Shown piece by piece: positions 1 to 64,000 of a stretch of 64,000 nucleotides of DNA. The stretch lies in contig NZ_AUAZ01000010.1 in NCBI RefSeq assembly GCF_000428985.1, positions 1 to 64,000 on the forward strand. Reading direction: 5' to 3'. Position 1 is the first letter of the stretch. Each line of letters starts with the position of its first letter. The notes beneath the pieces were generated by a model. That model did no database searches and was not told the origin of the DNA. It saw nothing but the letters and a program-made list of their open reading frames with translations. Source of the DNA: Marinobacterium litorale DSM 23545 (GTDB taxonomy: Bacteria; Pseudomonadota; Gammaproteobacteria; Pseudomonadales; Balneatricaceae). A program made the translations under genes and the position numbers.

Positions 1-58
1 ATAGAGCATCCGGCTTCTACCCGGATGGTTGCAGGTTCGAATCCTGCTGGCGGTGCCA
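1..58 (+). tRNA. tRNA-Arg (anticodon TCT), 5' part cut off by the window edge
   Basis: The anticodon stem TCCGG/CCGGA closes the seven-base loop CTTCTAC, giving anticodon TCT (codon AGA). The T arm GCAGG-TTCGAAT-CCTGC, the acceptor 3' strand and an encoded GCCA end follow. The acceptor 5' strand and D stem lie before the window. It sits 120 bp before the phage replication gene and no integrase adjoins it, so it is more likely phage cargo than an attachment site, although tRNA-Arg(TCT) genes are classical phage attB sites. Confidence 0.9.
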
Positions 59-115
59 AGTGAATGATCCGTTCGGTGCGAACGGAAAGGGCGGGCTGAA
101 TAACCTGAAAACAAC

Positions 116-152
116 GAAGCCCCGGCAGGTGGCAACCAAGAACCGGGGCTTC
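116..152 (+). terminator. strong hairpin between the tRNA and the replication operon
   Basis: A perfect 10-bp stem GAAGCCCCGG/CCGGGGCTTC (116-125 with 143-152) encloses a 17-base loop. No long T-run follows, so it may be an attenuator, a processing signal for the tRNA transcript or a weak terminator. It ends 27 bp before the ATG of the O-like gene. Confidence 0.5.
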
Positions 153-179
153 AAATAGTCAGTATGACCGGAGATAAGT

Positions 180-983
180 ATGACCCAAACCGCCGAAATA
201 ATCCAGCTTCAGGGGCGCCGTATGGCCGACACAGAGGACGGATGGTTCAAGCTGTCTAATACCCTGAGTGAAATGCTCTGTCAAGTTCAACTGAGTGGGC
301 GCGAGTTCCGCTTCCTGCATGCAGTTATCCTCAAAACCATCGGCTACCGTCGCGAGATGGATTGGATTGCCGCAGGTCAATTGGAGGATTTAACAGGCAT
401 CACACAGAACCACCAGTCTGAGATAAAGCGCTCTCTGATCGATCGAAAAATCTTGCTCAAAGATGGCAAAAAACTGGGTGTAAATCTAGCTATCGATGAG
501 TGGGTGATCGAGCAAAATTACCCGAAAACGGGTAAAAACAAATTACCCGAAAATGGGTATAAAACTACCCGAAAACGGGTAACGGATTACCCGAAAACGG
601 GTAAAAACCTACCCGAAAACGGGGTACACAATAAGAAAGACAATATTACACAAGAAGATTATAGGGGCGCATCGCGTTGCGATGACCCACCTCAACAGGC
701 TGATCTGAAGCCAAAGGCAAAAGCCCAGTCCAGGGCATCCCAACTGCCGGATAATTTCACCCCCAACGGCAAGCACCGGGAACTAGCCTCAAAACTCGGC
801 GTGGACCTTGCCGGCGAGTTTGAGCAGTTCTGCGATCACCACCTGGCCAAGGGCTCGAAGTTCAAAGACTGGGACGCTGCGCTGCGCACATGGCTGCGCA
901 ATGCCGGAAAGTGGTCCAAGAGTGCCCCGCGAAAAACCTACGAAAATCCGAACGACCCTCTGGCCGGAGTGGTGTACATATGA
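180..983 (+). CDS. phage replication initiator, lambda O-like
   Basis: A 267-residue protein. Residues about 15-110 fit the winged-helix N-terminal domain of phage replication protein O (GWFKLSNTL start, GYRREMDWI, and a recognition-helix-like TGITQNHQSEIKRSL). Such proteins bind iterons in their own gene and recruit the replicative helicase. Residues about 114-149 are low-complexity (YPKTGK, LPENG) because the DNA there holds five iterons. The C-terminal part is polar and probably contacts the helicase. The start is chosen from GGAG at 170-173, six bases before ATG. The stop overlaps the next start as ATGA. It heads the early operon. Confidence 0.85.
   Translation: MTQTAEIIQLQGRRMADTEDGWFKLSNTLSEMLCQVQLSGREFRFLHAVILKTIGYRREMDWIAAGQLEDLTGITQNHQSEIKRSLIDRKILLKDGKKLGVNLAIDEWVIEQNYPKTGKNKLPENGYKTTRKRVTDYPKTGKNLPENGVHNKKDNITQEDYRGASRCDDPPQQADLKPKAKAQSRASQLPDNFTPNGKHRELASKLGVDLAGEFEQFCDHHLAKGSKFKDWDAALRTWLRNAGKWSKSAPRKTYENPNDPLAGVVYI
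518..626. repeat. five iterons, putative phage replication origin
   Basis: Five copies of the palindromic unit TACCCGAAAACGGGTA start at 519, 544, 566, 588 and 610. The second has one change and the fifth has one extra G. Spacings are 25, 22, 22 and 22 bp, about two helical turns. Because 22 and 25 are not multiples of three, successive copies are read in different frames, so the DNA rather than the protein is conserved. An A+T-rich stretch (627-660) follows, as at the lambda origin inside gene O. Confidence 0.85.
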
Positions 984-2845
984 CCCCGGCAGAACTGAGC
1001 CGCGAACTGGCCCGCGATGCGGCTGGGATCGCACAGCACCTCCTCCCCAACGGCAAGCGCGATGGCCAGGAATGGCGTGTCGGCTCCACATCCGGCGAGG
1101 CGGGAAAGAGCCTCGGGGTGCGGATCAAGGGCGAGCGTGCCGGAATCTGGCAGGACTTTGCCACCGGGGAAGGTGGCGACCTGATCGACCTGTGGAGCGC
1201 TGTTCGTGGGTGTGACCTGCCTACCGCAATCCGAGAGGCCAAGGCACATATCGGCATCCGGGAGGACGAAAAACCCAGGTTCAGCGGCTACGAAAAACCC
1301 CGCTACAAAGCCCCGCGCAAGCCGAAGTGTACCGCGCCGAAATCCGAGGTACTGGAGTATCTGACCAAGGTCCGATGCCTTGAACCACGCACCATCGAGG
1401 CGTTCAAGATCGCTGAATCCGGCCATCACATGATTTTCCCGTACATCCGCGACGGTGAGGCCCGGATGATCAAGCAGGACTCGGTGCGCCGGGACGCCAA
1501 CGGCAAGCGCACGGAGCCGCCCAAGCCCACCAGTGGCGAGCAGGAGCCCTGTCTGTTCGGCTGGCAGGCCATCCCCGACAACGCACGGCATGTGGTGATC
1601 TGTGAGGGCGAGATTGACGCCTGTAGCTGGTGGCAGGCCGGACAACCGGCACTGTCGGTTCCGTTCGGCGGCGGCAAGGGCGCTAAGCAGCAGTGGATCG
1701 ATAACGAGTTCGACAACCTGGAACGGTTCGATGAAATCATCCTGGCGATGGACAACGACGATACCGGCAAGGCCGCGGTGGCCGAAATTATCGACCGGCT
1801 GGGATCGCATCGCTGTCGTGTCGTTGAGGGGCTACTGACCAAGGATGCCAACGAGGCGTTGCAGATGGGGGTATTTACGCCCGAGGCTGCCGCCGTATTG
1901 GTCAAAGAGGCCCGCGCCTACGACCCCCAGGAACTGCGATCTGCTGCCGACTACGCCGATGACGTGGTGGAGCTATTCCACCCAAAGGGCGAAGAGCCTG
2001 GATTTCTCGCGCCCTGGGAAAAAACAACCCACAAATTCAGGTTCCGGGATGCAGAGCTGAGCATCATCAATGGCGTTAACGGGCATGGTAAGAGCCAGAT
2101 CGTTGGTCACCTGTGTCTCGGGGCCATGGAGCAAACCCGGCGTATCTGTATCGCCTCAATGGAGCTCCCACCAAAGCGCCTACTCGGTCGCCTGACCCGG
2201 CAAGCCTGCGCAGTGAATACCGGCATTCCGGCAGAGGACTACATCCGTGCCGCCGTGGAATGGTACAGGGACAAGCTCTGGATATTCGACCTGACCGGGA
2301 CGGCCAAGACGGATCGACTACTGGAGGTGTTCCTGTACGCCCGCCGCCGCTACGGCATCGACCTGTTCGTGGTGGATTCGCTGATGAAATGCGGCATTGC
2401 AGAGGATGATTACAGCGGCCAGAAGCTGTTCATCGAAAAGCTGTGTGACTTCAAGAATAAGCACGGCGTTCATGTGTTTCTCGTTACTCACAGCCGTAAA
2501 GGCGAGAGCGAGATGAAGCCCACCGGGAAAATGGACGTGAAGGGCACCGGGGCGGTGACGGATCTGGCGGATAACGTGTTCACCATCTGGCGCAACAAGC
2601 CGAAAGAGCGCGAGCTGGAGAAGCTGGAGCAGGGTGTCGCAGACGTTGAGGACGTTGATGCGGCGTATGAGGCGATCAACCAAAAGCCCGACGCTGTTTT
2701 CGAGTGCTGCAAGCAGCGTAACGGCGAATGGGAAGGTGGAGTTGGCCTCTGGTTCTGCCCGAAAACCACTCAATACCTGGAGGGGCTGACAGCCCGTCCA
2801 CACCGGTACGTCCACTACTCCAGTGAAATGCGGGGTGTGGCATGA
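980..2845 (+). CDS. bifunctional phage primase-helicase (Toprim plus DnaB/Twinkle-like)
   Basis: A 621-residue protein started at ATG 980, which overlaps the previous stop; an open frame reaches back to 890 but has no ribosome site. The N-terminal 100 residues resemble primase zinc/DNA-binding modules but lack a clear Cys cluster. A Toprim domain follows (CEGEIDA near residue 208, MDNDDTGK near 257). The C-terminal RecA/DnaB-type helicase has Walker A GVNGHGKS at about 365-372 and a Walker-B-like FVVDS near 465. It would prime and unwind DNA at the iteron origin. It overlaps the next gene by ATGA. Confidence 0.85.
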   Translation: MTPAELSRELARDAAGIAQHLLPNGKRDGQEWRVGSTSGEAGKSLGVRIKGERAGIWQDFATGEGGDLIDLWSAVRGCDLPTAIREAKAHIGIREDEKPRFSGYEKPRYKAPRKPKCTAPKSEVLEYLTKVRCLEPRTIEAFKIAESGHHMIFPYIRDGEARMIKQDSVRRDANGKRTEPPKPTSGEQEPCLFGWQAIPDNARHVVICEGEIDACSWWQAGQPALSVPFGGGKGAKQQWIDNEFDNLERFDEIILAMDNDDTGKAAVAEIIDRLGSHRCRVVEGLLTKDANEALQMGVFTPEAAAVLVKEARAYDPQELRSAADYADDVVELFHPKGEEPGFLAPWEKTTHKFRFRDAELSIINGVNGHGKSQIVGHLCLGAMEQTRRICIASMELPPKRLLGRLTRQACAVNTGIPAEDYIRAAVEWYRDKLWIFDLTGTAKTDRLLEVFLYARRRYGIDLFVVDSLMKCGIAEDDYSGQKLFIEKLCDFKNKHGVHVFLVTHSRKGESEMKPTGKMDVKGTGAVTDLADNVFTIWRNKPKERELEKLEQGVADVEDVDAAYEAINQKPDAVFECCKQRNGEWEGGVGLWFCPKTTQYLEGLTARPHRYVHYSSEMRGVA

Positions 2846-3048
2846 CCTACCTGGAACACCTCGCTATCGACCAGACACAGCGAAAAATCAAGGAATGCAG
2901 GCTCGTTATCATGATGTTTGAGAACGATAGATCGAAAGGCAAGCACTGCTCACAAGCGGATCGGTGGAGCTACCAGAGAGCGAAGGAGCAGTTGGCGGAC
3001 GCGGAGCAGACATTAATCCAGCTGGAGGAAATCGCCAATGAGTGCTGA
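2842..3048 (+). CDS. small phage protein of unknown function
   Basis: 68 residues, mostly charged helix, with heptad-like leucines toward the C terminus (AKEQLADAEQTLIQLEE) suggesting a short coiled coil. It begins inside the stop of the primase-helicase gene (ATGA) and its end overlaps the next start by 11 bp, so it is translated as part of the early replication operon. I do not recognise a family. Confidence 0.6.
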   Translation: MTYLEHLAIDQTQRKIKECRLVIMMFENDRSKGKHCSQADRWSYQRAKEQLADAEQTLIQLEEIANEC

Positions 3049-3313
3049 AAGCGAACGCAACCTAAAGACATCCGTTGAAGAAAACAAACGCCTCCAGCGC
3101 GCCCTGATTGACCGGGATAATCGGCTCAGTGAAATACAGGCTTTGTTCAATGAAGCCATGGATAACCGGATCAGTGTCGCCAATGCCGGGGCTATCTCTA
3201 TCTCCGGCCTGCTGAATGACAAAAAACCAGTCGCGATCACCCGGTATCGGGCGGTGGACGCCGTACTGCTGCCAGCGGATATGCTGCGCAAGCTGGGGGT
3301 GCTGGGTGAATAG
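3038..3313 (+). CDS. small phage protein of unknown function
   Basis: 91 residues: an N-terminal coiled-coil-like segment (residues 5-35, rich in E, K, R and L) followed by a compact segment with alternating hydrophobic residues. It overlaps both neighbours, with GTGA coupling to the NinB gene. It lies in the replication-recombination operon. No family is recognised. Confidence 0.6.
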   Translation: MSAESERNLKTSVEENKRLQRALIDRDNRLSEIQALFNEAMDNRISVANAGAISISGLLNDKKPVAITRYRAVDAVLLPADMLRKLGVLGE

Positions 3314-3776
3314 TCTCGAGATTGCAATCCACAACGAAACCCAGCTAAGGCCGGGTGCGGCGCGGATGTGGCAACTGGCCTGCGAGATTGTGAAGTCAGG
3401 CAAGCAATGCTCCATCTGGGTTGGCGAGATGAGCAAGTCCCGCAGCCAGGAGGCGAAGTACCACGCCATGATCAAGGACATTCACCGCTGTGCGTTCCGG
3501 GGAAATACGTTTGAGGGCGTGAAGGCGCTCATGGTGGCTGAGTTTGCCGAGGAGATGAAGCAGGCTGGTACGCCATTAACGCATCCGGGCGAGACGGTTT
3601 ACAGCCACAAACTCAAAGAGTGGGTGACGGTAAGACCAAGCACCCGCAGGTTCAGAAAAGCGGAGGCGGCGGCGTTTATCGAATTTCTCTATGCCCTGGG
3701 TACCGAGCTGAATGTGATTTGGGGTGAGCCTGCACTGGCGGCCTATGCGGAATACAGGGAGGCGAGGGCGGCATGA
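3306..3776 (+). CDS. NinB-family recombination protein
   Basis: 156 residues from GTG 3306, which overlaps the previous stop (GTGA). An in-frame ATG at 3216 would give an unlikely long overlap. The sequence matches the NinB pattern: SRSQEAKYHAMIKDI, then FEGVKALMVAEFAEEM, RPSTRRFRKAEAAAFIEFLYA and GTELNVIW near the end. NinB of lambda (Orf) is a single-strand-binding recombination mediator that replaces RecFOR in the phage Red pathway. Its position before Ref-like and RusA genes fits a recombination block. Confidence 0.8.
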   Translation: MNSLEIAIHNETQLRPGAARMWQLACEIVKSGKQCSIWVGEMSKSRSQEAKYHAMIKDIHRCAFRGNTFEGVKALMVAEFAEEMKQAGTPLTHPGETVYSHKLKEWVTVRPSTRRFRKAEAAAFIEFLYALGTELNVIWGEPALAAYAEYREARAA

Positions 3777-4045
3777 CCACACTACTCGACGCATTCAAAC
3801 CGACAAACCCGCGGTATGCCGCGTATCTGCGAGCAGGCGGTAAAAACAACGCGTATCACTCGTTTGTCGATTTTATCCACTGCATGAAGCAGGCGTTTCC
3901 CGGCACGCACTACACCGGGCACTTTGGACGAAACCACGGAACTATTCAGGATCATACGGCATTCACCCGGTTTATCGATGAGACGGTGGACGCTGAAAGG
4001 GTTGTGCAGGCTGAATCAGGTCGTTGGGAGATTAAAGCGGAATGA
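3773..4045 (+). CDS. small phage protein of unknown function
   Basis: 90 residues, rich in aromatic residues and histidine (AYHSFVDFIHCMKQAF, HYTGHFGRNHG). It has no membrane segment and no metal-binding pair I can assign. It overlaps NinB by ATGA and the following nuclease gene by ATGA, so it belongs to the same translationally coupled operon. Function unknown. Confidence 0.6.
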   Translation: MTTLLDAFKPTNPRYAAYLRAGGKNNAYHSFVDFIHCMKQAFPGTHYTGHFGRNHGTIQDHTAFTRFIDETVDAERVVQAESGRWEIKAE

Positions 4046-4356
4046 AAAAGGCCGACAAAGACCATTTGAATCGTCTGTTTGAAATCGGGTGTATCGCCTG
4101 CCGCGTTCAAGGTACACCCGGGACGCCTGCAGAAATGCATCACCCCCGCGCTGGCGCTGGAGTCGGGCAGAAGGCCTCCCATGGCGATGCCATCCCGCTA
4201 TGCCCTGCGCATCATCGCGGGACGCATCACCCAGCAGTGCCCAGCATACATCTCGACAAAACGCGGTTTATCGAGCGATTCGGCACGGAGCAAGAGCTGC
4301 TGATTCTAACCCGTCACGCACTGGCAAAACTGGACGAGCAGGAGGGTGTGTTTTGA
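4042..4356 (+). CDS. Ref-family (RecA-dependent) HNH nuclease
   Basis: 104 residues. It has a CIAC pair (17-20), EMHHPR (His33-His34), a second zinc/HNH segment CPAHHRGTHH (Cys54 to His63) and the typical Ref ending FIERFGTEQELL. Phage P1 Ref cuts DNA at RecA-made D-loops. This protein is about the length of the catalytic domain and lacks the P1 basic N-terminal extension. It lies between NinB and RusA, consistent with a role in phage recombination or repair. Assignment to Ref rather than a generic HNH protein rests on motif order. Confidence 0.75.
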   Translation: MKKADKDHLNRLFEIGCIACRVQGTPGTPAEMHHPRAGAGVGQKASHGDAIPLCPAHHRGTHHPAVPSIHLDKTRFIERFGTEQELLILTRHALAKLDEQEGVF

Positions 4357-4598
4357 TCACTCAAGGACTGACGACCGAGGCAGTTCGCAAGCAAATGATC
4401 GGCAATGTTCTGTTTGCCGCACATCATGATGATGCAGAGCGCCCGGTGATGCTGGCGGGCAATATCGAGCTGTGTATCTGGTTCGGTATTTCGGCTGATG
4501 ATCTGCGTGAGGTGGCAACTAATCTGAAGTGCGACTCAGCGGCGGATGTGCGGAAAGCGGCGGAGCGAATGGCGATAGCGCTGGAGGATGTCGAGTGA
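4353..4598 (+). CDS. small phage protein of unknown function, probable TTG start
   Basis: 81 residues if started at TTG 4353, which overlaps the upstream stop as TTGA, the coupling style used throughout this operon. The frame is open back to 4089, but that stretch only shadows the Ref gene. An alternative start is ATG 4395 in the same frame. The sequence is acidic and helical, with a helix-turn-helix-like flavour around WFGISADDLREVATNL, but I assign no family. It ends in GTGA overlap with RusA. Confidence 0.55.
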   Translation: MITQGLTTEAVRKQMIGNVLFAAHHDDAERPVMLAGNIELCIWFGISADDLREVATNLKCDSAADVRKAAERMAIALEDVE

Positions 4599-5107
4599 GT
4601 AGGGTTGAAGCAGGTTTTATATTGGCAAAGCTGGCTGCTCGTGAGGCTCAGCGCGATCTGCTCGCTGGCGATGAGCGTAGTTATCAGCTCCCGGCTGGCG
4701 CAGAGGCAAAACGCTATCTGATTGACCCAGTCCCAAAGCCCCGCCAGACGCAGCGTGATCGATGGCAAAAGCGCCCTGCTGTGATGCGATACAGGGCATT
4801 TAAAGACCAGGTGCGGGCCTTGGGTATCGATCTGAGGCCGACAGGTGACCGCGTGATTTTCGTGCTGCCTATGCCCCAATCATGGAGTAAGAAGCGCAGA
4901 GCGGAGCAGCTTGGTCAGCCCCACCAGGGCAAGCCAGATACAGACAACCTGCTCAAGGCGCTGTGGGATGCGGTACACACAGAGGATCAGCATATTTTTC
5001 ACGCGGACGCTCTGAAATTCTGGGGCGAGCGCGGGGAGATTATTATCGAGCCTGGGCGGCAGGCCGTCGGGTTTGATGGGCAATCGGTTATCTGGCGGGA
5101 GGCGTGA
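4595..5107 (+). CDS. rusA: RusA-family Holliday junction resolvase
   Basis: 170 residues from GTG 4595 (GTGA overlap). The family core is visible: KPRQTQRDRW, then PMPQSWSKKRR, then GKPDTDNLLKALWDAV with the paired aspartates that bind Mg2+, and a further aspartate in FHADAL. RusA cuts four-way junctions made during phage recombination and replication, and it normally sits just upstream of late-gene control, as here. An N-terminal extension of about 35 residues (FILAKLAAREAQRDLL) precedes the usual start of the domain. Confidence 0.88.
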   Translation: MSRVEAGFILAKLAAREAQRDLLAGDERSYQLPAGAEAKRYLIDPVPKPRQTQRDRWQKRPAVMRYRAFKDQVRALGIDLRPTGDRVIFVLPMPQSWSKKRRAEQLGQPHQGKPDTDNLLKALWDAVHTEDQHIFHADALKFWGERGEIIIEPGRQAVGFDGQSVIWREA

Positions 5108-5565
5108 TGGCTATCGACAAGCAGATGCGGGCGCGGATCGATAAACTGATCGAGGTCTACCTGAATGACCTGGAGAGCACGACGAAATCGGCGGGGTGGC
5201 ATCAGCCGAGTACGTTGCAGATGCTGATCGACTATCAGGGTGACCTGCCCGGGCGCTCAGGGATGGATCGATCAAACGATAAAATGGTCCGTGAAATGGA
5301 GTTTATCCGGGGTGAGCATGTCGATCTGGGGCTGGCTAAACATCTACTCGGATCACCTGTTGGTACTGGAGAGGTGCCGAAGCATCAAGCACTGGCTGTT
5401 CTGGCTAGCCGGTTTTATCGCGGCAAAAGTGGCGATGAGATAGCTGTTTTGATGGGTATGACACTGGATCAGTACAAGGGGCGATTATCGAGAGGGCGGG
5501 AAGTGATGGCGCTCGAATTACTCAAAACAGATCGACTTTTCGGTCATTTGGCTTTAGCTGGATAA
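5104..5565 (+). CDS. probable Q-like late gene regulator
   Basis: 153 residues. The C-terminal half (AVLASRFYRGKSGDEIAVLM, then YKGRLSRGREVM) looks like a sigma-region-4-type helix-turn-helix, a layout shared by many phage antiterminators. The first half is helical without clear motifs. It is the last gene of the early operon, directly upstream of a promoter-terminator pair and the lysis cassette, which is exactly where lambdoid Q lies. The function is inferred from position and fold-like pattern, not from a recognised signature. Confidence 0.55.
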   Translation: MMAIDKQMRARIDKLIEVYLNDLESTTKSAGWHQPSTLQMLIDYQGDLPGRSGMDRSNDKMVREMEFIRGEHVDLGLAKHLLGSPVGTGEVPKHQALAVLASRFYRGKSGDEIAVLMGMTLDQYKGRLSRGREVMALELLKTDRLFGHLALAG

Positions 5566-5580
5566 ATATCCAGTTAAGGG

Positions 5581-5609
5581 TTGCAAAGTCGGCCCTGAGA
5601 TACTACGAT
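5581..5609 (+). promoter_or_regulatory. candidate late promoter (pR'-like)
   Basis: TTGCAA (5581-5586), 17-bp spacer, TACGAT (5604-5609), each matching the sigma-70 consensus at four of six bases. It lies 16 bp after the Q-like gene. Expected transcription starts about 30 bp before the terminator at 5647, as in lambdoid pR'-tR'. Confidence 0.5.
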
Positions 5610-5646
5610 TTAGCTAATCTGGTCGAAGTGACCACGAACAACAGAA

Positions 5647-5669
5647 CCTCGCCACGGCGGGGTTTTTTT
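5647..5669 (+). terminator. intrinsic terminator before lysis genes (tR'-like)
   Basis: CCTCGC-CACG-GCGGGG hairpin (5647-5662, one G-U pair) followed by seven Ts (5663-5669). It would stop short transcripts from the candidate late promoter unless an antiterminator acts. Confidence 0.85.
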
Positions 5670-5700
5670 GTGTCTGAAACCTGCCTCAGCATCCCCGATT

Positions 5701-6171
5701 ATGATTCGCCCCGGTAAGAAGACATGGCTGGCCATCGCTCTGTCGGCTGTTGCCGGGTTTGAGGGGTTGCGCACCACTGCATATAACGACCCAGTAGGCA
5801 TTCCGACTATTTGTTTCGGATACACCCACGGCGTCCAGATAGGCGATACCGCCACACCTGAGCAGTGCGAACAGCTACTGACGGACGAAGTTGTCCAGTA
5901 CGCCCACGATGTCAGCAACCTCGCCGCAGTGCCGCTCTCGCATGAAGAGAAGGCTGCCTATACCTCGTTTGCCTACAACGTTGGCACTGGCGCATTTGAG
6001 CGCAGCACTCTCCTGCGCAAACTGAACGCCGGTGATCGCCGTGGCGCGTGTAATGAGCTGCCGCGCTGGGTCTACGCCAAGGGAATCAAACTGCCAGGGC
6101 TGGTGAAGCGCCGCGCCGCCGAGCGCGACCTGTGTCTATCAGGGCTGGGTAATGAACACGCATCGAATTAA
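5701..6171 (+). CDS. SAR endolysin, GH24 lysozyme
   Basis: 156 residues from ATG 5701. An upstream TTG in frame falls inside the terminator and is rejected. Residues 8-19 form a weakly hydrophobic Ala/Gly-containing N-terminal segment typical of signal-anchor-release endolysins. The catalytic E-8-D-5-T triad of T4/P21-type lysozymes is exact: Glu21, Asp30 and Thr36. The enzyme is exported by Sec, stays membrane-tethered and inactive, and is released on membrane depolarisation to cut peptidoglycan. It starts the lysis cassette. Confidence 0.9.
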   Translation: MIRPGKKTWLAIALSAVAGFEGLRTTAYNDPVGIPTICFGYTHGVQIGDTATPEQCEQLLTDEVVQYAHDVSNLAAVPLSHEEKAAYTSFAYNVGTGAFERSTLLRKLNAGDRRGACNELPRWVYAKGIKLPGLVKRRAAERDLCLSGLGNEHASN

Positions 6172-6181
6172 GGAGCGCCGA

Positions 6182-6376
6182 GTGAACATCGACCAGCACG
6201 CCGATCTTGTGCAACGAACGGCTGCGGGCCTTACGTACACCGTGTCTGGCGGTCTTGTATTGGGTGATGCTCTGCAGTGGCTGAACAACAACGCAGGCGC
6301 TGTAGGCGCAATTATGGCCATGCTGACGTTTGCCGTGAACTGGTACTACCAGCACAAGCGTGGGCGCGAGGACTGA
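6182..6376 (+). CDS. holin, class II type (two membrane segments)
   Basis: 64 residues from GTG 6182, chosen because AAGGAG (6170-6175) lies six bases upstream; the in-frame ATG 6152 has no such site and would overlap the endolysin. Two hydrophobic segments (about 14-31 and 40-56) are joined by a polar turn (QWLNNNAG), and the C-terminal tail is charged (YQHKRGRED). Beside a SAR endolysin, a small pinholin that depolarises the membrane is the expected partner. The family assignment is by topology and neighbours only. Confidence 0.75.
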   Translation: MNIDQHADLVQRTAAGLTYTVSGGLVLGDALQWLNNNAGAVGAIMAMLTFAVNWYYQHKRGRED

Positions 6377-6738
6377 TGTACACCCGCCTGATCGTCGCTG
6401 CTGTCATCGTCGCGCTGGCTGGTGGTCTCTGGTGGTCCATCGAAACGGCAGCCACCCGAGGTGCTGAGCTCAAACAAGCTGAGCAGGCAATCACCCATCT
6501 GAGCGACACTATCAAGCAGGAGCGCGCACAACGTGATGAGACTGATCGAATGCTGGCTGTCACCGCTCAGGCCCGTCTCGCAGCCAGTCGCCGGGCGGAT
6601 CGCCTGTCCGCCGAACTGGAATCGATGGGCGAGTGCGCTGCTACTGATATTCCTGATGATCTGGTTGAGCGGGTGCGCAAGTTCCGAACCCAGACCCCCC
6701 TCTCAGATACGCGAGCCCGTGCCGAGAATATGGACTGA
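6376..6738 (+). CDS. i-spanin (Rz-like)
   Basis: 120 residues from ATG 6376, sharing its A with the holin stop. There is one N-terminal membrane segment (residues 4-20), then a long periplasmic coiled coil rich in Ala, Glu, Gln and Arg. It would pair with the lipoprotein Rz1 encoded in another frame inside it to fuse inner and outer membranes in the last step of lysis. Two cysteines are absent from the coil, and the final residues are acidic. Confidence 0.8.
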   Translation: MYTRLIVAAVIVALAGGLWWSIETAATRGAELKQAEQAITHLSDTIKQERAQRDETDRMLAVTAQARLAASRRADRLSAELESMGECAATDIPDDLVERVRKFRTQTPLSDTRARAENMD

Positions 6739-6877
6739 TCCACTACCAGCCCCCGGTCTCGACGGAACATTCGGCGAGTACATCGGGCAATGCGAACTGG
6801 TTGTCAGGCAATGCAATGACGACCGGACCAGCGTCCGAGATTGGTCAACTTCAAAACCCACCCCCCTGCCTGAATGA
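6536..6877 (+). CDS. o-spanin lipoprotein (Rz1-like), nested in Rz
   Basis: Read in the +1 frame within Rz and running 139 bp beyond it. The lipobox LSGC places the lipidated cysteine at residue 47 when started at ATG 6536 (GTG 6533 is also possible). The leader is long, so a later non-ATG start nearer the hydrophobic stretch ALLLIFLMIW is possible. The mature part is proline-rich (EPRPPSQIREPVPR), as in Rz1. The C-terminal extension past Rz is longer than in lambda Rz1. Confidence 0.8.
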   Translation: MRLIECWLSPLRPVSQPVAGRIACPPNWNRWASALLLIFLMIWLSGCASSEPRPPSQIREPVPRIWTDPLPAPGLDGTFGEYIGQCELVVRQCNDDRTSVRDWSTSKPTPLPE

Positions 6878-7059
6878 ACCTGAAACGCATGAACGACCTG
6901 CGCCGCCGGGTGTGGGAGATCGATGAGCAGATCGCGCAATTACTGCGAGTCGCGCCAGAGTTTCGAAATAGCGCCCGTATCGCGAGTTTGGAAGAGGAAG
7001 GACTGCGGTGCGAGAGCGAGATCAAACGCCTGAGAGCGGCGCACAGTGGCGGTGCATGA
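6874..7059 (+). CDS. small coiled-coil phage protein, unknown function
   Basis: 61 residues, highly charged, with a heptad-like pattern (IDEQIAQLLRV, IASLEEEGLRCESEIKRL). It overlaps the Rz1 stop as ATGA and is the last gene before the candidate cos region. No family is recognised. Confidence 0.5.
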   Translation: MNLKRMNDLRRRVWEIDEQIAQLLRVAPEFRNSARIASLEEEGLRCESEIKRLRAAHSGGA

Positions 7060-7089
7060 GGATCGGCGGGGACCCTGGGACGGCCAAAA

Positions 7090-7140
7090 CCCCGCGGGGC
7101 AGGCGCAACCACCCGGTTTACGGCATTTTTTCGGTGCTCT
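7090..7140 (+). other. candidate cos packaging site
   Basis: This lies in the only sizeable gap of the late operon (7060-7200), directly upstream of the Nu1-like gene, where lambda keeps cos. GGGGCAGGCGCAACC (7096-7110), followed by a C+G block, GGTTTACGG and a T-run, follows the layout of lambda cosN and its flank (GGGGCGGCGACCT, CGGGTTTTCGC, then T-rich). The call rests on position and resemblance by eye. Confidence 0.45.
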
Positions 7141-7224
7141 AGGGCCGCCACCACCAACCAGCTCAACCCCGCATGGTTGTTGATTTTCTCACTGGCGTGA
7201 GTGTCGGCCAATGGATTCAATAAG

Positions 7225-7740
7225 ATGGCAGAGATCAACCGCATAGAGGACGCCTATTCCTGGAATATCACCCGGCTCGCTGAGGCGTTTGGATTTCACC
7301 GGGGGACAATCCGGCAGCGCCTCAATGCAGCAGGAGTGATACCGAGCGGGGTTCGCAACGGGGCAAACGTGTACGCCTTGAAGGATGCGGGCCCGGCGAT
7401 CTTCGCTGATGTTGTAGTGGCAGGCGGGGTCAACCCTGACGAGCTACCCCCCACTGAAATGCGGGCCTGGTATCAGGCTCAGAACGAACGGGTGAAGTTG
7501 GAGCAGACGCTGCGCGGGTTGGTGGTGGCTGAAGAAGTCCATCGAGAGATGGGCAGCCTTGCCAAGGCGGTGGCCACAACCCTGGACAGCCTGCCGGATA
7601 TTCTGGAGCGCGATTGTGGGCTGCCAGGCGAAGCGGTGGACAGGGTGCAAAGCGTGATTGATTCCCTTCGCGACCAGATGTATCAGCGGATTATCGAAGA
7701 TGATGAACTCGACGGCGAGTGCGCGGCAGATCAAGCATGA
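7225..7740 (+). CDS. terminase small subunit, Nu1-like (DUF1441 type)
   Basis: 171 residues from ATG 7225; GTG 7201 is an alternative and neither has a strong ribosome site. The N-terminal winged helix-turn-helix (WNITRLAEAFGFHRGTIRQRL, split by a short turn) would bind the cos region just upstream. The middle is helical, and the C-terminal acidic tail would contact the large subunit. It overlaps the large subunit by about 40 bp. Confidence 0.82.
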   Translation: MAEINRIEDAYSWNITRLAEAFGFHRGTIRQRLNAAGVIPSGVRNGANVYALKDAGPAIFADVVVAGGVNPDELPPTEMRAWYQAQNERVKLEQTLRGLVVAEEVHREMGSLAKAVATTLDSLPDILERDCGLPGEAVDRVQSVIDSLRDQMYQRIIEDDELDGECAADQA

Positions 7741-9751
7741 TGTCGCCGGGCTGATCAAGTCGCCGAGGCGCATCAAGCCGAGCGCTGCTGCATCCGAGAA
7801 AATGAAGGTCGTGGACGGCGGCGGAAAAATTGACGATTACCGCCCCGAATTAACACCCTACATGATCCGCCCGATGGATTGTCTGGCCAGCCGCAAGTAT
7901 GACGCGGTGGTATTCATCGGCCCGGCCCGAACCGGCAAGACAAACGCCCTGATCGACGGCTGGGTCGCCTATGTGATCAGCTCCGACCCGGGCGACATGC
8001 TGATCGTGCAGATCTCCGAGGAGAAGGCGCGGGAGTACAGCAAGAAGCGCATCGATAGGATGCTGCGCAACAGCCCGGAGCTGGCGGCGCTGATGTCACC
8101 GCACGGGCATGACAACAACGTCCACGACAAGACATTCAAAGCTGGCAACTACCTCGGGATCAAGTGGCCGACGGTCAACGTGCTGTCATCGTCCGATTAC
8201 CGATTCGTTGCGCTGACCGATTACGATCGCCTGCCGGAGAACCTAAGCGGCGAGGGCGATCCGTTCAGCCTGGCCACGAAGCGTACTCAGACATTCATGT
8301 CCTCGGGCATGACGATGGTGGAAACCTCGCCGGGCTGGGATATCACCGACCCAGACTGGAAGCCGGACCCGCGTTACCCGCACATGGCCCCGCCGACAAA
8401 AGGGGCGCTGGCGCTGTACAACCTCGGCACCCGCGAGCGGCTGTACTGGCCCTGTGATAGCTGCAGCGAATGGTTCCAGCCGATACTGGAAAACTTCAAT
8501 CTTGAGCGCCGCCGTCCATTCTGTCCGCACTGCGGCACAGTGATTGAAGATCCGAACAAGAAGCGCGACCTGAACCGGCGCGGACAGTTCGTGCCGGAAG
8601 GCTGCACGATCACCCGGGATGGCGTGATCGAAGGTGAGCCCCGAGATACCCGGATCGCCTCGTTTTGGATGGAAGGCCCGGCTGCCACTTTTCAGACCTG
8701 GGACTCGCTCGCGATCAAGCTGCAACAGGCTGAAGAGGTCTACGAGCAGACCGGCAGTCAGGAAAAGCTCAAGACCACGATCAATACGGACTGGGGCAGG
8801 CCCTACCGCTACCGCAAAGCCGAAAACGCCCGCAGCCACGAGGCTCTACATCAGCGCTCCGAAAAGCTGGGCGAGCGCGTGGTGCCGGAAGGCGTCCGCT
8901 GCCTGTTCGGGTCGGTGGATGTACAGGGCGGCAAGAAGCGCCGCTTCGTGGTGCAGGTGCTGGGATACGGTGAGCGCGGCGAGCGCTGGGTGATCGACCG
9001 CTTCAGTCTGCGCAAAGCCGAGCGCAAGGACGAGGATGGCGAACTCAAGCGCATCGATCCAGCTGGTCACATCGAAGATTGGGATCTGCTGATCAGCCAT
9101 GTGATCACCCGGAAATACCCACTGGGTGATGGTTCTGGCCGCGAAATGCCGGTCCTGCTGACCGCCATCGACTCCGGCGGCGAGGATGGTGTGACGGAGA
9201 ACGCCTACCAGTTCTACCGCTCGATGAAACGCTCCGGCCTGCACCACAAGATCATGCTGGTGAAGGGTGGTAGCACGATCAACGCGCCGCGTATGCGCGA
9301 GACCTGGCCGGACAGCACGGGCCGGAAAGACCGGCACGCATCCAGCCGAGGCGATATCCCGCTGCACATTCTGAACACGAACCTGATCAAGGACACGATC
9401 AGCAACCACATGGAGCGCACCGAGCCGGGGCCGAACTGCTGCCACTTCCCCGAGTGGCTGGGCGAATGGTTTTTTGAAGAGTTGACCTACGAGCAGCGTG
9501 GCCCGGATGGCAAATGGAAAAAGCCCGGCAAAGGCAACAATGAAGCCTTTGACCTAATGGTCTACGCCGATGCCGCGGCAACCAAGCGCGGCTACGACAA
9601 AATCAACTGGGACGCACCGCCGCCATGGGCTCGCGACTGGGACAACAACAGCGAGATTCAGGCAGACGGCGTTCGATCCGCCACCCGCAAATCCAACGCA
9701 CCGCCACCGGCTGAACGGAGGCGAAGCAGAACCAGAGGCAGAATCGGCTGA
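7700..9751 (+). CDS. terminase large subunit, GpA family
   Basis: 683 residues from ATG 7700 (a second ATG follows at 7703). Walker A GPARTGKT lies at about 74-81. A zinc-ribbon-like CDSC...CPHC pair lies at about 252-278, as in lambda gpA. The C-terminal nuclease has an acidic TAIDSGGEDG motif and a late EAFDLMVYA motif. The protein powers DNA packaging and cuts cos ends. Its stop shares a base with the gpW start. Confidence 0.93.
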   Translation: MMNSTASARQIKHDVAGLIKSPRRIKPSAAASEKMKVVDGGGKIDDYRPELTPYMIRPMDCLASRKYDAVVFIGPARTGKTNALIDGWVAYVISSDPGDMLIVQISEEKAREYSKKRIDRMLRNSPELAALMSPHGHDNNVHDKTFKAGNYLGIKWPTVNVLSSSDYRFVALTDYDRLPENLSGEGDPFSLATKRTQTFMSSGMTMVETSPGWDITDPDWKPDPRYPHMAPPTKGALALYNLGTRERLYWPCDSCSEWFQPILENFNLERRRPFCPHCGTVIEDPNKKRDLNRRGQFVPEGCTITRDGVIEGEPRDTRIASFWMEGPAATFQTWDSLAIKLQQAEEVYEQTGSQEKLKTTINTDWGRPYRYRKAENARSHEALHQRSEKLGERVVPEGVRCLFGSVDVQGGKKRRFVVQVLGYGERGERWVIDRFSLRKAERKDEDGELKRIDPAGHIEDWDLLISHVITRKYPLGDGSGREMPVLLTAIDSGGEDGVTENAYQFYRSMKRSGLHHKIMLVKGGSTINAPRMRETWPDSTGRKDRHASSRGDIPLHILNTNLIKDTISNHMERTEPGPNCCHFPEWLGEWFFEELTYEQRGPDGKWKKPGKGNNEAFDLMVYADAAATKRGYDKINWDAPPPWARDWDNNSEIQADGVRSATRKSNAPPPAERRRSRTRGRIG

Positions 9752-9960
9752 TGGCCTTCACCCAAGACGATCTGGACAGCATCCGCGAAGCGATTGCCAG
9801 CGGCGAGAAGTCCGTCACCTATGCCGATGGCAAGTCGGTGACGTATCGCTCGATGGCTGAATTGCATGCCGCTGAGGCGCGGATCGAGAAGGCTTTGGCC
9901 GCCGCCGAAAACCGCCGCCCGCGCCGTGGTGTGCGGGTTAATGTCAGCAAGGGGTTGTAA
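9751..9960 (+). CDS. head-tail joining protein, gpW-like
   Basis: 69 residues. It shows the gpW pattern: an N-terminal helix (TQDDLDSIREAIASG), a beta hairpin (VTYADGKSVTYRS) and a second helix (MAELHAAEARIEKAL), then a basic tail. It lies between terminase and portal exactly as in lambda. In the family it is added to filled heads and lets head-completion proteins bind. Confidence 0.85.
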   Translation: MAFTQDDLDSIREAIASGEKSVTYADGKSVTYRSMAELHAAEARIEKALAAAENRRPRRGVRVNVSKGL

Positions 9961-11414
9961 TGAGTAAACCGCGCCTGACGATCAAAGCAGGGAGCGATGG
10001 CCGATACAGTGTGCTGAACGCCCGCGCTCAGGCGTATGAGGGCGCAACACAGGGTCGCCGTGCTGCCGGTATGGTAGCGCCGCCGTCCGGGCCGAACCGG
10101 GCACTGAATGCGTCACTGTCAACGCTGCGCAACCGGTCACGCCATGCGTTCCGAAACAACCCTTGGATCGAGCGGGCGATCAGTCGCAACGTCTCCAACG
10201 AAGTTGGCACCGGGATTGTGCCGCTATTCGAATCCAGCGTGCCGGAGTTCAACGAGGCGCTGGAGCAGCTCTGGCTGCCGTGGACCGGTGAGAGCTGCGC
10301 TGACGGCTCGCTGGATTTTTACGGCCAGCTGGCGCAAGCGGTACGCACCCGGCGCATGTCGGGCGAGGTGTTCATTCGCGTTCGGTATCGCCCGTTCGCT
10401 TGGGGTCTGACCCTGCCGATCCAGTTGCAGGTGATCGAGCCGGATCATGTGCCGCTCGACCTGAATCAGGATCTGGCCAACGGTAACCGGATTATCGCTG
10501 GCAAGGAGTACACCAAACGGGGTCGTTTGGCCGCTGTCTGGATGTACCCGGAACACCCGCAGGACGGCTACAGCGTCGGCGCGAATATGCCGGTGCGTGT
10601 CCCGGCTGATCAGATTATCCACCACTACCTACCGCTGAGACCGGGACAGGTGCGAGGTGAGCCGGATATTGTTCCGGCCCTGCTGCGCGCCCACACCTAC
10701 GACAACTACGAAGATGCGGAACTGCGCCGGAAAGAGACCCGCGCACCGTTCACCGCGTTTTTGCAGAAAGAGTACAGCGGCGACAGCGACTGGCAGTTCG
10801 ACCCGATCACCGGGGAGCCGGTCACGGATGAGGATGGCCTGCCGGAGATCAACGCCCAGCCGGGCACGATCCTGACCGGCCTGCCCGGCGAAAAGCTGAC
10901 CCTGTTCGACGGCGACAACACCGGAAGTGGCTACAAGGACTACCAGAAGCAGCAGTTATTGGCGATTGCCGCTGGCGCTAAGTCTCTGTACCAGCTAATG
11001 ACTAACGACTGGGAAGGCGTCAACGACCGGATCTACCGGGCCATGATCCAGGAATACCGCCGGGAAATCGAGATGGCGCAGGATCATTTGTGCATCCACC
11101 AGATCTGCGAGCGTGTCGGCTTCTGGTTCACGGATCAAGCTGTGGCCGTCGGCCTGGCTTCCGCACCCGATTATGCCGCCCGATACAACGACTACAACAA
11201 GCGCGACTGGCGCACTCACCGCTGGCCGCACATTCACCCGACACAGGATGTTGAGGCCACTGTGACCGAGATCGAACACGATCTGGAATCCCACGACGCC
11301 GCCGTTGCCAAGCGCGGCTACCGGGCCGGTGATGTGCAGGCCAAGAACGTGGAATCCCGCAAACGTAAACGCGACCTGGAAAAAAAGGCAGGTCTACAAC
11401 CTGAGGATGCCTGA
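9960..11414 (+). CDS. portal protein, lambda gpB family
   Basis: 484 residues. N-terminal LRNRSRHAFRNNPWIERAI and a following GTGIVPLF match the family. The central region (MSGEVFIRVRYRP, IEPDHVPLD) and GVNDRIYRAMIQEYRREIE fit lambda-type portals. A dodecamer at one capsid vertex forms the DNA channel and docks terminase and tail. The length is close to the usual 500-530 residues. Confidence 0.92.
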   Translation: MSKPRLTIKAGSDGRYSVLNARAQAYEGATQGRRAAGMVAPPSGPNRALNASLSTLRNRSRHAFRNNPWIERAISRNVSNEVGTGIVPLFESSVPEFNEALEQLWLPWTGESCADGSLDFYGQLAQAVRTRRMSGEVFIRVRYRPFAWGLTLPIQLQVIEPDHVPLDLNQDLANGNRIIAGKEYTKRGRLAAVWMYPEHPQDGYSVGANMPVRVPADQIIHHYLPLRPGQVRGEPDIVPALLRAHTYDNYEDAELRRKETRAPFTAFLQKEYSGDSDWQFDPITGEPVTDEDGLPEINAQPGTILTGLPGEKLTLFDGDNTGSGYKDYQKQQLLAIAAGAKSLYQLMTNDWEGVNDRIYRAMIQEYRREIEMAQDHLCIHQICERVGFWFTDQAVAVGLASAPDYAARYNDYNKRDWRTHRWPHIHPTQDVEATVTEIEHDLESHDAAVAKRGYRAGDVQAKNVESRKRKRDLEKKAGLQPEDA

Positions 11415-11416
11415 CC

Positions 11417-12490
11417 ATGAAATGGTTTAAAGCACAAGCCAACGGTGACGGCACTGCCAATGTCACCATCGACAAAATCATTGCATCAGACTGGAGTCCG
11501 GATTGGGTCGTGGACTTCTTCGGCGAGAAGTCGGCCCGAGACTTTATCGACGCAGTGGATGCGCTCGGCGATCTGACCGAGATCAACCTGAAACTGAACA
11601 CGCCGGGTGGTGATGTTTTCTCTGGTATCCGCATCGCTAACTACTTGATCAACCATAAAGCCAAAGTGCACGTCACTGTGGAAGCGATGGCTGCAAGTAT
11701 CGGCTCTGTGATCATGCTGGCGGGTGATACCCGGACCATGCTGCTCGGAAGCCGCGTGATGGCGCACAAGCCTTCCGCCGGGCTGGATGGGTGGTTTACC
11801 GCGGAAGATCTGCGCAACCATGCCGACCGTGTGGACGAGATCGAAAACGCGATCATTGAGCTTTATGTGGCACGCACCGGCCAAACTGAAGAGTCGATCC
11901 GCGACATGCTGAGCCAAGGCGACTACTACATGGATGCAGACAAGGCGATCGCGCTAGGCTTTGCTACCGATAAGAGCGAGCAGCTCAAAGCCGCTGCCTG
12001 TATGGACCAGGCAATGTTTGAGATGCAGGGTAAGGTACGTGCTGCCGAGACACAGATTCTGGCTGAGCAGGGCAAGATTGCAGCGCTCAAAGATCAGATT
12101 AAAGAGCAAGGCAGTAGCATCGAAAGCCTGACTGCCGAACTGGAAGCCTTCCGCAACCCAGCTGCAGCACCGGCTGACGATGTAATCACCAAGTGCGCCG
12201 AAGCTGGATTCGCTGATCTGGCCGTTCCGATGGCTCAAGCCAAGCTGCCGATGGCCACCATTGAGCAGCGCCTGAAGCTGGCTGGTGAAATCAAGGATCT
12301 GGCCAAAGCCCAGAGCATCGACGCCACCGGCATGATGGCCCACTTGGGCAGCCCTGTAGATCTGCTTCGCCATGCGATCCAAGAGGCCAAAGCCTCGGTC
12401 GATCCCAATATCAATTCGAACCACCATCAAAACCGTTCTGAAAATCACGCTGGCAGCTGGTCGGCGGCATTCAGCAAAACCACCAAGTGA
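11417..12490 (+). CDS. ClpP-like prohead protease with scaffold domain (gpC-like)
   Basis: 357 residues. Residues 1-200 form a ClpP/crotonase fold with LNTPGGDVFSG (oxyanion loop), catalytic Ser94 in AASIGS and His117 in MAHKPS. After about residue 205 comes a coiled coil and an Ala/Gln-rich helical part that would serve as internal scaffold (lambda Nu3-like), followed by a His/Asn-rich tail. The protease matures the prohead. No separate Nu3 gene is seen, though an internal start could make one. Confidence 0.9.
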   Translation: MKWFKAQANGDGTANVTIDKIIASDWSPDWVVDFFGEKSARDFIDAVDALGDLTEINLKLNTPGGDVFSGIRIANYLINHKAKVHVTVEAMAASIGSVIMLAGDTRTMLLGSRVMAHKPSAGLDGWFTAEDLRNHADRVDEIENAIIELYVARTGQTEESIRDMLSQGDYYMDADKAIALGFATDKSEQLKAAACMDQAMFEMQGKVRAAETQILAEQGKIAALKDQIKEQGSSIESLTAELEAFRNPAAAPADDVITKCAEAGFADLAVPMAQAKLPMATIEQRLKLAGEIKDLAKAQSIDATGMMAHLGSPVDLLRHAIQEAKASVDPNINSNHHQNRSENHAGSWSAAFSKTTK

Positions 12491-12498
12491 GGTGAATC

Positions 12499-13143
12499 AT
12501 GACTGTAAAAACCGAAGGCCAGCACGCTGGCGAATTTCTTGTATCCGAAGCGCCCGGCACCCAGTCTCGCGAGAGCGTCACTGTGCTGTCAGGCGAGGTC
12601 CTGAAGGCTGGCCATGTGGTCGGTAAGATCAAGGTGGGCACTGCCAGTGCCACTGCTGGTGGCGGCAACACTGGCGATGGCTCAATGGGTGCAATCACTG
12701 TGGGTGCCGGAGCGATGGCGGGCGACTACGTGCTCACGATCACCGAAGCGGCCACCAATGCTGGCGAGTTCCAGGTTGTTGACCCGGAGGGCGATGTCGT
12801 TGGTCTGGGTACCGTCGGTTCTGAATTCTCTGGCGGCGGTCTGACATTCACGCTGGCCGATGGCGCGGCTGACTTTGCGAAGGGCGACACCTTCACGATC
12901 ACTGTGGCCGAAGGGTCCGGCAAGATCGTGGAATGGGATCCGGCGGCAAATGACGGTTCCGAGATCGCCGCGGGCGTGCTGTTCGATAACGTCGATGCGA
13001 CCAGTGGCGACAAGAAGGGCGTCCTGATCGCGCGCCTTGCCGAGGTTAACGGTGCAGAACTGGTGTACCTGTCGGGTGCAACCTCTGGCAACAAGGCGAC
13101 TGCCGCAGAGCAGCTTGAAAAGCGCAACATCATCGTTCGCTAA
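12499..13143 (+). CDS. capsid decoration protein, gpD-like with an inserted domain
   Basis: 214 residues, about twice the 110 of lambda gpD. The N-terminal part (SEAPGTQSRESVTVLSG) and C-terminal part (AAGVLFDNVDATSGDKKGVLIAR, split at will) fit gpD trimer subunits. Between them, about residues 50-145, is an extra glycine-rich beta-domain (GAITVGAGAMAGDYVL, FTLADGAADFAKGDTFTI). The insert would project from the capsid surface. A terminator follows the gene. Confidence 0.85.
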   Translation: MTVKTEGQHAGEFLVSEAPGTQSRESVTVLSGEVLKAGHVVGKIKVGTASATAGGGNTGDGSMGAITVGAGAMAGDYVLTITEAATNAGEFQVVDPEGDVVGLGTVGSEFSGGGLTFTLADGAADFAKGDTFTITVAEGSGKIVEWDPAANDGSEIAAGVLFDNVDATSGDKKGVLIARLAEVNGAELVYLSGATSGNKATAAEQLEKRNIIVR

Positions 13144-13178
13144 ACCTACCGAATCAGACCGCTTCACACCGAATTCAC

Positions 13179-13200
13179 AGCCCGCGATTGCGGGCTTTTT
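13179..13200 (+). terminator. intrinsic terminator between decoration and capsid genes
   Basis: Stem AGCCCGC-GATT-GCGGGCT (13179-13196) runs into a T-run, then AATTT. It would reduce read-through between gpD and gpE genes or protect the upstream mRNA 3' end. Confidence 0.8.
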
Positions 13201-13219
13201 AATTTGAGGATCGACCGAT

Positions 13220-14266
13220 ATGGCTACTATCGACATTTTTAACGATGACGCGTTCAAGATGGTCACCCTGACCGACGCGCTCAACAAGACCGAATTCCAG
13301 CCCTCGCTGCTGCGCAGCATGAATATCTTCACACCACGCCGAGTTCGCACGGAAACCGTGGCGATCGAAGAAAAGAACGGCGTCCTGAACGTCATTGCCA
13401 CCTCCGCGCGCGGCGCTCCGCTGGAGCAGAAAACCAAGACCAAGCGCAACATCCGTGATTTCCGCACCAACCGTATCGCCAAGCAGGACACTATCACCGC
13501 TTCAGAACTGGCCAATATCCGCGCCTTTGGTTCGGAGACGGAGCTGGTTCAGGTTCAGGCAGAAGTGGCTGATCGCCTGAACGGCCCGTCCGGACTGATG
13601 CGCGAAATGGAACTGACCTGGGAGCACCAGATGCTGGGTGCGGTTCAGGGCATCGTTTACGACGCAGACAACTCCACCGTGATCAATAACTGGTTCGATG
13701 AATGGGGTGTGACGCAGGATGCGGAAATCGACTTCGACCTGGATAACGCAACACCGGCATCCGGCGCGGTGCGCAAGAAGTGCAACCAAGTGATCCGCCA
13801 GATGCAGAAGGCTGCCGGTGGTGCATGGGTGCCGGGCCGTACTCAGGTTGTAGGCCTGTGCGGTGACGCATTCTGGGACGACCTGACTGCGCACGAGGAG
13901 CCGCGCCAGACCTACCTGAATACTCAGGAGGCCGCGGATCTGCGCAATGATGTCGGCATGCCTTACGAATCGTTCCGTTATGGCGGCATCACCTGGATCA
14001 ACTACCGCGGTACCGATGATGACTCCAAGGTCGCCATCGGTGCGGATAAGGTGAAGTTTTTCCCGGTAAATGCGCCGGGTGCTTTCCAAGCTGCCTATAG
14101 CCCGGGCGAGTGGTTCGACGTGATCAACACCCCGGGACAGGACGTGTACGCAATGACCCTGCCGGACACCTCGGGCCGCAATGCGTTCGTGGACGTGGAG
14201 GTCTACAGCTACCCGCTGTTCATCTGCACTCGTCCGAAGATGCTCCAGCGCGGCAAGCGGACCTAA
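13220..14266 (+). CDS. major capsid protein, lambda gpE family
   Basis: 348 residues, close to the 341 of gpE. Typical segments are the start MATIDIFNDDAFKMVTLTDA, then RTETVAIEEKNGVLNV, QDTITASELANIRAFG and the C-terminal RPKMLQRGKR. It forms the icosahedral shell with the HK97 fold. GAGG precedes the start by about eight bases. It lies after a terminator, so it may also have its own promoter, though I see none that is convincing. Confidence 0.93.
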   Translation: MATIDIFNDDAFKMVTLTDALNKTEFQPSLLRSMNIFTPRRVRTETVAIEEKNGVLNVIATSARGAPLEQKTKTKRNIRDFRTNRIAKQDTITASELANIRAFGSETELVQVQAEVADRLNGPSGLMREMELTWEHQMLGAVQGIVYDADNSTVINNWFDEWGVTQDAEIDFDLDNATPASGAVRKKCNQVIRQMQKAAGGAWVPGRTQVVGLCGDAFWDDLTAHEEPRQTYLNTQEAADLRNDVGMPYESFRYGGITWINYRGTDDDSKVAIGADKVKFFPVNAPGAFQAAYSPGEWFDVINTPGQDVYAMTLPDTSGRNAFVDVEVYSYPLFICTRPKMLQRGKRT

Positions 14267-14283
14267 CCCTCTGCAAATCCAAG

Positions 14284-14304
14284 CGCCCCAACCGGGGCGT
14301 TTCA
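14284..14304 (+). terminator. hairpin after the capsid gene
   Basis: Stem CGCCCC-AACC-GGGGCG (14284-14299) is followed by TTTCAGTTT. The short interrupted T-run suggests a weak terminator. It mirrors the one before the capsid gene. Confidence 0.6.
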
Positions 14305-14319
14305 GTTTGTGGAGGCACT

Positions 14320-14628
14320 ATGGACAAGACATTCAAACGCCACGCCCGGCGCCTGCTGGTCAAGACCGGCGAGCCCTGCGACTTCGAGCGTTACCACCCG
14401 CAAGAAACCATCACCAGCGTACTGGTCCGCATCGACCGCGATGTGGAGGTTGTCAGCGCTGGCGAGACCGAAACCACCGAGTACCGCAATGAGGCTGAAA
14501 TGCTGGTTGATGATGTGGGCGACCTGAAAAAACGCGACCGCATCCATACCGAGACCAGTGAATGGTACGTCGAAAGCAAAATCAGCAATGACGGATATAC
14601 GGTCAAGGCCGTTGTAACGGAGCTCTGA
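14320..14628 (+). CDS. head-tail attachment protein, FII-like
   Basis: 102 residues from ATG 14320, fixed by GGAGG at 14311-14315; the frame is open further upstream but that part shadows the capsid gene. The second half (AEMLVDDVGDLKKRDRI, then WYVESKI) follows the FII pattern of beta strands around a 'kkgD.i' turn. In lambda, gpFII closes the head and receives the tail. Position between capsid and gpZ supports this. Confidence 0.7.
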   Translation: MDKTFKRHARRLLVKTGEPCDFERYHPQETITSVLVRIDRDVEVVSAGETETTEYRNEAEMLVDDVGDLKKRDRIHTETSEWYVESKISNDGYTVKAVVTEL

Positions 14629-15248
14629 TGGCACGGGTAAACGGCGATGGTCAGTTAGTCCAGATCAATCGCGATGATATGCAGCGGGTTCGCGACCTGT
14701 TGTATGGCTATCGCAACGGTGCAGAGCGAGCCGCACAACGGGCGATCAATAAGGGCGGTCATGCTGGCCGGAAGGCAATTGTTGATGGCATCTACGCCAA
14801 GGCAGCGCTCAAGAAAAAAGACATTCGGTCCCGGGCGACATTCTACCAAGCCTCGCTTGGCACGCTCGGGCAAGCATCCTACAAGCTAGTCCTCAAGAGT
14901 GGCCCACTCAATCTGCTTGAGTTCTACAGCGCCAAACCCGCAGCTGGGAAAAAGGGCGGCGTGTCGTTCCGCATCTGGCGTGATGGAAAGCGGGAGAAGT
15001 ACCGCCATGCCTTTATCGCAACTCTGATCCAATCGCGGTACTCCGGTGTGTTTGAGGAGAACGTGGATAGCCCGAAGTACGACAAGGAAAAGGGCATCCC
15101 GTGGCGCCGGAAAGAAGGCCCAGGTATCCCAATGATCTACGAGAAAACACCCGGCCTTGCCGCCAAAGCACACGAGCGAGCCATGGAAGTCATGATGGCC
15201 GAACTCGACCGGCAAATCGGCTTAATCAACAAGGGTTTCTATGACTGA
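14628..15248 (+). CDS. tail completion protein, gpZ-like
   Basis: 206 residues, basic (GAERAAQRAINKGGHAGRKA near the start; a central strand-rich part; C-terminal AHERAMEVMMAELDRQI). The length and N-terminal pattern match minor tail protein Z (192 residues in lambda), which sits at the head-proximal end of the tail. Its start shares one base with the previous stop, and its end overlaps the next start by 8 bp. Confidence 0.85.
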   Translation: MARVNGDGQLVQINRDDMQRVRDLLYGYRNGAERAAQRAINKGGHAGRKAIVDGIYAKAALKKKDIRSRATFYQASLGTLGQASYKLVLKSGPLNLLEFYSAKPAAGKKGGVSFRIWRDGKREKYRHAFIATLIQSRYSGVFEENVDSPKYDKEKGIPWRRKEGPGIPMIYEKTPGLAAKAHERAMEVMMAELDRQIGLINKGFYD

Positions 15249-15699
15249 CACCATCCGCGAACAGATCGTTAAGGCGGTCATGTGCCGTCTTGAATCGCTC
15301 ACCACAATGCCGATCCTGCGGCGCGAACAGTACGCCGACGAGGATGTATTTGTGTGCGTGTGGGATCAGGACCAGACCAGCGAACGCAACGAATACGGCC
15401 AATTGACGCACTCCATGCCGGTGGTGATTGAGTACGTCCGCCAGACCGATGACATACGGCGTGACGCTCCAACGGCTGAGTATGCCGAAGCCTCGGGCGC
15501 GATGTATGCCGAACTGATTACAACGCTGTTTAACGATGCTGACGGCGTACCCGATCCGACACTGGGCGACCTGGCTGAATCCATGACTGAAACCGGCATG
15601 ATCCCGTTCACGCCCGAGCCCGGTAGTTCGCTAATCGGCTGCGCTCTACAGATCGAAATCCAGTATCACACCCGCAACGGCAACCCGTTCCAATCCTAA
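15241..15699 (+). CDS. tail terminator protein, gpU-like
   Basis: 152 residues with an N-terminal helix (TIREQIVKAVMCRLESL) and alternating strands and helices as in gpU/HK97-gp10 terminators, for example MPVVIEYVRQ and a C-terminal LQIEIQYHT strand. A hexamer would cap the tail tube and fix its length. The call rests mainly on gene order (Z, U, V) and secondary-structure pattern. Confidence 0.7.
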   Translation: MTDTIREQIVKAVMCRLESLTTMPILRREQYADEDVFVCVWDQDQTSERNEYGQLTHSMPVVIEYVRQTDDIRRDAPTAEYAEASGAMYAELITTLFNDADGVPDPTLGDLAESMTETGMIPFTPEPGSSLIGCALQIEIQYHTRNGNPFQS

Positions 15700-15738
15700 C
15701 CCGCGCAACCGCGCAATCAATGACATGAGGTAACACAC

Positions 15739-16719
15739 ATGGCAAACGCAGATAATGCGCTGCTGCGCATGGAATCCGGCCAGCAGGCGTACCCGATGGC
15801 CGCCCTGACTGACTCCGGCGACCGTACTGTATTCACGTCCGCCGCGTCTCCGTGGTCTGGCAAGACTGGCTATGAGCCGGTGGTGCGTCCGAACGGGCTG
15901 ATCAACGGCGGGGCTGTCACTCCGGCGTCATCCGGATCTGACAATGTTGTCGATGTAGCGGCGCTGACGTGCTACTTGGCGGGTGCGCAGGAATCAGTCG
16001 CCGCCGATACTGACGTGACCTGCGCCCGGCCTACTGTCGATACGCATCTGATCTACTCAATCACCGTCACCGCTGCCGGGGCTATCGCGGCTGTGGCTGG
16101 CAGTGAGGGCACCAGTTTTACCGAGACGCGCGCCGCTGCCGGTGGCCCGCCGCTGATCCCGGTGGACAGCATCGAGATCGGTCAGGTGCGCCTGTCGTCT
16201 CAAACTGCTGCGCCGGTTGTCGCGTCCGAAATTTTCCAGACCGTCGGCCTGCACCAGGAGCGCTACGACTACCCGACTTATACCGTGGACAGCTTCCGTG
16301 GCCGCGTAAGCTTTGCCGCTGCGCTGGCAGCCGTACATACCGGCAGCGTGGGCAAGGCCGTCTATGCCAGCTATGCCACACCGATTTTCGCCGACCTGCC
16401 GAAGGCGCGTGATTTTGTGGCGCCGGAAGAATCGTTCAGCATCAGCTCCGAGGCGTACTACGGCGGCTCCGAAGGCTCTGTCTCACGCTCGCTTGGTCAG
16501 GGTTCATTCACCCAGCTGATCAGCGACGGCGTGACAGACCCGGTGGTCAAAGCCAAGGGTGAAAATCTCTGGTTCGACTTCTACCCCAACAAGTTCCGCG
16601 CACCGCATGTGATGAGCCAGGGTGTGCTGGGTATCTCCCGGACATGGCCGGCATCCGGTTCGATGACAGCAGCCTGCACCATCTCCGCGTCGGACGCGGC
16701 GAGCGAGGTTGAATCCTGA
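15739..16719 (+). CDS. major tail tube protein (gpV position)
   Basis: 326 residues, longer than lambda gpV (246). Strand-rich with Gly, Ser and Ala; several segments (ATAGAIAAVAGSEG type) suggest an added Ig-like or surface domain in the N-terminal half. The C-terminal GENLWFDFYPNKF and ISRTWPASGS are tube-protein-like. A good GAGG site (15728-15731) precedes the ATG. It is expected in many copies per virion. Assigned by order and composition. Confidence 0.7.
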   Translation: MANADNALLRMESGQQAYPMAALTDSGDRTVFTSAASPWSGKTGYEPVVRPNGLINGGAVTPASSGSDNVVDVAALTCYLAGAQESVAADTDVTCARPTVDTHLIYSITVTAAGAIAAVAGSEGTSFTETRAAAGGPPLIPVDSIEIGQVRLSSQTAAPVVASEIFQTVGLHQERYDYPTYTVDSFRGRVSFAAALAAVHTGSVGKAVYASYATPIFADLPKARDFVAPEESFSISSEAYYGGSEGSVSRSLGQGSFTQLISDGVTDPVVKAKGENLWFDFYPNKFRAPHVMSQGVLGISRTWPASGSMTAACTISASDAASEVES

Positions 16720-17159
16720 TGTTTGATGCGCAGGCATTCAGCCAGCAGCAGTTCGAGCGACGGCAGGCCGAGGTAAGCCTGCCCGACCTCGCGCCGTTCT
16801 TCCCGGATGATGAAAAGCCGGTATTCGTCGTGCAAATGCTGGGTGCTGAAGAGCTGTCTATTGCCGACGAGGCAACGCAGAAGCACGCTATCCTGACCGA
16901 GATCACCACAAAGCTGGCGGCCGGCTCTGCGCCGGAGAAGGCGGCGGCGCTGGCTGAAGCGCTGGGTATCAGCAGCGATGACATCCCGGCGCGACTGAAA
17001 AAGGAAATGGAGCACGTCCGCCTCGGGCTGGTATCGCCGCAGCTGGATCTACAACAGGTCCAGAAGCTGGCACGGCATTACCCGATCCCTTTCCGGCAGC
17101 TGCACAACAAAATCATGGAGCTGACCGGCCAAGGAGCGACAGCCAAGGCAAAGCCCTAG
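16719..17159 (+). CDS. tail assembly chaperone, G-like
   Basis: 146 residues, mostly helical and acidic, with start overlapping the tube gene. It contains the chaperone-like patterns FVVQMLGAEELSIADEA and LARHYPIPFRQLHNKIMEL. Like lambda G, it lies just before the tape measure gene, and a downstream frame is open only after a -1 shift. It would coat the tape measure protein before tube polymerisation. Confidence 0.75.
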   Translation: MFDAQAFSQQQFERRQAEVSLPDLAPFFPDDEKPVFVVQMLGAEELSIADEATQKHAILTEITTKLAAGSAPEKAAALAEALGISSDDIPARLKKEMEHVRLGLVSPQLDLQQVQKLARHYPIPFRQLHNKIMELTGQGATAKAKP

Positions 17160-17341
17160 CGCTCTGGCAGCAGAATGATGTCCAGTTGGCGCTCTCGCTG
17201 GCGGACAAAAACGGGCGATTCCTGTTCGAGATTCGGCCTGATCTGTTTCCAGAGCGCTACCTAACCGATACCGAAACGCACCTCTGGTCATTCCACTTGG
17301 AAGAAAAAGCCGAACGGCACAAGGCGATAAAGCATGGCTGA
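16719..17341 (+). CDS. GT fusion tail chaperone made by -1 frameshift
   Basis: After a -1 shift near 17150 the frame stays open to TGA 17339-17341, giving about 63 further residues (LALWQQNDVQLALSLADKNG and a C-terminal WSFHLEEKAERHKAIKHG). This T domain would link the chaperone to the growing tube. It has no start or ribosome site of its own and overlaps the tape measure ATG at 17334, which supports expression by frameshifting, as in lambda G/GT. Confidence 0.7.
17147..17153 (+). other. candidate -1 ribosomal slippery site GGCAAAG
   Basis: In the G frame this reads G-GCA-AAG, six bases before the TAG at 17157-17159. Lambda uses GGGAAAG at the same place. The A-site AAG can re-pair on AAA; the P-site GCA to GGC slip is imperfect. 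Confidence 0.6.
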
Positions 17342-20063
17342 TCTGACCCGCACGATTGAAATTATCTTTGCCGGTACCGACCAGATCGGCCCGACCGTCA
17401 CCAGCATTGGGAATAAGCTGTCCAGCCTGGAAGGGCAAGTCGGGACCATTACGTCTCCGATGGCTGACTGGACAAAAGACATTCTGGCTGCTGAAACGGC
17501 TGTTGTTGGCTTCGGTTTGGCTCTGGGCGGTGTGGCGATCAACCAGGCGGGAGAGTTCAAAACCTCGGTTGATGAGATCGGTACACTATTCAGCGGCACC
17601 GAAGAACAGGTCAAGACGCTGGGCGATGAGATCCTGCGCTATGCGCAAGATTCAACGTCATCCATCGAGCAGATCAACGCCTCGGTCTATCAGGCCATTT
17701 CAACCGGCACAGATTATGCCGATGCCGTGAAGCTGGTCGCTGATGCCGAGGTACTGGCGACCGGTGGACGGGCCGACCTGAGTCAGGTCACCGACCTACT
17801 GGCCAGTTCAATGAACGCCTACGGAGCTGAGGTCACGCAGGCCGGGGATTACACGGATGTACTGTTTACCGCAGTTCAGAAGGGTAAAACCAGCATCCCT
17901 GAATTAGCGGCCAGTCTTGGCCAGGTAACAGGCATAGCGTCGGCTGCAAAGGTCCCATTCGAGGATGTAAATGCCGCGATTGCTGCACTGACCATCACCA
18001 CCGGCAACACCGCTGAATCAACGACCAAGTTCAAGGCACTGCTGACCGAACTGCTCAAGCCGTCCGAGGATCTTACGAGCGCTCTGGGCGGCGTGACACT
18101 TGAGGCTGATGGCCTTGATGGTGTCATGGCTGCGCTCAAGGCAGAGACGGGCGGAAGCGCTGAGGAGATGACCAATCTATTTGGGTCAACCGAGGCGGTG
18201 CAGGCCGCACTAGCTCTGGCTAATGATAACTCCGGGGCTTTCGCCTCTGCGCTTGAAGCGATGGAGAAGCGCGCCGGAGCAGCAGCTAGAGCTAATGCCG
18301 AGCTTGAAAAATCATTCGAGAATATCAACCAGAACCTGCTGAACAACATTCAGGCCGCTTTCGTCACCGCTGGCGAGCCGTTACTTGATGGCTATGACGA
18401 TATTGTTGGCGAACTATCTAATCTATTCAAGTCGGTATCGTTTGAGTTCAGCGGCGGGGCGTTTGATGAGCTCTACGATGCCGCCGATGGTGCAGCCGAT
18501 ACGATCACCGAAACTTTACGAGGGATTGCCAGCGCATTGCCGGAGGCAATGGAGCAGGTTGATTTCGACACGCTACTAACTGCATTCGACAACCTGGGCG
18601 GAAGTATCAGCGGTCTATTCGGGGATCTGGATTTGACCAACCCGGACGATCTCGCTGAGGCCATCCAAGTCTTGATCGACGGCGTATCGTCCCTGACCAA
18701 TCTCACCGCTGGCGCAGTCGATGGCCTGAAGCCCTTTATTCAGACCATCGCGGGCATGATTGATGACTTCAACAAGTCTGGCGATGGTGCACAGAACCTA
18801 GTTGGCTCAATATTCGGCCTGGCTACCGGTATTGATACGTTGCTGCCAGTGATGGGTACGCTGGCGGACTCCCTGATTATCCTCGGTGGCGTTAAAGGGT
18901 TTGCGGGTGTATCGAGCGCGGTATCGGGTATAGGACCACTCCTTTTTAATCCGGTGACTGGATTGATTGTTGGGTTTGGTGCGCTGGTGGCTGTAGCCCC
19001 GGATATCTACGACTTGAGTCGTGGATTACTTGGTCTTGAGACAAGTACCGAGGCCGCCGCCCGCAGAGCTCAGGAAATGGAGCAGGCTGTCAAGGATCAG
19101 CAAGCGGCACTGGATGGAAACACTGAGGCGCTTGCGAGAGCAGACCAGCAAACCCGCGAAATAGTTGAACTGAAAGAGTGGGCCGCAAAATCCGAGGAGC
19201 GCATTCGAGCCGAGGTTGAGGCTTCGCGAGGAAGTTACGAAGATCAGGTTGCAACCCTCGTTGCTTTATCTGACGCGCAACGAAAGCAGGCGGAACGCGC
19301 CAGAGAAGCGGCAGAGGCTCAGGAGCAGCTAAAAACCACAACCCTCGAACAGGTCGACGCCCTCGATAAGCTATCCAAAGGCGAGTTCGAAATGCTCGAT
19401 GTCGCCCGGCAAAACGAGCTCATCGAGGCCAAGCGGCTTGCTGTGAAAGAAGGCTGGCTTGGTGAACTGAGCAATGAGAAGGACGCCACCGATGCCCTGG
19501 CCAAATCCAAGGAAGAGCTTGCCCAGGCTGCGCAGAACGCCCACGAAAAACAGCTCTTGGAAATGGAGCTGGCTACGCAGTACAGGACCGTACTTGCTGA
19601 GCTCGCCAGCGCTGAAACGCTCAAGACGTTAGAGCTTGGTTTCGAGCTAGATCTGGCCGAAATCGAGGCGCAGCGGGATATTGCGTTGGGCGTGTTCGAT
19701 ACCCTGAATACAGCTATCGATAGTACCGCGCAGCTGATGGGCGACCTGTGGGGAACGCTCGCAGATAGCGACCTCGGATTCTCTGATAAGTGGGCGCTTC
19801 AGGATCAGATCGACGCGGAAGAGGATCGCCGCGCTAAGGCTTTCGAGCAGCAGCAAAGGCTGACCGAGGAGCAGATCAAACAAATGCAGGCTCAGACCGA
19901 GTTGATTCAGGAGCGGGCTGAATCCATGGCGCGTGGCGATGCAGCAATCACCATCGATGGCGCCGGTCTCCAGCCTCACTTGGAAGCCTTCATGTGGGAG
20001 ATCCTGCGCACTGTGCAAACCCGCGTGAATCAAGACGGTCTCGATATGTTGCTGGGGGTATGA
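17334..20063 (+). CDS. tail tape measure protein
   Basis: 909 residues. The N-terminal third fits the TP901-type core (FAGTDQIGPTVTSIGNKLSS; later EILRYAQDSTSSIEQINASV; LTITTGNTAESTTKFKALL). Hydrophobic stretches near 490-560 are the usual membrane-active part. The C-terminal 350 residues are coiled coil rich in E, Q, A and R. By the usual ruler relation of about 1.5 angstroms per residue the tail would be near 130 nm. It overlaps the T frame. Confidence 0.93.
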   Translation: MADLTRTIEIIFAGTDQIGPTVTSIGNKLSSLEGQVGTITSPMADWTKDILAAETAVVGFGLALGGVAINQAGEFKTSVDEIGTLFSGTEEQVKTLGDEILRYAQDSTSSIEQINASVYQAISTGTDYADAVKLVADAEVLATGGRADLSQVTDLLASSMNAYGAEVTQAGDYTDVLFTAVQKGKTSIPELAASLGQVTGIASAAKVPFEDVNAAIAALTITTGNTAESTTKFKALLTELLKPSEDLTSALGGVTLEADGLDGVMAALKAETGGSAEEMTNLFGSTEAVQAALALANDNSGAFASALEAMEKRAGAAARANAELEKSFENINQNLLNNIQAAFVTAGEPLLDGYDDIVGELSNLFKSVSFEFSGGAFDELYDAADGAADTITETLRGIASALPEAMEQVDFDTLLTAFDNLGGSISGLFGDLDLTNPDDLAEAIQVLIDGVSSLTNLTAGAVDGLKPFIQTIAGMIDDFNKSGDGAQNLVGSIFGLATGIDTLLPVMGTLADSLIILGGVKGFAGVSSAVSGIGPLLFNPVTGLIVGFGALVAVAPDIYDLSRGLLGLETSTEAAARRAQEMEQAVKDQQAALDGNTEALARADQQTREIVELKEWAAKSEERIRAEVEASRGSYEDQVATLVALSDAQRKQAERAREAAEAQEQLKTTTLEQVDALDKLSKGEFEMLDVARQNELIEAKRLAVKEGWLGELSNEKDATDALAKSKEELAQAAQNAHEKQLLEMELATQYRTVLAELASAETLKTLELGFELDLAEIEAQRDIALGVFDTLNTAIDSTAQLMGDLWGTLADSDLGFSDKWALQDQIDAEEDRRAKAFEQQQRLTEEQIKQMQAQTELIQERAESMARGDAAITIDGAGLQPHLEAFMWEILRTVQTRVNQDGLDMLLGV

Positions 20064-20069
20064 GTCACC

Positions 20070-20417
20070 ATGATTACGATCACCTCGCCAACATTCGACC
20101 CGCTTGGCATTGAGTCGGTGGATCCGATTATCGATTCATCTTTGCAGGATATATCTCGCCGAGCAAACAGGATCCAGACGCTTGACGGTGGCGCGACGGC
20201 GAACGATGCCGGATTCTCACATGCAGACCGGACATTGGCTGTTGTGTTTCCGTACACCGATACCCAGTTCGAAAACCTATCTCGCATGGTGCGCCTGTAT
20301 CCGCGCCTGATCGTATCCACTCAAGAAGGGGTGTTTAACGCCATCCCCGAGCGGCTACAGCGCCGCCAGACTAACGCAACCCTGACACTGCTGATCATGG
20401 AGAAACTGAGCGCATGA
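20070..20417 (+). CDS. minor tail protein, unknown
   Basis: 115 residues, strand-rich (MITITSPTFDPLGIESVDPI, RTLAVVFPYTDTQFENL, LTLLIMEKLSA). It occupies the place of lambda gpM, the first tail-tip gene after the tape measure, but I see no clear homology. It ends in ATGA overlap with the next gene. Probably a tail-tip structural protein. Confidence 0.6.
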   Translation: MITITSPTFDPLGIESVDPIIDSSLQDISRRANRIQTLDGGATANDAGFSHADRTLAVVFPYTDTQFENLSRMVRLYPRLIVSTQEGVFNAIPERLQRRQTNATLTLLIMEKLSA

Positions 20418-20794
20418 GTAACCACCATACAGCGGCGGCATTAATTCCAGCCCACACCGGCTACCTGAATGCGCTTGATGCTGACGCGAACCCGGCCCAA
20501 GTTGTGGTAAGAGATGGCGCTGGGGCGGCGCTGGCAACATTTACGCTTAGCGATCCTGCCGGTACGGTCAATGGCACCACCGGGCAGCTAACTTTGACCG
20601 ATGCTGGCGGAAGCTACACCGCATCAGCCACCGGCCAAGCTGTTGATGCTCAAATTCAAGACGGAGCAGGCACAGTGTTTTCTGTGCTGCCGGTCATCAA
20701 GCACAACGCCGCCGTCCCCGGTTACTGTGTGCTGAATGAGGTCGATCTGACCTCAGGTATGTCGTTGATCCTTGTTGGGCTAACGGTGGGCTGA
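20414..20794 (+). CDS. probable tail-tip or fibre protein, unknown
   Basis: 126 residues, rich in Ala, Gly, Thr and Val. A central Ig-like strand pattern is visible (ATFTLSDPAGTVNGTTGQLT, then GGSYTASATG). There is no catalytic motif. It is translationally coupled to both neighbours (ATGA, then a one-base overlap). Its composition suggests an exposed virion protein. Confidence 0.6.
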   Translation: MSNHHTAAALIPAHTGYLNALDADANPAQVVVRDGAGAALATFTLSDPAGTVNGTTGQLTLTDAGGSYTASATGQAVDAQIQDGAGTVFSVLPVIKHNAAVPGYCVLNEVDLTSGMSLILVGLTVG

Positions 20795-22146
20795 TGGCAC
20801 TGATCCATTACTGGCCATTCAACGAGGCGTCCGGCAGCGAGGCAGTGGATGTTATCGGTGGATGGGTTGCCACCGTTGCCGGTGACAGCGCAGGCGAGTC
20901 TATAGCTGATGGCGTTATGGGGCGCGGGCGTGATCTCGCAGCCACAGCAACAACGTACTCGCCGGCTGGTGCTGGATATATTCAGATGGCCGGAGAAAGC
21001 GGCCTGCTGGCGGAGTGGTCTATCTGCGTACTGGTAGACTACCCAATGCCTGGTTCTGTTCCGTTGGGATACTCTGTCACGCTGTTTTCGATGGGCGACT
21101 GGGTAAATACTCCGTCCACTTTTGATTGTTGTATCTATGATGACGGCTCTGGGCTGTACGTTGATATCTACGATGAAAATGGCGACTACGGCCACTTCCT
21201 GGAATATAACCCTGGAGTGCAGGGCGAACTATTCGGCGGTCCGTTGCTTGTTGTTATTGCCTGCGACGGAACTGCAACGCGACTTGACGTTAATGGCGTG
21301 ACGCGGGCGACGGCGGCGGCCGGATACAGTATTGACCCATCAGCCAGCTTTGCGCTTGGGTCATATGCTGGCGGAACATCCAGCTATAGCCAGGCCGTGC
21401 ATGATGATCTGGCGATCTTTGATCACGCTATTTCAGAAAGTGATTCAGCAACGCTATGGAATAGTGGTACTGGATTGCCAGCGATAGCGCTTGAGCCTAA
21501 TACCGCAAGAACCCTAAGTCAGCCCCTTGGTGAGCCGTCTGGCTTTGTTGTTGAGGGCCAAGGTCCGGCGCTGGGCATCCCGTCTGCAAAGATGTTCGCA
21601 GACTGGGCTGCCATTCTCGACCCGTTCACCACTAAACCCTATTACGCCTGCGACATTATCGCGGGCGATACCACGATCCGCGTTCCGATCAGCAGTTGGC
21701 AAGCCACGATTCAGGATGGCCGGGCCTCATACGTCCAGGCTGTCATTCCGGCAGCGTCCGGGGTGGCTGATTCTATTCTGGCATTAACCGACCCCGAGTT
21801 CGTAATCTGGAAAGGGGTGCTGTACCAGTCCGGCAAAACCAATGAGACCGAGCTGGCGCGGGCGCCGATTCAAACCCCGCAGATATCCGAAGGGCCGACC
21901 AACTACACGCTGACCATCAGTGGCTATACCCAGTTTGAAGTGCCGGACGATACCGGGGCTCGGGTGCTGCAAAACGTGCGCAGCCAAAGCATGTCGCCCG
22001 ATATCCGAGTGCGCTGTGACATTGATTGGTTCCTGCGGCCCGGCCAGACCGCAATCAGCCGGGGTACGCCATTTACAGTGGCCTATATCAACTACTACGC
22101 CAACGGAAAAGATCAGTACATGGATGTTGGGGAGCGTTCTCTGTAA
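20794..22146 (+). CDS. tail protein with N-terminal LamG-like lectin domain
   Basis: 450 residues. Residues 1-235 look like a concanavalin/LamG jelly roll: start ALIHYWPFNEASGS, then ICVLVDYP, TRLDVNGVTRATAAAGY and VHDDLAIFDHAISES, typical of carbohydrate-binding LamG-3 domains. Residues about 240-450 are a second domain with phage tail-hub features (FVIWKGVLYQSGKTNETEL and RVRCDIDWFLRPGQTA). A lectin module on a tail-tip protein suggests polysaccharide or glycan adsorption. Confidence 0.7.
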   Translation: MALIHYWPFNEASGSEAVDVIGGWVATVAGDSAGESIADGVMGRGRDLAATATTYSPAGAGYIQMAGESGLLAEWSICVLVDYPMPGSVPLGYSVTLFSMGDWVNTPSTFDCCIYDDGSGLYVDIYDENGDYGHFLEYNPGVQGELFGGPLLVVIACDGTATRLDVNGVTRATAAAGYSIDPSASFALGSYAGGTSSYSQAVHDDLAIFDHAISESDSATLWNSGTGLPAIALEPNTARTLSQPLGEPSGFVVEGQGPALGIPSAKMFADWAAILDPFTTKPYYACDIIAGDTTIRVPISSWQATIQDGRASYVQAVIPAASGVADSILALTDPEFVIWKGVLYQSGKTNETELARAPIQTPQISEGPTNYTLTISGYTQFEVPDDTGARVLQNVRSQSMSPDIRVRCDIDWFLRPGQTAISRGTPFTVAYINYYANGKDQYMDVGERSL

Positions 22147-24227
22147 TGGGCAAGGCGACGATCAGCAGCCATCAGGGCGATGCGCTCTACACCGCCACCG
22201 TTGACTACAACGAGACGCAGTACCTGGCTAAGAAAACACTACTCCAACAACTGATCGCGCAATGCGATGGCCGCATCGCTGAGCTCGACAGCCAGATAAC
22301 CGAGCTTGAGGCGACTCAGGAAGAGGCAAAGGCCGCACTGGATGCGGCGCTTCAACAATACACGACAGAAGCTGAGACGGAGGAGGGTGCGACTACCATC
22401 GCACGGGATACCCTGATTCAGGCTCAGAACGATATGCGTGTTGCATCTACTGAGCTGGCAGCAGCAAAAGGCCGCCGCACACAGCAGGTAGCGGCTAAGA
22501 AGTCGCACCAGAACGAGCTTACCGAGATCGAGGCTGCCGCCAATCCTGCCGCAGCTGATATGTGGTGTGTTGAATATGACACCCTATTATCTGGTGACAG
22601 GGCTACAGTAGAGATCCCCGGCACGAATGGCTCTATATGCCTACTGCCTCGTGCTCATGTTCAAACCGATGGGCTCATGGTGCCCAGAGTCTGGCAGGAT
22701 CCGCACCAGTGCTATTTCAACGCAGCTGTTGAACCTGGCGTTCAGAAATGGAAACCCACTTACCGGGCCGGGACCGTTACCGCAATCAATGGCGATGGCA
22801 CCATGAATGTCACGCTGCGGGTGCCGACGCACAATCACGGTTTAGATACCAACATCGACAGCAGTCTCGAATCAGTGCCAGTGCAGTACATGAGCTGCAA
22901 CGCTGCCGCTTTCGAAGAGGGTGACGATGTTGTGGTTCAGTTCGATGCTAATCAGGCCAATCCAGTTGTCATTGGGTTTGAGCATGATCCTCGACCGTGT
23001 GGCGGACTGCGGGTTTGGGTTGATGGGGATAGACACTTCTTGCAGTTGAGTGGCGGTGCAATCGTTTCCAAGCCGACGACTCATGTCGTGGTTACGGGTA
23101 ATGACTTCGATCACTGGCAGGGTGTCGGCGGTACGCTTAGCTGGAAACCGGCAACAGCTATCGTTTATCTAAATGGATCGCGGCTCACCAATGCGCCCTA
23201 TAACGTTTATGGCGGCGGACTTCGTGATGGCATCCCTATCGTGTGCTGCATGGGGGCGGGGTATCTGTACTTTTACCGCTACGACAACGGCGCTTGGGTT
23301 CGTGAATATCTCTCCGGTTATAACGCGGTATTCGTCCACCCAAGTAACGGCCATTACTTTAGAATAGCCAGTGCAAAATGTACTGCCAGATTTTCATCAG
23401 ACGGGCTACGCGTAATTATCCGGGGCAGCACTGGCGCTGCTATCTGGGAAAACAACAGTTACTCGATAATCGAAACCAACTCTGGAACGATATCGGATAC
23501 CGAGGATCATGAGTTTGTTTTGGCTGCTGACTGGTCATTCCAAGATGATCCGCTTGTCCTGAAAACATCGCACACCTACGTGCGCGTAAATGATATGCCA
23601 GAGCTTATCAGTGCCAATATCGGAACCGTTTTTGATGAGAGCCACACGGTGACTGATACTGTCACTCTGGCCGGTAATACCGTTTGCAGCTTCTCCGGTT
23701 ACGACTACACAACCCGTCGACTGCACTCTACGTCATACGTCAACGAGTGGCAGAACACATCAGCCGAATCAGCCGGGCAGACGCATAATGGCAAGCGGCT
23801 ACTGTCGGCAGATGTCAGAAAGAATCTATTCGTTTTCGATGATCGGAATATATCGATCGAGGAAGATTTTGTTAATAACGTCAACGTCACATTTTCGGTT
23901 AACGTTAAATCTGAAATTGATATCGACGGTTCTGTTGAAACAATACACAGCCAAACCTACTCAGACCCAAACAACGCCGGTAGCTATGAGGTGTATAGGG
24001 ATCCATCAAGTGTTGTGCCCTATGTTAATTGGATCGAAATCGGAAACGGTCTGACGAACCGCAAGAGTTTCGAATTCCTGTTTGATTCGAAAGAGTATGG
24101 CGCGAACTGGATAGGGTTTTGTATTGTTTCAAATCCATCTACGGATGAAATATACGCTCAGGCATTCCACCCAACCCAGCCTTTCACGATTTCAGATATC
24201 ACAACGCTTAACGCCGAACCCGTATAG
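22146..24227 (+). CDS. large tail-tip/fibre protein with coiled coil
   Basis: 693 residues from ATG 22146, which overlaps the previous TAA; the frame extends upstream only as a shadow. Residues 20-140 form a coiled coil (LLQQLIAQCDGRIAELDSQI and more). Residues about 170-280 look like an OB-type hub domain (GTVTAINGDGTMNVTLRVPT, EEGDDVVVQFDANQANPVVI). The remaining 400 residues are strand-rich without recognised motifs and probably form the distal tip. Codon use is more A+T-rich after about 23,300 than in the head genes. Confidence 0.65.
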   Translation: MGKATISSHQGDALYTATVDYNETQYLAKKTLLQQLIAQCDGRIAELDSQITELEATQEEAKAALDAALQQYTTEAETEEGATTIARDTLIQAQNDMRVASTELAAAKGRRTQQVAAKKSHQNELTEIEAAANPAAADMWCVEYDTLLSGDRATVEIPGTNGSICLLPRAHVQTDGLMVPRVWQDPHQCYFNAAVEPGVQKWKPTYRAGTVTAINGDGTMNVTLRVPTHNHGLDTNIDSSLESVPVQYMSCNAAAFEEGDDVVVQFDANQANPVVIGFEHDPRPCGGLRVWVDGDRHFLQLSGGAIVSKPTTHVVVTGNDFDHWQGVGGTLSWKPATAIVYLNGSRLTNAPYNVYGGGLRDGIPIVCCMGAGYLYFYRYDNGAWVREYLSGYNAVFVHPSNGHYFRIASAKCTARFSSDGLRVIIRGSTGAAIWENNSYSIIETNSGTISDTEDHEFVLAADWSFQDDPLVLKTSHTYVRVNDMPELISANIGTVFDESHTVTDTVTLAGNTVCSFSGYDYTTRRLHSTSYVNEWQNTSAESAGQTHNGKRLLSADVRKNLFVFDDRNISIEEDFVNNVNVTFSVNVKSEIDIDGSVETIHSQTYSDPNNAGSYEVYRDPSSVVPYVNWIEIGNGLTNRKSFEFLFDSKEYGANWIGFCIVSNPSTDEIYAQAFHPTQPFTISDITTLNAEPV

Positions 24228-24238
24228 CGAGGATCCGC

Positions 24239-24592
24239 ATGGCCGCACCCGATAAATTCCCGCGCCCGTTCAAGACGGGCGATACCTTTGCTCTGTCCGG
24301 CACCTACGGTATCGGCGACACGCCAGACGATGCCGTTCCGCAGGATTTGACCGACTACACTATTCGGGGCCAGATCCGCACCCGTAACGGCACCCTCGTT
24401 GCCGATCTGGTGGCGACTATCGACCCGGATCAGGTGGCAAATACAGGCAAGTACACCCTGGCGCCGAGCAATCCTGATACCAGCGGCTGGGCGATCGGCT
24501 ACCACAATATCGACCTCGAATTTAGTGTCGGCGGCGTCGTCACCAGTACGCCTACATTCGTCCTGCAGGTCGAGGAGGATGTGACCAAATGA
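24239..24592 (+). CDS. small tail/baseplate protein, BppU-like
   Basis: 117 residues. The pattern FKTGDTFALSGTYG, then YTIRGQIRTRNGTLVADL and LEFSVGGVVTSTPTFVLQVE fits the short beta-sandwich domain of phage baseplate upper proteins and similar fibre adaptors. It ends by ATGA overlap with the next gene. Confidence 0.6.
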   Translation: MAAPDKFPRPFKTGDTFALSGTYGIGDTPDDAVPQDLTDYTIRGQIRTRNGTLVADLVATIDPDQVANTGKYTLAPSNPDTSGWAIGYHNIDLEFSVGGVVTSTPTFVLQVEEDVTK

Positions 24593-25107
24593 GCAGGGCA
24601 TGGGTAACACTGGCGCTGATCGAAGCCCCGCTGGTTGATATCGATGATCCTGCGTCCGTTCAGCTCGGTTTTAGCCAGACGGTGCACCAAGTCTGCCTGC
24701 AATCGTCCGCGCCGCCGCAGGTAACGCTGGCGCTTACGGCACCGGGGCCACCCGGGCCGCCTGGCGATTCGATTGTATCGCTGCAAGCCGGAACCACCAT
24801 CAGCGCCCTGCGTGCCGTGTACGAACTCGATGGACAAGTCTATCCGCTCGATGCGGGTGATGCCGATCATATAGAGCTGCTGGTCGGTGTAACGACAACC
24901 GCGGCATCTGCAGGCGGCAATGTCTCTGTCCAGCGGTTCGGCAAGTTGTCTGATAGTGGTTGGGCGTGGACTCCTGGAACAATCTGGCTTGGCGCAAATG
25001 GCGCACTAACCCAAACGCCACCGACAACCGGCTTTGATCTCGATATTGGCTCCGCCACATCAGCAACTGAAATCATTATTGATTCACAACCCCCAATAGC
25101 ACTGTGA
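24589..25107 (+). CDS. tail fibre adaptor with a short collagen-like segment
   Basis: 172 residues. The N-terminal 45 residues are strand-like, followed by a collagen-like GPPGPPG run at about residues 54-60 and then a beta-rich domain (ISALRAVYELDGQVYPLDAG, GKLSDSGWAWTPGTIWLGAN). That domain resembles one repeated in the following gene, as if both carry a common trimeric shaft-tip module. Probably a short tail fibre. Confidence 0.6.
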   Translation: MSRAWVTLALIEAPLVDIDDPASVQLGFSQTVHQVCLQSSAPPQVTLALTAPGPPGPPGDSIVSLQAGTTISALRAVYELDGQVYPLDAGDADHIELLVGVTTTAASAGGNVSVQRFGKLSDSGWAWTPGTIWLGANGALTQTPPTTGFDLDIGSATSATEIIIDSQPPIAL

Positions 25108-25117
25108 GGTAACCACC

Positions 25118-25636
25118 ATGGCTCAGGGTTTTCTGGCTCGCGTAGCGGGCAAAACAAAACAGGTATTCGCAATCACTTCATCCGCTGGCGCGGGCGACAC
25201 TGGAAAGATTCCCGCGCTCGATGGATCGGGCCGTCTCGATCAGTCGTTTATGCCGGTAGGCATCGGGGCCGATACCGTGCAGGCCACGGCGTCTGAGGCG
25301 CTATCGGCTGGTGACTTCGTCAACTTCCACGATGATGTAGGTACGTTCTCAGTGCGACTGGCCGATAACTCCAACGGTCGCCAGGCGGATGGTTATGTCA
25401 CGGCGTCTGTATCCCTGTCAGGCACAGCCACGGTCTACCCGCTCGATGGCGTAAATGCGTCTATGACGGGGCTAACCGCAGGTACACGGTACTATCTCGG
25501 CACTGCCGGGGATGTGCTCGCCACGCCGCTCGATGAAACCGCTGGCGGCAATGTCGGCAAGATCAGCCAATACTTGGGGTATGCCAAGTCGACCACTGAG
25601 CTTGTGACCAATGATGACGGCTATGTGGAGCTGTAA
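25118..25636 (+). CDS. tail fibre protein, unknown
   Basis: 172 residues. A short N-terminal docking segment and a linker (GDTGKIPALDGSGRLDQSFMP, a repeat common in phage fibres) precede a beta domain (ASEALSAGDFVNFHDDVGTF, GTRYYLGTAGDVLATPLDE) similar in layout to that of the preceding gene. The collar-like 'ALDGSGRLD' motif supports a fibre role. Confidence 0.65.
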   Translation: MAQGFLARVAGKTKQVFAITSSAGAGDTGKIPALDGSGRLDQSFMPVGIGADTVQATASEALSAGDFVNFHDDVGTFSVRLADNSNGRQADGYVTASVSLSGTATVYPLDGVNASMTGLTAGTRYYLGTAGDVLATPLDETAGGNVGKISQYLGYAKSTTELVTNDDGYVEL

Positions 25637-25639
25637 GGG

Positions 25640-27265
25640 ATGACAGAAAACAAGCCGCTCGTGCGAATTGGCGGGAAGATAATGCAGTTGCCGGATAGTG
25701 ATTCCATCTCCGGCGCTGCCGCGCCTGTACAGGTTGAATGGTCAGCCACCCAGCTCTATCAGGGCGAGTCCATCACTGGCCAGATCACAAACTACGACAG
25801 CGAAACGACTTACACTGTCAGCGCCGTGTTGGGCTCCATCTCAATTACGGATGACGTGATTACGTACACAGCGGACGGCAGCTTCGGCGCGGAAACGCTC
25901 ACGGTCAATGGCCGGACGTTCTCGATCACGGTGTTGGAATTTGTGCTGACGGACGGCTTGATTGGCACGGCTGGTGAGCAGGGGTTTGGTGCGGGCATCT
26001 ACCCGGAATCCGATCTGGCAACCGCCGGTCTTTCACCGATGACCGGTTACGACGACCCCGCGCACGACAACTACGGCAACTACCAGCACACCAATGGCAG
26101 TGTCATGGTATTCGTGCCGAAGTTCTACTACCGCGTGGGTAATGCCAGTGCGCCACAGTATGCGACCTATGGAGCCAACAGTATCGAAATTGTTGGTATC
26201 GAAACCTTTGCAAATCAGGCTGAGGCCAATGCGGCGGGCTGGGCAATGCACCGTGCGTTCATTGACGGTGGTAGTGAGAAGTCGGGCTTCTTCATCGACA
26301 AGTACCTGAGCAGTAATGATGGTTCAGGTAATGCAGTGTCGGTTAAAAACGGTGTGCCATTATCGCTGACAACCTCAACAAGCTATACGCGCACCGACGG
26401 ACTCACCGGCTGCACCGGCATTCTGGCCGATGCCGTGGTGCTGGGGCGTGCGCGAGGCAGTCAGTACAATCAGTGCTCAGCATTCATGCTCGGTGCGCTG
26501 GCAATCCTGTCACTGGCTCATGGTCAGATGGCAACAGGCACTATGGCGTGTGCGTGGTACGACGCGGGCGGTACAACTAACTTCCCGAAAGGCTGCAATA
26601 ACAACGCATTAGGCGACACCAATGATGCCGGCGTGTCGTTCACTACGGCGGGCGACTCCGGCAATGCCAACAAGCCGCTGGCTGGCAGCGGTGTGCCATT
26701 TGCCAAGACGACACACAACGGGCAAAACTGCGGCGTGGCTGACCTGAACGGCTCGCTGTTCGATTGCGCTCTGGGCATTACAGCCCCCGGCACATCGGCC
26801 ACGAGCACGACTGCGCTCAGCAACGACACGATTTATGTACTGAAGGAGTCGGTCGCGCTGGCGTCGTTGACCGCCGGGTGGGATGGCAGTACGGATGCGT
26901 GGGGTAACACGACGCACCTGAACACCCTGTATGACAGCGTGACCAGCCCGCACGCGCTGGGCAGCACGACGGGCACGGTGTACTGGGGTAACGGCAGCAA
27001 TCAGGTGATCGACGGGGCAGGCAGTGGCGTTGCATGGAGTACGGCGGGATTCATTCCGAAGGACAATAACGCAACCAGCGCAACAGGAACAAACCAGTTC
27101 GGCAATGACTATCTGTACCGTTACAACCGGCACAATATGTTCCCGGTTGCGGGCGACTATTGGGCGAATGCGGCGGTCGCTGGCGTTTTCTACCGGCTCT
27201 TCAACTACACCCGGTCGAACGGCCTCAGCAACGCCGCCCCTCGCGCCTCGGCCTATCTCCAGTAA
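25640..27265 (+). CDS. receptor-binding tail-tip protein with C-type-lectin/FGE-like fold
   Basis: 541 residues. Residues 30-95 are an Ig-like or linker domain. Residues about 140-541 resemble the formylglycine-generating-enzyme/C-type-lectin fold used by phage tips (MVFVPKFYYRVG, KSGFFIDKYLSS). The C terminus (AGVFYRLFNYTRSNGLSNAA then PRASAY) closely follows variable regions diversified by DGRs, such as Mtd-like proteins. It ends seven codons after that motif, as DGR targets do. No reverse transcriptase lies nearby. It should decide host range. Confidence 0.75.
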   Translation: MTENKPLVRIGGKIMQLPDSDSISGAAAPVQVEWSATQLYQGESITGQITNYDSETTYTVSAVLGSISITDDVITYTADGSFGAETLTVNGRTFSITVLEFVLTDGLIGTAGEQGFGAGIYPESDLATAGLSPMTGYDDPAHDNYGNYQHTNGSVMVFVPKFYYRVGNASAPQYATYGANSIEIVGIETFANQAEANAAGWAMHRAFIDGGSEKSGFFIDKYLSSNDGSGNAVSVKNGVPLSLTTSTSYTRTDGLTGCTGILADAVVLGRARGSQYNQCSAFMLGALAILSLAHGQMATGTMACAWYDAGGTTNFPKGCNNNALGDTNDAGVSFTTAGDSGNANKPLAGSGVPFAKTTHNGQNCGVADLNGSLFDCALGITAPGTSATSTTALSNDTIYVLKESVALASLTAGWDGSTDAWGNTTHLNTLYDSVTSPHALGSTTGTVYWGNGSNQVIDGAGSGVAWSTAGFIPKDNNATSATGTNQFGNDYLYRYNRHNMFPVAGDYWANAAVAGVFYRLFNYTRSNGLSNAAPRASAYLQ

Positions 27266-27274
27266 GGACTACCT

Positions 27275-27832
27275 ATGATTTACTCAGCACTGCACATTGA
27301 TACAGCCGGGCCAAACGGCACAGCTTTACGGCCCAAAGCGGCTGACGATAGCAGCCTGAACTATATCGGTGAGCGTGACGGGCGGCACTGGTACATCGGC
27401 ACCGCCGCAGTTGAGCAGCACCCTGAAATCGACCTACGCGAAGAGCCCGCGGCTGAGATATCCGACCTGATCCGGCAAAGCCAGATGGCCGCCGCCCTGA
27501 AGCAGGGGCTGCGCAAGCGGATCGACTCAGAGCTGGGGGACATTCACGACCTGATCGCCGACCAGTCCAAGATGCTGGAGATGATCTACGTCATGCTGGC
27601 TCGGCTGACGGCGGAGTACCTCGGCGGGTCGCAGATACCCGATGCAGCACGCACCCCATACCTCGCCCGAGCGGAAGCCGTTGTCGCGGCGGTGGACTCA
27701 GGTCAAGCGGTGTTGCGTGGGGATTTTGAGGATATGGATGCAGTACTGGCCCGGCTGATCGGGCGGCAGAGCCGGATCAACGAACTGGTGCGCGATGAGT
27801 ACGCCGCCAAGATCACCGAGGCGCTGGCGTGA
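27275..27832 (+). CDS. tail-associated protein of unknown function
   Basis: 185 residues. The first 60 residues are compact (YIGERDGRHWYIGTAAVEQH); the rest is a helical bundle (SDLIRQSQMAAALKQGLRKR, then DLIADQSKMLEMIYVMLARL). It may be a fibre assembly chaperone, since such genes commonly follow the receptor-binding gene, but I see no defining motif. It is followed by a GTGA-coupled gene. Confidence 0.55.
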   Translation: MIYSALHIDTAGPNGTALRPKAADDSSLNYIGERDGRHWYIGTAAVEQHPEIDLREEPAAEISDLIRQSQMAAALKQGLRKRIDSELGDIHDLIADQSKMLEMIYVMLARLTAEYLGGSQIPDAARTPYLARAEAVVAAVDSGQAVLRGDFEDMDAVLARLIGRQSRINELVRDEYAAKITEALA

Positions 27833-28074
27833 GGCAGCTCCTGATCGCCCTCGACCAGCTCGCCAACTGCTGTGTCTACGCACACGGCGAGGGCTTCGGC
27901 ATGGCCGATGAAACCTTGTCCGCCCGGTGCTGGCGGCTGCGCGATCATACGCCCCGGTGGCGACGGGCCAGACGGGTGATTGATGCGTTGTTCTGGTGGG
28001 AGCCGGACCACTGCCGCATCGCGCATGAGTCTGAGCGCCTGCGCCGACACCTGCCGCCAGGCTATTCGTCCTAA
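27829..28074 (+). CDS. small phage protein of a widespread unknown family
   Basis: 81 residues from GTG 27829 (GTGA overlap). The pattern LIALDQLANCCVY, MADETLSARCWRLRD and RRVIDALFWWEPDHCR matches short proteins common at the end of proteobacterial prophage late operons, which have no known function. Its stop overlaps the stop of the convergent CsrA gene by four bases, marking the end of the late operon. Confidence 0.65.
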   Translation: MRQLLIALDQLANCCVYAHGEGFGMADETLSARCWRLRDHTPRWRRARRVIDALFWWEPDHCRIAHESERLRRHLPPGYSS

Positions 28075-28250
28075 TCCTCTACCGGCCAAACCCCTTCCAG
28101 CTCCTCCCTGATTACATCCACATTCTCCGGCGCCTGAATATTGATAGACACCTGGCCGCCCTGGGCCTGCTTGATCGTCACCCGGATATCATGGTCAATG
28201 ATGAGCGCTTCGCCTTCGCGGCGGGTGAGTGTCAGCGATGTGGTTTTCAT
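28071..28250 (-). CDS. csrA: CsrA/RsmA-family RNA-binding regulator, phage-borne
   Basis: 59 residues from the ATG at 28250, fixed by AGGAGGT (28255-28261) four bases upstream; a GTG further up lies inside that site. LTLTRREGEALIIDHDIRVT matches the CsrA N terminus, including the conserved TRR and GE, and QVSINIQAPENVDVIREEL matches the second half with the IREE RNA-contact region. CsrA dimers bind GGA motifs in mRNA leaders. As a phage gene it could change host carbon, biofilm or motility control, or regulate phage mRNAs. It is the last gene of a three-gene reverse operon. Confidence 0.88.
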   Translation of the reverse strand: MKTTSLTLTRREGEALIIDHDIRVTIKQAQGGQVSINIQAPENVDVIREELEGVWPVED

Positions 28251-28279
28251 GGGCACCTCCTGTGCTGTTGATTAATCCG

Positions 28280-28465
28280 TTATAGCGGCCATTTCCCAGC
28301 CCGCCGCAGCAGACACTCTACCGCAAGCGCCGTTCGTGGCTCTATCTCTTTCTCCCCGCGCTCCATTAGTCCTACCCATACCCGACTCACACCGAGCTCA
28401 TCAGCCATGGCTTGCTGATAGAGGCCCAGCGCTTGCCGGGCCTGTTTTAATTGCTCTGGTGTCAT
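28280..28465 (-). CDS. XRE-family DNA-binding regulator
   Basis: 61 residues, a bare helix-turn-helix domain (LKQARQALGLYQQAMADELG, then VSRVWVGLMERGEKEIEPRT). Its ATG overlaps the upstream stop as TAATG. It probably binds the palindrome in the promoter of its own operon (28739-28753). It is too short to be a CI-type repressor with a cleavable C-terminal domain. Confidence 0.8.
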   Translation of the reverse strand: MTPEQLKQARQALGLYQQAMADELGVSRVWVGLMERGEKEIEPRTALAVECLLRRAGKWPL

Positions 28466-28674
28466 TATTCGATCTCGATGCCGATTTTGTCAGCGTCTTC
28501 GCGAGAGATAACGATACCATTCGGATGTTCGTAGTAGCAGCTCAGGCCAGAATCAACAGGGTAAACAATAGGCATCTCGTCTTCTTCAAACCGACGTACA
28601 GCTTCGCCATCCTCGGCCCACAAAACTGCTACGTTTCCATTCTCATCGATGCGGCCAAAAATTTCGTTTTTCAT
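28465..28674 (-). CDS. small acidic phage protein, unknown
   Basis: 69 residues from the ATG at 28674, supported by AGGTGA (28680-28685) five bases upstream; a GTG at 28683 is the alternative. It contains MKNEIFGRIDENGNVAVLW and a C-terminal NGIVISREDADKIGIEIE. First gene of the operon with the XRE regulator and CsrA. No family is recognised. Confidence 0.6.
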   Translation of the reverse strand: MKNEIFGRIDENGNVAVLWAEDGEAVRRFEEDEMPIVYPVDSGLSCYYEHPNGIVISREDADKIGIEIE

Positions 28675-28732
28675 CTTGATCACCTATCGCTTTGCAGTTC
28701 AGGCTCAGCCCCTTGCCTCACCCTATGTATCT

Positions 28733-28761
28733 ATAATAGATAACTTAGTTATCATTGTAAA
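28733..28761 (-). promoter_or_regulatory. sigma-70 promoter with a palindromic operator as spacer
   Basis: On the minus strand TTTACA (28756-28761), a 17-bp spacer and TATTAT (28733-28738), each five of six to consensus. The spacer contains the perfect 15-bp palindrome GATAACTTAGTTATC (28739-28753). It drives the small-protein/XRE/CsrA operon; XRE autorepression is the likely control. Confidence 0.75.
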
Positions 28762-28977
28762 GGGCAGCAAAGCACTTTTTTGAAATTATTTTTCAGCGCA
28801 GCCCGGCTATAATCTTTCCCCAAAACTCACACGTAACATATTGATTCATAAAGGTGCAGCAAGCACCGAAAAGCACTGTGTTTAAATACAGTTAAAACGC
28901 CGCAACCTTATGAATTGATTAGAGAAATAGCGTTTTCGTAAACCGTGCATGGTCTGTACGGTGCACTGACGCCGTTC
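28762..28977. other. A+T-rich gap at the right prophage edge
   Basis: No gene. It contains a plus-strand TATAAT (28808-28813) without a clear -35, the small hairpin GGTGCAGCAAGCACC and ACTGTGTTTAAATACAGT. The prophage-host junction probably lies here, but the left att copy is outside the window so attR cannot be placed. Confidence 0.4.
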
Positions 28978-29358
28978 TTAATCAAAATCCGGCAGGTGTG
29001 GCTGTGTGATCGGTTTGCCCGCCGCGGCCCAGGCATCGAAGCCACCAGTGATCGATTTGATGTTCAGATAACCCATCGTTTTCAGGCTCTGGGCAGCCAG
29101 CGCTGCGCGGCCACTGGTTTTGCAATAGAGCACTATACCGGTATCACGGGACTCAAGCTTGGGATCGCTACCCACCTGGAACTCCAGCATCCCGCGCGGG
29201 ATATTGATCGCCCCCGGCAGGTGGCCGTTCTGGTATTCGCCGGGTTCACGAACATCAATCAGTACGTCGGCCTGTTGGATGAATTGATCAGCTTCATCGA
29301 CCGACACTTCGTCGATCTGCTGCTTGGCTTCCTGCACGAGTTCAAGGGCGCTTTTCAT
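28978..29358 (-). CDS. single-domain rhodanese, cytoplasmic
   Basis: 126 residues from the ATG at 29358, chosen for AGGAGA just upstream; a longer frame begins inside the SulP gene. A rhodanese domain is complete: DVLIDVREPGEYQNGHLPGA, then catalytic Cys in VLYCKTSGR and GGFDAWAAAG. It moves sulfane sulfur between thiosulfate, persulfides and cyanide or thiols. It is the last gene of the persulfide dioxygenase-SulP-rhodanese operon and overlaps the SulP stop by 17 bp. It probably makes thiosulfate from sulfite and glutathione persulfide. Confidence 0.9.
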   Translation of the reverse strand: MKSALELVQEAKQQIDEVSVDEADQFIQQADVLIDVREPGEYQNGHLPGAINIPRGMLEFQVGSDPKLESRDTGIVLYCKTSGRAALAAQSLKTMGYLNIKSITGGFDAWAAAGKPITQPHLPDFD

Positions 29359-31144
29359 GGTGTATCTCCTCGGATAGGGGGTGGGTTTTCGGCTCACTGC
29401 CCGTGTGTTTAAGGGTAGCCAGCGTTGTGTCGGGGTCGAGCGTCAGCGCTGCCTTGTACTGGCTGATAAAAACCTGTCCGCCGAACCGCTGCAGAAAATC
29501 GCTGCGTTTAAGCTGGTCCATGACCGGGCCCTTCACCTCGGACAGGTGCAGCTGAATATCTGCTGCCTTGAGTCGCTCGGCAATCGCCTCAAGGCTCTCC
29601 AGTGCACTGGCATCGATCAGGTTCACCCCGGGACACATTAAAACAACATGGCGAACCTGCGGATGTGAGGAGACCAGCGCCATCAACCTGTCTTCCAGAT
29701 AGCGGGCATTTGGAAAATAGAGGCTCTCATCGACGCGCAGGGAGAGCATGATCGGGCTGCACACGACCGGGAATCGTTCCACGTTACGGAAATGCTCACT
29801 TCCCGGCAGTTGGCCCACCACGGCGATGTGGGGTTGGCTTGTGCGCCATAGAAACAGCAGGAGCGACAGGCTCAGACCCAGAAGGATACCGGTCTCTATA
29901 CCCAAAGCGAGCACCCCGACCAGCGTGACGACCATGGCGGCACCATCCTGTTTGGAGTAGTTCCAGGTGCGCACGATCGCTTTCAGGTCCACCAGGGTGA
30001 GGACCGCGACGATGATAATCGCAGCCAACACGGCTCTGGGCATGCTCTCGAACATGGGGGTGAATAACATGACGACAACAGCAAACCCCAGCGCTGCAAG
30101 CGCTCCTGCCAGCGGTGTCTGTGCGCCTGCGTCGTAGCTGACGACTGAGCGGGAGAACCCGCCGGACACCGGCATGCCGCCGCTCAGCGCCGCCAGTATG
30201 TTTGCTCCCCCGAGGGCGATCAGCTCCTGGTTGGGTTTGATCCGTTGACGTTTGCGTGCCGCGAAGGTCTGAGCCACAGAGACTGATCCGACAAAGCCGA
30301 TCAGGCTGATCAGAGCGGCGATCGGCAGCAGCTCCATGATCAGTGGCAGGTCAAACATGGGGAGTGTTAGAGAGGGCAGGCCCCGGGGTACATCGCCGAC
30401 AACCGGAACACCCAGGTGTTCCAGCCCCAGCGCAATGACCAGTAAAGTTGTAACGACCACGGCTACAACGGGCGCTGCGCGTGTTATATGGGCGGAAAGT
30501 GAAGGGGCAATACCCGCCCCAATCAGTACTGATTTTCCGTAACGGCGGGTCAGGTAGAGAAACACCAGGCTGCCGATACCGATGGCCAGGGTGGCCAGGT
30601 TGGTATCCGGGAGAGCGAGGGCTGTGGTTCTTACCAGCTCTATCGCAGTGACCCCTTCAGACTTGATGCCCAGAATATGTTTGAGCTGCCCGAGGGTGAT
30701 CAAAATACCGGAGGCACTGATAAAGCCAGAGATGACAGGGTGGCTTAGAAAATTAACCAGAAAGCCTGCTCTGAGCAGCGCCAGGAGTAGCATCAGAGCA
30801 CCGCAGAGCAGAGCCAGTGTCAGTGCTGCCTGGGTATACTCGGCACTGCCCTGGGGGAACAGTGGAGCCAGGGCCGCACCGGTCAACAGCGATACGATGG
30901 CAACAGGGCCCACGGCCAGCGCACGACTTGTACCAAGCACAGCGTAGACGATAGCAGGCAGGATACTGGCATACAGTCCCATGATTGGGGGCAAACCGGC
31001 GAGCATGGCATAGGCCATGCTCTGTGGAATCAGCAGGAGTGTCAGTGTCGCTGCGGCAAGACTGTCCTGAAGTGCGGTGGCGCGGTCATACCCTTTCGCC
31101 CAACTTAAGCAGGGCAGGTACCGGGATAGGCGATCAAGGCTCAT
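29342..31144 (-). CDS. SulP-family anion transporter with STAS domain
   Basis: 600 residues. The N-terminal signature LLLIPQSMAYAMLAGLPPIM is followed by ten or more hydrophobic segments, GISASG-like SHPVISGFISASG, and a C-terminal STAS domain (about 465-570, FPNARYLEDRLMALV; LIDASALESLEAI). SulP proteins carry sulfate, bicarbonate or related anions across the inner membrane. Between a persulfide dioxygenase and a rhodanese the likely cargo is sulfite or sulfate, possibly exporting the product of sulfide oxidation. It lies 41 bp after the dioxygenase gene. Confidence 0.9.
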   Translation of the reverse strand: MSLDRLSRYLPCLSWAKGYDRATALQDSLAAATLTLLLIPQSMAYAMLAGLPPIMGLYASILPAIVYAVLGTSRALAVGPVAIVSLLTGAALAPLFPQGSAEYTQAALTLALLCGALMLLLALLRAGFLVNFLSHPVISGFISASGILITLGQLKHILGIKSEGVTAIELVRTTALALPDTNLATLAIGIGSLVFLYLTRRYGKSVLIGAGIAPSLSAHITRAAPVVAVVVTTLLVIALGLEHLGVPVVGDVPRGLPSLTLPMFDLPLIMELLPIAALISLIGFVGSVSVAQTFAARKRQRIKPNQELIALGGANILAALSGGMPVSGGFSRSVVSYDAGAQTPLAGALAALGFAVVVMLFTPMFESMPRAVLAAIIIVAVLTLVDLKAIVRTWNYSKQDGAAMVVTLVGVLALGIETGILLGLSLSLLLFLWRTSQPHIAVVGQLPGSEHFRNVERFPVVCSPIMLSLRVDESLYFPNARYLEDRLMALVSSHPQVRHVVLMCPGVNLIDASALESLEAIAERLKAADIQLHLSEVKGPVMDQLKRSDFLQRFGGQVFISQYKAALTLDPDTTLATLKHTGSEPKTHPLSEEIHHEKRP

Positions 31145-31185
31145 GGCGCAGATCCAACGGGTTGCGGCGGCAGGTTTTCAAGCGC

Positions 31186-32049
31186 TTACAGTGCATCCAC
31201 CGGAATCTTGAGGTAGCGGATGCCATTCGCTTCCGGCGGTGGCATCTCACCGGCGCGCATGTTGACTTGCACCGAAGGGAGTATCAGCTTGGGCATGCCC
31301 AACCCGGAATCCCGTTCCTGCCTCAACTGGACGAATTGTGCTTCGGATATACGTTCATTGACGTGAACATTGGATGCCTTCTCCTCTCCAATGGTGGTTT
31401 CATTCAAAAACTCATCACGTCCTTCAGCCTTGTAATCGTGACACATGAATACGCGGGTTTCCGCCGGTAACTCGAATAATTTGCGAATAGAGTGGTAAAG
31501 CGTTGCCGCATCTCCGCCGGGGAAGTCGCAGCGCGCAGTGCCGTAATCGGGCATAAACAGGGTATCGCCCACGAAGGCTGCATCGCCAATCAGGTAGGTC
31601 ACGCAGGATGGCGTGTGGCCTGGGGTATAGATCACGCGGGCGGGGATTTGGCCGATGGTGAAGGTTTCCCCATCAGCGAACAGGTGATCGAATTGACTGC
31701 CATCGGCCGCGAACTCCGGCCCGGCATTAAACAGACGTCCGAAGGTTTCCTGAACCCGGCCGACCTGGTTTCCGATCGCCAGTTTCCCGCCTAACTTTTC
31801 GCGTATATGTTGGGCGGCACTGAGGTGATCGGCATGGACGTGCGTTTCAAGAACCCACTCGAGCGTGTAACCGTGCTCGTGGATATAATTGACGATTTGA
31901 TCGGCGCTGGTAGTCGATGTCTGGCCTGATTCAGCGGTATAGTCGAGAACCGAGTCGATGACGGCGCACTGTCCGGATACCTGGTCAGCCACTACGTAGC
32001 TGTAGGTGAAGGTATCGGCGTGGAAAAACGCTTCAATATGCATCGCCAT
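31186..32049 (-). CDS. persulfide dioxygenase (ETHE1/Blh-like metallo-beta-lactamase fold)
   Basis: 287 residues. The HVHADH motif of the metallo-beta-lactamase fold, then TPGHTPSCVTY, VGDTLFMPDYGTARCDFPGG and VFMCHDY give the mononuclear iron site (two His and one Asp) of persulfide dioxygenases. It oxidises glutathione persulfide to sulfite and glutathione. The C-terminal extension (NERISEAQFVQLRQERD, LPSVQVNMRAG) is typical of the bacterial Blh type. AGGAG lies eight bases before the ATG. It heads the operon with SulP and rhodanese, and a palindrome covers its -10. Confidence 0.92.
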   Translation of the reverse strand: MAMHIEAFFHADTFTYSYVVADQVSGQCAVIDSVLDYTAESGQTSTTSADQIVNYIHEHGYTLEWVLETHVHADHLSAAQHIREKLGGKLAIGNQVGRVQETFGRLFNAGPEFAADGSQFDHLFADGETFTIGQIPARVIYTPGHTPSCVTYLIGDAAFVGDTLFMPDYGTARCDFPGGDAATLYHSIRKLFELPAETRVFMCHDYKAEGRDEFLNETTIGEEKASNVHVNERISEAQFVQLRQERDSGLGMPKLILPSVQVNMRAGEMPPPEANGIRYLKIPVDAL

Positions 32050-32081
32050 CGGCTTATCTCCTGCGTGCTGCTTGATAATTA

Positions 32082-32119
32082 GGTATATCTAATATACCAG
32101 TTGGATCGTTTTAGCCCAA
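32082..32119 (-). promoter_or_regulatory. promoter of the persulfide dioxygenase operon with palindromic operator
   Basis: On the minus strand TTGGGC (32114-32119), a 17-bp spacer and TATATT (32091-32096). The -10 lies inside the perfect palindrome GGTATATCTAATATACC (32082-32098). The core TATATTAGATA recurs at 38216 and at 47,799-47,809, both before sulfur or thiol-stress genes, so a shared repressor is likely. Confidence 0.7.
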
Positions 32120-32300
32120 CCTTTGCAGCAGCTTATAAACTCATCAGGGATGAGGTTCGCCTGTTAATGGTCTACCTTTGACCTGTAGAGCAGGCATTTA
32201 ATGTATCCGCTCCATGGACCGGTAGCCAACGATAATAATAATCGCGAAACTCTGACTTTTACCGGATGTCCCTTGCGTAACCGGCGCGTGATCGCGTCCG

Positions 32301-32325
32301 CGCCTGTCTGTCTGGCAGACAGGCG
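32301..32325 (+). promoter_or_regulatory. 5'-leader hairpin of acnA
   Basis: Perfect 10-bp stem CGCCTGTCTG/CAGACAGGCG with five-base loop TCTGG, ending 31 bp before the aconitase ATG. There is no T-run, so a structured leader rather than a terminator is likely. The remainder of the 32,099-32,356 gap shows nothing else I can assign. Confidence 0.5.
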
Positions 32326-32356
32326 AATCAAGTTGATCGGATTAAGGAGACAGTCG

Positions 32357-35032
32357 ATGCTGCGATCGAAAGATTCGTTTAATACCCGAAGCACCCTTGA
32401 GGTCAACGATACAACGTACACTTACTACGCGCTGAAGGAAGGTGAGCTCGGCCAGATACCGGGCGTTGACCGGTTGCCGGTATCGATCAAGGTTCTGCTC
32501 GAGAACCTGCTGCGGCATGAAGATGGGGTGGCGTGCAGCCGCGAGGATATACTCGCACTGGCGAATAGCGGAGGGCGCGCGGGAGATGATGAGTTTGCCT
32601 ATCATCCGGCCCGGGTTTTGATGCAGGACTTTACCGGTGTGCCGGGCGTGGTGGATCTGGCCGCGATGCGCAATGCACTGGTCAAGCGCGGGGCAGATCC
32701 GCAGAAGATCAACCCGCTGTCACCGGTGGATCTGGTGATCGACCACTCCGTGACCATCGATCGTTTCGGCAACGCGGAGGCGTTCAAGGAAAATGTCGAG
32801 ATCGAGATGCAGCGCAACCTGGAGCGCTACCAGTTTCTGAAGTGGGGGCAGGGGGCTTTTAATAATTTCAGCGTGGTGCCGCCGGGCACCGGCATCTGCC
32901 ACCAGGTTAACCTGGAGTACCTGGCCAAATCGGTCTGGACCGAAGAGGCTGACGGCTGCACTCTCGCGTATCCCGATACTCTGGTGGGTACCGACAGTCA
33001 CACCACCATGATCAACGCACTGGGTGTACTCGGCTGGGGTGTCGGCGGCATCGAAGCCGAAGCGGCCATGCTGGGCCAACCTATCTCCATGCTGATTCCC
33101 GATGTGGTTGGTTTTGAACTGACCGGCGAGCTGCAGGAGGGAATCACCGCCACCGACCTGGTTTTGCGCGTGGTGCAGATGCTGCGCGAACAGGGTGTCG
33201 TGGGTAAGTTTGTCGAATTTTATGGCGATGGCCTGGATCATCTGCCGATCGCCGATCGCGCCACCATCGCCAATATGGCACCGGAATATGGTGCTACCTG
33301 TGGTTTCTTCCCGATAGATGCTCAGACGATTAACTACCTGCGTCTTAGCGGGCGGGATGAGCAGACACTGGCGCTGGTTGAGAGTTACTGCCGTGCCCAG
33401 GGAATGTGGCGTGACGAAGACTACAAAACGCCTGAGTTCGCAGCCACACTGCACCTGGATATGTCCAGCGTCGAACCCAACCTGGCCGGTCCCAAGCGCC
33501 CGCAGGATCGGGTTCCTGTGAAAGGCCTCAAGGGGGCTATCGACGAGTATATCGAGCTTGCCGGCAAAAAGGGTCAGATCGATACCCCAGCGCCGCTGGA
33601 CGGATCTGGTGAGCCCATGCATCACGGCGATGTGGTGATTGCCGCCATCACCTCCTGTACCAACACCTCGAATCCGGCGGTTATGCTGGGCGCAGGCCTG
33701 GTTGCACGCAAGGCGGTAGAAAAAGGGCTTAAGGTCAAACCCTGGGTGAAAACATCATTGGCCCCCGGCTCACGTGTGGTGACCGAATACCTGAATCAAT
33801 CCGGTGTACAGAAGGATCTGGATGCGCTGGGCTTTAACCTGGTGGGCTATGGTTGCACCACCTGTATCGGTAACTCGGGCCCTTTGCCCGATGAGGTAGA
33901 GAAGACGATCAAGGACAACGATCTGATTGTCTCATCGGTTCTGTCTGGTAACCGCAACTTCGAGGGGCGTATCCATCCACTGGTACGTGCCAACTGGCTG
34001 GCATCGCCACCGCTGGTTGTTGCCTACGGTATTGCCGGCACCACCCGCATCGATCTTTCCAGCGAGCCGCTCGGAACCGGCCGCGATGGTGAACCGGTCT
34101 ATCTGAAGGATATCTGGCCGACGAACGCCGAGATCGATGCGCTGGTGCAGAAGATCGATAACGAGATGTTCCGTCGCGAGTACAGCTCCGTGTTCGAGGG
34201 GGATGCAAGCTGGCGCGCCATCGACAGCGGCTCCGGAGCCACCTACGACTTCCCGCCCGAGTCCACCTATATACAGGAACCGCCGTTCTTTGAGCCGGAA
34301 TACGCCGGCAATGTGGGGGATATCAAGGGTGCATCAATTCTGGCGATGCTGGGTGACTCGGTAACCACCGACCATATCTCGCCGGCCGGGGCGATCCCGA
34401 AAGACAGCCCGGCAGCGCAGTTCCTGCGCGATCACGGTGTTGAAGAGAAAGACTTTAACTCCTACGGTTCGCGCCGCGGTAACCACGAGATCATGATGCG
34501 CGGTACCTTCGGCAACATCCGCATTCGCAATGAGATGACACCGGAGATCGAAGGGGGTTATACTCGCAAAAGAGGAGACACGGAAGCCCGCTTTATCTAT
34601 GACGTGGCGATGGACTACCAGCAGGCGGGTACGCCCAGTGTTGTTGTGGGCGGCAAAGAGTACGGCACGGGCTCCAGCCGTGACTGGGCGGCCAAGGGGA
34701 CCCTCTTATTAGGCGTGAAAGCGGTCATCGTTGAAAGCTTTGAGCGAATTCACCGCTCCAACCTGGTGGGTATGGGGGTTCTCCCGCTTCAGTTTACCGG
34801 TGAGGATACGCGCAAGACGTTAGGTCTTACCGGTGACGAGCAGATCGATATCCTGGGCTTATCGGGTGAGCTGCAGCCTAAACAGATACTGACGGGTGTT
34901 ATTCATTACCCTGGGGGGGACAGCCGCGAGATCGAGTTGCTATCGCGGCTGGATACCTGGGTTGAGGTGAAATACTACCAGTCCGGCGGTGTCTTGAGCT
35001 TTGTGCTTGATCGTCTGGCCAGCGATAGCTAA
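32357..35032 (+). CDS. acnA: aconitate hydratase A
   Basis: 891 residues, the length of E. coli AcnA. ATG 32357 is chosen because AAGGAG (32344-32349) precedes it; the frame runs further upstream. Iron-sulfur ligands are in SCTNTSNP and GCTTCIGNSGPL. Catalytic-region motifs LVGTDSHTTMINALGVLGWG, DHISPAGAI and GSSRDWAAKGT are present. It interconverts citrate and isocitrate in the TCA cycle through a [4Fe-4S] cluster. It is divergent from the persulfide dioxygenase operon. AcnA apoproteins of this class can bind mRNA. Confidence 0.97.
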   Translation: MLRSKDSFNTRSTLEVNDTTYTYYALKEGELGQIPGVDRLPVSIKVLLENLLRHEDGVACSREDILALANSGGRAGDDEFAYHPARVLMQDFTGVPGVVDLAAMRNALVKRGADPQKINPLSPVDLVIDHSVTIDRFGNAEAFKENVEIEMQRNLERYQFLKWGQGAFNNFSVVPPGTGICHQVNLEYLAKSVWTEEADGCTLAYPDTLVGTDSHTTMINALGVLGWGVGGIEAEAAMLGQPISMLIPDVVGFELTGELQEGITATDLVLRVVQMLREQGVVGKFVEFYGDGLDHLPIADRATIANMAPEYGATCGFFPIDAQTINYLRLSGRDEQTLALVESYCRAQGMWRDEDYKTPEFAATLHLDMSSVEPNLAGPKRPQDRVPVKGLKGAIDEYIELAGKKGQIDTPAPLDGSGEPMHHGDVVIAAITSCTNTSNPAVMLGAGLVARKAVEKGLKVKPWVKTSLAPGSRVVTEYLNQSGVQKDLDALGFNLVGYGCTTCIGNSGPLPDEVEKTIKDNDLIVSSVLSGNRNFEGRIHPLVRANWLASPPLVVAYGIAGTTRIDLSSEPLGTGRDGEPVYLKDIWPTNAEIDALVQKIDNEMFRREYSSVFEGDASWRAIDSGSGATYDFPPESTYIQEPPFFEPEYAGNVGDIKGASILAMLGDSVTTDHISPAGAIPKDSPAAQFLRDHGVEEKDFNSYGSRRGNHEIMMRGTFGNIRIRNEMTPEIEGGYTRKRGDTEARFIYDVAMDYQQAGTPSVVVGGKEYGTGSSRDWAAKGTLLLGVKAVIVESFERIHRSNLVGMGVLPLQFTGEDTRKTLGLTGDEQIDILGLSGELQPKQILTGVIHYPGGDSREIELLSRLDTWVEVKYYQSGGVLSFVLDRLASDS

Positions 35033-35054
35033 CAGGTCTGCTCAAGCTCTTCTT

Positions 35055-35093
35055 CCGTACCGGTTTTCAGCACAGCCTGAGAATCCGGTACGG
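35055..35093 (+). terminator. hairpin downstream of acnA
   Basis: Stem CCGTACCGG/CCGGTACGG (35055-35063 with 35085-35093), 21-base loop, no T-run. It may be an mRNA-stabilising end or a weak terminator. Confidence 0.4.
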
Positions 35094-35166
35094 GAGGTCA
35101 GTCTGATCCATCGGCAGCCTATGCTAGAGTAGCCATTCACGTTTTGGGCTGCTGAGGAGCTGAACA

Positions 35167-36057
35167 ATGGCGCCGCTATCCTTCGCTGAAGACTTTTCCA
35201 GGTTCACAGTGGATACCGGTGAGGTCAGCATCCATCTGGCCCATGCGGGCGAGGGTGAGCCGCTGCTCCTGTTGCACGGGTATCCGCAAACGCACTGGAT
35301 CTGGCACCGGGTGGCGCCGGTTCTGGCTGAACGCTTTCATGTCATCTGCCCGGACCTTCGCGGCTATGGAGAAAGCAGTTGCCCGCCGGGAAAGCCGGAT
35401 CACGCCGGCTACGCCAAGAAAACGATGGCCACCGATATGATCGCGGTGATGGATCACTTTGGCTACGCCAGTTTTGCGGTGGCAGGCCATGACCGGGGCG
35501 CTCGGGTTGCGCATCGAATGGCGCTGGATTATCCAGACCGGATCAAAGGGCTTTGCGTGATGGATATCGCGCCGACGCTGCATATGTTCGATCATACCGA
35601 CCAGGCATTTGCCACCGGTTACTATCACTGGTTTTTCCTGATTCAACCTGATGGGCTGCCCGAGCATATGATCGGGCTTGACCCTGATTACTACCTGTCG
35701 GAAAAGCTCCGGCGATGGGCGGCACCGGGTGCCCTGTTTGATCCACAGGCGGTGGCTGAATATCAGCGCTGTTTTCGACAGCCCGAGGTGATTCACGCCA
35801 GCTGCGAAGATTACCGGGCCGCCGCAACCATAGACCTGATTCATGACCGGGCGGACTGCAATCGACAGGTCGAGCCGCCTTTGCTGGTGCTCTGGGGAGA
35901 CAAGGGCTTTGTCCATCGTACCTATGATCTTTTGTCAGTTTGGCAAGGATATGCCAGGCGGGTCGAAGGCCACTCCCTGTCCAGTGGACACTTCCTGCCT
36001 GAAGAAACACCGGAGCAGGTCATCGATGCATTACAGCTGTTTTTTAACACTCGCTGA
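35167..36057 (+). CDS. fluoroacetate/haloacetate dehalogenase-like alpha/beta hydrolase
   Basis: 296 residues, alpha/beta hydrolase fold. Nucleophile Asp109 lies in GHDRGAR (an Asp, not Ser), with Arg110 and Arg113 for the carboxylate, Asp133 (MDIAPT) and His275 (SSGHFLPEE) completing the triad. His154-Trp155 and Tyr216 match the halide pocket of characterised fluoroacetate dehalogenases (Asp110, Arg111, Arg114, Asp134, His155, Trp156, Tyr219, His280). This strongly suggests hydrolysis of short 2-haloacids. It forms an operon with a DASS-type transporter 18 bp downstream. Confidence 0.85.
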   Translation: MAPLSFAEDFSRFTVDTGEVSIHLAHAGEGEPLLLLHGYPQTHWIWHRVAPVLAERFHVICPDLRGYGESSCPPGKPDHAGYAKKTMATDMIAVMDHFGYASFAVAGHDRGARVAHRMALDYPDRIKGLCVMDIAPTLHMFDHTDQAFATGYYHWFFLIQPDGLPEHMIGLDPDYYLSEKLRRWAAPGALFDPQAVAEYQRCFRQPEVIHASCEDYRAAATIDLIHDRADCNRQVEPPLLVLWGDKGFVHRTYDLLSVWQGYARRVEGHSLSSGHFLPEETPEQVIDALQLFFNTR

Positions 36058-36075
36058 AAAAGGACACACGTAAAA

Positions 36076-37467
36076 ATGGAGTTTCTTCGTCACCCCGGTC
36101 GGCTGTTCATGCTCCTACTTGCGCCGGTTGCGCTGGGCGTCGGGCTTTTCCCGCCGGGGCCAATGACCGTGGCTCAGGGGGAAGTGCTGGCTATCACGAT
36201 CATGACGCTGGGGTTTCTAGTGACCGGTGTCCTGCCGGGATTCATGATCGCGCTCCTGTTCTTTCTTGCCGCTGTACTGCTCAAGGTCGCGCCCCCGGCG
36301 CAGATCTTTTCCGGTTTCTATTCGGCAGCGTTCTGGCTGATTGTTGCTGGTATGGTCATTGGTATGGCGATTAAATCCACTGGCCTGGGAGACCGGATCG
36401 CAAGCTTGCTGGGTCGTCACCTGGAGCACAGTTACCTGGCCCTGATCGCAGGTCTGATGGTCGTGTGCAGTCTGCTGGGGTTTTTGATGCCCTCGTCCAT
36501 GGGGCGTGCGGTGATGATGATTCCCATTGGTCTGGCGCTGGCGGAGCGCTGTGGTTTCGAGCCGGACTCCAAGGGGCGTACGGGCGTTGTGATGGCCGTC
36601 GCATTCGGCTGTCATATGCCCACCTTCGCGATTCTCCCCGCCAATATCCCCAATGTGGTACTGATAGGCGCTGCTGAGACAATCTATGATCTGGCGTTCA
36701 GTTACACCCATTATCTGCTTTTGCATTTTCCGGTTCTGGGGATTCTCAAAGCGGTTTTGATTACCTGGCTGATAGTGAAGGTGTTCCCGGATCGGCCCAA
36801 TCCGCAACTGACACAGGCCAGTGAGGAAAACGATCAGGGTGTGCCGAATAATGGCCAGATGCGCCTTGGCATCATATTACTGGTAACCTTGGCGTTCTGG
36901 ATGACCGATAGTCTGCACGGAGTCAGTCCGGCTTGGGTGGGTTTGGCGGCTACCTGTTTTCTGCTGTTGCCCCGCGTCGGACTGGTCGATGCCAAGCGCT
37001 TTTCCCAGGGGATGGATTTCACGCTGCTACTGTTTATAGCCGGTGTTTTGGGGCTGGGCAGTCTGGTGGCGAGCTCCGGGCTCGGTAGTTTGATGGCGGT
37101 TTACCTGGAGGATTGGCTACCGCTGGAACAGGGCGCGGATTTCACCAATTTTGTCTCTCTGAGTCTGATGTCTTTCATTGCCACTCTGGGTCTTACGCTG
37201 CCGGGGGTACCTGCGGTACTGACCCCCATGGCCTCTGATCTGGCTGCCCAGACCGGATGGAGTGTCTCCACGGTATTAATGACTCAGGTTCTTGGTTTCT
37301 CCACCATTTTGTTCCCGTATCAGTCAGGGCCGCTGCTGGTGAGCTTACAGTTGGCCAAGGAGCCTCTTAAGCGGATTTTGAAAATTACCCTACCGCTGAC
37401 GCTGATTACGTTGCTGATTCTGATGCCGCTGGATTATCTGTGGTGGCAGTTCATTGGTGAGTTATAA
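36076..37467 (+). CDS. SLC13/DASS-family anion or carboxylate transporter
   Basis: 463 residues with about eleven hydrophobic segments. Two halves each have a Ser/Pro re-entrant region (LMPSSMGRAVMMIPIGLALA and LTLPGVPAVLTPMASDLAA) as in divalent-anion:sodium symporters. These take up dicarboxylates, sulfate or other small anions. Directly following the dehalogenase-like gene it may import its carboxylate substrate, but a sulfur anion is also possible given the neighbourhood. Confidence 0.8.
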   Translation: MEFLRHPGRLFMLLLAPVALGVGLFPPGPMTVAQGEVLAITIMTLGFLVTGVLPGFMIALLFFLAAVLLKVAPPAQIFSGFYSAAFWLIVAGMVIGMAIKSTGLGDRIASLLGRHLEHSYLALIAGLMVVCSLLGFLMPSSMGRAVMMIPIGLALAERCGFEPDSKGRTGVVMAVAFGCHMPTFAILPANIPNVVLIGAAETIYDLAFSYTHYLLLHFPVLGILKAVLITWLIVKVFPDRPNPQLTQASEENDQGVPNNGQMRLGIILLVTLAFWMTDSLHGVSPAWVGLAATCFLLLPRVGLVDAKRFSQGMDFTLLLFIAGVLGLGSLVASSGLGSLMAVYLEDWLPLEQGADFTNFVSLSLMSFIATLGLTLPGVPAVLTPMASDLAAQTGWSVSTVLMTQVLGFSTILFPYQSGPLLVSLQLAKEPLKRILKITLPLTLITLLILMPLDYLWWQFIGEL

Positions 37468-37472
37468 CCGTA

Positions 37473-38090
37473 CTATGTGCGGACGAGCGATGCGCCAATG
37501 GCCACCAACGCAGCGCCATTCAACCCGTTTACCACCCGACCCAGGCGGGGCATTTTCAGCCGACGTGCGCGTTCCGCAATCAATGCCAGTGAGCCAAGCC
37601 ACACTGCACTGATCAGGAAATGGATCAGCGCCATGATTAATGATTGAGCCAGTGCCGAGCCTGCAGGGTCAATAAACTGGGGCAGAAACGCCATATAAAA
37701 GATCACGGGTTTGGGGTTCAGTACATTGGAGAGAATGCCCTCGCTGAGCGATCGGAGTGGCTTCAAGCGACGGGTGGGAACGCCCTCTGTTGCCATACTG
37801 GGAAACCCGCGCAAAGCGCTGCGCAGGGATACCATCCCCAGCCAGATCAGGTAAATGGCACCGGCTAGTTTGATGGCTGTAAAAGCCCAGGCTGACTGGA
37901 GCAGAATCACTGATATGCCGAGAGCAGACACCGTGGCATGAACGAACAGGCCACTGGATATGCCCAGCGTGGTCAGCATCCCGTCTTGCCACCCGCCACG
38001 TGCGCTATTCCTCAACACTAACAGTGTATCCACGCCAGGAGAGAGGGTCAGCAGCACAATAGCGACCAGAAACGTAAGTGCGTGGTCCAT
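37473..38090 (-). CDS. LysE/RhtB-family amino-acid exporter
   Basis: 205 residues, six membrane segments. Family motifs are at the start (LLTLSPGVDTLLVLRNSARG) and in the middle (GAIYLIWLGMVSLRSA; GILSNVLNPKPVIFYMAFLP). Such proteins export amino acids or related small molecules by proton exchange. Its stop lies five bases from that of the convergent transporter. It is divergent from the SQR operon. Confidence 0.93.
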   Translation of the reverse strand: MDHALTFLVAIVLLTLSPGVDTLLVLRNSARGGWQDGMLTTLGISSGLFVHATVSALGISVILLQSAWAFTAIKLAGAIYLIWLGMVSLRSALRGFPSMATEGVPTRRLKPLRSLSEGILSNVLNPKPVIFYMAFLPQFIDPAGSALAQSLIMALIHFLISAVWLGSLALIAERARRLKMPRLGRVVNGLNGAALVAIGASLVRT

Positions 38091-38204
38091 AGATATCGAC
38101 TCAATCCGGCTAGCAGATACCTATTGTCGCCGAAATTATAGCCGGAGTCATTGCAGCCTACCGATTATAAAATGTGTGACATATTGCCGCATGGAATATG
38201 CTAA

Positions 38205-38236
38205 TTACTATATGCTATATTAGATAAAACTAATTA
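38205..38236 (+). promoter_or_regulatory. candidate operator/-10 of the SQR operon
   Basis: TATATTAGATA at 38216-38226, identical in eleven bases to the sites at 32.1 and 47.8 kb; flanks CTAATTA (38201-38207) and TAATTA (38231-38236) add dyad symmetry. TATATT would be the -10. No good -35 is visible, so an activator may be needed, or the site acts mainly by repression. Confidence 0.6.
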
Positions 38237-38251
38237 AAAGAGGTGCTTTCC

Positions 38252-39583
38252 ATGCGGCATCAACAGCCAGATAAAGCATTCAGTCCCCGGCGCAGGGCAC
38301 TGCTTACAGCGGGCGCGGCAACCGGGTTACTTTCGGTTGTGCCAGCGGGTCAGCTCTGGGCAAAACAGAGAACTTCGGCGCGTATTCTTATTATCGGCGC
38401 GGGTGCTGCCGGCTTGGCTACCGCAAACCGGCTACAACGTTCTTTGGCGGGTGCCCGCATCACTTTGGTCGGTGCGCGCCAGCCCCATCTTTATCAGCCG
38501 GGTTTTACACTGGTTGCGTCCGGGCTTTGGGATCGACAGCAAGTCATTACCGATACGCGGGATTGGATACCGGGTGGCGTGCGCTGGGTGGAAGCCGATG
38601 CGGTGGCGTTTGACCCGCAAGCGCGGCAGGTGGCTTTGAGCAATGGTGCTTCTGAAGCCTATGACGTGCTGATAATCGCAACCGGATGCCAACTTAATTA
38701 CGCCGATATCGACGGTATGACTCCGGAGCTGATTGGCCAGAATGGGATTGGTAGCGTGTACGCCAGTCCAGCGGCGGCAGAGGCGACAAACAACCAGATC
38801 GAACAGCTTATTGCGCGTGGAGAAGGCCGGGCGATCTTTACGTTACCGCCCACGGCTATCAAATGCGCAGGAGCTCCTCTCAAGATGACCTTCACAACGT
38901 TGAACCGACTGGAGGATACGGGGCGGCGAGATCAGTTTGACGTGAACTTTTTCACCCCCTTTTCGCAGAAGGTCTTTTCAGTCCCGGTATACAACGAGTT
39001 CGTTCTGAACCGTTGGCAACAGCAGGGTGTTAACCTGCACGATAACTGCACCTTAACCGGCATTGAGCCAGAGAACCGGACTGCGTATTTCAGCCGCGAA
39101 AACGGTGAGACTGTACGCGAGGACTTCGATTTCATTCACGTAGTCCCGCCCATGAGTGCGCCTGATGCTGTCCGCCAGAGCGAGTTGGCCTGGCAGGACG
39201 GAAGCTGGGCAGGGCAGTGGCTGGAAGTCGACCAGTATTCCCTGCAACATCGACGCTTCCCCGAAATTTTCGGCATCGGCGATGTCATCGGAACACCTTT
39301 TGGCAAGACCGCCGCCAGCGTTAAGAAGCAGGCTCCGGTTTTGGAGGAGAACATTCTCTCCTATCTGGCCGGGCGACCCCTGGAAGCGCGATACAACGGC
39401 TATACCTCCTGTCCTCTGATTACCCGAATTGGACAGGCTGTCCTGGCGGAGTTCGGCTACGGTGGTGAACTCTTGCCCTCATTCCCATTCATTGATCCCA
39501 CCGAGGAATCCTGGGCGGTTTGGGTTATGAAGGAAAAAATGCTGCAACCGGCGTACTACGCCATGCTAAACGGCCGTGTTTAA
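38252..39583 (+). CDS. sulfide:quinone oxidoreductase, Tat-exported (type II/SQOR-like)
   Basis: 443 residues from ATG 38252 (AAGAGG eight bases upstream; GTG 38243 is less likely). A Tat signal peptide (SPRRRALLTAGAATGLL, cut after LWA) precedes an FAD domain (IIGAGAAGLATANRL). Candidate redox cysteines are Cys146 (ATGCQ), Cys205 (IKCAGAP) and Cys387 (YTSCPLIT); the last two motifs are those of the mitochondrial-type SQOR. It would oxidise sulfide to persulfide or sulfane sulfur and reduce quinone. Export across the membrane is unusual for that type. It heads a four-gene operon. Confidence 0.85.
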   Translation: MRHQQPDKAFSPRRRALLTAGAATGLLSVVPAGQLWAKQRTSARILIIGAGAAGLATANRLQRSLAGARITLVGARQPHLYQPGFTLVASGLWDRQQVITDTRDWIPGGVRWVEADAVAFDPQARQVALSNGASEAYDVLIIATGCQLNYADIDGMTPELIGQNGIGSVYASPAAAEATNNQIEQLIARGEGRAIFTLPPTAIKCAGAPLKMTFTTLNRLEDTGRRDQFDVNFFTPFSQKVFSVPVYNEFVLNRWQQQGVNLHDNCTLTGIEPENRTAYFSRENGETVREDFDFIHVVPPMSAPDAVRQSELAWQDGSWAGQWLEVDQYSLQHRRFPEIFGIGDVIGTPFGKTAASVKKQAPVLEENILSYLAGRPLEARYNGYTSCPLITRIGQAVLAEFGYGGELLPSFPFIDPTEESWAVWVMKEKMLQPAYYAMLNGRV

Positions 39584-39595
39584 GGAGGTGATGCC

Positions 39596-39910
39596 ATGAG
39601 TCTGCAACAGATACTTGTTGTGCTGGCCTACAGCGCCAAACCCTACTGGTGGTTGATTGCTCTGGCGATGTTGGCCTTGGCGGTCGCATTTACGCTGGGC
39701 TCTATCCGCCGTGGATCGATTAAGCGGCCGGCCTATGCCATAGCGGCAGCCGCTGGGCTGACAGCGGCACTTATTGCTCCGGCATTAACCCACTCGTCGT
39801 TGAGCTATGTGGTGACGCCTACGGATTGGTTGGCCCTGGTTGGAATTGGTGTCTCAACCGCTTTTTACACACTGCTTTTACTCTGGCCTTTACTGCGCCG
39901 GGAATCGTGA
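39596..39910 (+). CDS. small membrane protein of the SQR operon
   Basis: 104 residues with three to four hydrophobic segments (WWLIALAMLALAVAFTLGSI; AYAIAAAAGLTAALIAPAL; LVGIGVSTAFYTLLLLWPLL). AAGGAGG is just upstream of its ATG. It may anchor the exported SQR or connect it to the quinone pool. No family with known function is recognised. Confidence 0.65.
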   Translation: MSLQQILVVLAYSAKPYWWLIALAMLALAVAFTLGSIRRGSIKRPAYAIAAAAGLTAALIAPALTHSSLSYVVTPTDWLALVGIGVSTAFYTLLLLWPLLRRES

Positions 39911-39938
39911 TTTGAACGCTAACAGGAGAGATGAATTG

Positions 39939-40538
39939 ATGCTGAAAATGAAGCCTCTGGCTCTGGCCGCTTTATTGGGCGTTTTAAGTGTGCCGGCACT
40001 GGCTGCTGACGAGCCGAGAAAGGAGAGCGCTAAAACCACGCTCGGTCTCTACGTCACCGCAAAGGAGGCGTGGACAATGTTGCAGGATGATCCGAAGGCG
40101 ATTCTGGTGGATGTGCGCGATCCGGTGGAAGCCAAGTTTACCGGCTTTGCCTCAGAAACTGATGTTCATGTGCCCTGGATGGTTGCAGATCCGAGCCGTT
40201 GGAGCGAAAAACAGAATAGCTGGGCGATGGCCAGGAATGTGAATTTTGAGCAGCAATTGATGGAAAGACTCAATGCACTCGGGGCAAGCCAGGAGACAGC
40301 GGTCATTGTCATGTGCCGTTCCGGGTCAACGCGTAGTGCGCCGGTTGTAAACCTCCTGGCAGAAAAGGGTTTTACCAACGCCTGGACGGTCGTCGATGGC
40401 TTCGAGGGCTCCAAGCTGACCGAGGGGGACTCGAAGGGGGTGCGGGCTGTGAACGGCTGGCGTAACTCGGGGTTACCCTGGAGCTATAAAATCGATGCCG
40501 ATGTTGCCTGGATGCCTGAAAAGAAGGAGGCAGATTAA
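39939..40538 (+). CDS. periplasmic rhodanese
   Basis: 199 residues from ATG 39939 (AGGAG at 39924-39928). A Sec signal peptide (MLKMKPLALAALLGVLSVPALAA) is followed by one rhodanese domain: AILVDVRDPVEAKF, catalytic Cys in VMCRSGSTRSAP, and VVDGFEG. The insertion around VPWMVADPSRWSEKQNSWAM is longer than in simple rhodaneses. It should accept sulfane sulfur made by the SQR in the periplasm. It lies in the operon SQR-membrane protein-rhodanese-DsrE-like. Confidence 0.88.
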   Translation: MLKMKPLALAALLGVLSVPALAADEPRKESAKTTLGLYVTAKEAWTMLQDDPKAILVDVRDPVEAKFTGFASETDVHVPWMVADPSRWSEKQNSWAMARNVNFEQQLMERLNALGASQETAVIVMCRSGSTRSAPVVNLLAEKGFTNAWTVVDGFEGSKLTEGDSKGVRAVNGWRNSGLPWSYKIDADVAWMPEKKEAD

Positions 40539-40540
40539 TT

Positions 40541-40966
40541 ATGGCGAATATGCGTAATTTTTTGGTTTTCTGCCTGCTGGTGTTACCGCTCGGTGTTTCA
40601 GCGCAGCCCGTTTCCCAGGTGTTGGTTACATTGACCAGTGCTGAACAGCAGACCCGAGGTATGGCAATGGTATTGGCTAATACGATGCAGAGCCAGGGGG
40701 CGCGGGTAAGTGTATTGCTCTGTGACAGTGCCGGTGACATGGCCCTGAAGGGGGCCACCAGTGAGCCGTTAAAGCCAAAGGGTGTGACCCCTGAGCAACT
40801 GATGAGCAAGTTGATCAAAGGCGGTGGCGTCGTGAAAGTCTGTGCGCTTTACTTGCCCAATAGCGGTCATACAATTGAGGACTTGGCCGACGGCATCATA
40901 GTGGCGAAGCCACCTGCCATGGCGGCAGATCTGTTGAACCCCGAAACGAGAGTGTTTAATTTTTGA
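40541..40966 (+). CDS. periplasmic DsrE-like sulfur-carrier protein
   Basis: 141 residues. After a signal peptide (FLVFCLLVLPLGVSA) is a DsrE/DsrF-like domain: VLVTLTSAEQQTRGMAMVLA, VSVLLCDSAGDMAL, then VKVCALYLPNSG with the conserved Cys that can carry persulfide. The C-terminal IIVAKPPAMAADLL fits the family. It probably exchanges sulfane sulfur with the rhodanese one gene upstream (two bases apart). It ends the operon before a strong terminator. Confidence 0.8.
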   Translation: MANMRNFLVFCLLVLPLGVSAQPVSQVLVTLTSAEQQTRGMAMVLANTMQSQGARVSVLLCDSAGDMALKGATSEPLKPKGVTPEQLMSKLIKGGGVVKVCALYLPNSGHTIEDLADGIIVAKPPAMAADLLNPETRVFNF

Positions 40967-40977
40967 CCATGCTGTTG

Positions 40978-41007
40978 AAAGAATCCCCGAGGGTGCGGGG
41001 ATTCTTT
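40978..41007. terminator. bidirectional intrinsic terminator
   Basis: Perfect 11-bp stem AAAGAATCCCC/GGGGATTCTTT (40978-40988 with 40997-41007). It has A/T at both outer ends and lies between the convergent DsrE-like and cytochrome c peroxidase genes. Confidence 0.9.
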
Positions 41008-41019
41008 CTCAGGCCAACC

Positions 41020-42018
41020 TTAATCGAAAGGCTGTGGCTTCGGTGTGGCGTCGGTGGAAGGCGGCAGTATCGGCAGCTGGAAGCTGGGCTGATCACCGGT
41101 TAACGATTTCAGGAAAGCGACGATCTGGGCATTTTCCTGATCGCTGAACTTACGGCCCAGTTGCAGACGTCCCATGATATCGACCGCCTCGGTGAGTGTT
41201 TCGGCCTCGCCGTCATGGAAATAGGGATAGGTCATCTCCACGTTTCTAAGGGTGGGAACCTTAAACATGAATCGGTCGGCATCCTTGCCGGTTACAGCGA
41301 CTCGGCCTTCTACTTCATTGTTGGTCTGGTAGGGCTCAACCACACCCATTTTCTGGAACGAGGTGCCGCCCACGGCGGGACCGTTGTGACAGGCTACGCA
41401 ACCGCTGCTTTTAAACAGCTCATACCCGGCAACCTCATCCTGTGTCAGCGCATCCTTGTCGCCCAGGAGCCACTGGTCAAAGGGTGAATTAGGGGTGACC
41501 AGTGTTTTCTCGAACTCGGCGATGGCGTCGGTCACCTTATCGATCGTGATCTCCTCTGAGCCGAACGTCAGACGAAAATCGTGCACGTAACCGGGAATCG
41601 ATTTCAGCACGTCCACGGCCAGTGTATGCGTAAATGCCATCTCACCCGGGTTCGCAATGGGGCCACCGGCCTGTTCTTTAAGATCCGCCGCGCGGCCGTC
41701 CCAGAACTGGGCGACGTTCAGACTGGAGTTGAGTACCGTGGGCGAATTAATCGGCCCCTGTTGCCAGTTATGGCCGATGGAGGTCTTCAGGTTGTCCGTT
41801 CCTCCCATACTCAGGTTATGGCAGGAGTTGCAGGAGATAAAGCCGGATTTCGACAGCCGCGGGTCGAAATAGAGCTTCTTGCCCAGTTCCGACAGTGCCA
41901 AATTGACTTCTTTGACCGGTTCAATGGGCTGAATGGGTTCTTCAGCGAAGGCAGACATTGAGCCGAGCGCCATAGCGGCACTGATGGTCGAGGCGATGAA
42001 AGCGCGGTTCGATCTCAT
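41020..42018 (-). CDS. di-haem cytochrome c peroxidase
   Basis: 332 residues from the ATG at 42018 (AAGGA upstream). There is a Sec signal (AFIASTISAAMALGSMSAFA) and two CxxCH haem sites: CNSCH in the N-terminal domain and CVACH in the C-terminal domain. Family motifs GKKLYFDPRLSKSG, RNVEMTYPYFHDG and a final LTGDQPSFQLPILPPS are present. It reduces H2O2 in the periplasm with electrons from cytochrome c. A TetR-type palindrome lies in its promoter. Confidence 0.95.
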   Translation of the reverse strand: MRSNRAFIASTISAAMALGSMSAFAEEPIQPIEPVKEVNLALSELGKKLYFDPRLSKSGFISCNSCHNLSMGGTDNLKTSIGHNWQQGPINSPTVLNSSLNVAQFWDGRAADLKEQAGGPIANPGEMAFTHTLAVDVLKSIPGYVHDFRLTFGSEEITIDKVTDAIAEFEKTLVTPNSPFDQWLLGDKDALTQDEVAGYELFKSSGCVACHNGPAVGGTSFQKMGVVEPYQTNNEVEGRVAVTGKDADRFMFKVPTLRNVEMTYPYFHDGEAETLTEAVDIMGRLQLGRKFSDQENAQIVAFLKSLTGDQPSFQLPILPPSTDATPKPQPFD

Positions 42019-42067
42019 AGTAGGCATCCTTTCGATTGGAGCGTTACCGTTAGTCCACATCATTACT

Positions 42068-42081
42068 TGACCGTTCGGTCA
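42068..42081. promoter_or_regulatory. TetR-type palindrome before the peroxidase gene
   Basis: TGACCGTTCGGTCA, a perfect 6-2-6 palindrome, ends 50 bp before the peroxidase start codon. Its form fits TetR-family operators. No TetR gene lies in the window. Confidence 0.5.
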
Positions 42082-42196
42082 TGACATTGACCTGAATCAG
42101 TCGGGGGGATGATGTGAACGTCGAAGACACCTTTCAGGTGTAGACCAATGCGTTGGCGCCTGCCAACCAGAATCCCCGTAGACAGACATCATCTGA

Positions 42197-43588
42197 TCAG
42201 TGTTCCATTGCATGTTTCAGGTCACGCAACAAGGAACGAACGCCCTCTTCAAGTACCGGGTGGTAATAGGGCATCTCAAGCAGCCGTTCTACCGTCAACT
42301 TCTGCTCCACGGCCCAGGCCAGCAGGTGAGCCAAATGCTCCACATCGGGGCCGACCAGTTCTGCTCCCAGCAGTTTGCCGCTGTGTTTGTCAGCCCAGGC
42401 CTTCATCATTCCTTCGGTACGATTCAGCACCTTGGCGCGAGCCTGATCGCTAAAGGCGAAGGAGGCGCAGGCGATCTGGTCCGGTTTATACTGTCGGATC
42501 TTGCTGGCGCTTATCCCCAGTGTGGCAATCTGAGGATCACTGAAGACCACTGCCAGAGGCGTGGTGCGATGACCGGTGCGCAGATCCGGATAGCGGCCGG
42601 CGTTGTTGCCGGCAATGCGTCCCTCATCAGATGCTTCGTGCAGCAGCGGCAGATGGTTGTTGGCGTCGCCGGCGATAAAAATAGCGCTGTCGCCACATTG
42701 CAGTGTCGCAGAATCGAAGTGGGGGATACCCTGATCATCCAGCGTCAATGAGGTGTTCTCCAGCCCCAGTTGGTCCACATTGGGGCGTCGGCCGGTGGCA
42801 GCGAGCAGGTACTCAAAGGTTTCATTCTGAAGAGTGCCACTCTGGTCTTTGAAACCTACGGTTACGCCGGAGTCGGTTCGCTCAACACTGTCTACTTGCG
42901 CATCGGCATCCAGCGGATACTCGCTACTAAACGCCTTGAGGGCAGATGCTCGCACTTCACTGTCCTGAAGTGGCCCGAGCGCGCCGCCAATGCCGAACAT
43001 CCGTATCCTGACGCCGAGACGATGCAGTGCCTGGCCAAGTTCGAGGCCGATAACGCCGGGGCCAAACACCACGACTGATTCCGGCAGGGTATCCAGTTCG
43101 AAAAGGTCATCGTTGCTTAACAGTCGATCCTCGGCTGCACGCAGAAAACCGGGAATCGCAGGCCGGGAGCCGGTGGCGATAACAATCCGTTGGGCTTCGA
43201 TCTGCTCGCCAGACTCTGTCTCAAGCCGATGATCAGCAACAAAACGAACCCGTTGGTGGATCTGGTCAGCGTTGGGAATCGCTTCCATGCCTTTGAGCAC
43301 ATTGTCGACAAAGCGGTCACGGTATTGGCGAACCCGCTCCAGTACAGCCTTGCCGTCAATCCGGATGTCGCTTACCGTAACGCCGAATGCGGTCGCCTGG
43401 CGCGCATGCCAGGCGCTGTCAGCGGCGGCAATAAGCAGTTTGCTGGGCATACAGCCAACGCGGGCACAGGTGGTACCCAGGGGGCCTGGATCGATCAGAA
43501 CAACTGAATCCGAGTATTTGCGGGCCTGGCGGTAGGCATTAAGCCCGGCGCTGCCTGCGCCGATGATCGCGATCTCGGTGGTTCGCAT
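42197..43588 (-). CDS. dihydrolipoamide dehydrogenase-like flavoprotein
   Basis: 463 residues, class I pyridine nucleotide-disulfide oxidoreductase. FAD motif IIGAGSAGLNAYR, redox pair Cys41-Cys46 (CARVGC), NAD-binding VVFGPGVIGLELGQAL, FAD-contact IFIAGDANNHLPLLHEASDEG and C-terminal active base in YYHPVLEEGV. It stands alone with no 2-oxoacid dehydrogenase genes beside it, so its partner lipoyl protein is unknown; sulfur oxidisers use such enzymes with lipoate-binding proteins, which is a possibility only. Confidence 0.88.
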   Translation of the reverse strand: MRTTEIAIIGAGSAGLNAYRQARKYSDSVVLIDPGPLGTTCARVGCMPSKLLIAAADSAWHARQATAFGVTVSDIRIDGKAVLERVRQYRDRFVDNVLKGMEAIPNADQIHQRVRFVADHRLETESGEQIEAQRIVIATGSRPAIPGFLRAAEDRLLSNDDLFELDTLPESVVVFGPGVIGLELGQALHRLGVRIRMFGIGGALGPLQDSEVRASALKAFSSEYPLDADAQVDSVERTDSGVTVGFKDQSGTLQNETFEYLLAATGRRPNVDQLGLENTSLTLDDQGIPHFDSATLQCGDSAIFIAGDANNHLPLLHEASDEGRIAGNNAGRYPDLRTGHRTTPLAVVFSDPQIATLGISASKIRQYKPDQIACASFAFSDQARAKVLNRTEGMMKAWADKHSGKLLGAELVGPDVEHLAHLLAWAVEQKLTVERLLEMPYYHPVLEEGVRSLLRDLKHAMEH

Positions 43589-43724
43589 GTCGAGACTCCC
43601 TTCAACGGGTGGGTTTTGATCTATTCGTACTGGCTAATTTAACGATTGCATCGAGCGGTCTGCAACAGTCGATGCTGCCTGAAAGGGTAGACGAGGATAC
43701 GTGGCGGGTGGGGCAGAATACGAA

Positions 43725-43748
43725 AACGGCCCCCAAGTGGGAGCCGTT
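43725..43748 (-). terminator. terminator of rhlE
   Basis: In the minus-strand RNA AACGGCUCCC-ACUU-GGGGGCCGUU forms a ten-pair stem with one G-U, followed by UUCGUAUU. It begins six bases after the rhlE stop. Confidence 0.75.
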
Positions 43749-43753
43749 ATCAT

Positions 43754-45049
43754 TCAGCGTTTTTTAGGACTGCGTGGTGTATTCGCACCCTGGCTGCGCG
43801 GTTGGTGACCGCGGTGGGTATCACCGGAGCGCTGTCCGTCACGGTGTTGAGGCTTGGGCTTCTTGGGGCGGCGACGCCGAGCCGATTTTTGCTCCAGGCG
43901 GGATTCGGGCAGCGCATGGACCGGGTCGAAACCGTCGATAACTTCCCGGGTTAGCAGCTTGCTGGTCAGCCGCTCAATGGCCCGGAGTTGAGCGATCTCA
44001 TCGGCGCAGACCAGAGAGACGGCCTGTCCGGTGGCGCCGGCGCGACCGGTACGACCGATGCGGTGGACGTAGTCTTCCGGCACATTGGGCAGATCGAAGT
44101 TCACCACCTGAGGCAGCTGATCGATGTCCAGACCGCGGGCTGCAATATCGGTGGCTACCAGTGCTTGAAGGCGGTTGTCCTTGAACTCCGCCAGGGCCTT
44201 GGTGCGGGCGTTCTGACTCTTGTTCCCGTGAATCGCGGCCGCTTTGATGCCCGCTTTCTCCAGCTGAGTGGTGAGCTTGTTGGCCCCATGTTTGGTACGT
44301 GTAAATACAAGGACCTGATGCCAGCCGTTATCGTTGATCAGTTTGATCAACAGCGGTGCCTTCTGCTTCTTGTCCACCGGTGCTATCCACTGCTTGACTG
44401 TTTCCGCTGTGGAGTTGCGCGGCGTAACGGAGATTTCAACCGGATCGTGCACCAGTCCCTTGGCAAGCTCACGGATCTCTTTGGAGAAGGTCGCGGAGAA
44501 CAGCAGGTTCTGGCGCTTGGGTGGCAGGACAGCCAGGATCCGTTTGATATCGTGGATAAAGCCCATATCAAGCATCCGGTCGGCTTCGTCCAGCACCAGT
44601 ACTTCCAGATGATCGAAGCGAACCGCATTCTGCTTGTACAGGTCGAGCAAGCGACCGGGCGTGGCGATCAATACGTCGGCGCCTTTGCGCAGCGCCATCA
44701 TCTGCGGGTTGATCTTCACGCCACCGAATACAACGGTTGAGCGCAGAGGCAGGTGCTTGCCATAGGTTTCCACGCTCTGGCCGACCTGAGCGGCCAGCTC
44801 ACGGGTGGGGGTGAGAATCAGCACTCGCGCCTGGTTTGCGCCCGCTCTCTGGCCGGGCAGCAGACGTTCCAGAATGGGCAGGGTAAAGCCGGCGGTTTTG
44901 CCAGTACCCGTCTGGGCTGCGGCCATGACATCCTGGCCCTGAAGAACGGCGGGAATCGCCTGTTGTTGAATCGGAGAAGGGGTGTCATAACCCTGTTCAG
45001 CAACCGCTTTGACAATAGGGTCGGACAAGCCAAGGCTGGCAAAACTCAT
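43754..45049 (-). CDS. rhlE: DEAD-box RNA helicase, RhlE-like
   Basis: 431 residues. All helicase motifs are present: Q motif near the start, [44 protein letters not shown], then RGLDI and [10 protein letters not shown]. The C-terminal 50 residues are basic and low-complexity ([15 protein letters not shown]), typical of RhlE. It remodels RNA, for example in ribosome assembly or mRNA decay. Confidence 0.95.
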
Positions 45050-45165
45050 TAATAACTCTCTGTTTAAATGGGACGAGAACCGGGGAGGTACGGTAAGCCG
45101 GGCAACAGCCGGTGCAGAAACGCTCTCGGAAGGGTGCGAAGCTTACCCTAAAGTGCCCTCTGTGG

Positions 45166-46398
45166 CTATGTTGGCAGATCAGTCTGAGGGCGCTCGTCCA
45201 AGCGATCACGGCCGGTTAGTTTAGGGAACCAGTACATCCACAGCGCAGTTACCGCCAAGGTTCCCACACCTCCGATAACAATGGCCGGCACGGCACCGGC
45301 CAGTGACGCCACAACCCCGGCGCGGAACTCGCCCACCTGGTTTGAAGTGCTGATAAAGAGTGAATTGACGGCGCTGACACGGCCTCTCATCTCATCCGGT
45401 GTTTCCAGCTGAACCAGGGTCGAGCGTATAACCACGCTGATCATATCCGCGGCTCCCATGATGGTCAGCGCGGCCACCGACAGCCAAAGCGATTGGGACA
45501 ACCCGAACAGAATGATCATTGCGCCAAAGACAGCGACGGAAGCAAACATCTTGACGCCGACACGACTGTCGATGGGGCGCCAGGCCAGCCAGATCGACAT
45601 GGCAACGGCTCCGACAGCGGGTGCACTGCGCAGCATGCCGAGGGCCCAGGGGCCCGTCTCCAGAATATCCCGGGCGACAATAGGCAGTAGGGCGGTCACG
45701 CTGCCGACCAGTACGGCCACCATATCCAGTGAAATCGATCCGAAGATCACCGGGTTGCGCCAGGTGAATTTGAAACCGCCCAATACAGAGTCCAGCGTGG
45801 CGCGCTGCTTTTCGCGTTGCTCATGTTGATAGTCAAGGCCAAAGAGGATAACCGCCGAGAGCAGAGCGCAGGCAGTGCTGGTGCCATACAGAGCCCCTGC
45901 GCCAAATATATAGATAACGCCGCCCAGCGCCGGGCCGACGATGGTGGTGGCTTCTCGGCCAGAGGCGGTCCAGGTCATCGCGGGGGCCAGCAGATCCGCA
46001 CCGACGATCCTGGGCACCATCGCCTGGGTTGCCGGCATTTCGAAAGCCCGTGCCGCGCCCATGGCGATACAGCAGCTATAGATAATTGCCGGTGTTATCA
46101 CATCGAGCACACTGGTGACCGTCAGTACGGCAATGGTCAGGGTGATGACGCTGCGGCTGATCAGCATGATTGTGCGGCGGTTCAACGTATCCGCCAGATG
46201 CCCACCGTAGAGTGTCAGTGCAAGCTGCGGTAGATAGCGCGCGAGCCCGACCAGACCGAGACTCAGGGCGCTGTCGGTCAGGTTGTAAATCTGCCACCCC
46301 ATCCCCACCAGCAGCATCTGAAAGGCAAAAGATGCAGCCATCTGACCGATCCAGAAACGCATGAAGGTCTTGTGCTTTAGTAGGGAAGGTGTGGTCAT
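45166..46398 (-). CDS. MFS transporter (MFS_3/enterobactin-exporter-like)
   Basis: 410 residues, twelve hydrophobic segments. Family pattern: RFWIGQMAASFAFQML, LGLVGLARYLPQLALTLYGG, ADTLNRRTIMLISR, and TPDEMRGRVSAVNSLFISTSNQVGEF (split here). Members export siderophores, drugs or unknown molecules. It is a single gene with an inverted repeat (46446-46461) about 50 bp upstream of its start. Confidence 0.88.
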   Translation of the reverse strand: MTTPSLLKHKTFMRFWIGQMAASFAFQMLLVGMGWQIYNLTDSALSLGLVGLARYLPQLALTLYGGHLADTLNRRTIMLISRSVITLTIAVLTVTSVLDVITPAIIYSCCIAMGAARAFEMPATQAMVPRIVGADLLAPAMTWTASGREATTIVGPALGGVIYIFGAGALYGTSTACALLSAVILFGLDYQHEQREKQRATLDSVLGGFKFTWRNPVIFGSISLDMVAVLVGSVTALLPIVARDILETGPWALGMLRSAPAVGAVAMSIWLAWRPIDSRVGVKMFASVAVFGAMIILFGLSQSLWLSVAALTIMGAADMISVVIRSTLVQLETPDEMRGRVSAVNSLFISTSNQVGEFRAGVVASLAGAVPAIVIGGVGTLAVTALWMYWFPKLTGRDRLDERPQTDLPT

Positions 46399-46445
46399 GC
46401 CAGTCCTGAAAGAGATTGAACAGAAGTAAGAGATGAGGCGGGAAG

Positions 46446-46461
46446 TGTAACGGATGTTACA
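46446..46461. promoter_or_regulatory. inverted repeat upstream of the MFS gene
   Basis: TGTAACGGATGTTACA, a perfect 6-4-6 dyad, 48 bp before the MFS start codon; likely an operator. The remaining gap to 46,682 shows nothing else that I can assign. Confidence 0.5.
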
Positions 46462-46682
46462 GTTGGATGCTTATTAGTTTTTCTTCAAAGTGATCCGGTT
46501 TTACGAAGATCAGCGGGTAAGCGCGGGTTGGGAGCGATGGTGTATCTAACTCAAAAGCGGAGCATTCCGGGCGTCTTTGCATTATGACGTAATGATGAAC
46601 TGCGCAGAATAGCGTGTTCCGGGGACATCATGCGCAACATTAAACTCGCGCAATATCGCTATGCTAGGCGGCCTTTAAGCCG

Positions 46683-47000
46683 TTAAGTAGATCCACTTTC
46701 GAGAAATTGTCTTACCGCCGTGTCGGGATCACTCTCGTTAGAAACTTGCAGTTGAATCTCTTTACGGCTCAGCCTCCGTGTTAACCCGCGACCGGTACTG
46801 GCCGTTATCAAAACATCAATGTCATCCAGCGGGTGTGGCTCGTGAGAATCAGAATCGTGGAACGACTCGGCTTTGCTCAGCTCAAGTAACCGCTTGGAAG
46901 CTACCTGTCCATCTTCGATGGTATAAATCCAGAACTTTCGACAGCGACCAGGATGGTCTGTGACTGTTTTTCGATTCTGGCTGGTGACAGCAATTTTCAT
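46683..47000 (-). CDS. NifX/NafY-like dinitrogenase cofactor-family protein
   Basis: 105 residues from the ATG at 47000; an ATG three codons earlier is possible. KIAVTSQNRKTVTDHPGRCR and FWIYTIEDGQVASKRLLEL match the NifX/NifB-C-terminal fold, followed by DDIDVLITASTGRGLTRRL. These small proteins carry iron-molybdenum cofactor precursors in diazotrophs, but many are found outside nif clusters with unknown roles. No nif gene is nearby; hydrogenase and peroxiredoxin genes are. Confidence 0.75.
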   Translation of the reverse strand: MKIAVTSQNRKTVTDHPGRCRKFWIYTIEDGQVASKRLLELSKAESFHDSDSHEPHPLDDIDVLITASTGRGLTRRLSRKEIQLQVSNESDPDTAVRQFLESGST

Positions 47001-47058
47001 AGTCGGCATCCGGGCGCAGTGACGATTGCGCTGTGAACCATTAATAGAAAACCTGAGC

Positions 47059-47080
47059 GCCACCGCTTGAAAGCGGTGGC
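47059..47080 (-). terminator. terminator of the peroxiredoxin gene
   Basis: Stem GCCACCGCT-TGAA-AGCGGTGGC (nine pairs); the minus-strand RNA continues into GCUCAGGUUUUCU. It begins about 34 bases after the peroxiredoxin stop. Confidence 0.65.
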
Positions 47081-47113
47081 CTCTGGGAAGTGCCGCTTTA
47101 AACTCTTTGGCGA

Positions 47114-47770
47114 TTACAACTGCTTGGTGCAGAAGTAAAAGTCCACACAGTCATACTGATCCGACTCCATACGCTCGTTGGCACCCTCAGCCGTCGCAGA
47201 GGGTGGCACGATAACCCTGTCCCCTGGCTGCCAGCCTTCCGGGGTTGCTACGCCATTCTCGTCACTGGTCTGCAACGCATCCAGTAGACGCAGGAATTCC
47301 GGGATGGATCGACCGTTGCTCATGGGGTAGTAAACCATTGCGCGCAGGATTCCGTTGGGATCGATGATAAAGGTCGCGCGAACCGCAGACGTATCTGCAG
47401 CGCCGGGGTGGATCATTCCGTATGCCCGGGCGACGTCCATCTTCAGGTCGGCGATGATCGGAAACGGAATCTCGACCCCGAATTTTTCCTTGATATTGCG
47501 CATCCAGGCGATATGCGAGTGATGGCTGTCGATGGACAGTCCCAGTAACTCACAGTTGCGTTTGTTGAACTCCGGCGCCATCTTGGCAAAAGCCATGAAC
47601 TCAGTCGTGCATACCGGGGTGAAATCAGCCGGATGAGAAAAGAGTACGAGCCATTTCCCCTTGTAGTCATCGAGGCTCTTAACCCCATCAGTTGTCGGTG
47701 CGGTAAACTCTGGAGCTCGCTCGTTCAAACGCGGGAGGCCTGAGGTAGTAGCGGTTTCTGCGGGTTCCAT
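47114..47770 (-). CDS. peroxiredoxin, Prx6-type
   Basis: 218 residues. Peroxidatic Cys54 in HPADFTPVCTTE, then GLSIDSHHSHIAWMRNI and FPIIADLKMDVARAYGM, and the long C-terminal part (PEGWQPGDRVIVPPS) typical of Prx6-type enzymes. The extreme C terminus adds CVDFYFC, giving extra cysteines. It reduces peroxides and possibly organic persulfides. Its promoter shares the operator core found before the sulfide oxidation operons. Confidence 0.93.
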   Translation of the reverse strand: MEPAETATTSGLPRLNERAPEFTAPTTDGVKSLDDYKGKWLVLFSHPADFTPVCTTEFMAFAKMAPEFNKRNCELLGLSIDSHHSHIAWMRNIKEKFGVEIPFPIIADLKMDVARAYGMIHPGAADTSAVRATFIIDPNGILRAMVYYPMSNGRSIPEFLRLLDALQTSDENGVATPEGWQPGDRVIVPPSATAEGANERMESDQYDCVDFYFCTKQL

Positions 47771-47790
47771 AACGGTGCTCCTTACTATTG

Positions 47791-47832
47791 ATTAGATATA
47801 TCTAATATAAAGGCCGTTAATGTTCATGTGAA
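47791..47832 (-). promoter_or_regulatory. peroxiredoxin promoter with palindromic operator
   Basis: On the minus strand TTCACA (47827-47832), a 17-bp spacer and TATATT (47804-47809). The -10 sits at the edge of the perfect palindrome ATTAGATATATCTAAT (47791-47806). It carries the same TATATTAGATA core and register as the persulfide dioxygenase promoter. Confidence 0.75.
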
Positions 47833-48083
47833 TACATAAATTGCTATCACGTATATAGCCGCTGTCTATCGGCTTCCTCATCCTCACGGAAAACCGCCGT
47901 TCACTAACACTTCTACGATGTGGCTCTGGCTTAGGTGTACTCGGGATGAGCCAATCTGTTAACCGGTTGTTGGTCAGGTTCGACTGGTAAATAACCTTCC
48001 ATATTGCACGCTTAGTGGTTCTGTGTTTTCTGTAATTTACGTCTGTTTAAACCTAATCAATTGAATTATTTGAGGTTTTAAAG

Positions 48084-48100
48084 TTGGGCCGTTTCTTGCT
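48084..48100 (+). promoter_or_regulatory. sigma-54 (RpoN) promoter of the hydrogenase operon
   Basis: TTGGGCCGTTTCTTGCT has the invariant GG and GC exactly ten bases apart and agrees with YTGGCACGNNNNTTGCW at most other positions. Transcription would start near 48,111, giving a leader of about 77 bases. Uptake hydrogenase operons in other proteobacteria are RpoN-dependent through HoxA/HupR. The rest of the gap 47,833-48,083 shows no gene; it may hold the activator site. Confidence 0.7.
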
Positions 48101-48188
48101 CTAGCTCTTTCTGATTCCGCCTGAGAATGATAAGAGCTTAACCGGTGGCCGCCTGCGGAAAGGAGAGGTACGCCGAGGGGAGTACGGC

Positions 48189-49264
48189 ATGTCCCAGATT
48201 GAAACGTTTTACGATGTGATGCGACGTCAGGGGATTACGCGTCGCAGCCTGTTGAAGTACAGCAGCCTGACAGCTGCAGCCCTGGGTCTAGGACCCACCT
48301 TTGCCCCTAAAATTGCCCACGCCATGGAGACCAAACCGCGTACGCCGGTGGTCTGGCTGCACGGGCTGGAGTGCACCTGCTGCTCCGAATCCTTTATCCG
48401 CTCCGCCCATCCGCTGGTTAAGGATGTGGTGCTGTCGATGATCTCGCTGGACTACGATGACACCCTGATGGCTGCTGCCGGCCATCAGGCTGAGGCTGCG
48501 CTGGAGCAGACCATCGAGAAGTACAAGGGCGAGTACATCCTGGCGGTGGAAGGTAATCCGCCGCTGAACGAAGATGGCATGTTCTGCATTGTCGGCGGTA
48601 AGCCGTTCCTCGATCAGCTCAAGCATGCTGCCAAGGATGCCAAGGCCGTGATTGCCTGGGGTAGCTGTGCCAGCTGGGGCTGTGTTCAGGCGGCGCGACC
48701 GAACCCCACTCAGGCGGTGCCGATTCATAAGGTGATCACCGATAAACCGATTATCAAGGTGCCGGGCTGTCCGCCCATCGCCGAGGTGATGACCGGTGTG
48801 ATCACCTATATGCTCACCTTCGGCAAGATTCCGGAACTGGACCGTCAAGGGCGTCCGAAGATGTTCTACGGCCAGCGTATTCACGACAAATGCTACCGCC
48901 GTCCCCATTTCGATGCGGGTCAGTTTGTCGAGCAGTGGGATGATGAATCCGCTCGCAAGGGCTACTGCCTCTATAAAGTCGGTTGTAAAGGACCGACCAC
49001 CTACAACGCCTGCTCTACAGTGCGCTGGAACGAAGGCACCTCCTTCCCGATTCAGGCCGGTCACGGCTGTATTGGCTGCTCAGAAGATGGCTTCTGGGAC
49101 AAAGGTGGTTTCTATGACCGTCTGACCGATATCCATCAGTTTGGTATTGAAAAGAATGCCGATGAGATCGGCACCGCCGTGGCCGGTGGTGTGGGTGCCG
49201 CCATTGCGGCCCATGCGGCTGTCAGTGCGATCAAGCGGGCGACCAGCAAGGGAGATCAGGAGTC

Positions 49265-49268
<4 letters not shown>
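48189..49268 (+). CDS. hoxK: [NiFe] hydrogenase small subunit, oxygen-tolerant group 1d
   Basis: 359 residues. The Tat signal has [10 protein letters not shown], with cleavage after AHA (residue 45). Mature Cys17, Cys19 and Cys20 (CTCC, precursor 62-65), Cys115 and Cys120 (precursor 160 and 165) are all present. Cys19 and Cys120 are the two extra ligands of the [4Fe-3S] cluster of oxygen-tolerant enzymes. Medial and distal cluster cysteines follow ([25 protein letters not shown]). A C-terminal hydrophobic anchor ([16 protein letters not shown]) holds it in the membrane. It overlaps the large subunit gene by ATGA. Confidence 0.96.
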
Positions 49269-51073
<1,805 letters not shown>

Positions 51074-51119
51074 TAGCGAGGGCGTGCGGAGGTTTCGCGC
51101 GCCCGTGGAGGATTCCGCG

Positions 51120-51842
51120 ATGGCACTGGAAAAACAACTCGAACTCGGTGACAGCGAGGACAAGGTCCGCAAGCAGACGGCGGTCTATGTGTATGAGGCG
51201 CCTGTTCGTCTCTGGCACTGGGTCACAGTCTTTTGTGTACTGACGCTGGGTATCACCGGGTACTTCATCGGCTCACCTCTGCCCACTCAGCCGGGGGAGG
51301 CCAGCGATAACTACCTGATGGGGTATATTCGCTTTGCCCATTTCACGGCGGGGTATATCCTGGCAATTGCCTTTATCGGCCGCATCTACTGGGCCTGTGT
51401 GGGTAATCGCCACTCCCGGGAGCTGTTTATTGTTCCGGTCTGGAAAGGACGTTGGTGGTCCGAGCTTTGGCATGAGGTGCGCTGGTACCTGTTCCTGGCA
51501 AAGACTCCGAAAAAATACATTGGTCACAACCCGCTGGGGCAGCTGGCCATGTTCGGCTTCTTCGTAATCGGCAACATCTTCATGATCGTCACCGGCTTCG
51601 CGCTATACGGTGAGGGCCTGGGCGCGGGAAGCTGGGCTGACCAAATGTTCGGCTGGGTCATACCGTTGTTCGGTCAGAGTCAGGATGTGCATACCTGGCA
51701 TCATCTGGGTATGTGGTACATCGTGATTTTTGTCATGACCCACGTTTATGTGGCTGTGCGTGAGGACATCATGTCCCGGCAGTCACTGATCTCCACCATG
51801 GTCGGTGGCTGGCGCATGTTCAAGGATGACAAGCCTGACTGA
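51120..51842 (+). CDS. hoxZ: hydrogenase cytochrome b subunit
   Basis: 240 residues from ATG 51120 (GGAGG upstream); the frame begins at 51084 without a site. Four membrane segments and haem-ligand histidines in VRLWHWVTVFCVLTLGITGY, RFAHFTAGYILAIAFIGRIY and TWHHLGMWYIVIFVMTHVYV fit HupC/HyaC/HoxZ. It anchors the hydrogenase dimer and passes electrons to quinone. Third gene of the operon, 47 bp after the large subunit. Confidence 0.95.
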   Translation: MALEKQLELGDSEDKVRKQTAVYVYEAPVRLWHWVTVFCVLTLGITGYFIGSPLPTQPGEASDNYLMGYIRFAHFTAGYILAIAFIGRIYWACVGNRHSRELFIVPVWKGRWWSELWHEVRWYLFLAKTPKKYIGHNPLGQLAMFGFFVIGNIFMIVTGFALYGEGLGAGSWADQMFGWVIPLFGQSQDVHTWHHLGMWYIVIFVMTHVYVAVREDIMSRQSLISTMVGGWRMFKDDKPD

Positions 51843-52143
51843 CCGCGCCGAACGCGCTTCCGCTCTCCTGTCACCCTGGCAGGGACGCCGCCCCGAACAT
51901 CCGGGGCGGTTGCTGGAGCGCTGCTATCTAATCCCTCTGCATATCTCTCAAACAGCCCTGGCCCGGGAATTGGGCATCTCCAGGCGGCGCATCAATGAGA
52001 TCGTTAATGGCCAGCGTGCGATAACGGCTGATACAGCGCTTAAACTGGCGGCTTTCTTCAGGACAACGCCCATGTTCTGGCTTGAGAAACAGCAGCTTTG
52101 GGAGTTGTGTGAGGCGGGCAAACGTAAAAAGAGTGCCCACTGA
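51826..52143 (+). CDS. HigA/VapI-like XRE antitoxin-type protein, no toxin partner
   Basis: 105 residues from ATG 51826, overlapping the cytochrome b gene by 17 bp. The HigA pattern is clear: PEHPGRLLERCYLIPLHISQ, ALARELGISRRRINEIVNGQ, then ITADTALKLAAFFRTTPMFW and LEKQQLWEL. HigA proteins repress their own operon and neutralise HigB. No HigB-like gene precedes it; the hydrogenase operon does. It may be an orphan regulator. Confidence 0.85.
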   Translation: MTSLTDRAERASALLSPWQGRRPEHPGRLLERCYLIPLHISQTALARELGISRRRINEIVNGQRAITADTALKLAAFFRTTPMFWLEKQQLWELCEAGKRKKSAH

Positions 52144-52179
52144 TTGGAGCACTCTATCGGGGAAGGGTAACAGTCGAAC

Positions 52180-52536
52180 TTAGCTCTTATTCCACCAATC
52201 GATGGCGAAGGCGCCAAATGAAGGGCTGGGCTCTACCGGTGAGTAATCGTTTTTAGCGACAGTCACCCCGTTGATTGTGTTGTCTTGAGCGTCGGCCCAC
52301 CAGTTCCAGGAGCCCTGACCAAACTCCGGAGAAAGAGCGTCGAGGTTAGTTGTCTGGCCCGATGCTTGAGCGTTCTGAACACTCTGGCTTGACTGCTCCC
52401 ACCAGTTCCAGGCGCCGTTACCGAATTCGGCGGATTCCACGCTGGAGGCGAAAGCCTGAGTACCAGACAGTGAGAGCGCGCTGATAGCGAATGCGAAAGC
52501 GGTACCTTTAAAACCTTTTGCGAATACGTTTTTCAT
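52180..52536 (-). CDS. secreted protein with three WNWW-type repeats, unknown
   Basis: 118 residues from the ATG at 52536. A signal peptide (AFAFAISALSLSGTQAFA) ends near residue 30. The mature part has three copies of a tryptophan motif: EFGNGAWNWWEQ (37-48), EFGQGSWNWWAD (71-82) and a divergent SFGAFAIDWWNK (106-117), spaced 34-35 residues and joined by Ser/Gln/Asn/Asp-rich linkers. There are no cysteines after the signal. The even spacing suggests a repeated surface- or membrane-active unit. I recognise no family. An A+T-rich promoter region lies upstream (52,640-52,690). Confidence 0.7.
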   Translation of the reverse strand: MKNVFAKGFKGTAFAFAISALSLSGTQAFASSVESAEFGNGAWNWWEQSSQSVQNAQASGQTTNLDALSPEFGQGSWNWWADAQDNTINGVTVAKNDYSPVEPSPSFGAFAIDWWNKS

Positions 52537-52713
52537 GATTAAAGCCTCTTTTGATTCGAAAGTAGAAAGCGTCGGCTCGGTGTTTAGTGGGGCCACTCGC
52601 TTGCTGATCGATTGCTTGCTTAGCAACTTGAGATCATTCTACGTCTGAGGCTGTTGTTACTTGTAGATAGCAATAAATTGAAATGGTTTTAACTAAAGGT
52701 TTAAACCTAAGCG

Positions 52714-53640
52714 CTAGAGATCGCTGACAGCGTCATCAAGGTCGCTAACGACCGTTTCCTTAACGTTTGTAACAAGATGGTCAATGAAGAGCCGGGTTTT
52801 GGCCGGTAGGTAGCTACGGGAGGAGTAGTAGATCATCACCTGAATAGGGTCCACTTCGTACTCTTTAAGAACCCGGCGGAAACAGCCACTTTCAATGTAC
52901 TGGCTGGATTGCTCGATACCCACGGTCGCTATGCCAACCCCCATTTCAACGGCTTTTACGGCGGCAGAGAGGTTGTTGACGGTCAGGTTTCCGTGGGGAA
53001 CCACCTGGATCTGTTCACCGTTTACCCGGAAGTTCCAGTTTTGCTTGCGACCGGATTTCGATGAACGGTAGGCGATGCAGTTGTGTTTTGACAGGTCGTC
53101 GAGGGTTTTGGGAGCGCCATGCACTTTGACATAGTCCCGGCTCGCTACCACCACCGGTTGCACCTTGTAAAAGTCCCGAGCAATCAGCGAGCTGTCGTGG
53201 TTTAGCATAACGCCGATCCCCACGTCGGCACCTTCTTTAATGATGTCTCCAATTCGGTCCTCGAAGGTCAGGTCCAGCTCAATATCGGGGTACTGCTCCA
53301 TAAAGGCGGGCAAAAGCGGAAGCACTACCATTCGACCGAAGCTATCGGGCATATTGACTCGAAGCCGACCGCGCGGGGCCTTCTTCTTTTCGGTGCTCAG
53401 GCTGATCTGATCTTCAAGTTGTTCAACCAGGTGGCCGGTTCGTCTGAACAGGTCATGCCCATCTTCGGTTAGTGTCAACGAATGGGTACTGCGGTGAAAT
53501 AGCCGGACTTCCAACGTCTTCTCAAGTTGAGCAATCGACTTGCTTACCGCGGCCGAGGAGATACCCAGCTGTCGGGCTGCAGATGAAAAGTTACCGTTAT
53601 TGACCACAGCGATGAATGTACTGAGTTGCGTGGGAATCAT
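52714..53640 (-). CDS. LysR-family transcriptional regulator
   Basis: 308 residues. The N-terminal winged helix (TQLSTFIAVVNNGNFSSAAR, ISSAAVSKSIAQLEKTLEV) is followed by the LysR effector-binding domain (RGRLRVNMPDSFGRMVVLPL; VGIGVMLNHDSSLIARDFYK). It resembles the CrgA/PA-type group that includes AaeR- and DsdC-like sensors, but the ligand cannot be told. It may control the repeat protein or the divergent esterase gene. Confidence 0.93.
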   Translation of the reverse strand: MIPTQLSTFIAVVNNGNFSSAARQLGISSAAVSKSIAQLEKTLEVRLFHRSTHSLTLTEDGHDLFRRTGHLVEQLEDQISLSTEKKKAPRGRLRVNMPDSFGRMVVLPLLPAFMEQYPDIELDLTFEDRIGDIIKEGADVGIGVMLNHDSSLIARDFYKVQPVVVASRDYVKVHGAPKTLDDLSKHNCIAYRSSKSGRKQNWNFRVNGEQIQVVPHGNLTVNNLSAAVKAVEMGVGIATVGIEQSSQYIESGCFRRVLKEYEVDPIQVMIYYSSRSYLPAKTRLFIDHLVTNVKETVVSDLDDAVSDL

Positions 53641-53876
53641 GTGTTACCTGTGAAACGCTGTTGTATACCCGTCTATGTTAACAGTGGTTTGCCGCCAGCG
53701 CGGTTTCACATGGCTAGGTATTTGATGTTTGTGGAGAGAATGTAAGCCGGGATTCGTGTATGGATATGTGCGAGCGTGATTTATGAACGGTATTGACTCG
53801 GCGTTGGTCTGCCACGCGGTTGGTTACGTATCGGGTACTTATTGCCAATAGACTATCCAAAAGGCGCTACTGCAAC

Positions 53877-54731
53877 ATGAAACAGCTTTTTACCGGCTTT
53901 GTAGCACTGCTGTTGGCTGGCTGTACCCATGTAGGGCTTGAGCTAGCTAACCTGCCCGCAAAATTCAGCACAACTCGTCTTTATAAAGATGTCGATTATG
54001 GCGCTTTGCCAGTTCAGAAACTCGATATCTATGTGCCACAACTTGACCGACAGGGACCGCTTCCCGTGGTTGTTTTTTTCTACGGTGGCCGGTGGAGTGA
54101 CGGTTCAAAGGAGATGTATCCGTTCGTGGCTGAAGCCTTCGCCGAGCACGGATATGTCACGGTTATCGCCGATTACAGCAAGTATCCACAGGTTCGCTTT
54201 CCTGCCTTTATCGAGGATGGCGCCAAGGCTGTGGCCTGGGTGCATCGTCACATCCATGATTACGGTGGTAACCCGGAGCGGCTGTTTCTCGCGGGGCACT
54301 CTTCGGGCGCGCACATAGGGGCATTGCTGGCTGCTGATGAACGGTACCTCAGTGCAGAGGGGCTGAGCTCTGACGTCATTAAAGCGTTCGCTGGATTGGC
54401 AGGGCCCTATGACTTCATTCCTCAAGCCGAAGATTTAAAACAGATATTTGGCCCACCGGAGCGCTATCCTCAGATGCAGGTGCCGACCTTCATCGACGGC
54501 GGTGAGCCGCCGATGCTGTTGATGTGGGGCGAAGAGGATCAGGCGGTCTGGCGTCGGAATATGGACCGGTTGTCAGCGGCCATTCGTGAACAGGAGGGCC
54601 GGGTCGAAACACGTATATATCCCGATCTGGATCACGTTGGTGTTATAGCGAGCCTGACTTGGTTTTTACGGGGCCAGCGCCCGGTCTACGCCGATATTCT
54701 GAGCTTTTTTGAGAAACATCGAGCACCGTGA
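53877..54731 (+). CDS. alpha/beta-hydrolase lipoprotein (esterase)
   Basis: 284 residues from ATG 53877. Lipobox LLLAGC gives an outer-envelope lipoprotein. The fold has LDIYVPQLDRQGPLPVVVFF, oxyanion region YGGRW, nucleophile Ser in AGHSSGAH, acid in LMWGEEDQAVW and His in DLDHVGV. This is the BD-FAE/carboxylesterase group; the substrate is unknown. Divergent from the LysR gene with a 236-bp gap in which I see no strong operator. Confidence 0.85.
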   Translation: MKQLFTGFVALLLAGCTHVGLELANLPAKFSTTRLYKDVDYGALPVQKLDIYVPQLDRQGPLPVVVFFYGGRWSDGSKEMYPFVAEAFAEHGYVTVIADYSKYPQVRFPAFIEDGAKAVAWVHRHIHDYGGNPERLFLAGHSSGAHIGALLAADERYLSAEGLSSDVIKAFAGLAGPYDFIPQAEDLKQIFGPPERYPQMQVPTFIDGGEPPMLLMWGEEDQAVWRRNMDRLSAAIREQEGRVETRIYPDLDHVGVIASLTWFLRGQRPVYADILSFFEKHRAP

Positions 54732-54908
54732 TTCTGCACGCCTCGGCACCTGAGGCTTGCGAGTGGTGTATTGCACAGACTCATTCTCTGCGAACAATCC
54801 AATCCCTGACGTTAAGGACCGGAAACCGATTTCAGAAAAGCACCGTATACCGAGATTAAACACCTGTATTGGCCGATCGTTTATTCATCACTTTTGAGGT
54901 CCGTCGTT

Positions 54909-55295
54909 ATGGCTTTGGCTCTGTATATACTCTTTTTTCTGACCGTTTTTCCGGTGGTACTGGCGGGCGTGGCGGTAAACTGCCGGCTGCGTCAGTTCGG
55001 CACCATCGATAACAACAACCCCCGCGCCCAGCAGGGGCAGCTGGAAGGGATCGGTGCGCGCGCCATGGCAGCGCAACAGAATGCCTGGGAAGCGGCCATC
55101 CTGTTCGTGGTGACGCTGTTTATCGCTTATTCAGCGGGTTTACCGCTCACCTCTCTTGACGTGCCAGCTGTGCTGTATATGGCTTTTAGGCTTGGGCACG
55201 CGGTGTGCTACCTGGCCGATTGGGCTACACTGCGCAGCATCGTCTACTGCGGTGGTTTTTTTACCTGCGTCTACATTGTGTATCTGGCAGCATAG
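54909..55295 (+). CDS. MAPEG-family membrane protein
   Basis: 128 residues from ATG 54909 (GAGG nine bases upstream). Four membrane segments and the family pattern: NNPRAQQGQLEGIGARAMAA, QQNAWEAAILFVVTLF, YMAFRLGHAVCYLADWATLR. MAPEG proteins include glutathione transferases and eicosanoid enzymes; bacterial members have unclear roles. It is 36 bp from the Crp-like regulator gene. Confidence 0.88.
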   Translation: MALALYILFFLTVFPVVLAGVAVNCRLRQFGTIDNNNPRAQQGQLEGIGARAMAAQQNAWEAAILFVVTLFIAYSAGLPLTSLDVPAVLYMAFRLGHAVCYLADWATLRSIVYCGGFFTCVYIVYLAA

Positions 55296-55331
55296 GCAGA
55301 AGAATCCGCTAATTATCAGAGAGCGCAGGAA

Positions 55332-55925
55332 ATGGGCCGGGGGCAGGCAGCACTTTTTCAACCATTGATGGAGCAGGTTTTAGGTAATCTGTCACTGTCC
55401 ATTGATCAATGCAGAACGCTCGAATCCGGCCTTAAAGAGCAGGTCTTTCCAGCAAAACAGCCATTAGTGAGGGCAGGACAGCACTGGCGTCACCTGTTTT
55501 TTATCGAGCGTGGCCTGGTACGCCTCTACTACCTGGATACAGATGGTCGAGAGTCCAATAAGTCCTTCTTTACCGAGGGGGCGGTGATCTGGCCCGTGGC
55601 ACCCAGAGACCGAGAATATCCGGTGCGTTTCGAAATCGCGGCAGTTGAGCAGACGACGGTCATCAGCTGTCCCGTTGGGCCTTTACAGGCGCTGCTGGAG
55701 GGTTGTGGGGCCTGGGAGCGTTTCGCCTTACCTTATGCGGAACGCTTACTGGAGAGTAAATTTCAGCGCGAACACGATTTTCTGTTGATGAGTGCACGGG
55801 AGAGGTTGGTTCAGTTTGAAGCCCAGAACCCGGAGCTCAGTCAGCGTTTACCGGATTACCATCTGGCCTCGTTTCTGGGTATCACCAATGTGTCCCTGTC
55901 CCGGATTCGTCATAAGCCGGGCTGA
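55332..55925 (+). CDS. Crp/Fnr-family regulator
   Basis: 197 residues. A cyclic-nucleotide-binding-type beta roll (RAGQHWRHLFFIERGLVRLY, KSFFTEGAVIW) leads to a C-terminal helix-turn-helix (YHLASFLGITNVSLSRIRHK). It lacks the Cys cluster of FNR. The C terminus is shorter than CRP and the wing is trimmed. It may regulate the MAPEG gene upstream. Confidence 0.85.
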   Translation: MGRGQAALFQPLMEQVLGNLSLSIDQCRTLESGLKEQVFPAKQPLVRAGQHWRHLFFIERGLVRLYYLDTDGRESNKSFFTEGAVIWPVAPRDREYPVRFEIAAVEQTTVISCPVGPLQALLEGCGAWERFALPYAERLLESKFQREHDFLLMSARERLVQFEAQNPELSQRLPDYHLASFLGITNVSLSRIRHKPG

Positions 55926-56012
55926 GCGTTTTTAACATCGGTTAATGTGCGCGTGCCCTTGGGCTGTCATCCTCGGACCTCTCAACCAAAACGAGGTTTA
56001 AGGGGTAGAACC

Positions 56013-56402
56013 ATGACTCGATTATCACCTACCGCGCAGCTGTCCCTGGCTGCTTTGATCGGCCTGTCTATCTTGCATCTCATGATGTTAATTGCGCTGT
56101 TCAGCAAAGCAGCAGTGGCTCCTCCAGACTTTGTTGGCCCGCTTAACGCGGCTGTCCTGGCCATTTTTATGGTGGCGTTATGGCTCGTGTGGAACAGCCA
56201 CCCGGCCTATAAATTCTGGCTGGCATTGTCAGCATTGTCGGCGCTACCCGGAGTCGGCCCCCACAAGTTGCTGATAGAGGCAAATGCGCTGGTGATCTCC
56301 CCGGTCGTTATTAGCGGGACGCTTTTTGTGATCCTGCTTTTGCGCGACCTCTTTGCAGGCCGCGCTCAGCCGGAGCCGGAGATGGAATCGGCCGGCGAGT
56401 AA
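56013..56402 (+). CDS. four-helix membrane protein, unknown
   Basis: 129 residues from ATG 56013, with AAGGGG nearby upstream. Four hydrophobic segments (LSLAALIGLSILHLMMLIAL; LNAAVLAIFMVALWLVW; FWLALSALSAL; VVISGTLFVILLLRDLF) and an acidic tail. No motif is recognised. Its end faces the flavodoxin gene. Confidence 0.6.
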   Translation: MTRLSPTAQLSLAALIGLSILHLMMLIALFSKAAVAPPDFVGPLNAAVLAIFMVALWLVWNSHPAYKFWLALSALSALPGVGPHKLLIEANALVISPVVISGTLFVILLLRDLFAGRAQPEPEMESAGE

Positions 56403-56422
56403 CTGGGAACAGCGCGGGTGAA

Positions 56423-56980
56423 TCAAGCTGTAGCTTCGACTTTTTCCAGCAGGGCGGGCTTAATCTGATCGACCCAGGCTTGCAGCCGTTCTTCGGTGTG
56501 CATGCCCTGGGTGCGCTGGTCGATGACCAGGCCGACAAACTGATCCCCGATCGCGGATGCGGAGTACTGGAAGGTGTAGCCCTCGGTGCTCCACTCGCCG
56601 ATCATTTCCGCGCCGAGGCCGGCAAATACCTGGTAGAGCGCCATCAATGAGCTGGCGAAGCGCTCTGAGTAGCGTTCCTGAGCGCCCAGTCCAAACATGG
56701 CGATACGTTTGCCTTTCATGTCCGGCCGTCCCATCATCGCCAGAAACTCCTCCCAATTGGGTTCGAAGCAGCCGGATGCACCCTTGCCCGGGATATCACC
56801 TTCACCATAGCTGGGCGTTCCCAGAATAAGCGCGTCATACTGGAGCAGATCTGCTGGAGAGATGCGGTTAACGTTCACCGGTTTATCGGCGATATCGCTG
56901 CCAAGAATCTTGTAAAGCTTCTTGGCGATCAAGCGGGTGGTACCGGTCTCGGTACCAAAAAAAATGCCGATTTTACTCAT
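56423..56980 (-). CDS. flavodoxin, long-chain
   Basis: 185 residues from the ATG at 56980. The FMN phosphate loop GTETGTTRLIAK, the 60s loop LGTPSYGEGDIPG and the 90s loop FGLGAQERYSERF are present, and the 20-residue insertion of long-chain flavodoxins is seen (GEWSTEGYTFQYSASAI). It is a low-potential one-electron carrier replacing ferredoxin, similar to NifF/FldA-type proteins. Partner unknown. Confidence 0.93.
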   Translation of the reverse strand: MSKIGIFFGTETGTTRLIAKKLYKILGSDIADKPVNVNRISPADLLQYDALILGTPSYGEGDIPGKGASGCFEPNWEEFLAMMGRPDMKGKRIAMFGLGAQERYSERFASSLMALYQVFAGLGAEMIGEWSTEGYTFQYSASAIGDQFVGLVIDQRTQGMHTEERLQAWVDQIKPALLEKVEATA

Positions 56981-57188
56981 GGTTGCTATCCATTCTGTCG
57001 GCAACCCGACACCCCTTAGTACCGGGTGGTCAGGTTGGCGCGGGCGATTTGTTGGGCTTGTGATAAAAAGCCGAATTTACAACCTGTGATGCAACCCATG
57101 TACCAGCATGATCACCCATATCAGACGTCGTCCACTATGTTGTAAGCTGACGCTCCAGAGTATGACGCTGCGTGGGGGATTGTCTGTC

Positions 57189-57770
57189 ATGAAGTTTGAT
57201 GCGCTATTGGAGCAGGTTCAGGCCTGCACCCTCTGTGCTCAACATCTGCCATTTGAACCTAAGCCGATTTTTCAAGCCCACCCCGCAGCGCGGATTTTGA
57301 TTATCGGACAGGCTCCAGGCCGCAAAGCCCATGAGGCTGGAGTCCCCTTCGATGATCCCAGTGGACAGCGTCTGCGTGAGTGGATGGGGCTCACATCAAC
57401 TGAGTTCTATGACCGGAAGCAGGTGGCAATTCTGCCAATGGGGTTTTGCTTTCCAGGAACGGGTAAGTCGGGGGATCTGCCACCTCGGCCTGAGTGCGCC
57501 CCGGCCTGGCGGGATGCGTTGATGAATCATCTGACGGAGGTCGAATTGACGCTGGTTCTGGGACGCTTCGCTCAAGCCTATTTCTTCGGCGATAGGGGGA
57601 GTAGTCTGACGCAGCGCGTGGCGGCCTGGCGTGATACCTGGCCTCAGGCGCTGCCATTACCTCATCCCAGTCCGCGGAATAATCTTTGGCTGCGCCGGAA
57701 TCGATGGTTTGAGGATCAGGTGATACCTGCGCTGCAGGAACGTGTCGTTCAGCTCTTGAGAATTGAGTGA
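57189..57770 (+). CDS. uracil-DNA glycosylase superfamily protein
   Basis: 193 residues from ATG 57189. Motifs: CTLCAQHLPFEPKPIF at the start, IIGQAPGRKAHEAGVPFDDP (the glycosylase motif-A-like region), then ILPMGFCFPGTG and PHPSPRNNLW (motif B with His). This fits the bacterial DUF-type branch of the UDG superfamily. The two N-terminal Cys do not make a full iron-sulfur set. Removal of damaged bases is the likely role, but activity in this branch is little studied. Confidence 0.82.
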   Translation: MKFDALLEQVQACTLCAQHLPFEPKPIFQAHPAARILIIGQAPGRKAHEAGVPFDDPSGQRLREWMGLTSTEFYDRKQVAILPMGFCFPGTGKSGDLPPRPECAPAWRDALMNHLTEVELTLVLGRFAQAYFFGDRGSSLTQRVAAWRDTWPQALPLPHPSPRNNLWLRRNRWFEDQVIPALQERVVQLLRIE

Positions 57771-57853
57771 GGCCAGGTACCCACTGGCAGGATGCAACCA
57801 TTGGCTGTCTGTGCAAAGCTAAACAGGTTGGAACCCATTGAAAAGGAGCCTGT

Positions 57854-58192
57854 ATGTCGTCACTTATCTACTGTACTGCCCAGTTCAAACCTCGCCCCGG
57901 GTGTGACCTGGAGTTGTTCCGGGTATTGCAATCCCTGGAACCCAATACACTGCGCGAGGATGGTTGTGTGCAGTATCGTGTGACGCGACAGATCGCCAGC
58001 CCCTTTGCCGAGGGCACCAGCTACCCCATCGTTTTTCACGAAGTCTGGCGAGATATTGAAAGTTTTGAAAGGCACTGCCAACGCGAGGAGATACAGGCTT
58101 TCTTTGCACGCTATTGTGAAGCCGAAGCGGGTTTAGCTGAAGCGTGGAATGTGTGTATCTATACCGACGAGCCCGCCTTAGGGTTAGTCTGA
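57854..58192 (+). CDS. antibiotic biosynthesis monooxygenase-domain protein
   Basis: 112 residues. The ABM dimeric alpha-beta-barrel pattern is seen: IYCTAQFKPRPGCDLELFRV, CVQYRVTRQIA, FHEVWRDIESFERHCQREEI. AAGGAG precedes the ATG by about six bases. Members act as quinol monooxygenases or have unknown roles. It lies 22 bp before the amidoligase gene and may be in its operon. Confidence 0.85.
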   Translation: MSSLIYCTAQFKPRPGCDLELFRVLQSLEPNTLREDGCVQYRVTRQIASPFAEGTSYPIVFHEVWRDIESFERHCQREEIQAFFARYCEAEAGLAEAWNVCIYTDEPALGLV

Positions 58193-58214
58193 TGCTCTAC
58201 CAAGGAGTAGCGAG

Positions 58215-59201
58215 ATGACGCCCGGACAGGAATATCGACTGCCTTCAAGGCTGGAAAAGCAGGATGGCTCTGTCCGCAGAGTCGGATTTGAGCTTGAGTT
58301 TTCCGGGATTAGCCTGGCTGATACATCAGCCGCTTTGTGCCGTAGCCTGAACGCGGAGGTCCGCTCGCGCACGGAAGCTGAACAGGTGCTGGAAGCGCCG
58401 GGGCTGGGTAAATTTAATGTTGAGCTGGACTGGGAGTTCCTCAAGCGAAAGGCGGCGGAAAGCGGGGAGGCCGGAGAGAACGAGGAGTGGCTGCGCCGTT
58501 TGAGTCAGGCCGCTGGATTGCTGGTCCCGGTCGAGGTGGTTTGCCCCCCTGTGGCGATGGATCGTTTGAGCGAGCTGGACACGCTGGTTGAGGCTTTGCG
58601 AAGTGCCGGTGCGCAGGGCACAGAGGAGTCGCTGATTGCCGCCTACGGGGTTCATATCAACCCGGAGATTCCGGCATTGGAGGCCGGGCTACTGCACGAC
58701 TACCTGCGCGCATTCGTGCTGCTTCAGTGGTGGTTGGTGGAGGTGCATGAGGTTAACGCGGCGCGCCGAATCAGCCCCTATATCGGGCTTTATCCAGAAG
58801 CTTACGTGCATCGTCTGCTGACGGTTCAAAACCCGGATATGGCAACATTGATTGACGACTACCTGAGCCATAATCCGACCCGTAACCGAGCCCTGGATCT
58901 GCTGCCGTTATTGGCCGAAGTGGATGAGCAGCGGGTGCGACAGGTGGTGGAGGACCCCAAAATCAAGTCCCGTCCCACGTTTCACTATCGTCTTCCCAAC
59001 TGTCAGATCGAGCGCCCGGGTTGGTCTTTAGCGCAATCCTGGAATCGATGGTGGGTTGTGGAAAAGCTGGCCGAGCGGCCCGATGCGTTGAAGCAGTTGG
59101 GAGATGCCTTTGTAGCGGCCGAAAAACCGGTTTTGGGTGTCAATCGCAGAGGTTGGGTGGAGCATATTGATCAATGGCTCAAAGACCAAGAGTTGGCGTA
59201 A
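58215..59201 (+). CDS. putative amidoligase (ATP-grasp-like/glutamine-synthetase-fold family)
   Basis: 328 residues. The amidoligase pattern is VGFELEFSG near residue 23 (first acidic metal site), WEFL/ELDWEF, PVEVVCPPVAMDRLSELDTL, then AAYGVHINPEIPALEAG (the conserved 'h.h.n' site) and a C-terminal NRRGW. The family is predicted to make amide bonds on peptides or proteins using ATP. Its 3' end overlaps the glutamine amidotransferase gene by 28 bp, a pairing known across proteobacteria and suggesting a paired ligase and hydrolase/ammonia-donor system. Confidence 0.85.
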   Translation: MTPGQEYRLPSRLEKQDGSVRRVGFELEFSGISLADTSAALCRSLNAEVRSRTEAEQVLEAPGLGKFNVELDWEFLKRKAAESGEAGENEEWLRRLSQAAGLLVPVEVVCPPVAMDRLSELDTLVEALRSAGAQGTEESLIAAYGVHINPEIPALEAGLLHDYLRAFVLLQWWLVEVHEVNAARRISPYIGLYPEAYVHRLLTVQNPDMATLIDDYLSHNPTRNRALDLLPLLAEVDEQRVRQVVEDPKIKSRPTFHYRLPNCQIERPGWSLAQSWNRWWVVEKLAERPDALKQLGDAFVAAEKPVLGVNRRGWVEHIDQWLKDQELA

Positions 59202-59839
59202 CCGGCAACGGCCGGCGTTGGGCACCCAGCTGGTGGTGCACCGCTTTGGCACTGCGTCTGGCCGGAGCCACGCCTGAGCGGATCAGCGTACGCCATCACC
59301 CCAGTGGCAAACCACTGGATGCCATGGTGATCAGTGGTGGAAACGATATAAGCCCCGAGCATTACGGTGGCGATATAGACGCCAAAGTGAAAGCGGATCC
59401 GGCGCGAGACCAGCTGGAGATCGGGTGGATCAACTGGGCATTGCAGCAGGGCGTGCCCCTGCTTGGCATCTGCCGCGGTGCTCAGCTGATTAATGTGGTT
59501 CAGGGGGGAAACCTGCACCAGGATATACGTGCGTTACGGAAAAAGACCTATAACCGTCCCGGACTGTTGCCCACCAAACAGGTCCGTGTAGATCCGGCCT
59601 CGCGGTTGGCACAGGTGTGCGGTCGTTTGCACCTGCGGGTCAATAGCCTGCATCATCAGGCCATTCGGGATACAGGGCGATCCCTGAAAGTGGTGGGCTG
59701 GGATCTGGACGAGATTACTCAGGCTGTGGAGCAGACGGAAGGACCTCCTGTGTTTGGCGTGCAGTGGCATCCCGAGTATCTGTTCTATCTGCCCTCCCAG
59801 TTTGCACTGTTTCGCTGGTTGGTGCGAAGGGCGGATTGA
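59174..59839 (+). CDS. class I glutamine amidotransferase (PuuD/peptidase C26-like)
   Basis: 221 residues. The nucleophile elbow LGICRGAQ, His-Glu in VQWHPEY and SGGNDISPEHYGGD fit gamma-glutamyl-GABA hydrolase-type enzymes (peptidase C26). It starts inside the amidoligase gene. It may hydrolyse a gamma-glutamyl bond made by the amidoligase, or give it ammonia. No polyamine genes are near, so a PuuD role is unlikely. Confidence 0.88.
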   Translation: MAQRPRVGVTGNGRRWAPSWWCTALALRLAGATPERISVRHHPSGKPLDAMVISGGNDISPEHYGGDIDAKVKADPARDQLEIGWINWALQQGVPLLGICRGAQLINVVQGGNLHQDIRALRKKTYNRPGLLPTKQVRVDPASRLAQVCGRLHLRVNSLHHQAIRDTGRSLKVVGWDLDEITQAVEQTEGPPVFGVQWHPEYLFYLPSQFALFRWLVRRAD

Positions 59840-59840
59840 G

Positions 59841-60485
59841 TCAGACCAGTTTAACCATAATATCGTGTAGCACGTTGGCCGCGGCGTGCAGGCGACGTGA
59901 ACCGTCCATCATATGGTGATAGATCTCCCGCTTGGAAAGCATCTCCGGGGTCACCTCGCCCTTGAATAACTCCGCCAGCGCGTGGCGATACATGCGCTCG
60001 ATGCGGCGGTGTGAGTGGCGTGCCGAGTGCGCTTCCTGTTCCACCGCCGGTGGGTAATCAGTGAGCGCTGTAAAACCACGTTCCAGGGCTTCACTGCCCT
60101 GCAGCAGCTCCTGGACGATTAACTGCATGTGTCGGTCGGGCGTGACGGAAAGGTCGGTCATTTCATTGATGGTGCTTTTGCTGTGGGTCACAATCCAGTC
60201 CAGCGCCTCGATAGCGCGGTAGATATCCTCGCGGTCAATCGGAGTGGAAAAGGCGCGATTGAGCTGGTGCAGGTTTTGGATTTTCAGCGTATCAGCGGCG
60301 TGTTCGTCCTGTGACAGCAATTCGGCGGTTTTTTCATCCGCAGTCTGCATGTAGTGGTTCAGATTGCGGATGGTCGCGCTAACCAGGCGGCTTTGTTCAG
60401 CCAATAGTCCGAAGAAGTCAGTTGGGCTGGGGATTATTCGATCCAGCAGGCGAGCCAGAAAGCTTTTTTTGTGAGGGTGGTTCAT
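59841..60485 (-). CDS. DUF47/PhoU-like phosphate transport regulator
   Basis: 214 residues, all helical, with PhoU-like repeats (SPTDFFGLLAEQSRLVSATI; EHAADTLKIQNLHQLNRAFS; TPIDREDIYRAIEALDWIV). DUF47 proteins accompany Pit transporters, as here (16 bp apart), and probably modulate phosphate uptake. It reads from the Pit promoter. Confidence 0.93.
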   Translation of the reverse strand: MNHPHKKSFLARLLDRIIPSPTDFFGLLAEQSRLVSATIRNLNHYMQTADEKTAELLSQDEHAADTLKIQNLHQLNRAFSTPIDREDIYRAIEALDWIVTHSKSTINEMTDLSVTPDRHMQLIVQELLQGSEALERGFTALTDYPPAVEQEAHSARHSHRRIERMYRHALAELFKGEVTPEMLSKREIYHHMMDGSRRLHAAANVLHDIMVKLV

Positions 60486-60501
60486 AGCGCGTTTCCTTGA
60501 A

Positions 60502-61539
60502 TCAAGCCAATCCAGTTAAATCCAGGCCAGCGTAAAACAGCATCGCGACCATGGCGGCGCCGGGTATTGTGACGAGCCAGGTGGTGGCGATCTCTCGGGC
60601 CTTGGTCCAGCGCACCGCACGCGGACGTTCCGAAGCGCCAATTCCCATGATCGAGGATGAAACCACGTGGGTGGTCGAGACTGGCGCGCCGATCAATGAG
60701 GCCAGGAACACTACACCCCCGGAAGTGAGTTGAGAGTTGAGTGCGTGCAGGGGGCGAATCTTGTAGATAGCGAAAGCCAGCGTTCGGACAATTCGCCAGC
60801 CGCCCAGAACCGTTCCCAGCGTAATCGCCAGGGCGCAGACCAGCATAACCCAGAGAGGGACCTCAAAATGGTCGATCTCGCCGCTAAGCAGTAGACAGAG
60901 GGTGAGAATTCCCATGCTCTTCTGAGCATCGTTCGCGCCGTGGGCAAACGCCAGTCCGGCCGTGGAGAGCCACTGCGCTGCGCGCAGCTCCCGATTGATC
61001 AGCGGGCTTGCCTGGCGTAGCAGAAAAAGGCCCAGGCGTTGAAGCACAAAGCCAAACCAGAAGCCCGCCAGCGGCGAGAGAAACAGCGCCAGAAGCACTT
61101 TCGTTACACCCGTGACATGCCCATCGGTCAGTGCCTGAAACCCCCAGAGTACATGGTCCGGGCCGACTGCGACGACCACAACACCGGCAAGGCCGCCCAC
61201 TAACGCATGGGATGAGGAGGAGGGCAGGCCGCGCCACCAGGTAAACAGATTCCAGAATGTAGCGGCACCCAAGCCGCAGATTACGACTGTCAGCGAGAGC
61301 TGGGTCGGAAGATCATCAAGCGTTACGAACTTGCCGATGGTATTGGCAACGGCGGTCCCCCCCAGAAGGGGCCCGAGAAAGGTAAAGCCACCCACAATGA
61401 CCACCGACATGGCCGGTGTCATGGAGCGTGACGCAATCACCGAGGCCACCATATTGGAAGCATCATGAAAGCCATTGGTAAAATCGAACAGTATCACCAC
61501 GAGGGTGGCTAAAACCAAAAAGAACCAGAACTGTTCCAT
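60502..61539 (-). CDS. pit: Pit-family inorganic phosphate transporter
   Basis: 345 residues from the ATG at 61539; a GTG at 61572 is an alternative. Both signature repeats are visible: FDFTNGFHDASNMVASVIAS and the later AFAHGANDAQKSMG. About ten hydrophobic segments. It imports metal-phosphate with protons. Operon with DUF47. Confidence 0.93.
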   Translation of the reverse strand: MEQFWFFLVLATLVVILFDFTNGFHDASNMVASVIASRSMTPAMSVVIVGGFTFLGPLLGGTAVANTIGKFVTLDDLPTQLSLTVVICGLGAATFWNLFTWWRGLPSSSSHALVGGLAGVVVVAVGPDHVLWGFQALTDGHVTGVTKVLLALFLSPLAGFWFGFVLQRLGLFLLRQASPLINRELRAAQWLSTAGLAFAHGANDAQKSMGILTLCLLLSGEIDHFEVPLWVMLVCALAITLGTVLGGWRIVRTLAFAIYKIRPLHALNSQLTSGGVVFLASLIGAPVSTTHVVSSSIMGIGASERPRAVRWTKAREIATTWLVTIPGAAMVAMLFYAGLDLTGLA

Positions 61540-61708
61540 GCAGTACAGAAGTCCCTGATACAGCGCAAACACTTGCGGGGTTATGCGTGGGCTGATAAAT
61601 CACCCATTATCTGACACCGCGAATGCTGAAGGGCGCGGTGCATCTGAGTTCAGGGTAGCGTATTTTAAGAAAATAACCGACAGGCAACAGGGAAATAACG
61701 GAGGGAAG

Positions 61709-62332
61709 ATGGAGGCCAATTCAGCGTGGCGGTATGGGTATGCAGGGTTACTTTTGATAGCTGTTTTGGTGCTGAGCGGCTGCGGGGAGGGACGTCTCGA
61801 AACACTTGGGCCGGATGACCGGATCCTTGCCTTTGGTGACAGCCTGACGGAGGGGTATGGAGTGGCACCGGGTCAAAGCTATCCGGTTCAGCTGGCTCAG
61901 ATTACCGGGCTGGAGGTGATTAATGCCGGAGTGTCCGGCGAGGAAACCTCAGAGGGGCTGGCCCGTCTTGAGCAGGTGTTGCAGCGTGAAGCCCCACAGC
62001 TGGTGTTACTGCTGGAAGGTGGCAATGACATACTGCGTAACCGAAATGCGGCACAGATCCGTGAAAATCTGGCTCAGATGATTGAGCAAATCCGGGCAAG
62101 CGGGGCGCAGGTCGTGTTGATTGGCGTACCGGAGAAAAACCTGTTTTCAAGTGTTGCGCCCGTATACCGGGAGTTGGCTGAGCAATACGACCTGGTGTTT
62201 ATCGATACGCTGATTGCGGATCTTTTGCGCACGGCCCGTTACAAGTCGGATCAGGTGCACTTCAATGCATTGGGATACCGCGCTTTGGCCGAAGGGATCG
62301 CGGAACGACTGGAGGCCGAGGGTGCGTTCTAG
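61709..62332 (+). CDS. tesA: TesA-like SGNH lipase/thioesterase, lipoprotein
   Basis: 207 residues from ATG 61709 (GGAGGGAAG just upstream). Lipobox LSGC anchors it, unlike E. coli TesA, which is soluble periplasmic. SGNH blocks: FGDSLTEGYG (Ser), NAGVSGEET (Gly), GGNDILR (Asn) and QVHFNALGY (His and Asp region). It hydrolyses acyl thioesters or esters in the envelope. Confidence 0.92.
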   Translation: MEANSAWRYGYAGLLLIAVLVLSGCGEGRLETLGPDDRILAFGDSLTEGYGVAPGQSYPVQLAQITGLEVINAGVSGEETSEGLARLEQVLQREAPQLVLLLEGGNDILRNRNAAQIRENLAQMIEQIRASGAQVVLIGVPEKNLFSSVAPVYRELAEQYDLVFIDTLIADLLRTARYKSDQVHFNALGYRALAEGIAERLEAEGAF

Positions 62333-62397
62333 AGCACAGGCTTTATGTACAATGGGCCGCTACACGGTTCAGTATTTGATGATAATCGGGAGGCGAT

Positions 62398-62841
62398 ATG
62401 GAGTGGACGGTTTATCTTTCGGGTGAAATCCACACGGACTGGCGTGAGCAGATCATCGAGGGGTGCCGCAGCAAGCAGCTACCGATCCGGTTTACCTCTG
62501 CGGTGACCGACCACGATGCCAGTGATGCGGCGGGTGATCATCTGGCACCGGACAGTTCTGGCTTCTGGCGCGATCACAAGTCGGCGAAGGTGAACGCGAT
62601 ACGTATCAAAACATTGATAGAACGCTGTGATCTGGCCGTTATCCGTTTTGGGGATAAGTATAAACAGTGGAATGCCGCGTTTGACGCCGGTTTTTGTGCG
62701 GCGCTGGGCAAGCCGTACGTGACGCTTCATGGCGAAGATATTATACACCCCCTGAAGGAGGTGGATGCTGGTGCTATGGCCTGGGCACAGACACCGCAGC
62801 AGGTGATCGAAGTGCTTGAATACGTTGTCAGTGCCCAGTAA
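62398..62841 (+). CDS. YtoQ-family protein
   Basis: 147 residues. The pattern WTVYLSGEIHTDWREQIIEG, PDSSGFWRDHKSAKVNAIRI, KQWNAAFDAGFCAALGKPYV and HGEDIIHPLKEVDAGA fits YtoQ, a nucleoside-deoxyribosyltransferase-like fold of unknown function. GGGAGG lies just before the ATG. Single gene facing the next. Confidence 0.88.
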   Translation: MEWTVYLSGEIHTDWREQIIEGCRSKQLPIRFTSAVTDHDASDAAGDHLAPDSSGFWRDHKSAKVNAIRIKTLIERCDLAVIRFGDKYKQWNAAFDAGFCAALGKPYVTLHGEDIIHPLKEVDAGAMAWAQTPQQVIEVLEYVVSAQ

Positions 62842-62903
62842 AGGTTGTTTCCGCCGTCAGTCACGGGGGTGACAGCCGCGGCTGGCGACGGAAACGAAAA
62901 CGA

Positions 62904-63095
62904 TTATCCGAGGCAGTGAGGACAGAATGTCACTGTCTCGTGGAACATTTTGACATCCTGTTGAGCTGCCTGTGGATTGGAGTAGGAGCCGATGTAACGC
63001 AGCGACTCCCTGGCGGGCAGCTTGTCGCACTCCGAGTCATGGATCTGGTTGCCGACTTGTGCCTGCACTTCCTTATTCAAATAGAATTTAGCCAT
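62904..63095 (-). CDS. small protein with a C-terminal CPHC, unknown
   Basis: 63 residues from the ATG at 63095 (GAGAAACG upstream). MAKFYLNKEVQAQVGNQIHD, then CDKLPARESLRYIGSYSNPQ and a terminal FCPHCLG. One Cys in the middle and a CxxC end could bind metal together with His. Similar short proteins occur singly in many bacteria without known function. A perfect FNR/ANR box lies 209 bp upstream. Confidence 0.65.
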   Translation of the reverse strand: MAKFYLNKEVQAQVGNQIHDSECDKLPARESLRYIGSYSNPQAAQQDVKMFHETVTFCPHCLG

Positions 63096-63303
63096 TCTCG
63101 TTTCTCCCAACGTTGGTCTGTGTGTAGCCCGGTTCGCCGGTATGGCACCGGTGGCATGGCGCGGGCGGGTTTCCCCGCCGCCACCCGCCTGCACGTCAGG
63201 GGGGATAGGCCGTGTGCAGTGAGTCGCCATGTTGTTTTTGATATGGCAATTCATGTGCCAGCGCAGCTGTCAAGCTGAGGTCGTCGCTGTTCGGCTTTGT
63301 TTG

Positions 63304-63317
63304 TTGATCTAAATCAA
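63304..63317. promoter_or_regulatory. FNR/ANR-type box
   Basis: TTGATCTAAATCAA is a perfect match to the TTGAT-N4-ATCAA consensus of FNR/ANR oxygen-sensing regulators. It lies between the divergent-facing small genes; the nearest downstream start is the 63-residue gene on the minus strand, about 209 bp away. No good -10 is placed. The rest of the gap 63,096-63,465 holds the inverted repeats listed separately. Confidence 0.6.
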
Positions 63318-63360
63318 TGGATTAGTGGCGGAGCCTGAGTGGGAGATGGAGAGAGGCCGG

Positions 63361-63396
63361 CGCAGTAAAGCTGTCACTCGTGTCAGCTTTACTGCG
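63361..63396. repeat. 13-bp perfect inverted repeat
   Basis: CGCAGTAAAGCTG/CAGCTTTACTGCG with a ten-base loop; stem 63361-63373 with 63384-63396. It lies 70 bp after the stop of the membrane protein on the minus strand and may be its transcript end, but no T-run follows in that direction. A second dyad TTATTGAC-ATGG-GTCAATAA is at 63408-63427. Confidence 0.6.
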
Positions 63397-63465
63397 TAAA
63401 TGTTGTTTTATTGACATGGGTCAATAATTTGAAGGTGTGGATTCGGTGGCAGGGATGGCGTGGCT

Positions 63466-63879
63466 CTACTCTTTGTGCCTGGGTTCACCGTCATCTTTGG
63501 GCTGTGCGGGTTCGGACGGCAGTTCATTCACATCCGGCTGCGCCTCAGGTTGTTCCTGTGACGTTTCGCCGCCGCACTCCTCCTCAATATACCGGCGAAT
63601 ATATTCGCTGCCGCGGCTCATGGTGTTGGTGAGCCATAGAATTATGAGACCACCCACCGCGAGAATATAAACCGCATATTCTCTGAAAAGCAGCGCAAGG
63701 ACCGCTGTGGCGGGTATCAATATCCACAACCCTTTACGGCTACGGTTCTGCAGACTTTCGATCAGCTCTTCCGCCTTGGTCCGGTCGGTGAGGCCGGCAT
63801 TGATCAGTGACTGTCGCAGGGATTGGTATTCTCGCTCGCGGCGGCGGGCCATACGGCCAAACGGGTCATTCAGTTTCAT
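63466..63879 (-). CDS. membrane protein with two hydrophobic segments, unknown
   Basis: 137 residues. A basic N-terminal helix (GRMARRREREYQSLRQSLIN), two adjacent hydrophobic segments (GLWILIPATAVLALLF; YAVYILAVGGLIILWLTN) and an acidic Pro/Glu-rich tail (EECGGETSQEQPEAQP). Both tails probably face the cytoplasm. No family is recognised. Confidence 0.65.
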   Translation of the reverse strand: MKLNDPFGRMARRREREYQSLRQSLINAGLTDRTKAEELIESLQNRSRKGLWILIPATAVLALLFREYAVYILAVGGLIILWLTNTMSRGSEYIRRYIEEECGGETSQEQPEAQPDVNELPSEPAQPKDDGEPRHKE

Positions 63880-63912
63880 AGTTCAGTCATTTTGAAGACA
63901 GGAACCGCGATG

Positions 63913-63999
63913 TTAACGTCCCAGACCGTCGGGGTAAAACCTGACGCTCCCGGTTACCGGATTTATGTCTATGCTGTAACCAGAGTCTGAGGGAGTTGG
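63913..63999 (-). CDS. C-terminal end of a gene cut by the window edge
   Basis: On the minus strand a frame is open from the window end to TAA at 63913-63915: 28 residues, including SDSGYSIDINPVTGSVRFYP and an ending DGLGR. The composition looks like real protein (folded, ending in a beta strand) rather than shadow. Only the tail is visible. Confidence 0.4.
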   Translation of the reverse strand, partial: PTPSDSGYSIDINPVTGSVRFYPDGLGR

Positions 64000-64000
64000 G

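What the first reader, a model, noticed from the sequence alone, without database searches (positions are those of the whole stretch)
31186..47832. Shared operator core TATATTAGATA at three dispersed sulfur/thiol promoters
The same eleven bases occur at 32,086-32,096 (minus), 38,216-38,226 (plus) and 47,799-47,809 (minus), each within a larger dyad and placed on the -10. They control persulfide dioxygenase-SulP-rhodanese, SQR-rhodanese-DsrE and peroxiredoxin. This defines a small regulon, probably under an ArsR-type persulfide sensor (BigR/SqrR/YgaV), not encoded here, and links the peroxiredoxin to persulfide stress.
Basis: partly seen in the sequence, partly recalled or inferred. Interest (0 to 1): 0.7.

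Follow-up and report, generated by a model that had tools for sequence, protein, structure and literature searches.

The report
Persulfide-sensor operator shared by sulfur genes
Three scattered sulfur-detoxification promoters in this marine bacterium carry the same short mirror-image DNA site, which also sits beside the gene for a likely sulfide-stress sensor elsewhere in the genome and in relatives, so they very probably form one sulfide-response gene set, of a known kind but larger than first thought.

Summary
TATATTAGATA occurs exactly three times in the window, as stated, with none in 100 shuffles. It is a -10 hexamer fused to one arm of a 16-bp dyad, ATTAG-N6-CTAAT. The predicted ArsR gene exists in the same genome (contig C8): 119 aa, with the Cys pair of the BigR/SqrR/YgaV/HlyU persulfide sensors and an exact dyad 125 bp upstream, shared with a divergent RND gene. 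The genome has 9 exact dyads (about 1.7 expected). Seven sit at arsR/RND, ygaP-like/uspA, PDO, SQR, Prx, SLAC1 and cydDC; weaker ones precede osmC and tsdBA. In 8 relatives, 22 of 31 exact dyads fall at six of these loci. The dyad precedes 11 of 13 osmC genes (one mismatch allowed); control patterns are nearly empty. Genomes without a close sensor show none (0 of 10 regions against 28 of 69). Peroxiredoxin is tied in by a prx-PDO-rhodanese operon with the dyad in one relative, and by an arsR divergent from prx in an alphaproteobacterium. Binding and persulfide response are inferred. A new, larger regulon of a known kind.

The parts
32078..32093 (.). operator dyad ATTAGATATACCTAAT (minus strand) of the PDO operon
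   Evidence: exact dyads also upstream of PDO orthologs in four relatives
32091..32096 (-). probable extended -10 (TGGTATATT), overlapping the dyad by 3 bp
   Evidence: sequence; inference
31186..32049 (-). persulfide dioxygenase (stand-alone; matches the dioxygenase part of the Blh profile)
   Evidence: NF040641 394.7 bits over profile 143-423, below the cut-off of 625; PDB 9g8t and 4ysk, named only as beta-lactamase-domain proteins, and ETHE1 4chl E 2e-22
29342..31144 (-). SulP family anion transporter, 41 bp after PDO
   Evidence: TIGR00815 over cut-off; gap
28978..29358 (-). rhodanese, third gene of the PDO operon (ATG at 29358 more likely than GTG 29397)
   Evidence: PF00581; starts; choice of start is inference
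38219..38234 (.). operator dyad ATTAGATAAAACTAAT of the SQR operon
38216..38221 (+). probable extended -10 (TGCTATATT)
   Evidence: sequence; inference
38252..39583 (+). sulfide:quinone oxidoreductase with Tat-like leader
   Evidence: PDB 6oi5 (mitochondrial SQR) E 1e-65; NF049943 193 bits, below its cut-off of 525; leader by eye
39596..39910 (+). small membrane protein (weak DUF5368)
   Evidence: PF17336 E 4e-4, below cut-off
39939..40538 (+). rhodanese-domain protein, start uncertain
   Evidence: PF00581 E 3e-7; start candidates
   Evidence: no Pfam or NCBIfam hit; a 54% homolog lies beside the dyad in relative G007
47791..47806 (.). operator dyad ATTAGATATATCTAAT (perfect palindrome) of the peroxiredoxin gene
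47804..47832 (-). sigma-70-like promoter TTCACA-17-TATATT
47114..47770 (-). peroxiredoxin (AhpC/TSA with 1-cysPrx_C)
   Evidence: NF009668 over cut-off; PF00578, PF10417
46683..47063 (-). NifX-like (Nitro_FeMo-Co) ORF 50 bp after prx, possibly co-transcribed
   Evidence: PF02579; co-transcription is inference

Best explanation
ATTAG-N6-CTAAT is the operator of a persulfide-sensing ArsR-family repressor of the BigR/SqrR/YgaV/HlyU group, encoded elsewhere in the genome (C8:16279-16638, minus). When little sulfane sulfur is present, the reduced dimer sits on the dyad at the -10 region and blocks RNA polymerase. Sulfide is oxidised to persulfides or polysulfides, which link Cys49 and Cys115; the dimer releases DNA and the set is induced: SQR and rhodanese, PDO, SulP and SLAC1 transporters, osmC and peroxiredoxin, tsdBA, ygaP-like/uspA, an RND exporter, probably arsR itself and, in this strain, cydDC. 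Shown: the sites, their conservation, the sensor gene and its cysteines. Inferred: binding, repression, inducer and release.
For: Nine exact dyads in 4.38 Mb, about 1.7 expected, P about 7e-5 with independent bases. Seven lie 16-40 bp before the start of a sulfur, thiol or sensor-linked gene. Of six HTH_5 hits in the genome only the two-Cys one has an exact dyad near it. Cys49 and Cys115 are invariant in 13 chosen sequences including E. coli YgaV. Closest solved structures are HlyU, SqrR, YgaV, NolR and BigR. Arms are kept while the N6 varies upstream of arsR relatives: 24 of 69 exact, 28 of 69 with at most one mismatch, about 0.25 exact expected. 22 of 31 exact dyads in 8 relatives fall at six of the same loci. 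In 114 upstream regions there are 25 exact and 46 near dyads, against 1 exact and 17 near over ten control patterns together. Outside the window's genome, near dyads occur in 28 of 69 PDO, SQR, Prx, CydD and OsmC regions of genomes with a close sensor and 0 of 10 of genomes without, Fisher p 0.012 (regions not independent, sensor threshold set afterwards).
Against: No binding or expression data. One-mismatch sites are not enriched genome-wide (34 against 57 reversed). Two of the nine exact sites (C4 inside a coding sequence, C5 before a sigma-54 regulator) look unrelated. Nine of 31 sites in relatives fall elsewhere, and in one genome (G014) the reversed pattern was commoner, 4 against 2. Near dyads are absent from many PDO and SQR regions (found in 11 of 27 and 6 of 17); the cydD dyad is exact only here (1 of 16). 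All 24 exact arsR-upstream dyads are in loci with a divergent RND gene (24 of 24), and in this genome the dyad is nearer RND (40 bp) than arsR (125 bp); several Marinobacterium arsR genes about 80% identical, without that neighbour, lack it. The BigR equivalog cut-off is not reached (92.7 of 155 bits).
Confidence: 0.85

Rival explanations
1. The dyad is bound by another transcription factor (MarR/OhrR, Rrf2 or similar thiol sensor), and the ArsR gene merely neighbours some of its targets.
For: Exact arsR-upstream dyads occur only where RND is divergent (24 of 24), and the dyad is nearer RND; osmC-type genes are often OhrR-controlled (recalled); no binding data.
Against: The dyad also lies ahead of a ygaP-like gene that precedes arsR in four Neptunomonas loci. 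Target dyads were found only in genomes with a close sensor (28 of 69 regions against 0 of 10). The 16-bp frame fits known operators of this group (SqrR ATTC-N8-GAAT, PMC9774250 passages; HlyU 17-bp palindrome, PMC4330345 passages). Seven of nine exact sites in this genome are at sulfur, thiol or sensor-linked genes. No MarR, OhrR or Rrf2 gene was searched for.
Confidence: 0.09
2. The ArsR acts as an activator or anti-silencer at the dyad, as HlyU does at hlyA, rather than as a repressor.
For: HlyU proteins are the closest solved relatives, and HlyU enhances hlyA from a site 173 bp upstream of its promoter (PMC4330345 abstract).
Against: Seven exact dyads lie 16-40 bp from start codons, and at PDO, SQR and Prx they overlap the likely -10, a position where binding would block polymerase.
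Confidence: 0.05
3. Chance resemblance of A+T-rich -10/discriminator sequences; no common regulator.
For: The 11-mer contains a TATATT -10-like hexamer; one-mismatch dyads are not enriched genome-wide.
Against: Spacing and permuted-arm controls are almost empty at the same promoters; 22 of 31 sites in relatives lie at orthologous loci; three 11-mers against 0.00 in shuffles.
Confidence: 0.01

Closest known systems
SqrR regulon of Rhodobacter capsulatus
   Same: ArsR two-Cys sensor; SQR, a rhodanese and a candidate peroxiredoxin rise over 10-fold with sulfide or loss of sqrR (PMC9995734, passages).
   Different: SqrR site is given as ATTC-N8-GAAT (PMC9774250, passages); here ATTAG-N6-CTAAT, the same 16-bp frame with different inner bases. 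OsmC, SLAC1, TsdBA, CydDC and RND targets were not named in the passages seen.
BigR of Xylella, Agrobacterium and Acinetobacter
   Same: Controls a dioxygenase/sulfurtransferase operon (PMC5823870, abstract in the listing) or a second PDO with two membrane proteins (PMC7315123, passages).
   Different: Profile score below the BigR equivalog cut-off; here the predicted targets are dispersed over several contigs.
YgaV of E. coli
   Same: Cys pair; binds near its own promoter elements (PMC9774250, passages); linked to ygaP, as in four Neptunomonas loci here.
   Different: In the window's genome arsR and the ygaP-like gene are about 6.5 kb apart, each with a dyad; E. coli ygaV has no close dyad upstream (3 mismatches, reached by 84% of shuffles).
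HlyU of Vibrio
   Same: Closest solved structures, with the same QSALSQHLA segment; reacts with persulfides, not H2O2 (PMC10509353, passages); its published site matches 8 of the 10 arm bases, as about 7% of shuffles do.
   Different: HlyU enhances transcription from an upstream site; no toxin genes are involved here.

Membership tests
Persulfide-sensing ArsR group (BigR/SqrR/YgaV/HlyU, SSN cluster 4 of PMC10509353) | ArsR winged-helix protein | tested here: met
   PF01022 48.1 bits; PDB HlyU 3jth E 6e-28, then SqrR, YgaV, BigR (6o8n is named SqrR in a passage)
Persulfide-sensing ArsR group (BigR/SqrR/YgaV/HlyU, SSN cluster 4 of PMC10509353) | one Cys in alpha-2 and one in alpha-5 | tested here: met
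   Cys49 and Cys115 invariant in 13 chosen sequences including E. coli YgaV; helices assigned by alignment only, no model made
Persulfide-sensing ArsR group (BigR/SqrR/YgaV/HlyU, SSN cluster 4 of PMC10509353) | intraprotomer polysulfide bridge with persulfides, loss of DNA binding | not testable with these tools
   needs purified protein
Persulfide-sensing ArsR group (BigR/SqrR/YgaV/HlyU, SSN cluster 4 of PMC10509353) | colocalises with sulfurtransferase or sulfur transporter genes | tested here: inconclusive
   in this genome arsR neighbours RND and, 6.5 kb away, a ygaP-like gene; more distant homologs lie next to PDO in Sneathiella and others; target dyads at PDO and SQR operons
Persulfide-sensing ArsR group (BigR/SqrR/YgaV/HlyU, SSN cluster 4 of PMC10509353) | binds its own promoter | tested here: inconclusive
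   exact dyad 125 bp upstream of arsR but nearer the divergent RND gene; exact in 24 of 69 relatives, all with divergent RND; binding not tested
BigR equivalog (NF040642) | score above curated cut-off | tested here: not met
   92.7 of 155 bits
SqrR-type operator ATTC-N8-GAAT | ATTC and GAAT arms upstream of target genes | tested here: not met
   the window's three dyads read ATTA...TAAT; exact ATTC-N8-GAAT in 1 of 84 target upstream regions and 0 of 69 arsR regions
As(III)-sensing ArsR | CxC motif | tested here: not met
   absent in the C8 protein; present (CVC) in the C11 paralog
FisR or CstR persulfide systems | sigma-54 activator or CsoR-type repressor | not tested
   not searched in this genome

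The most novel reading that the evidence does not exclude
One persulfide-sensing ArsR directs a dispersed, genome-wide sulfane-sulfur regulon in Marinobacterium and its relatives. In it, an OsmC-like protein is the most conserved target, a SLAC1/TDT transporter is the exporter for sulfite made by the dioxygenase, TsdBA links thiosulfate, an RND/LolA-like/outer-membrane set is a persulfide-induced export route, and this strain has recruited cydDC to couple thiol export and bd-oxidase assembly to sulfide.
Probability: 0.35. Interest if true: 0.65.

Novelty: new member of a known kind. Interest (0 to 1): 0.5.

Why it matters
It turns a three-site hunch into an operator model with a named sensor gene and about nine candidate promoters that can be tested. 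It gives candidates for open questions: which transporter removes sulfite after SQR and PDO, what OsmC-like proteins and peroxiredoxins do under sulfane-sulfur stress, and why an RND exporter stays beside this sensor from Marinobacterium to Colwellia. It also adds a case where operators of this sensor group differ in their inner bases while keeping a 16-bp frame.

Tried and rejected
The 11-mer as operator: rejected; of the six further candidate promoters outside the window none carries it exactly (sequences). One-mismatch sites as regulon members in general: rejected, no excess over the reversed control. The C4 site (inside a coding sequence that looks like BREX PglX, by eye) and the C5 site (before a XylR-type regulator) were set aside as probable chance hits. 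cydD: exact dyad only in the window's genome (1 of 16; 3 of 16 with one mismatch), kept as lineage-specific and less sure; the full 16-mer equals the prx site, chance expectation near 2e-4. tsdBA: this genome's site has 2 of 10 arm mismatches; 9 of the 12 loci scanned show TTAG-N6-CTAA with at most one mismatch 684-782 bp upstream of the tsdA match, often as two sites 15 bp apart. A control made while checking this report: 9 of 11 loci (one cut contig left out) against 0 to 2 of 11 for nine other patterns. E. coli ygaV promoter as a copy of the dyad: rejected. Homologs next to PDO in alphaproteobacteria lack this dyad, and so does the arsR-prx intergenic region of L149. Paper searches and the passages seen showed no operator of this form; I make no wider claim.

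Rows dropped before counts: strong homologs only were scanned, namely 27 of 30 PDO, 17 of 30 SQR, 11 of 30 Prx, 16 of 30 CydD and 13 of 30 OsmC loci, and 30 ArsR loci out of 55 genomes with a match. 12 of 15 stronger TsdA loci were scanned. The window's own genome is included in these counts except in the sensor test. One search scanned 500 bp upstream (130 bp for one cut contig), searches scanned 300 bp, so counts differ. In one search one control is the dyad read backwards and another has each arm read backwards in place. In one search genes were called by a simple longest-ORF rule; three of the 22 counted sites (all in G006) fell inside overlapping ORFs that I judged spurious, because the dyad lies beside RND/arsR, uspA and PDO. 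One search left out 9 of the 31 relative sites and added one G004 site; its matrix is therefore conditioned on the pattern.

Full report
Observation. The 11-mer TATATTAGATA is present three times in the 64-kb window, at the stated coordinates and strands, with none in 100 dinucleotide shuffles. Reading around it shows what is shared: ATTAGATATACCTAAT, ATTAGATAAAACTAAT and ATTAGATATATCTAAT, that is ATTAG-N6-CTAAT, 28, 17 and 20 bp before the start codons of PDO, SQR and Prx. The 11-mer arises because a TATATT hexamer overlaps the left arm by three bases. Prx has a 10-of-12 sigma-70-like promoter there; PDO and SQR have TGn-TATATT.

Genome-wide. The window lies in a 4.38-Mb genome of 64 contigs. 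The nearest named relatives of its ArsR are Marinobacterium (up to 93% identity), followed by Neptuniibacter, Neptunomonas and Amphritea. Exact dyads: 9, against about 1.7 expected from base composition, P about 7e-5 with independent bases. They lie before PDO, SQR and Prx in the window; 40 bp before cydD (C2; CydD and CydC above their TIGRFAM cut-offs); 16 bp before a SLAC1/TDT transporter (C3); in the arsR/RND intergenic region (C8:16764); between a YgaP-like membrane protein and a UspA protein at C8:23252; and at two unrelated-looking places (C4, C5). An OsmC gene has a one-mismatch dyad 17 bp upstream (C12), and a cytochrome pair whose second gene resembles thiosulfate dehydrogenase TsdA has TTAGATATATCTAA about 27 bp upstream (C42). 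Allowing one mismatch anywhere gives 34 places against 57 for the reversed pattern, so weak matches mean nothing by themselves.

The sensor. Six places in the genome match the ArsR HTH profile. The C8 protein has Cys49 (LILC) and Cys115 (YCP), both invariant in 13 chosen sequences including E. coli YgaV, which is 45% identical. The closest solved structures are Vibrio HlyU, SqrR, YgaV, NolR and BigR, and the segment QSALSQHLA is the same in HlyU. It stays under the BigR equivalog cut-off, 92.7 of 155 bits. The C11 paralog carries a CVC motif instead. No other of the six hits has an exact dyad near it.

Conservation. Within 400 bp upstream of 69 ArsR relatives in named genomes, 24 have an exact dyad and 28 one with at most one mismatch, where the flanks predict about 0.25 exact. 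The six central bases change and the arms do not. All 24 are loci where an RND gene is divergent from arsR (24 of 24); in four Neptunomonas loci the exact dyad lies 639-677 bp upstream, ahead of a ygaP-like gene that precedes arsR. Six Marinobacterium arsR genes without an RND neighbour (L108-L110, L112, L113, L120; 72-81% identical) have no exact dyad. So the dyad marks the neighbours of the sensor at least as much as the sensor gene. In eight relative genomes scanned without regard to genes, 31 exact dyads were found against 17 for the reversed control. Of the 31, 22 are at six loci: arsR/RND 6, ygaP/uspA 4, osmC 4, PDO 3, SLAC1 3, SQR 2 (with ortholog places). Nine are elsewhere, some inside genes. 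By ortholog, at most one mismatch, this genome included: osmC 11 of 13, PDO 11 of 27, SQR 6 of 17, Prx 3 of 11, cydD 3 of 16. Over 114 upstream regions of 300 bp (one shorter), exact dyads number 25 and near dyads 46; ten control patterns give 1 exact and 17 near in all. The window's genome supplies six of the 114 regions, and orthologs are not independent. Leaving that genome and the arsR regions out, near dyads occur in 28 of 69 regions of genomes with a close ArsR relative and in 0 of 10 of genomes without.

Peroxiredoxin. In 38 genomes searched (this one included) only one other close ortholog was found (G004, 89%; the next is 47%). There it heads a prx-PDO-rhodanese gene row with an exact dyad upstream. 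In a Minwuiaceae genome (L149), an ArsR homolog with both cysteines (by eye) is divergent from a prx (70% identical) followed by a rhodanese and a relative of the small secreted protein, though without this dyad. In Rhodobacter capsulatus a candidate peroxiredoxin rises over 10-fold with sulfide or loss of sqrR (PMC9995734, passages), so the link as such is not new.

Mechanism. In the passages seen, members of this sensor group form a polysulfide bridge between the two cysteines and then leave DNA (PMC10509353, PMC12423496, PMC9995734). Dyads that overlap the likely -10 fit repression in the reduced state. The target list forms a path: SQR makes persulfide, PDO makes sulfite, SulP or SLAC1 could export it, TsdBA handles thiosulfate, OsmC and Prx are thiol peroxidase families, and CydDC exports thiols (roles from general knowledge of the families). 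The export roles of SulP and SLAC1 are inference; the kinship of SLAC1 with fungal sulfite pumps is recalled, not tested. In Acinetobacter, sulfide raises cydAB (PMC7315123, passages), which is in line with cydDC here. Binding, inducer and direction of control are not shown.

Known or new. The sensor class and the core targets are known. What is new here, as far as the searches went, is the operator ATTAG-N6-CTAAT, its conservation in these marine bacteria and in Colwellia, and the added targets. SqrR's site, given as ATTC-N8-GAAT (PMC9774250, passages), has the same 16-bp frame. Nine papers were opened, for passages only; others were seen as search listings; none was read whole.

Noticed in passing
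L051:6821-11474 (C8): An RND/MMPL exporter, a LolA-like protein and a third protein that looks like an outer-membrane protein (by eye; no Pfam or NCBIfam hit) lie divergent to arsR, with the dyad between, in Marinobacterium, Neptuniibacter, Amphritea and Colwellia loci.
   Followed up: partly
L331 and L334 (relatives G002, G003): An exact dyad lies 79 bp from a small protein that looks, by eye, like a TRAP transporter subunit in two related genomes; possible extra target.
   Followed up: no
Colwellia loci L127-L130, L132: A second, one-mismatch dyad 26 bp upstream of the exact one before arsR; tandem sites 15 bp apart also occur before tsdB.
   Followed up: partly
Sneathiella loci L139, L140: ArsR homolog divergent from PDO with a different dyad in between (TATCTATAGATA), so the operator may have changed between lineages.
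   Followed up: partly
window 48189-51073: Genes that look like the small and large subunits of an uptake [NiFe] hydrogenase lie just beyond the peroxiredoxin promoter, on the other strand; identified by eye only.
   Followed up: no
window 41020-42063: Di-haem cytochrome c peroxidase/MauG family gene convergent with the SQR operon.
   Followed up: no
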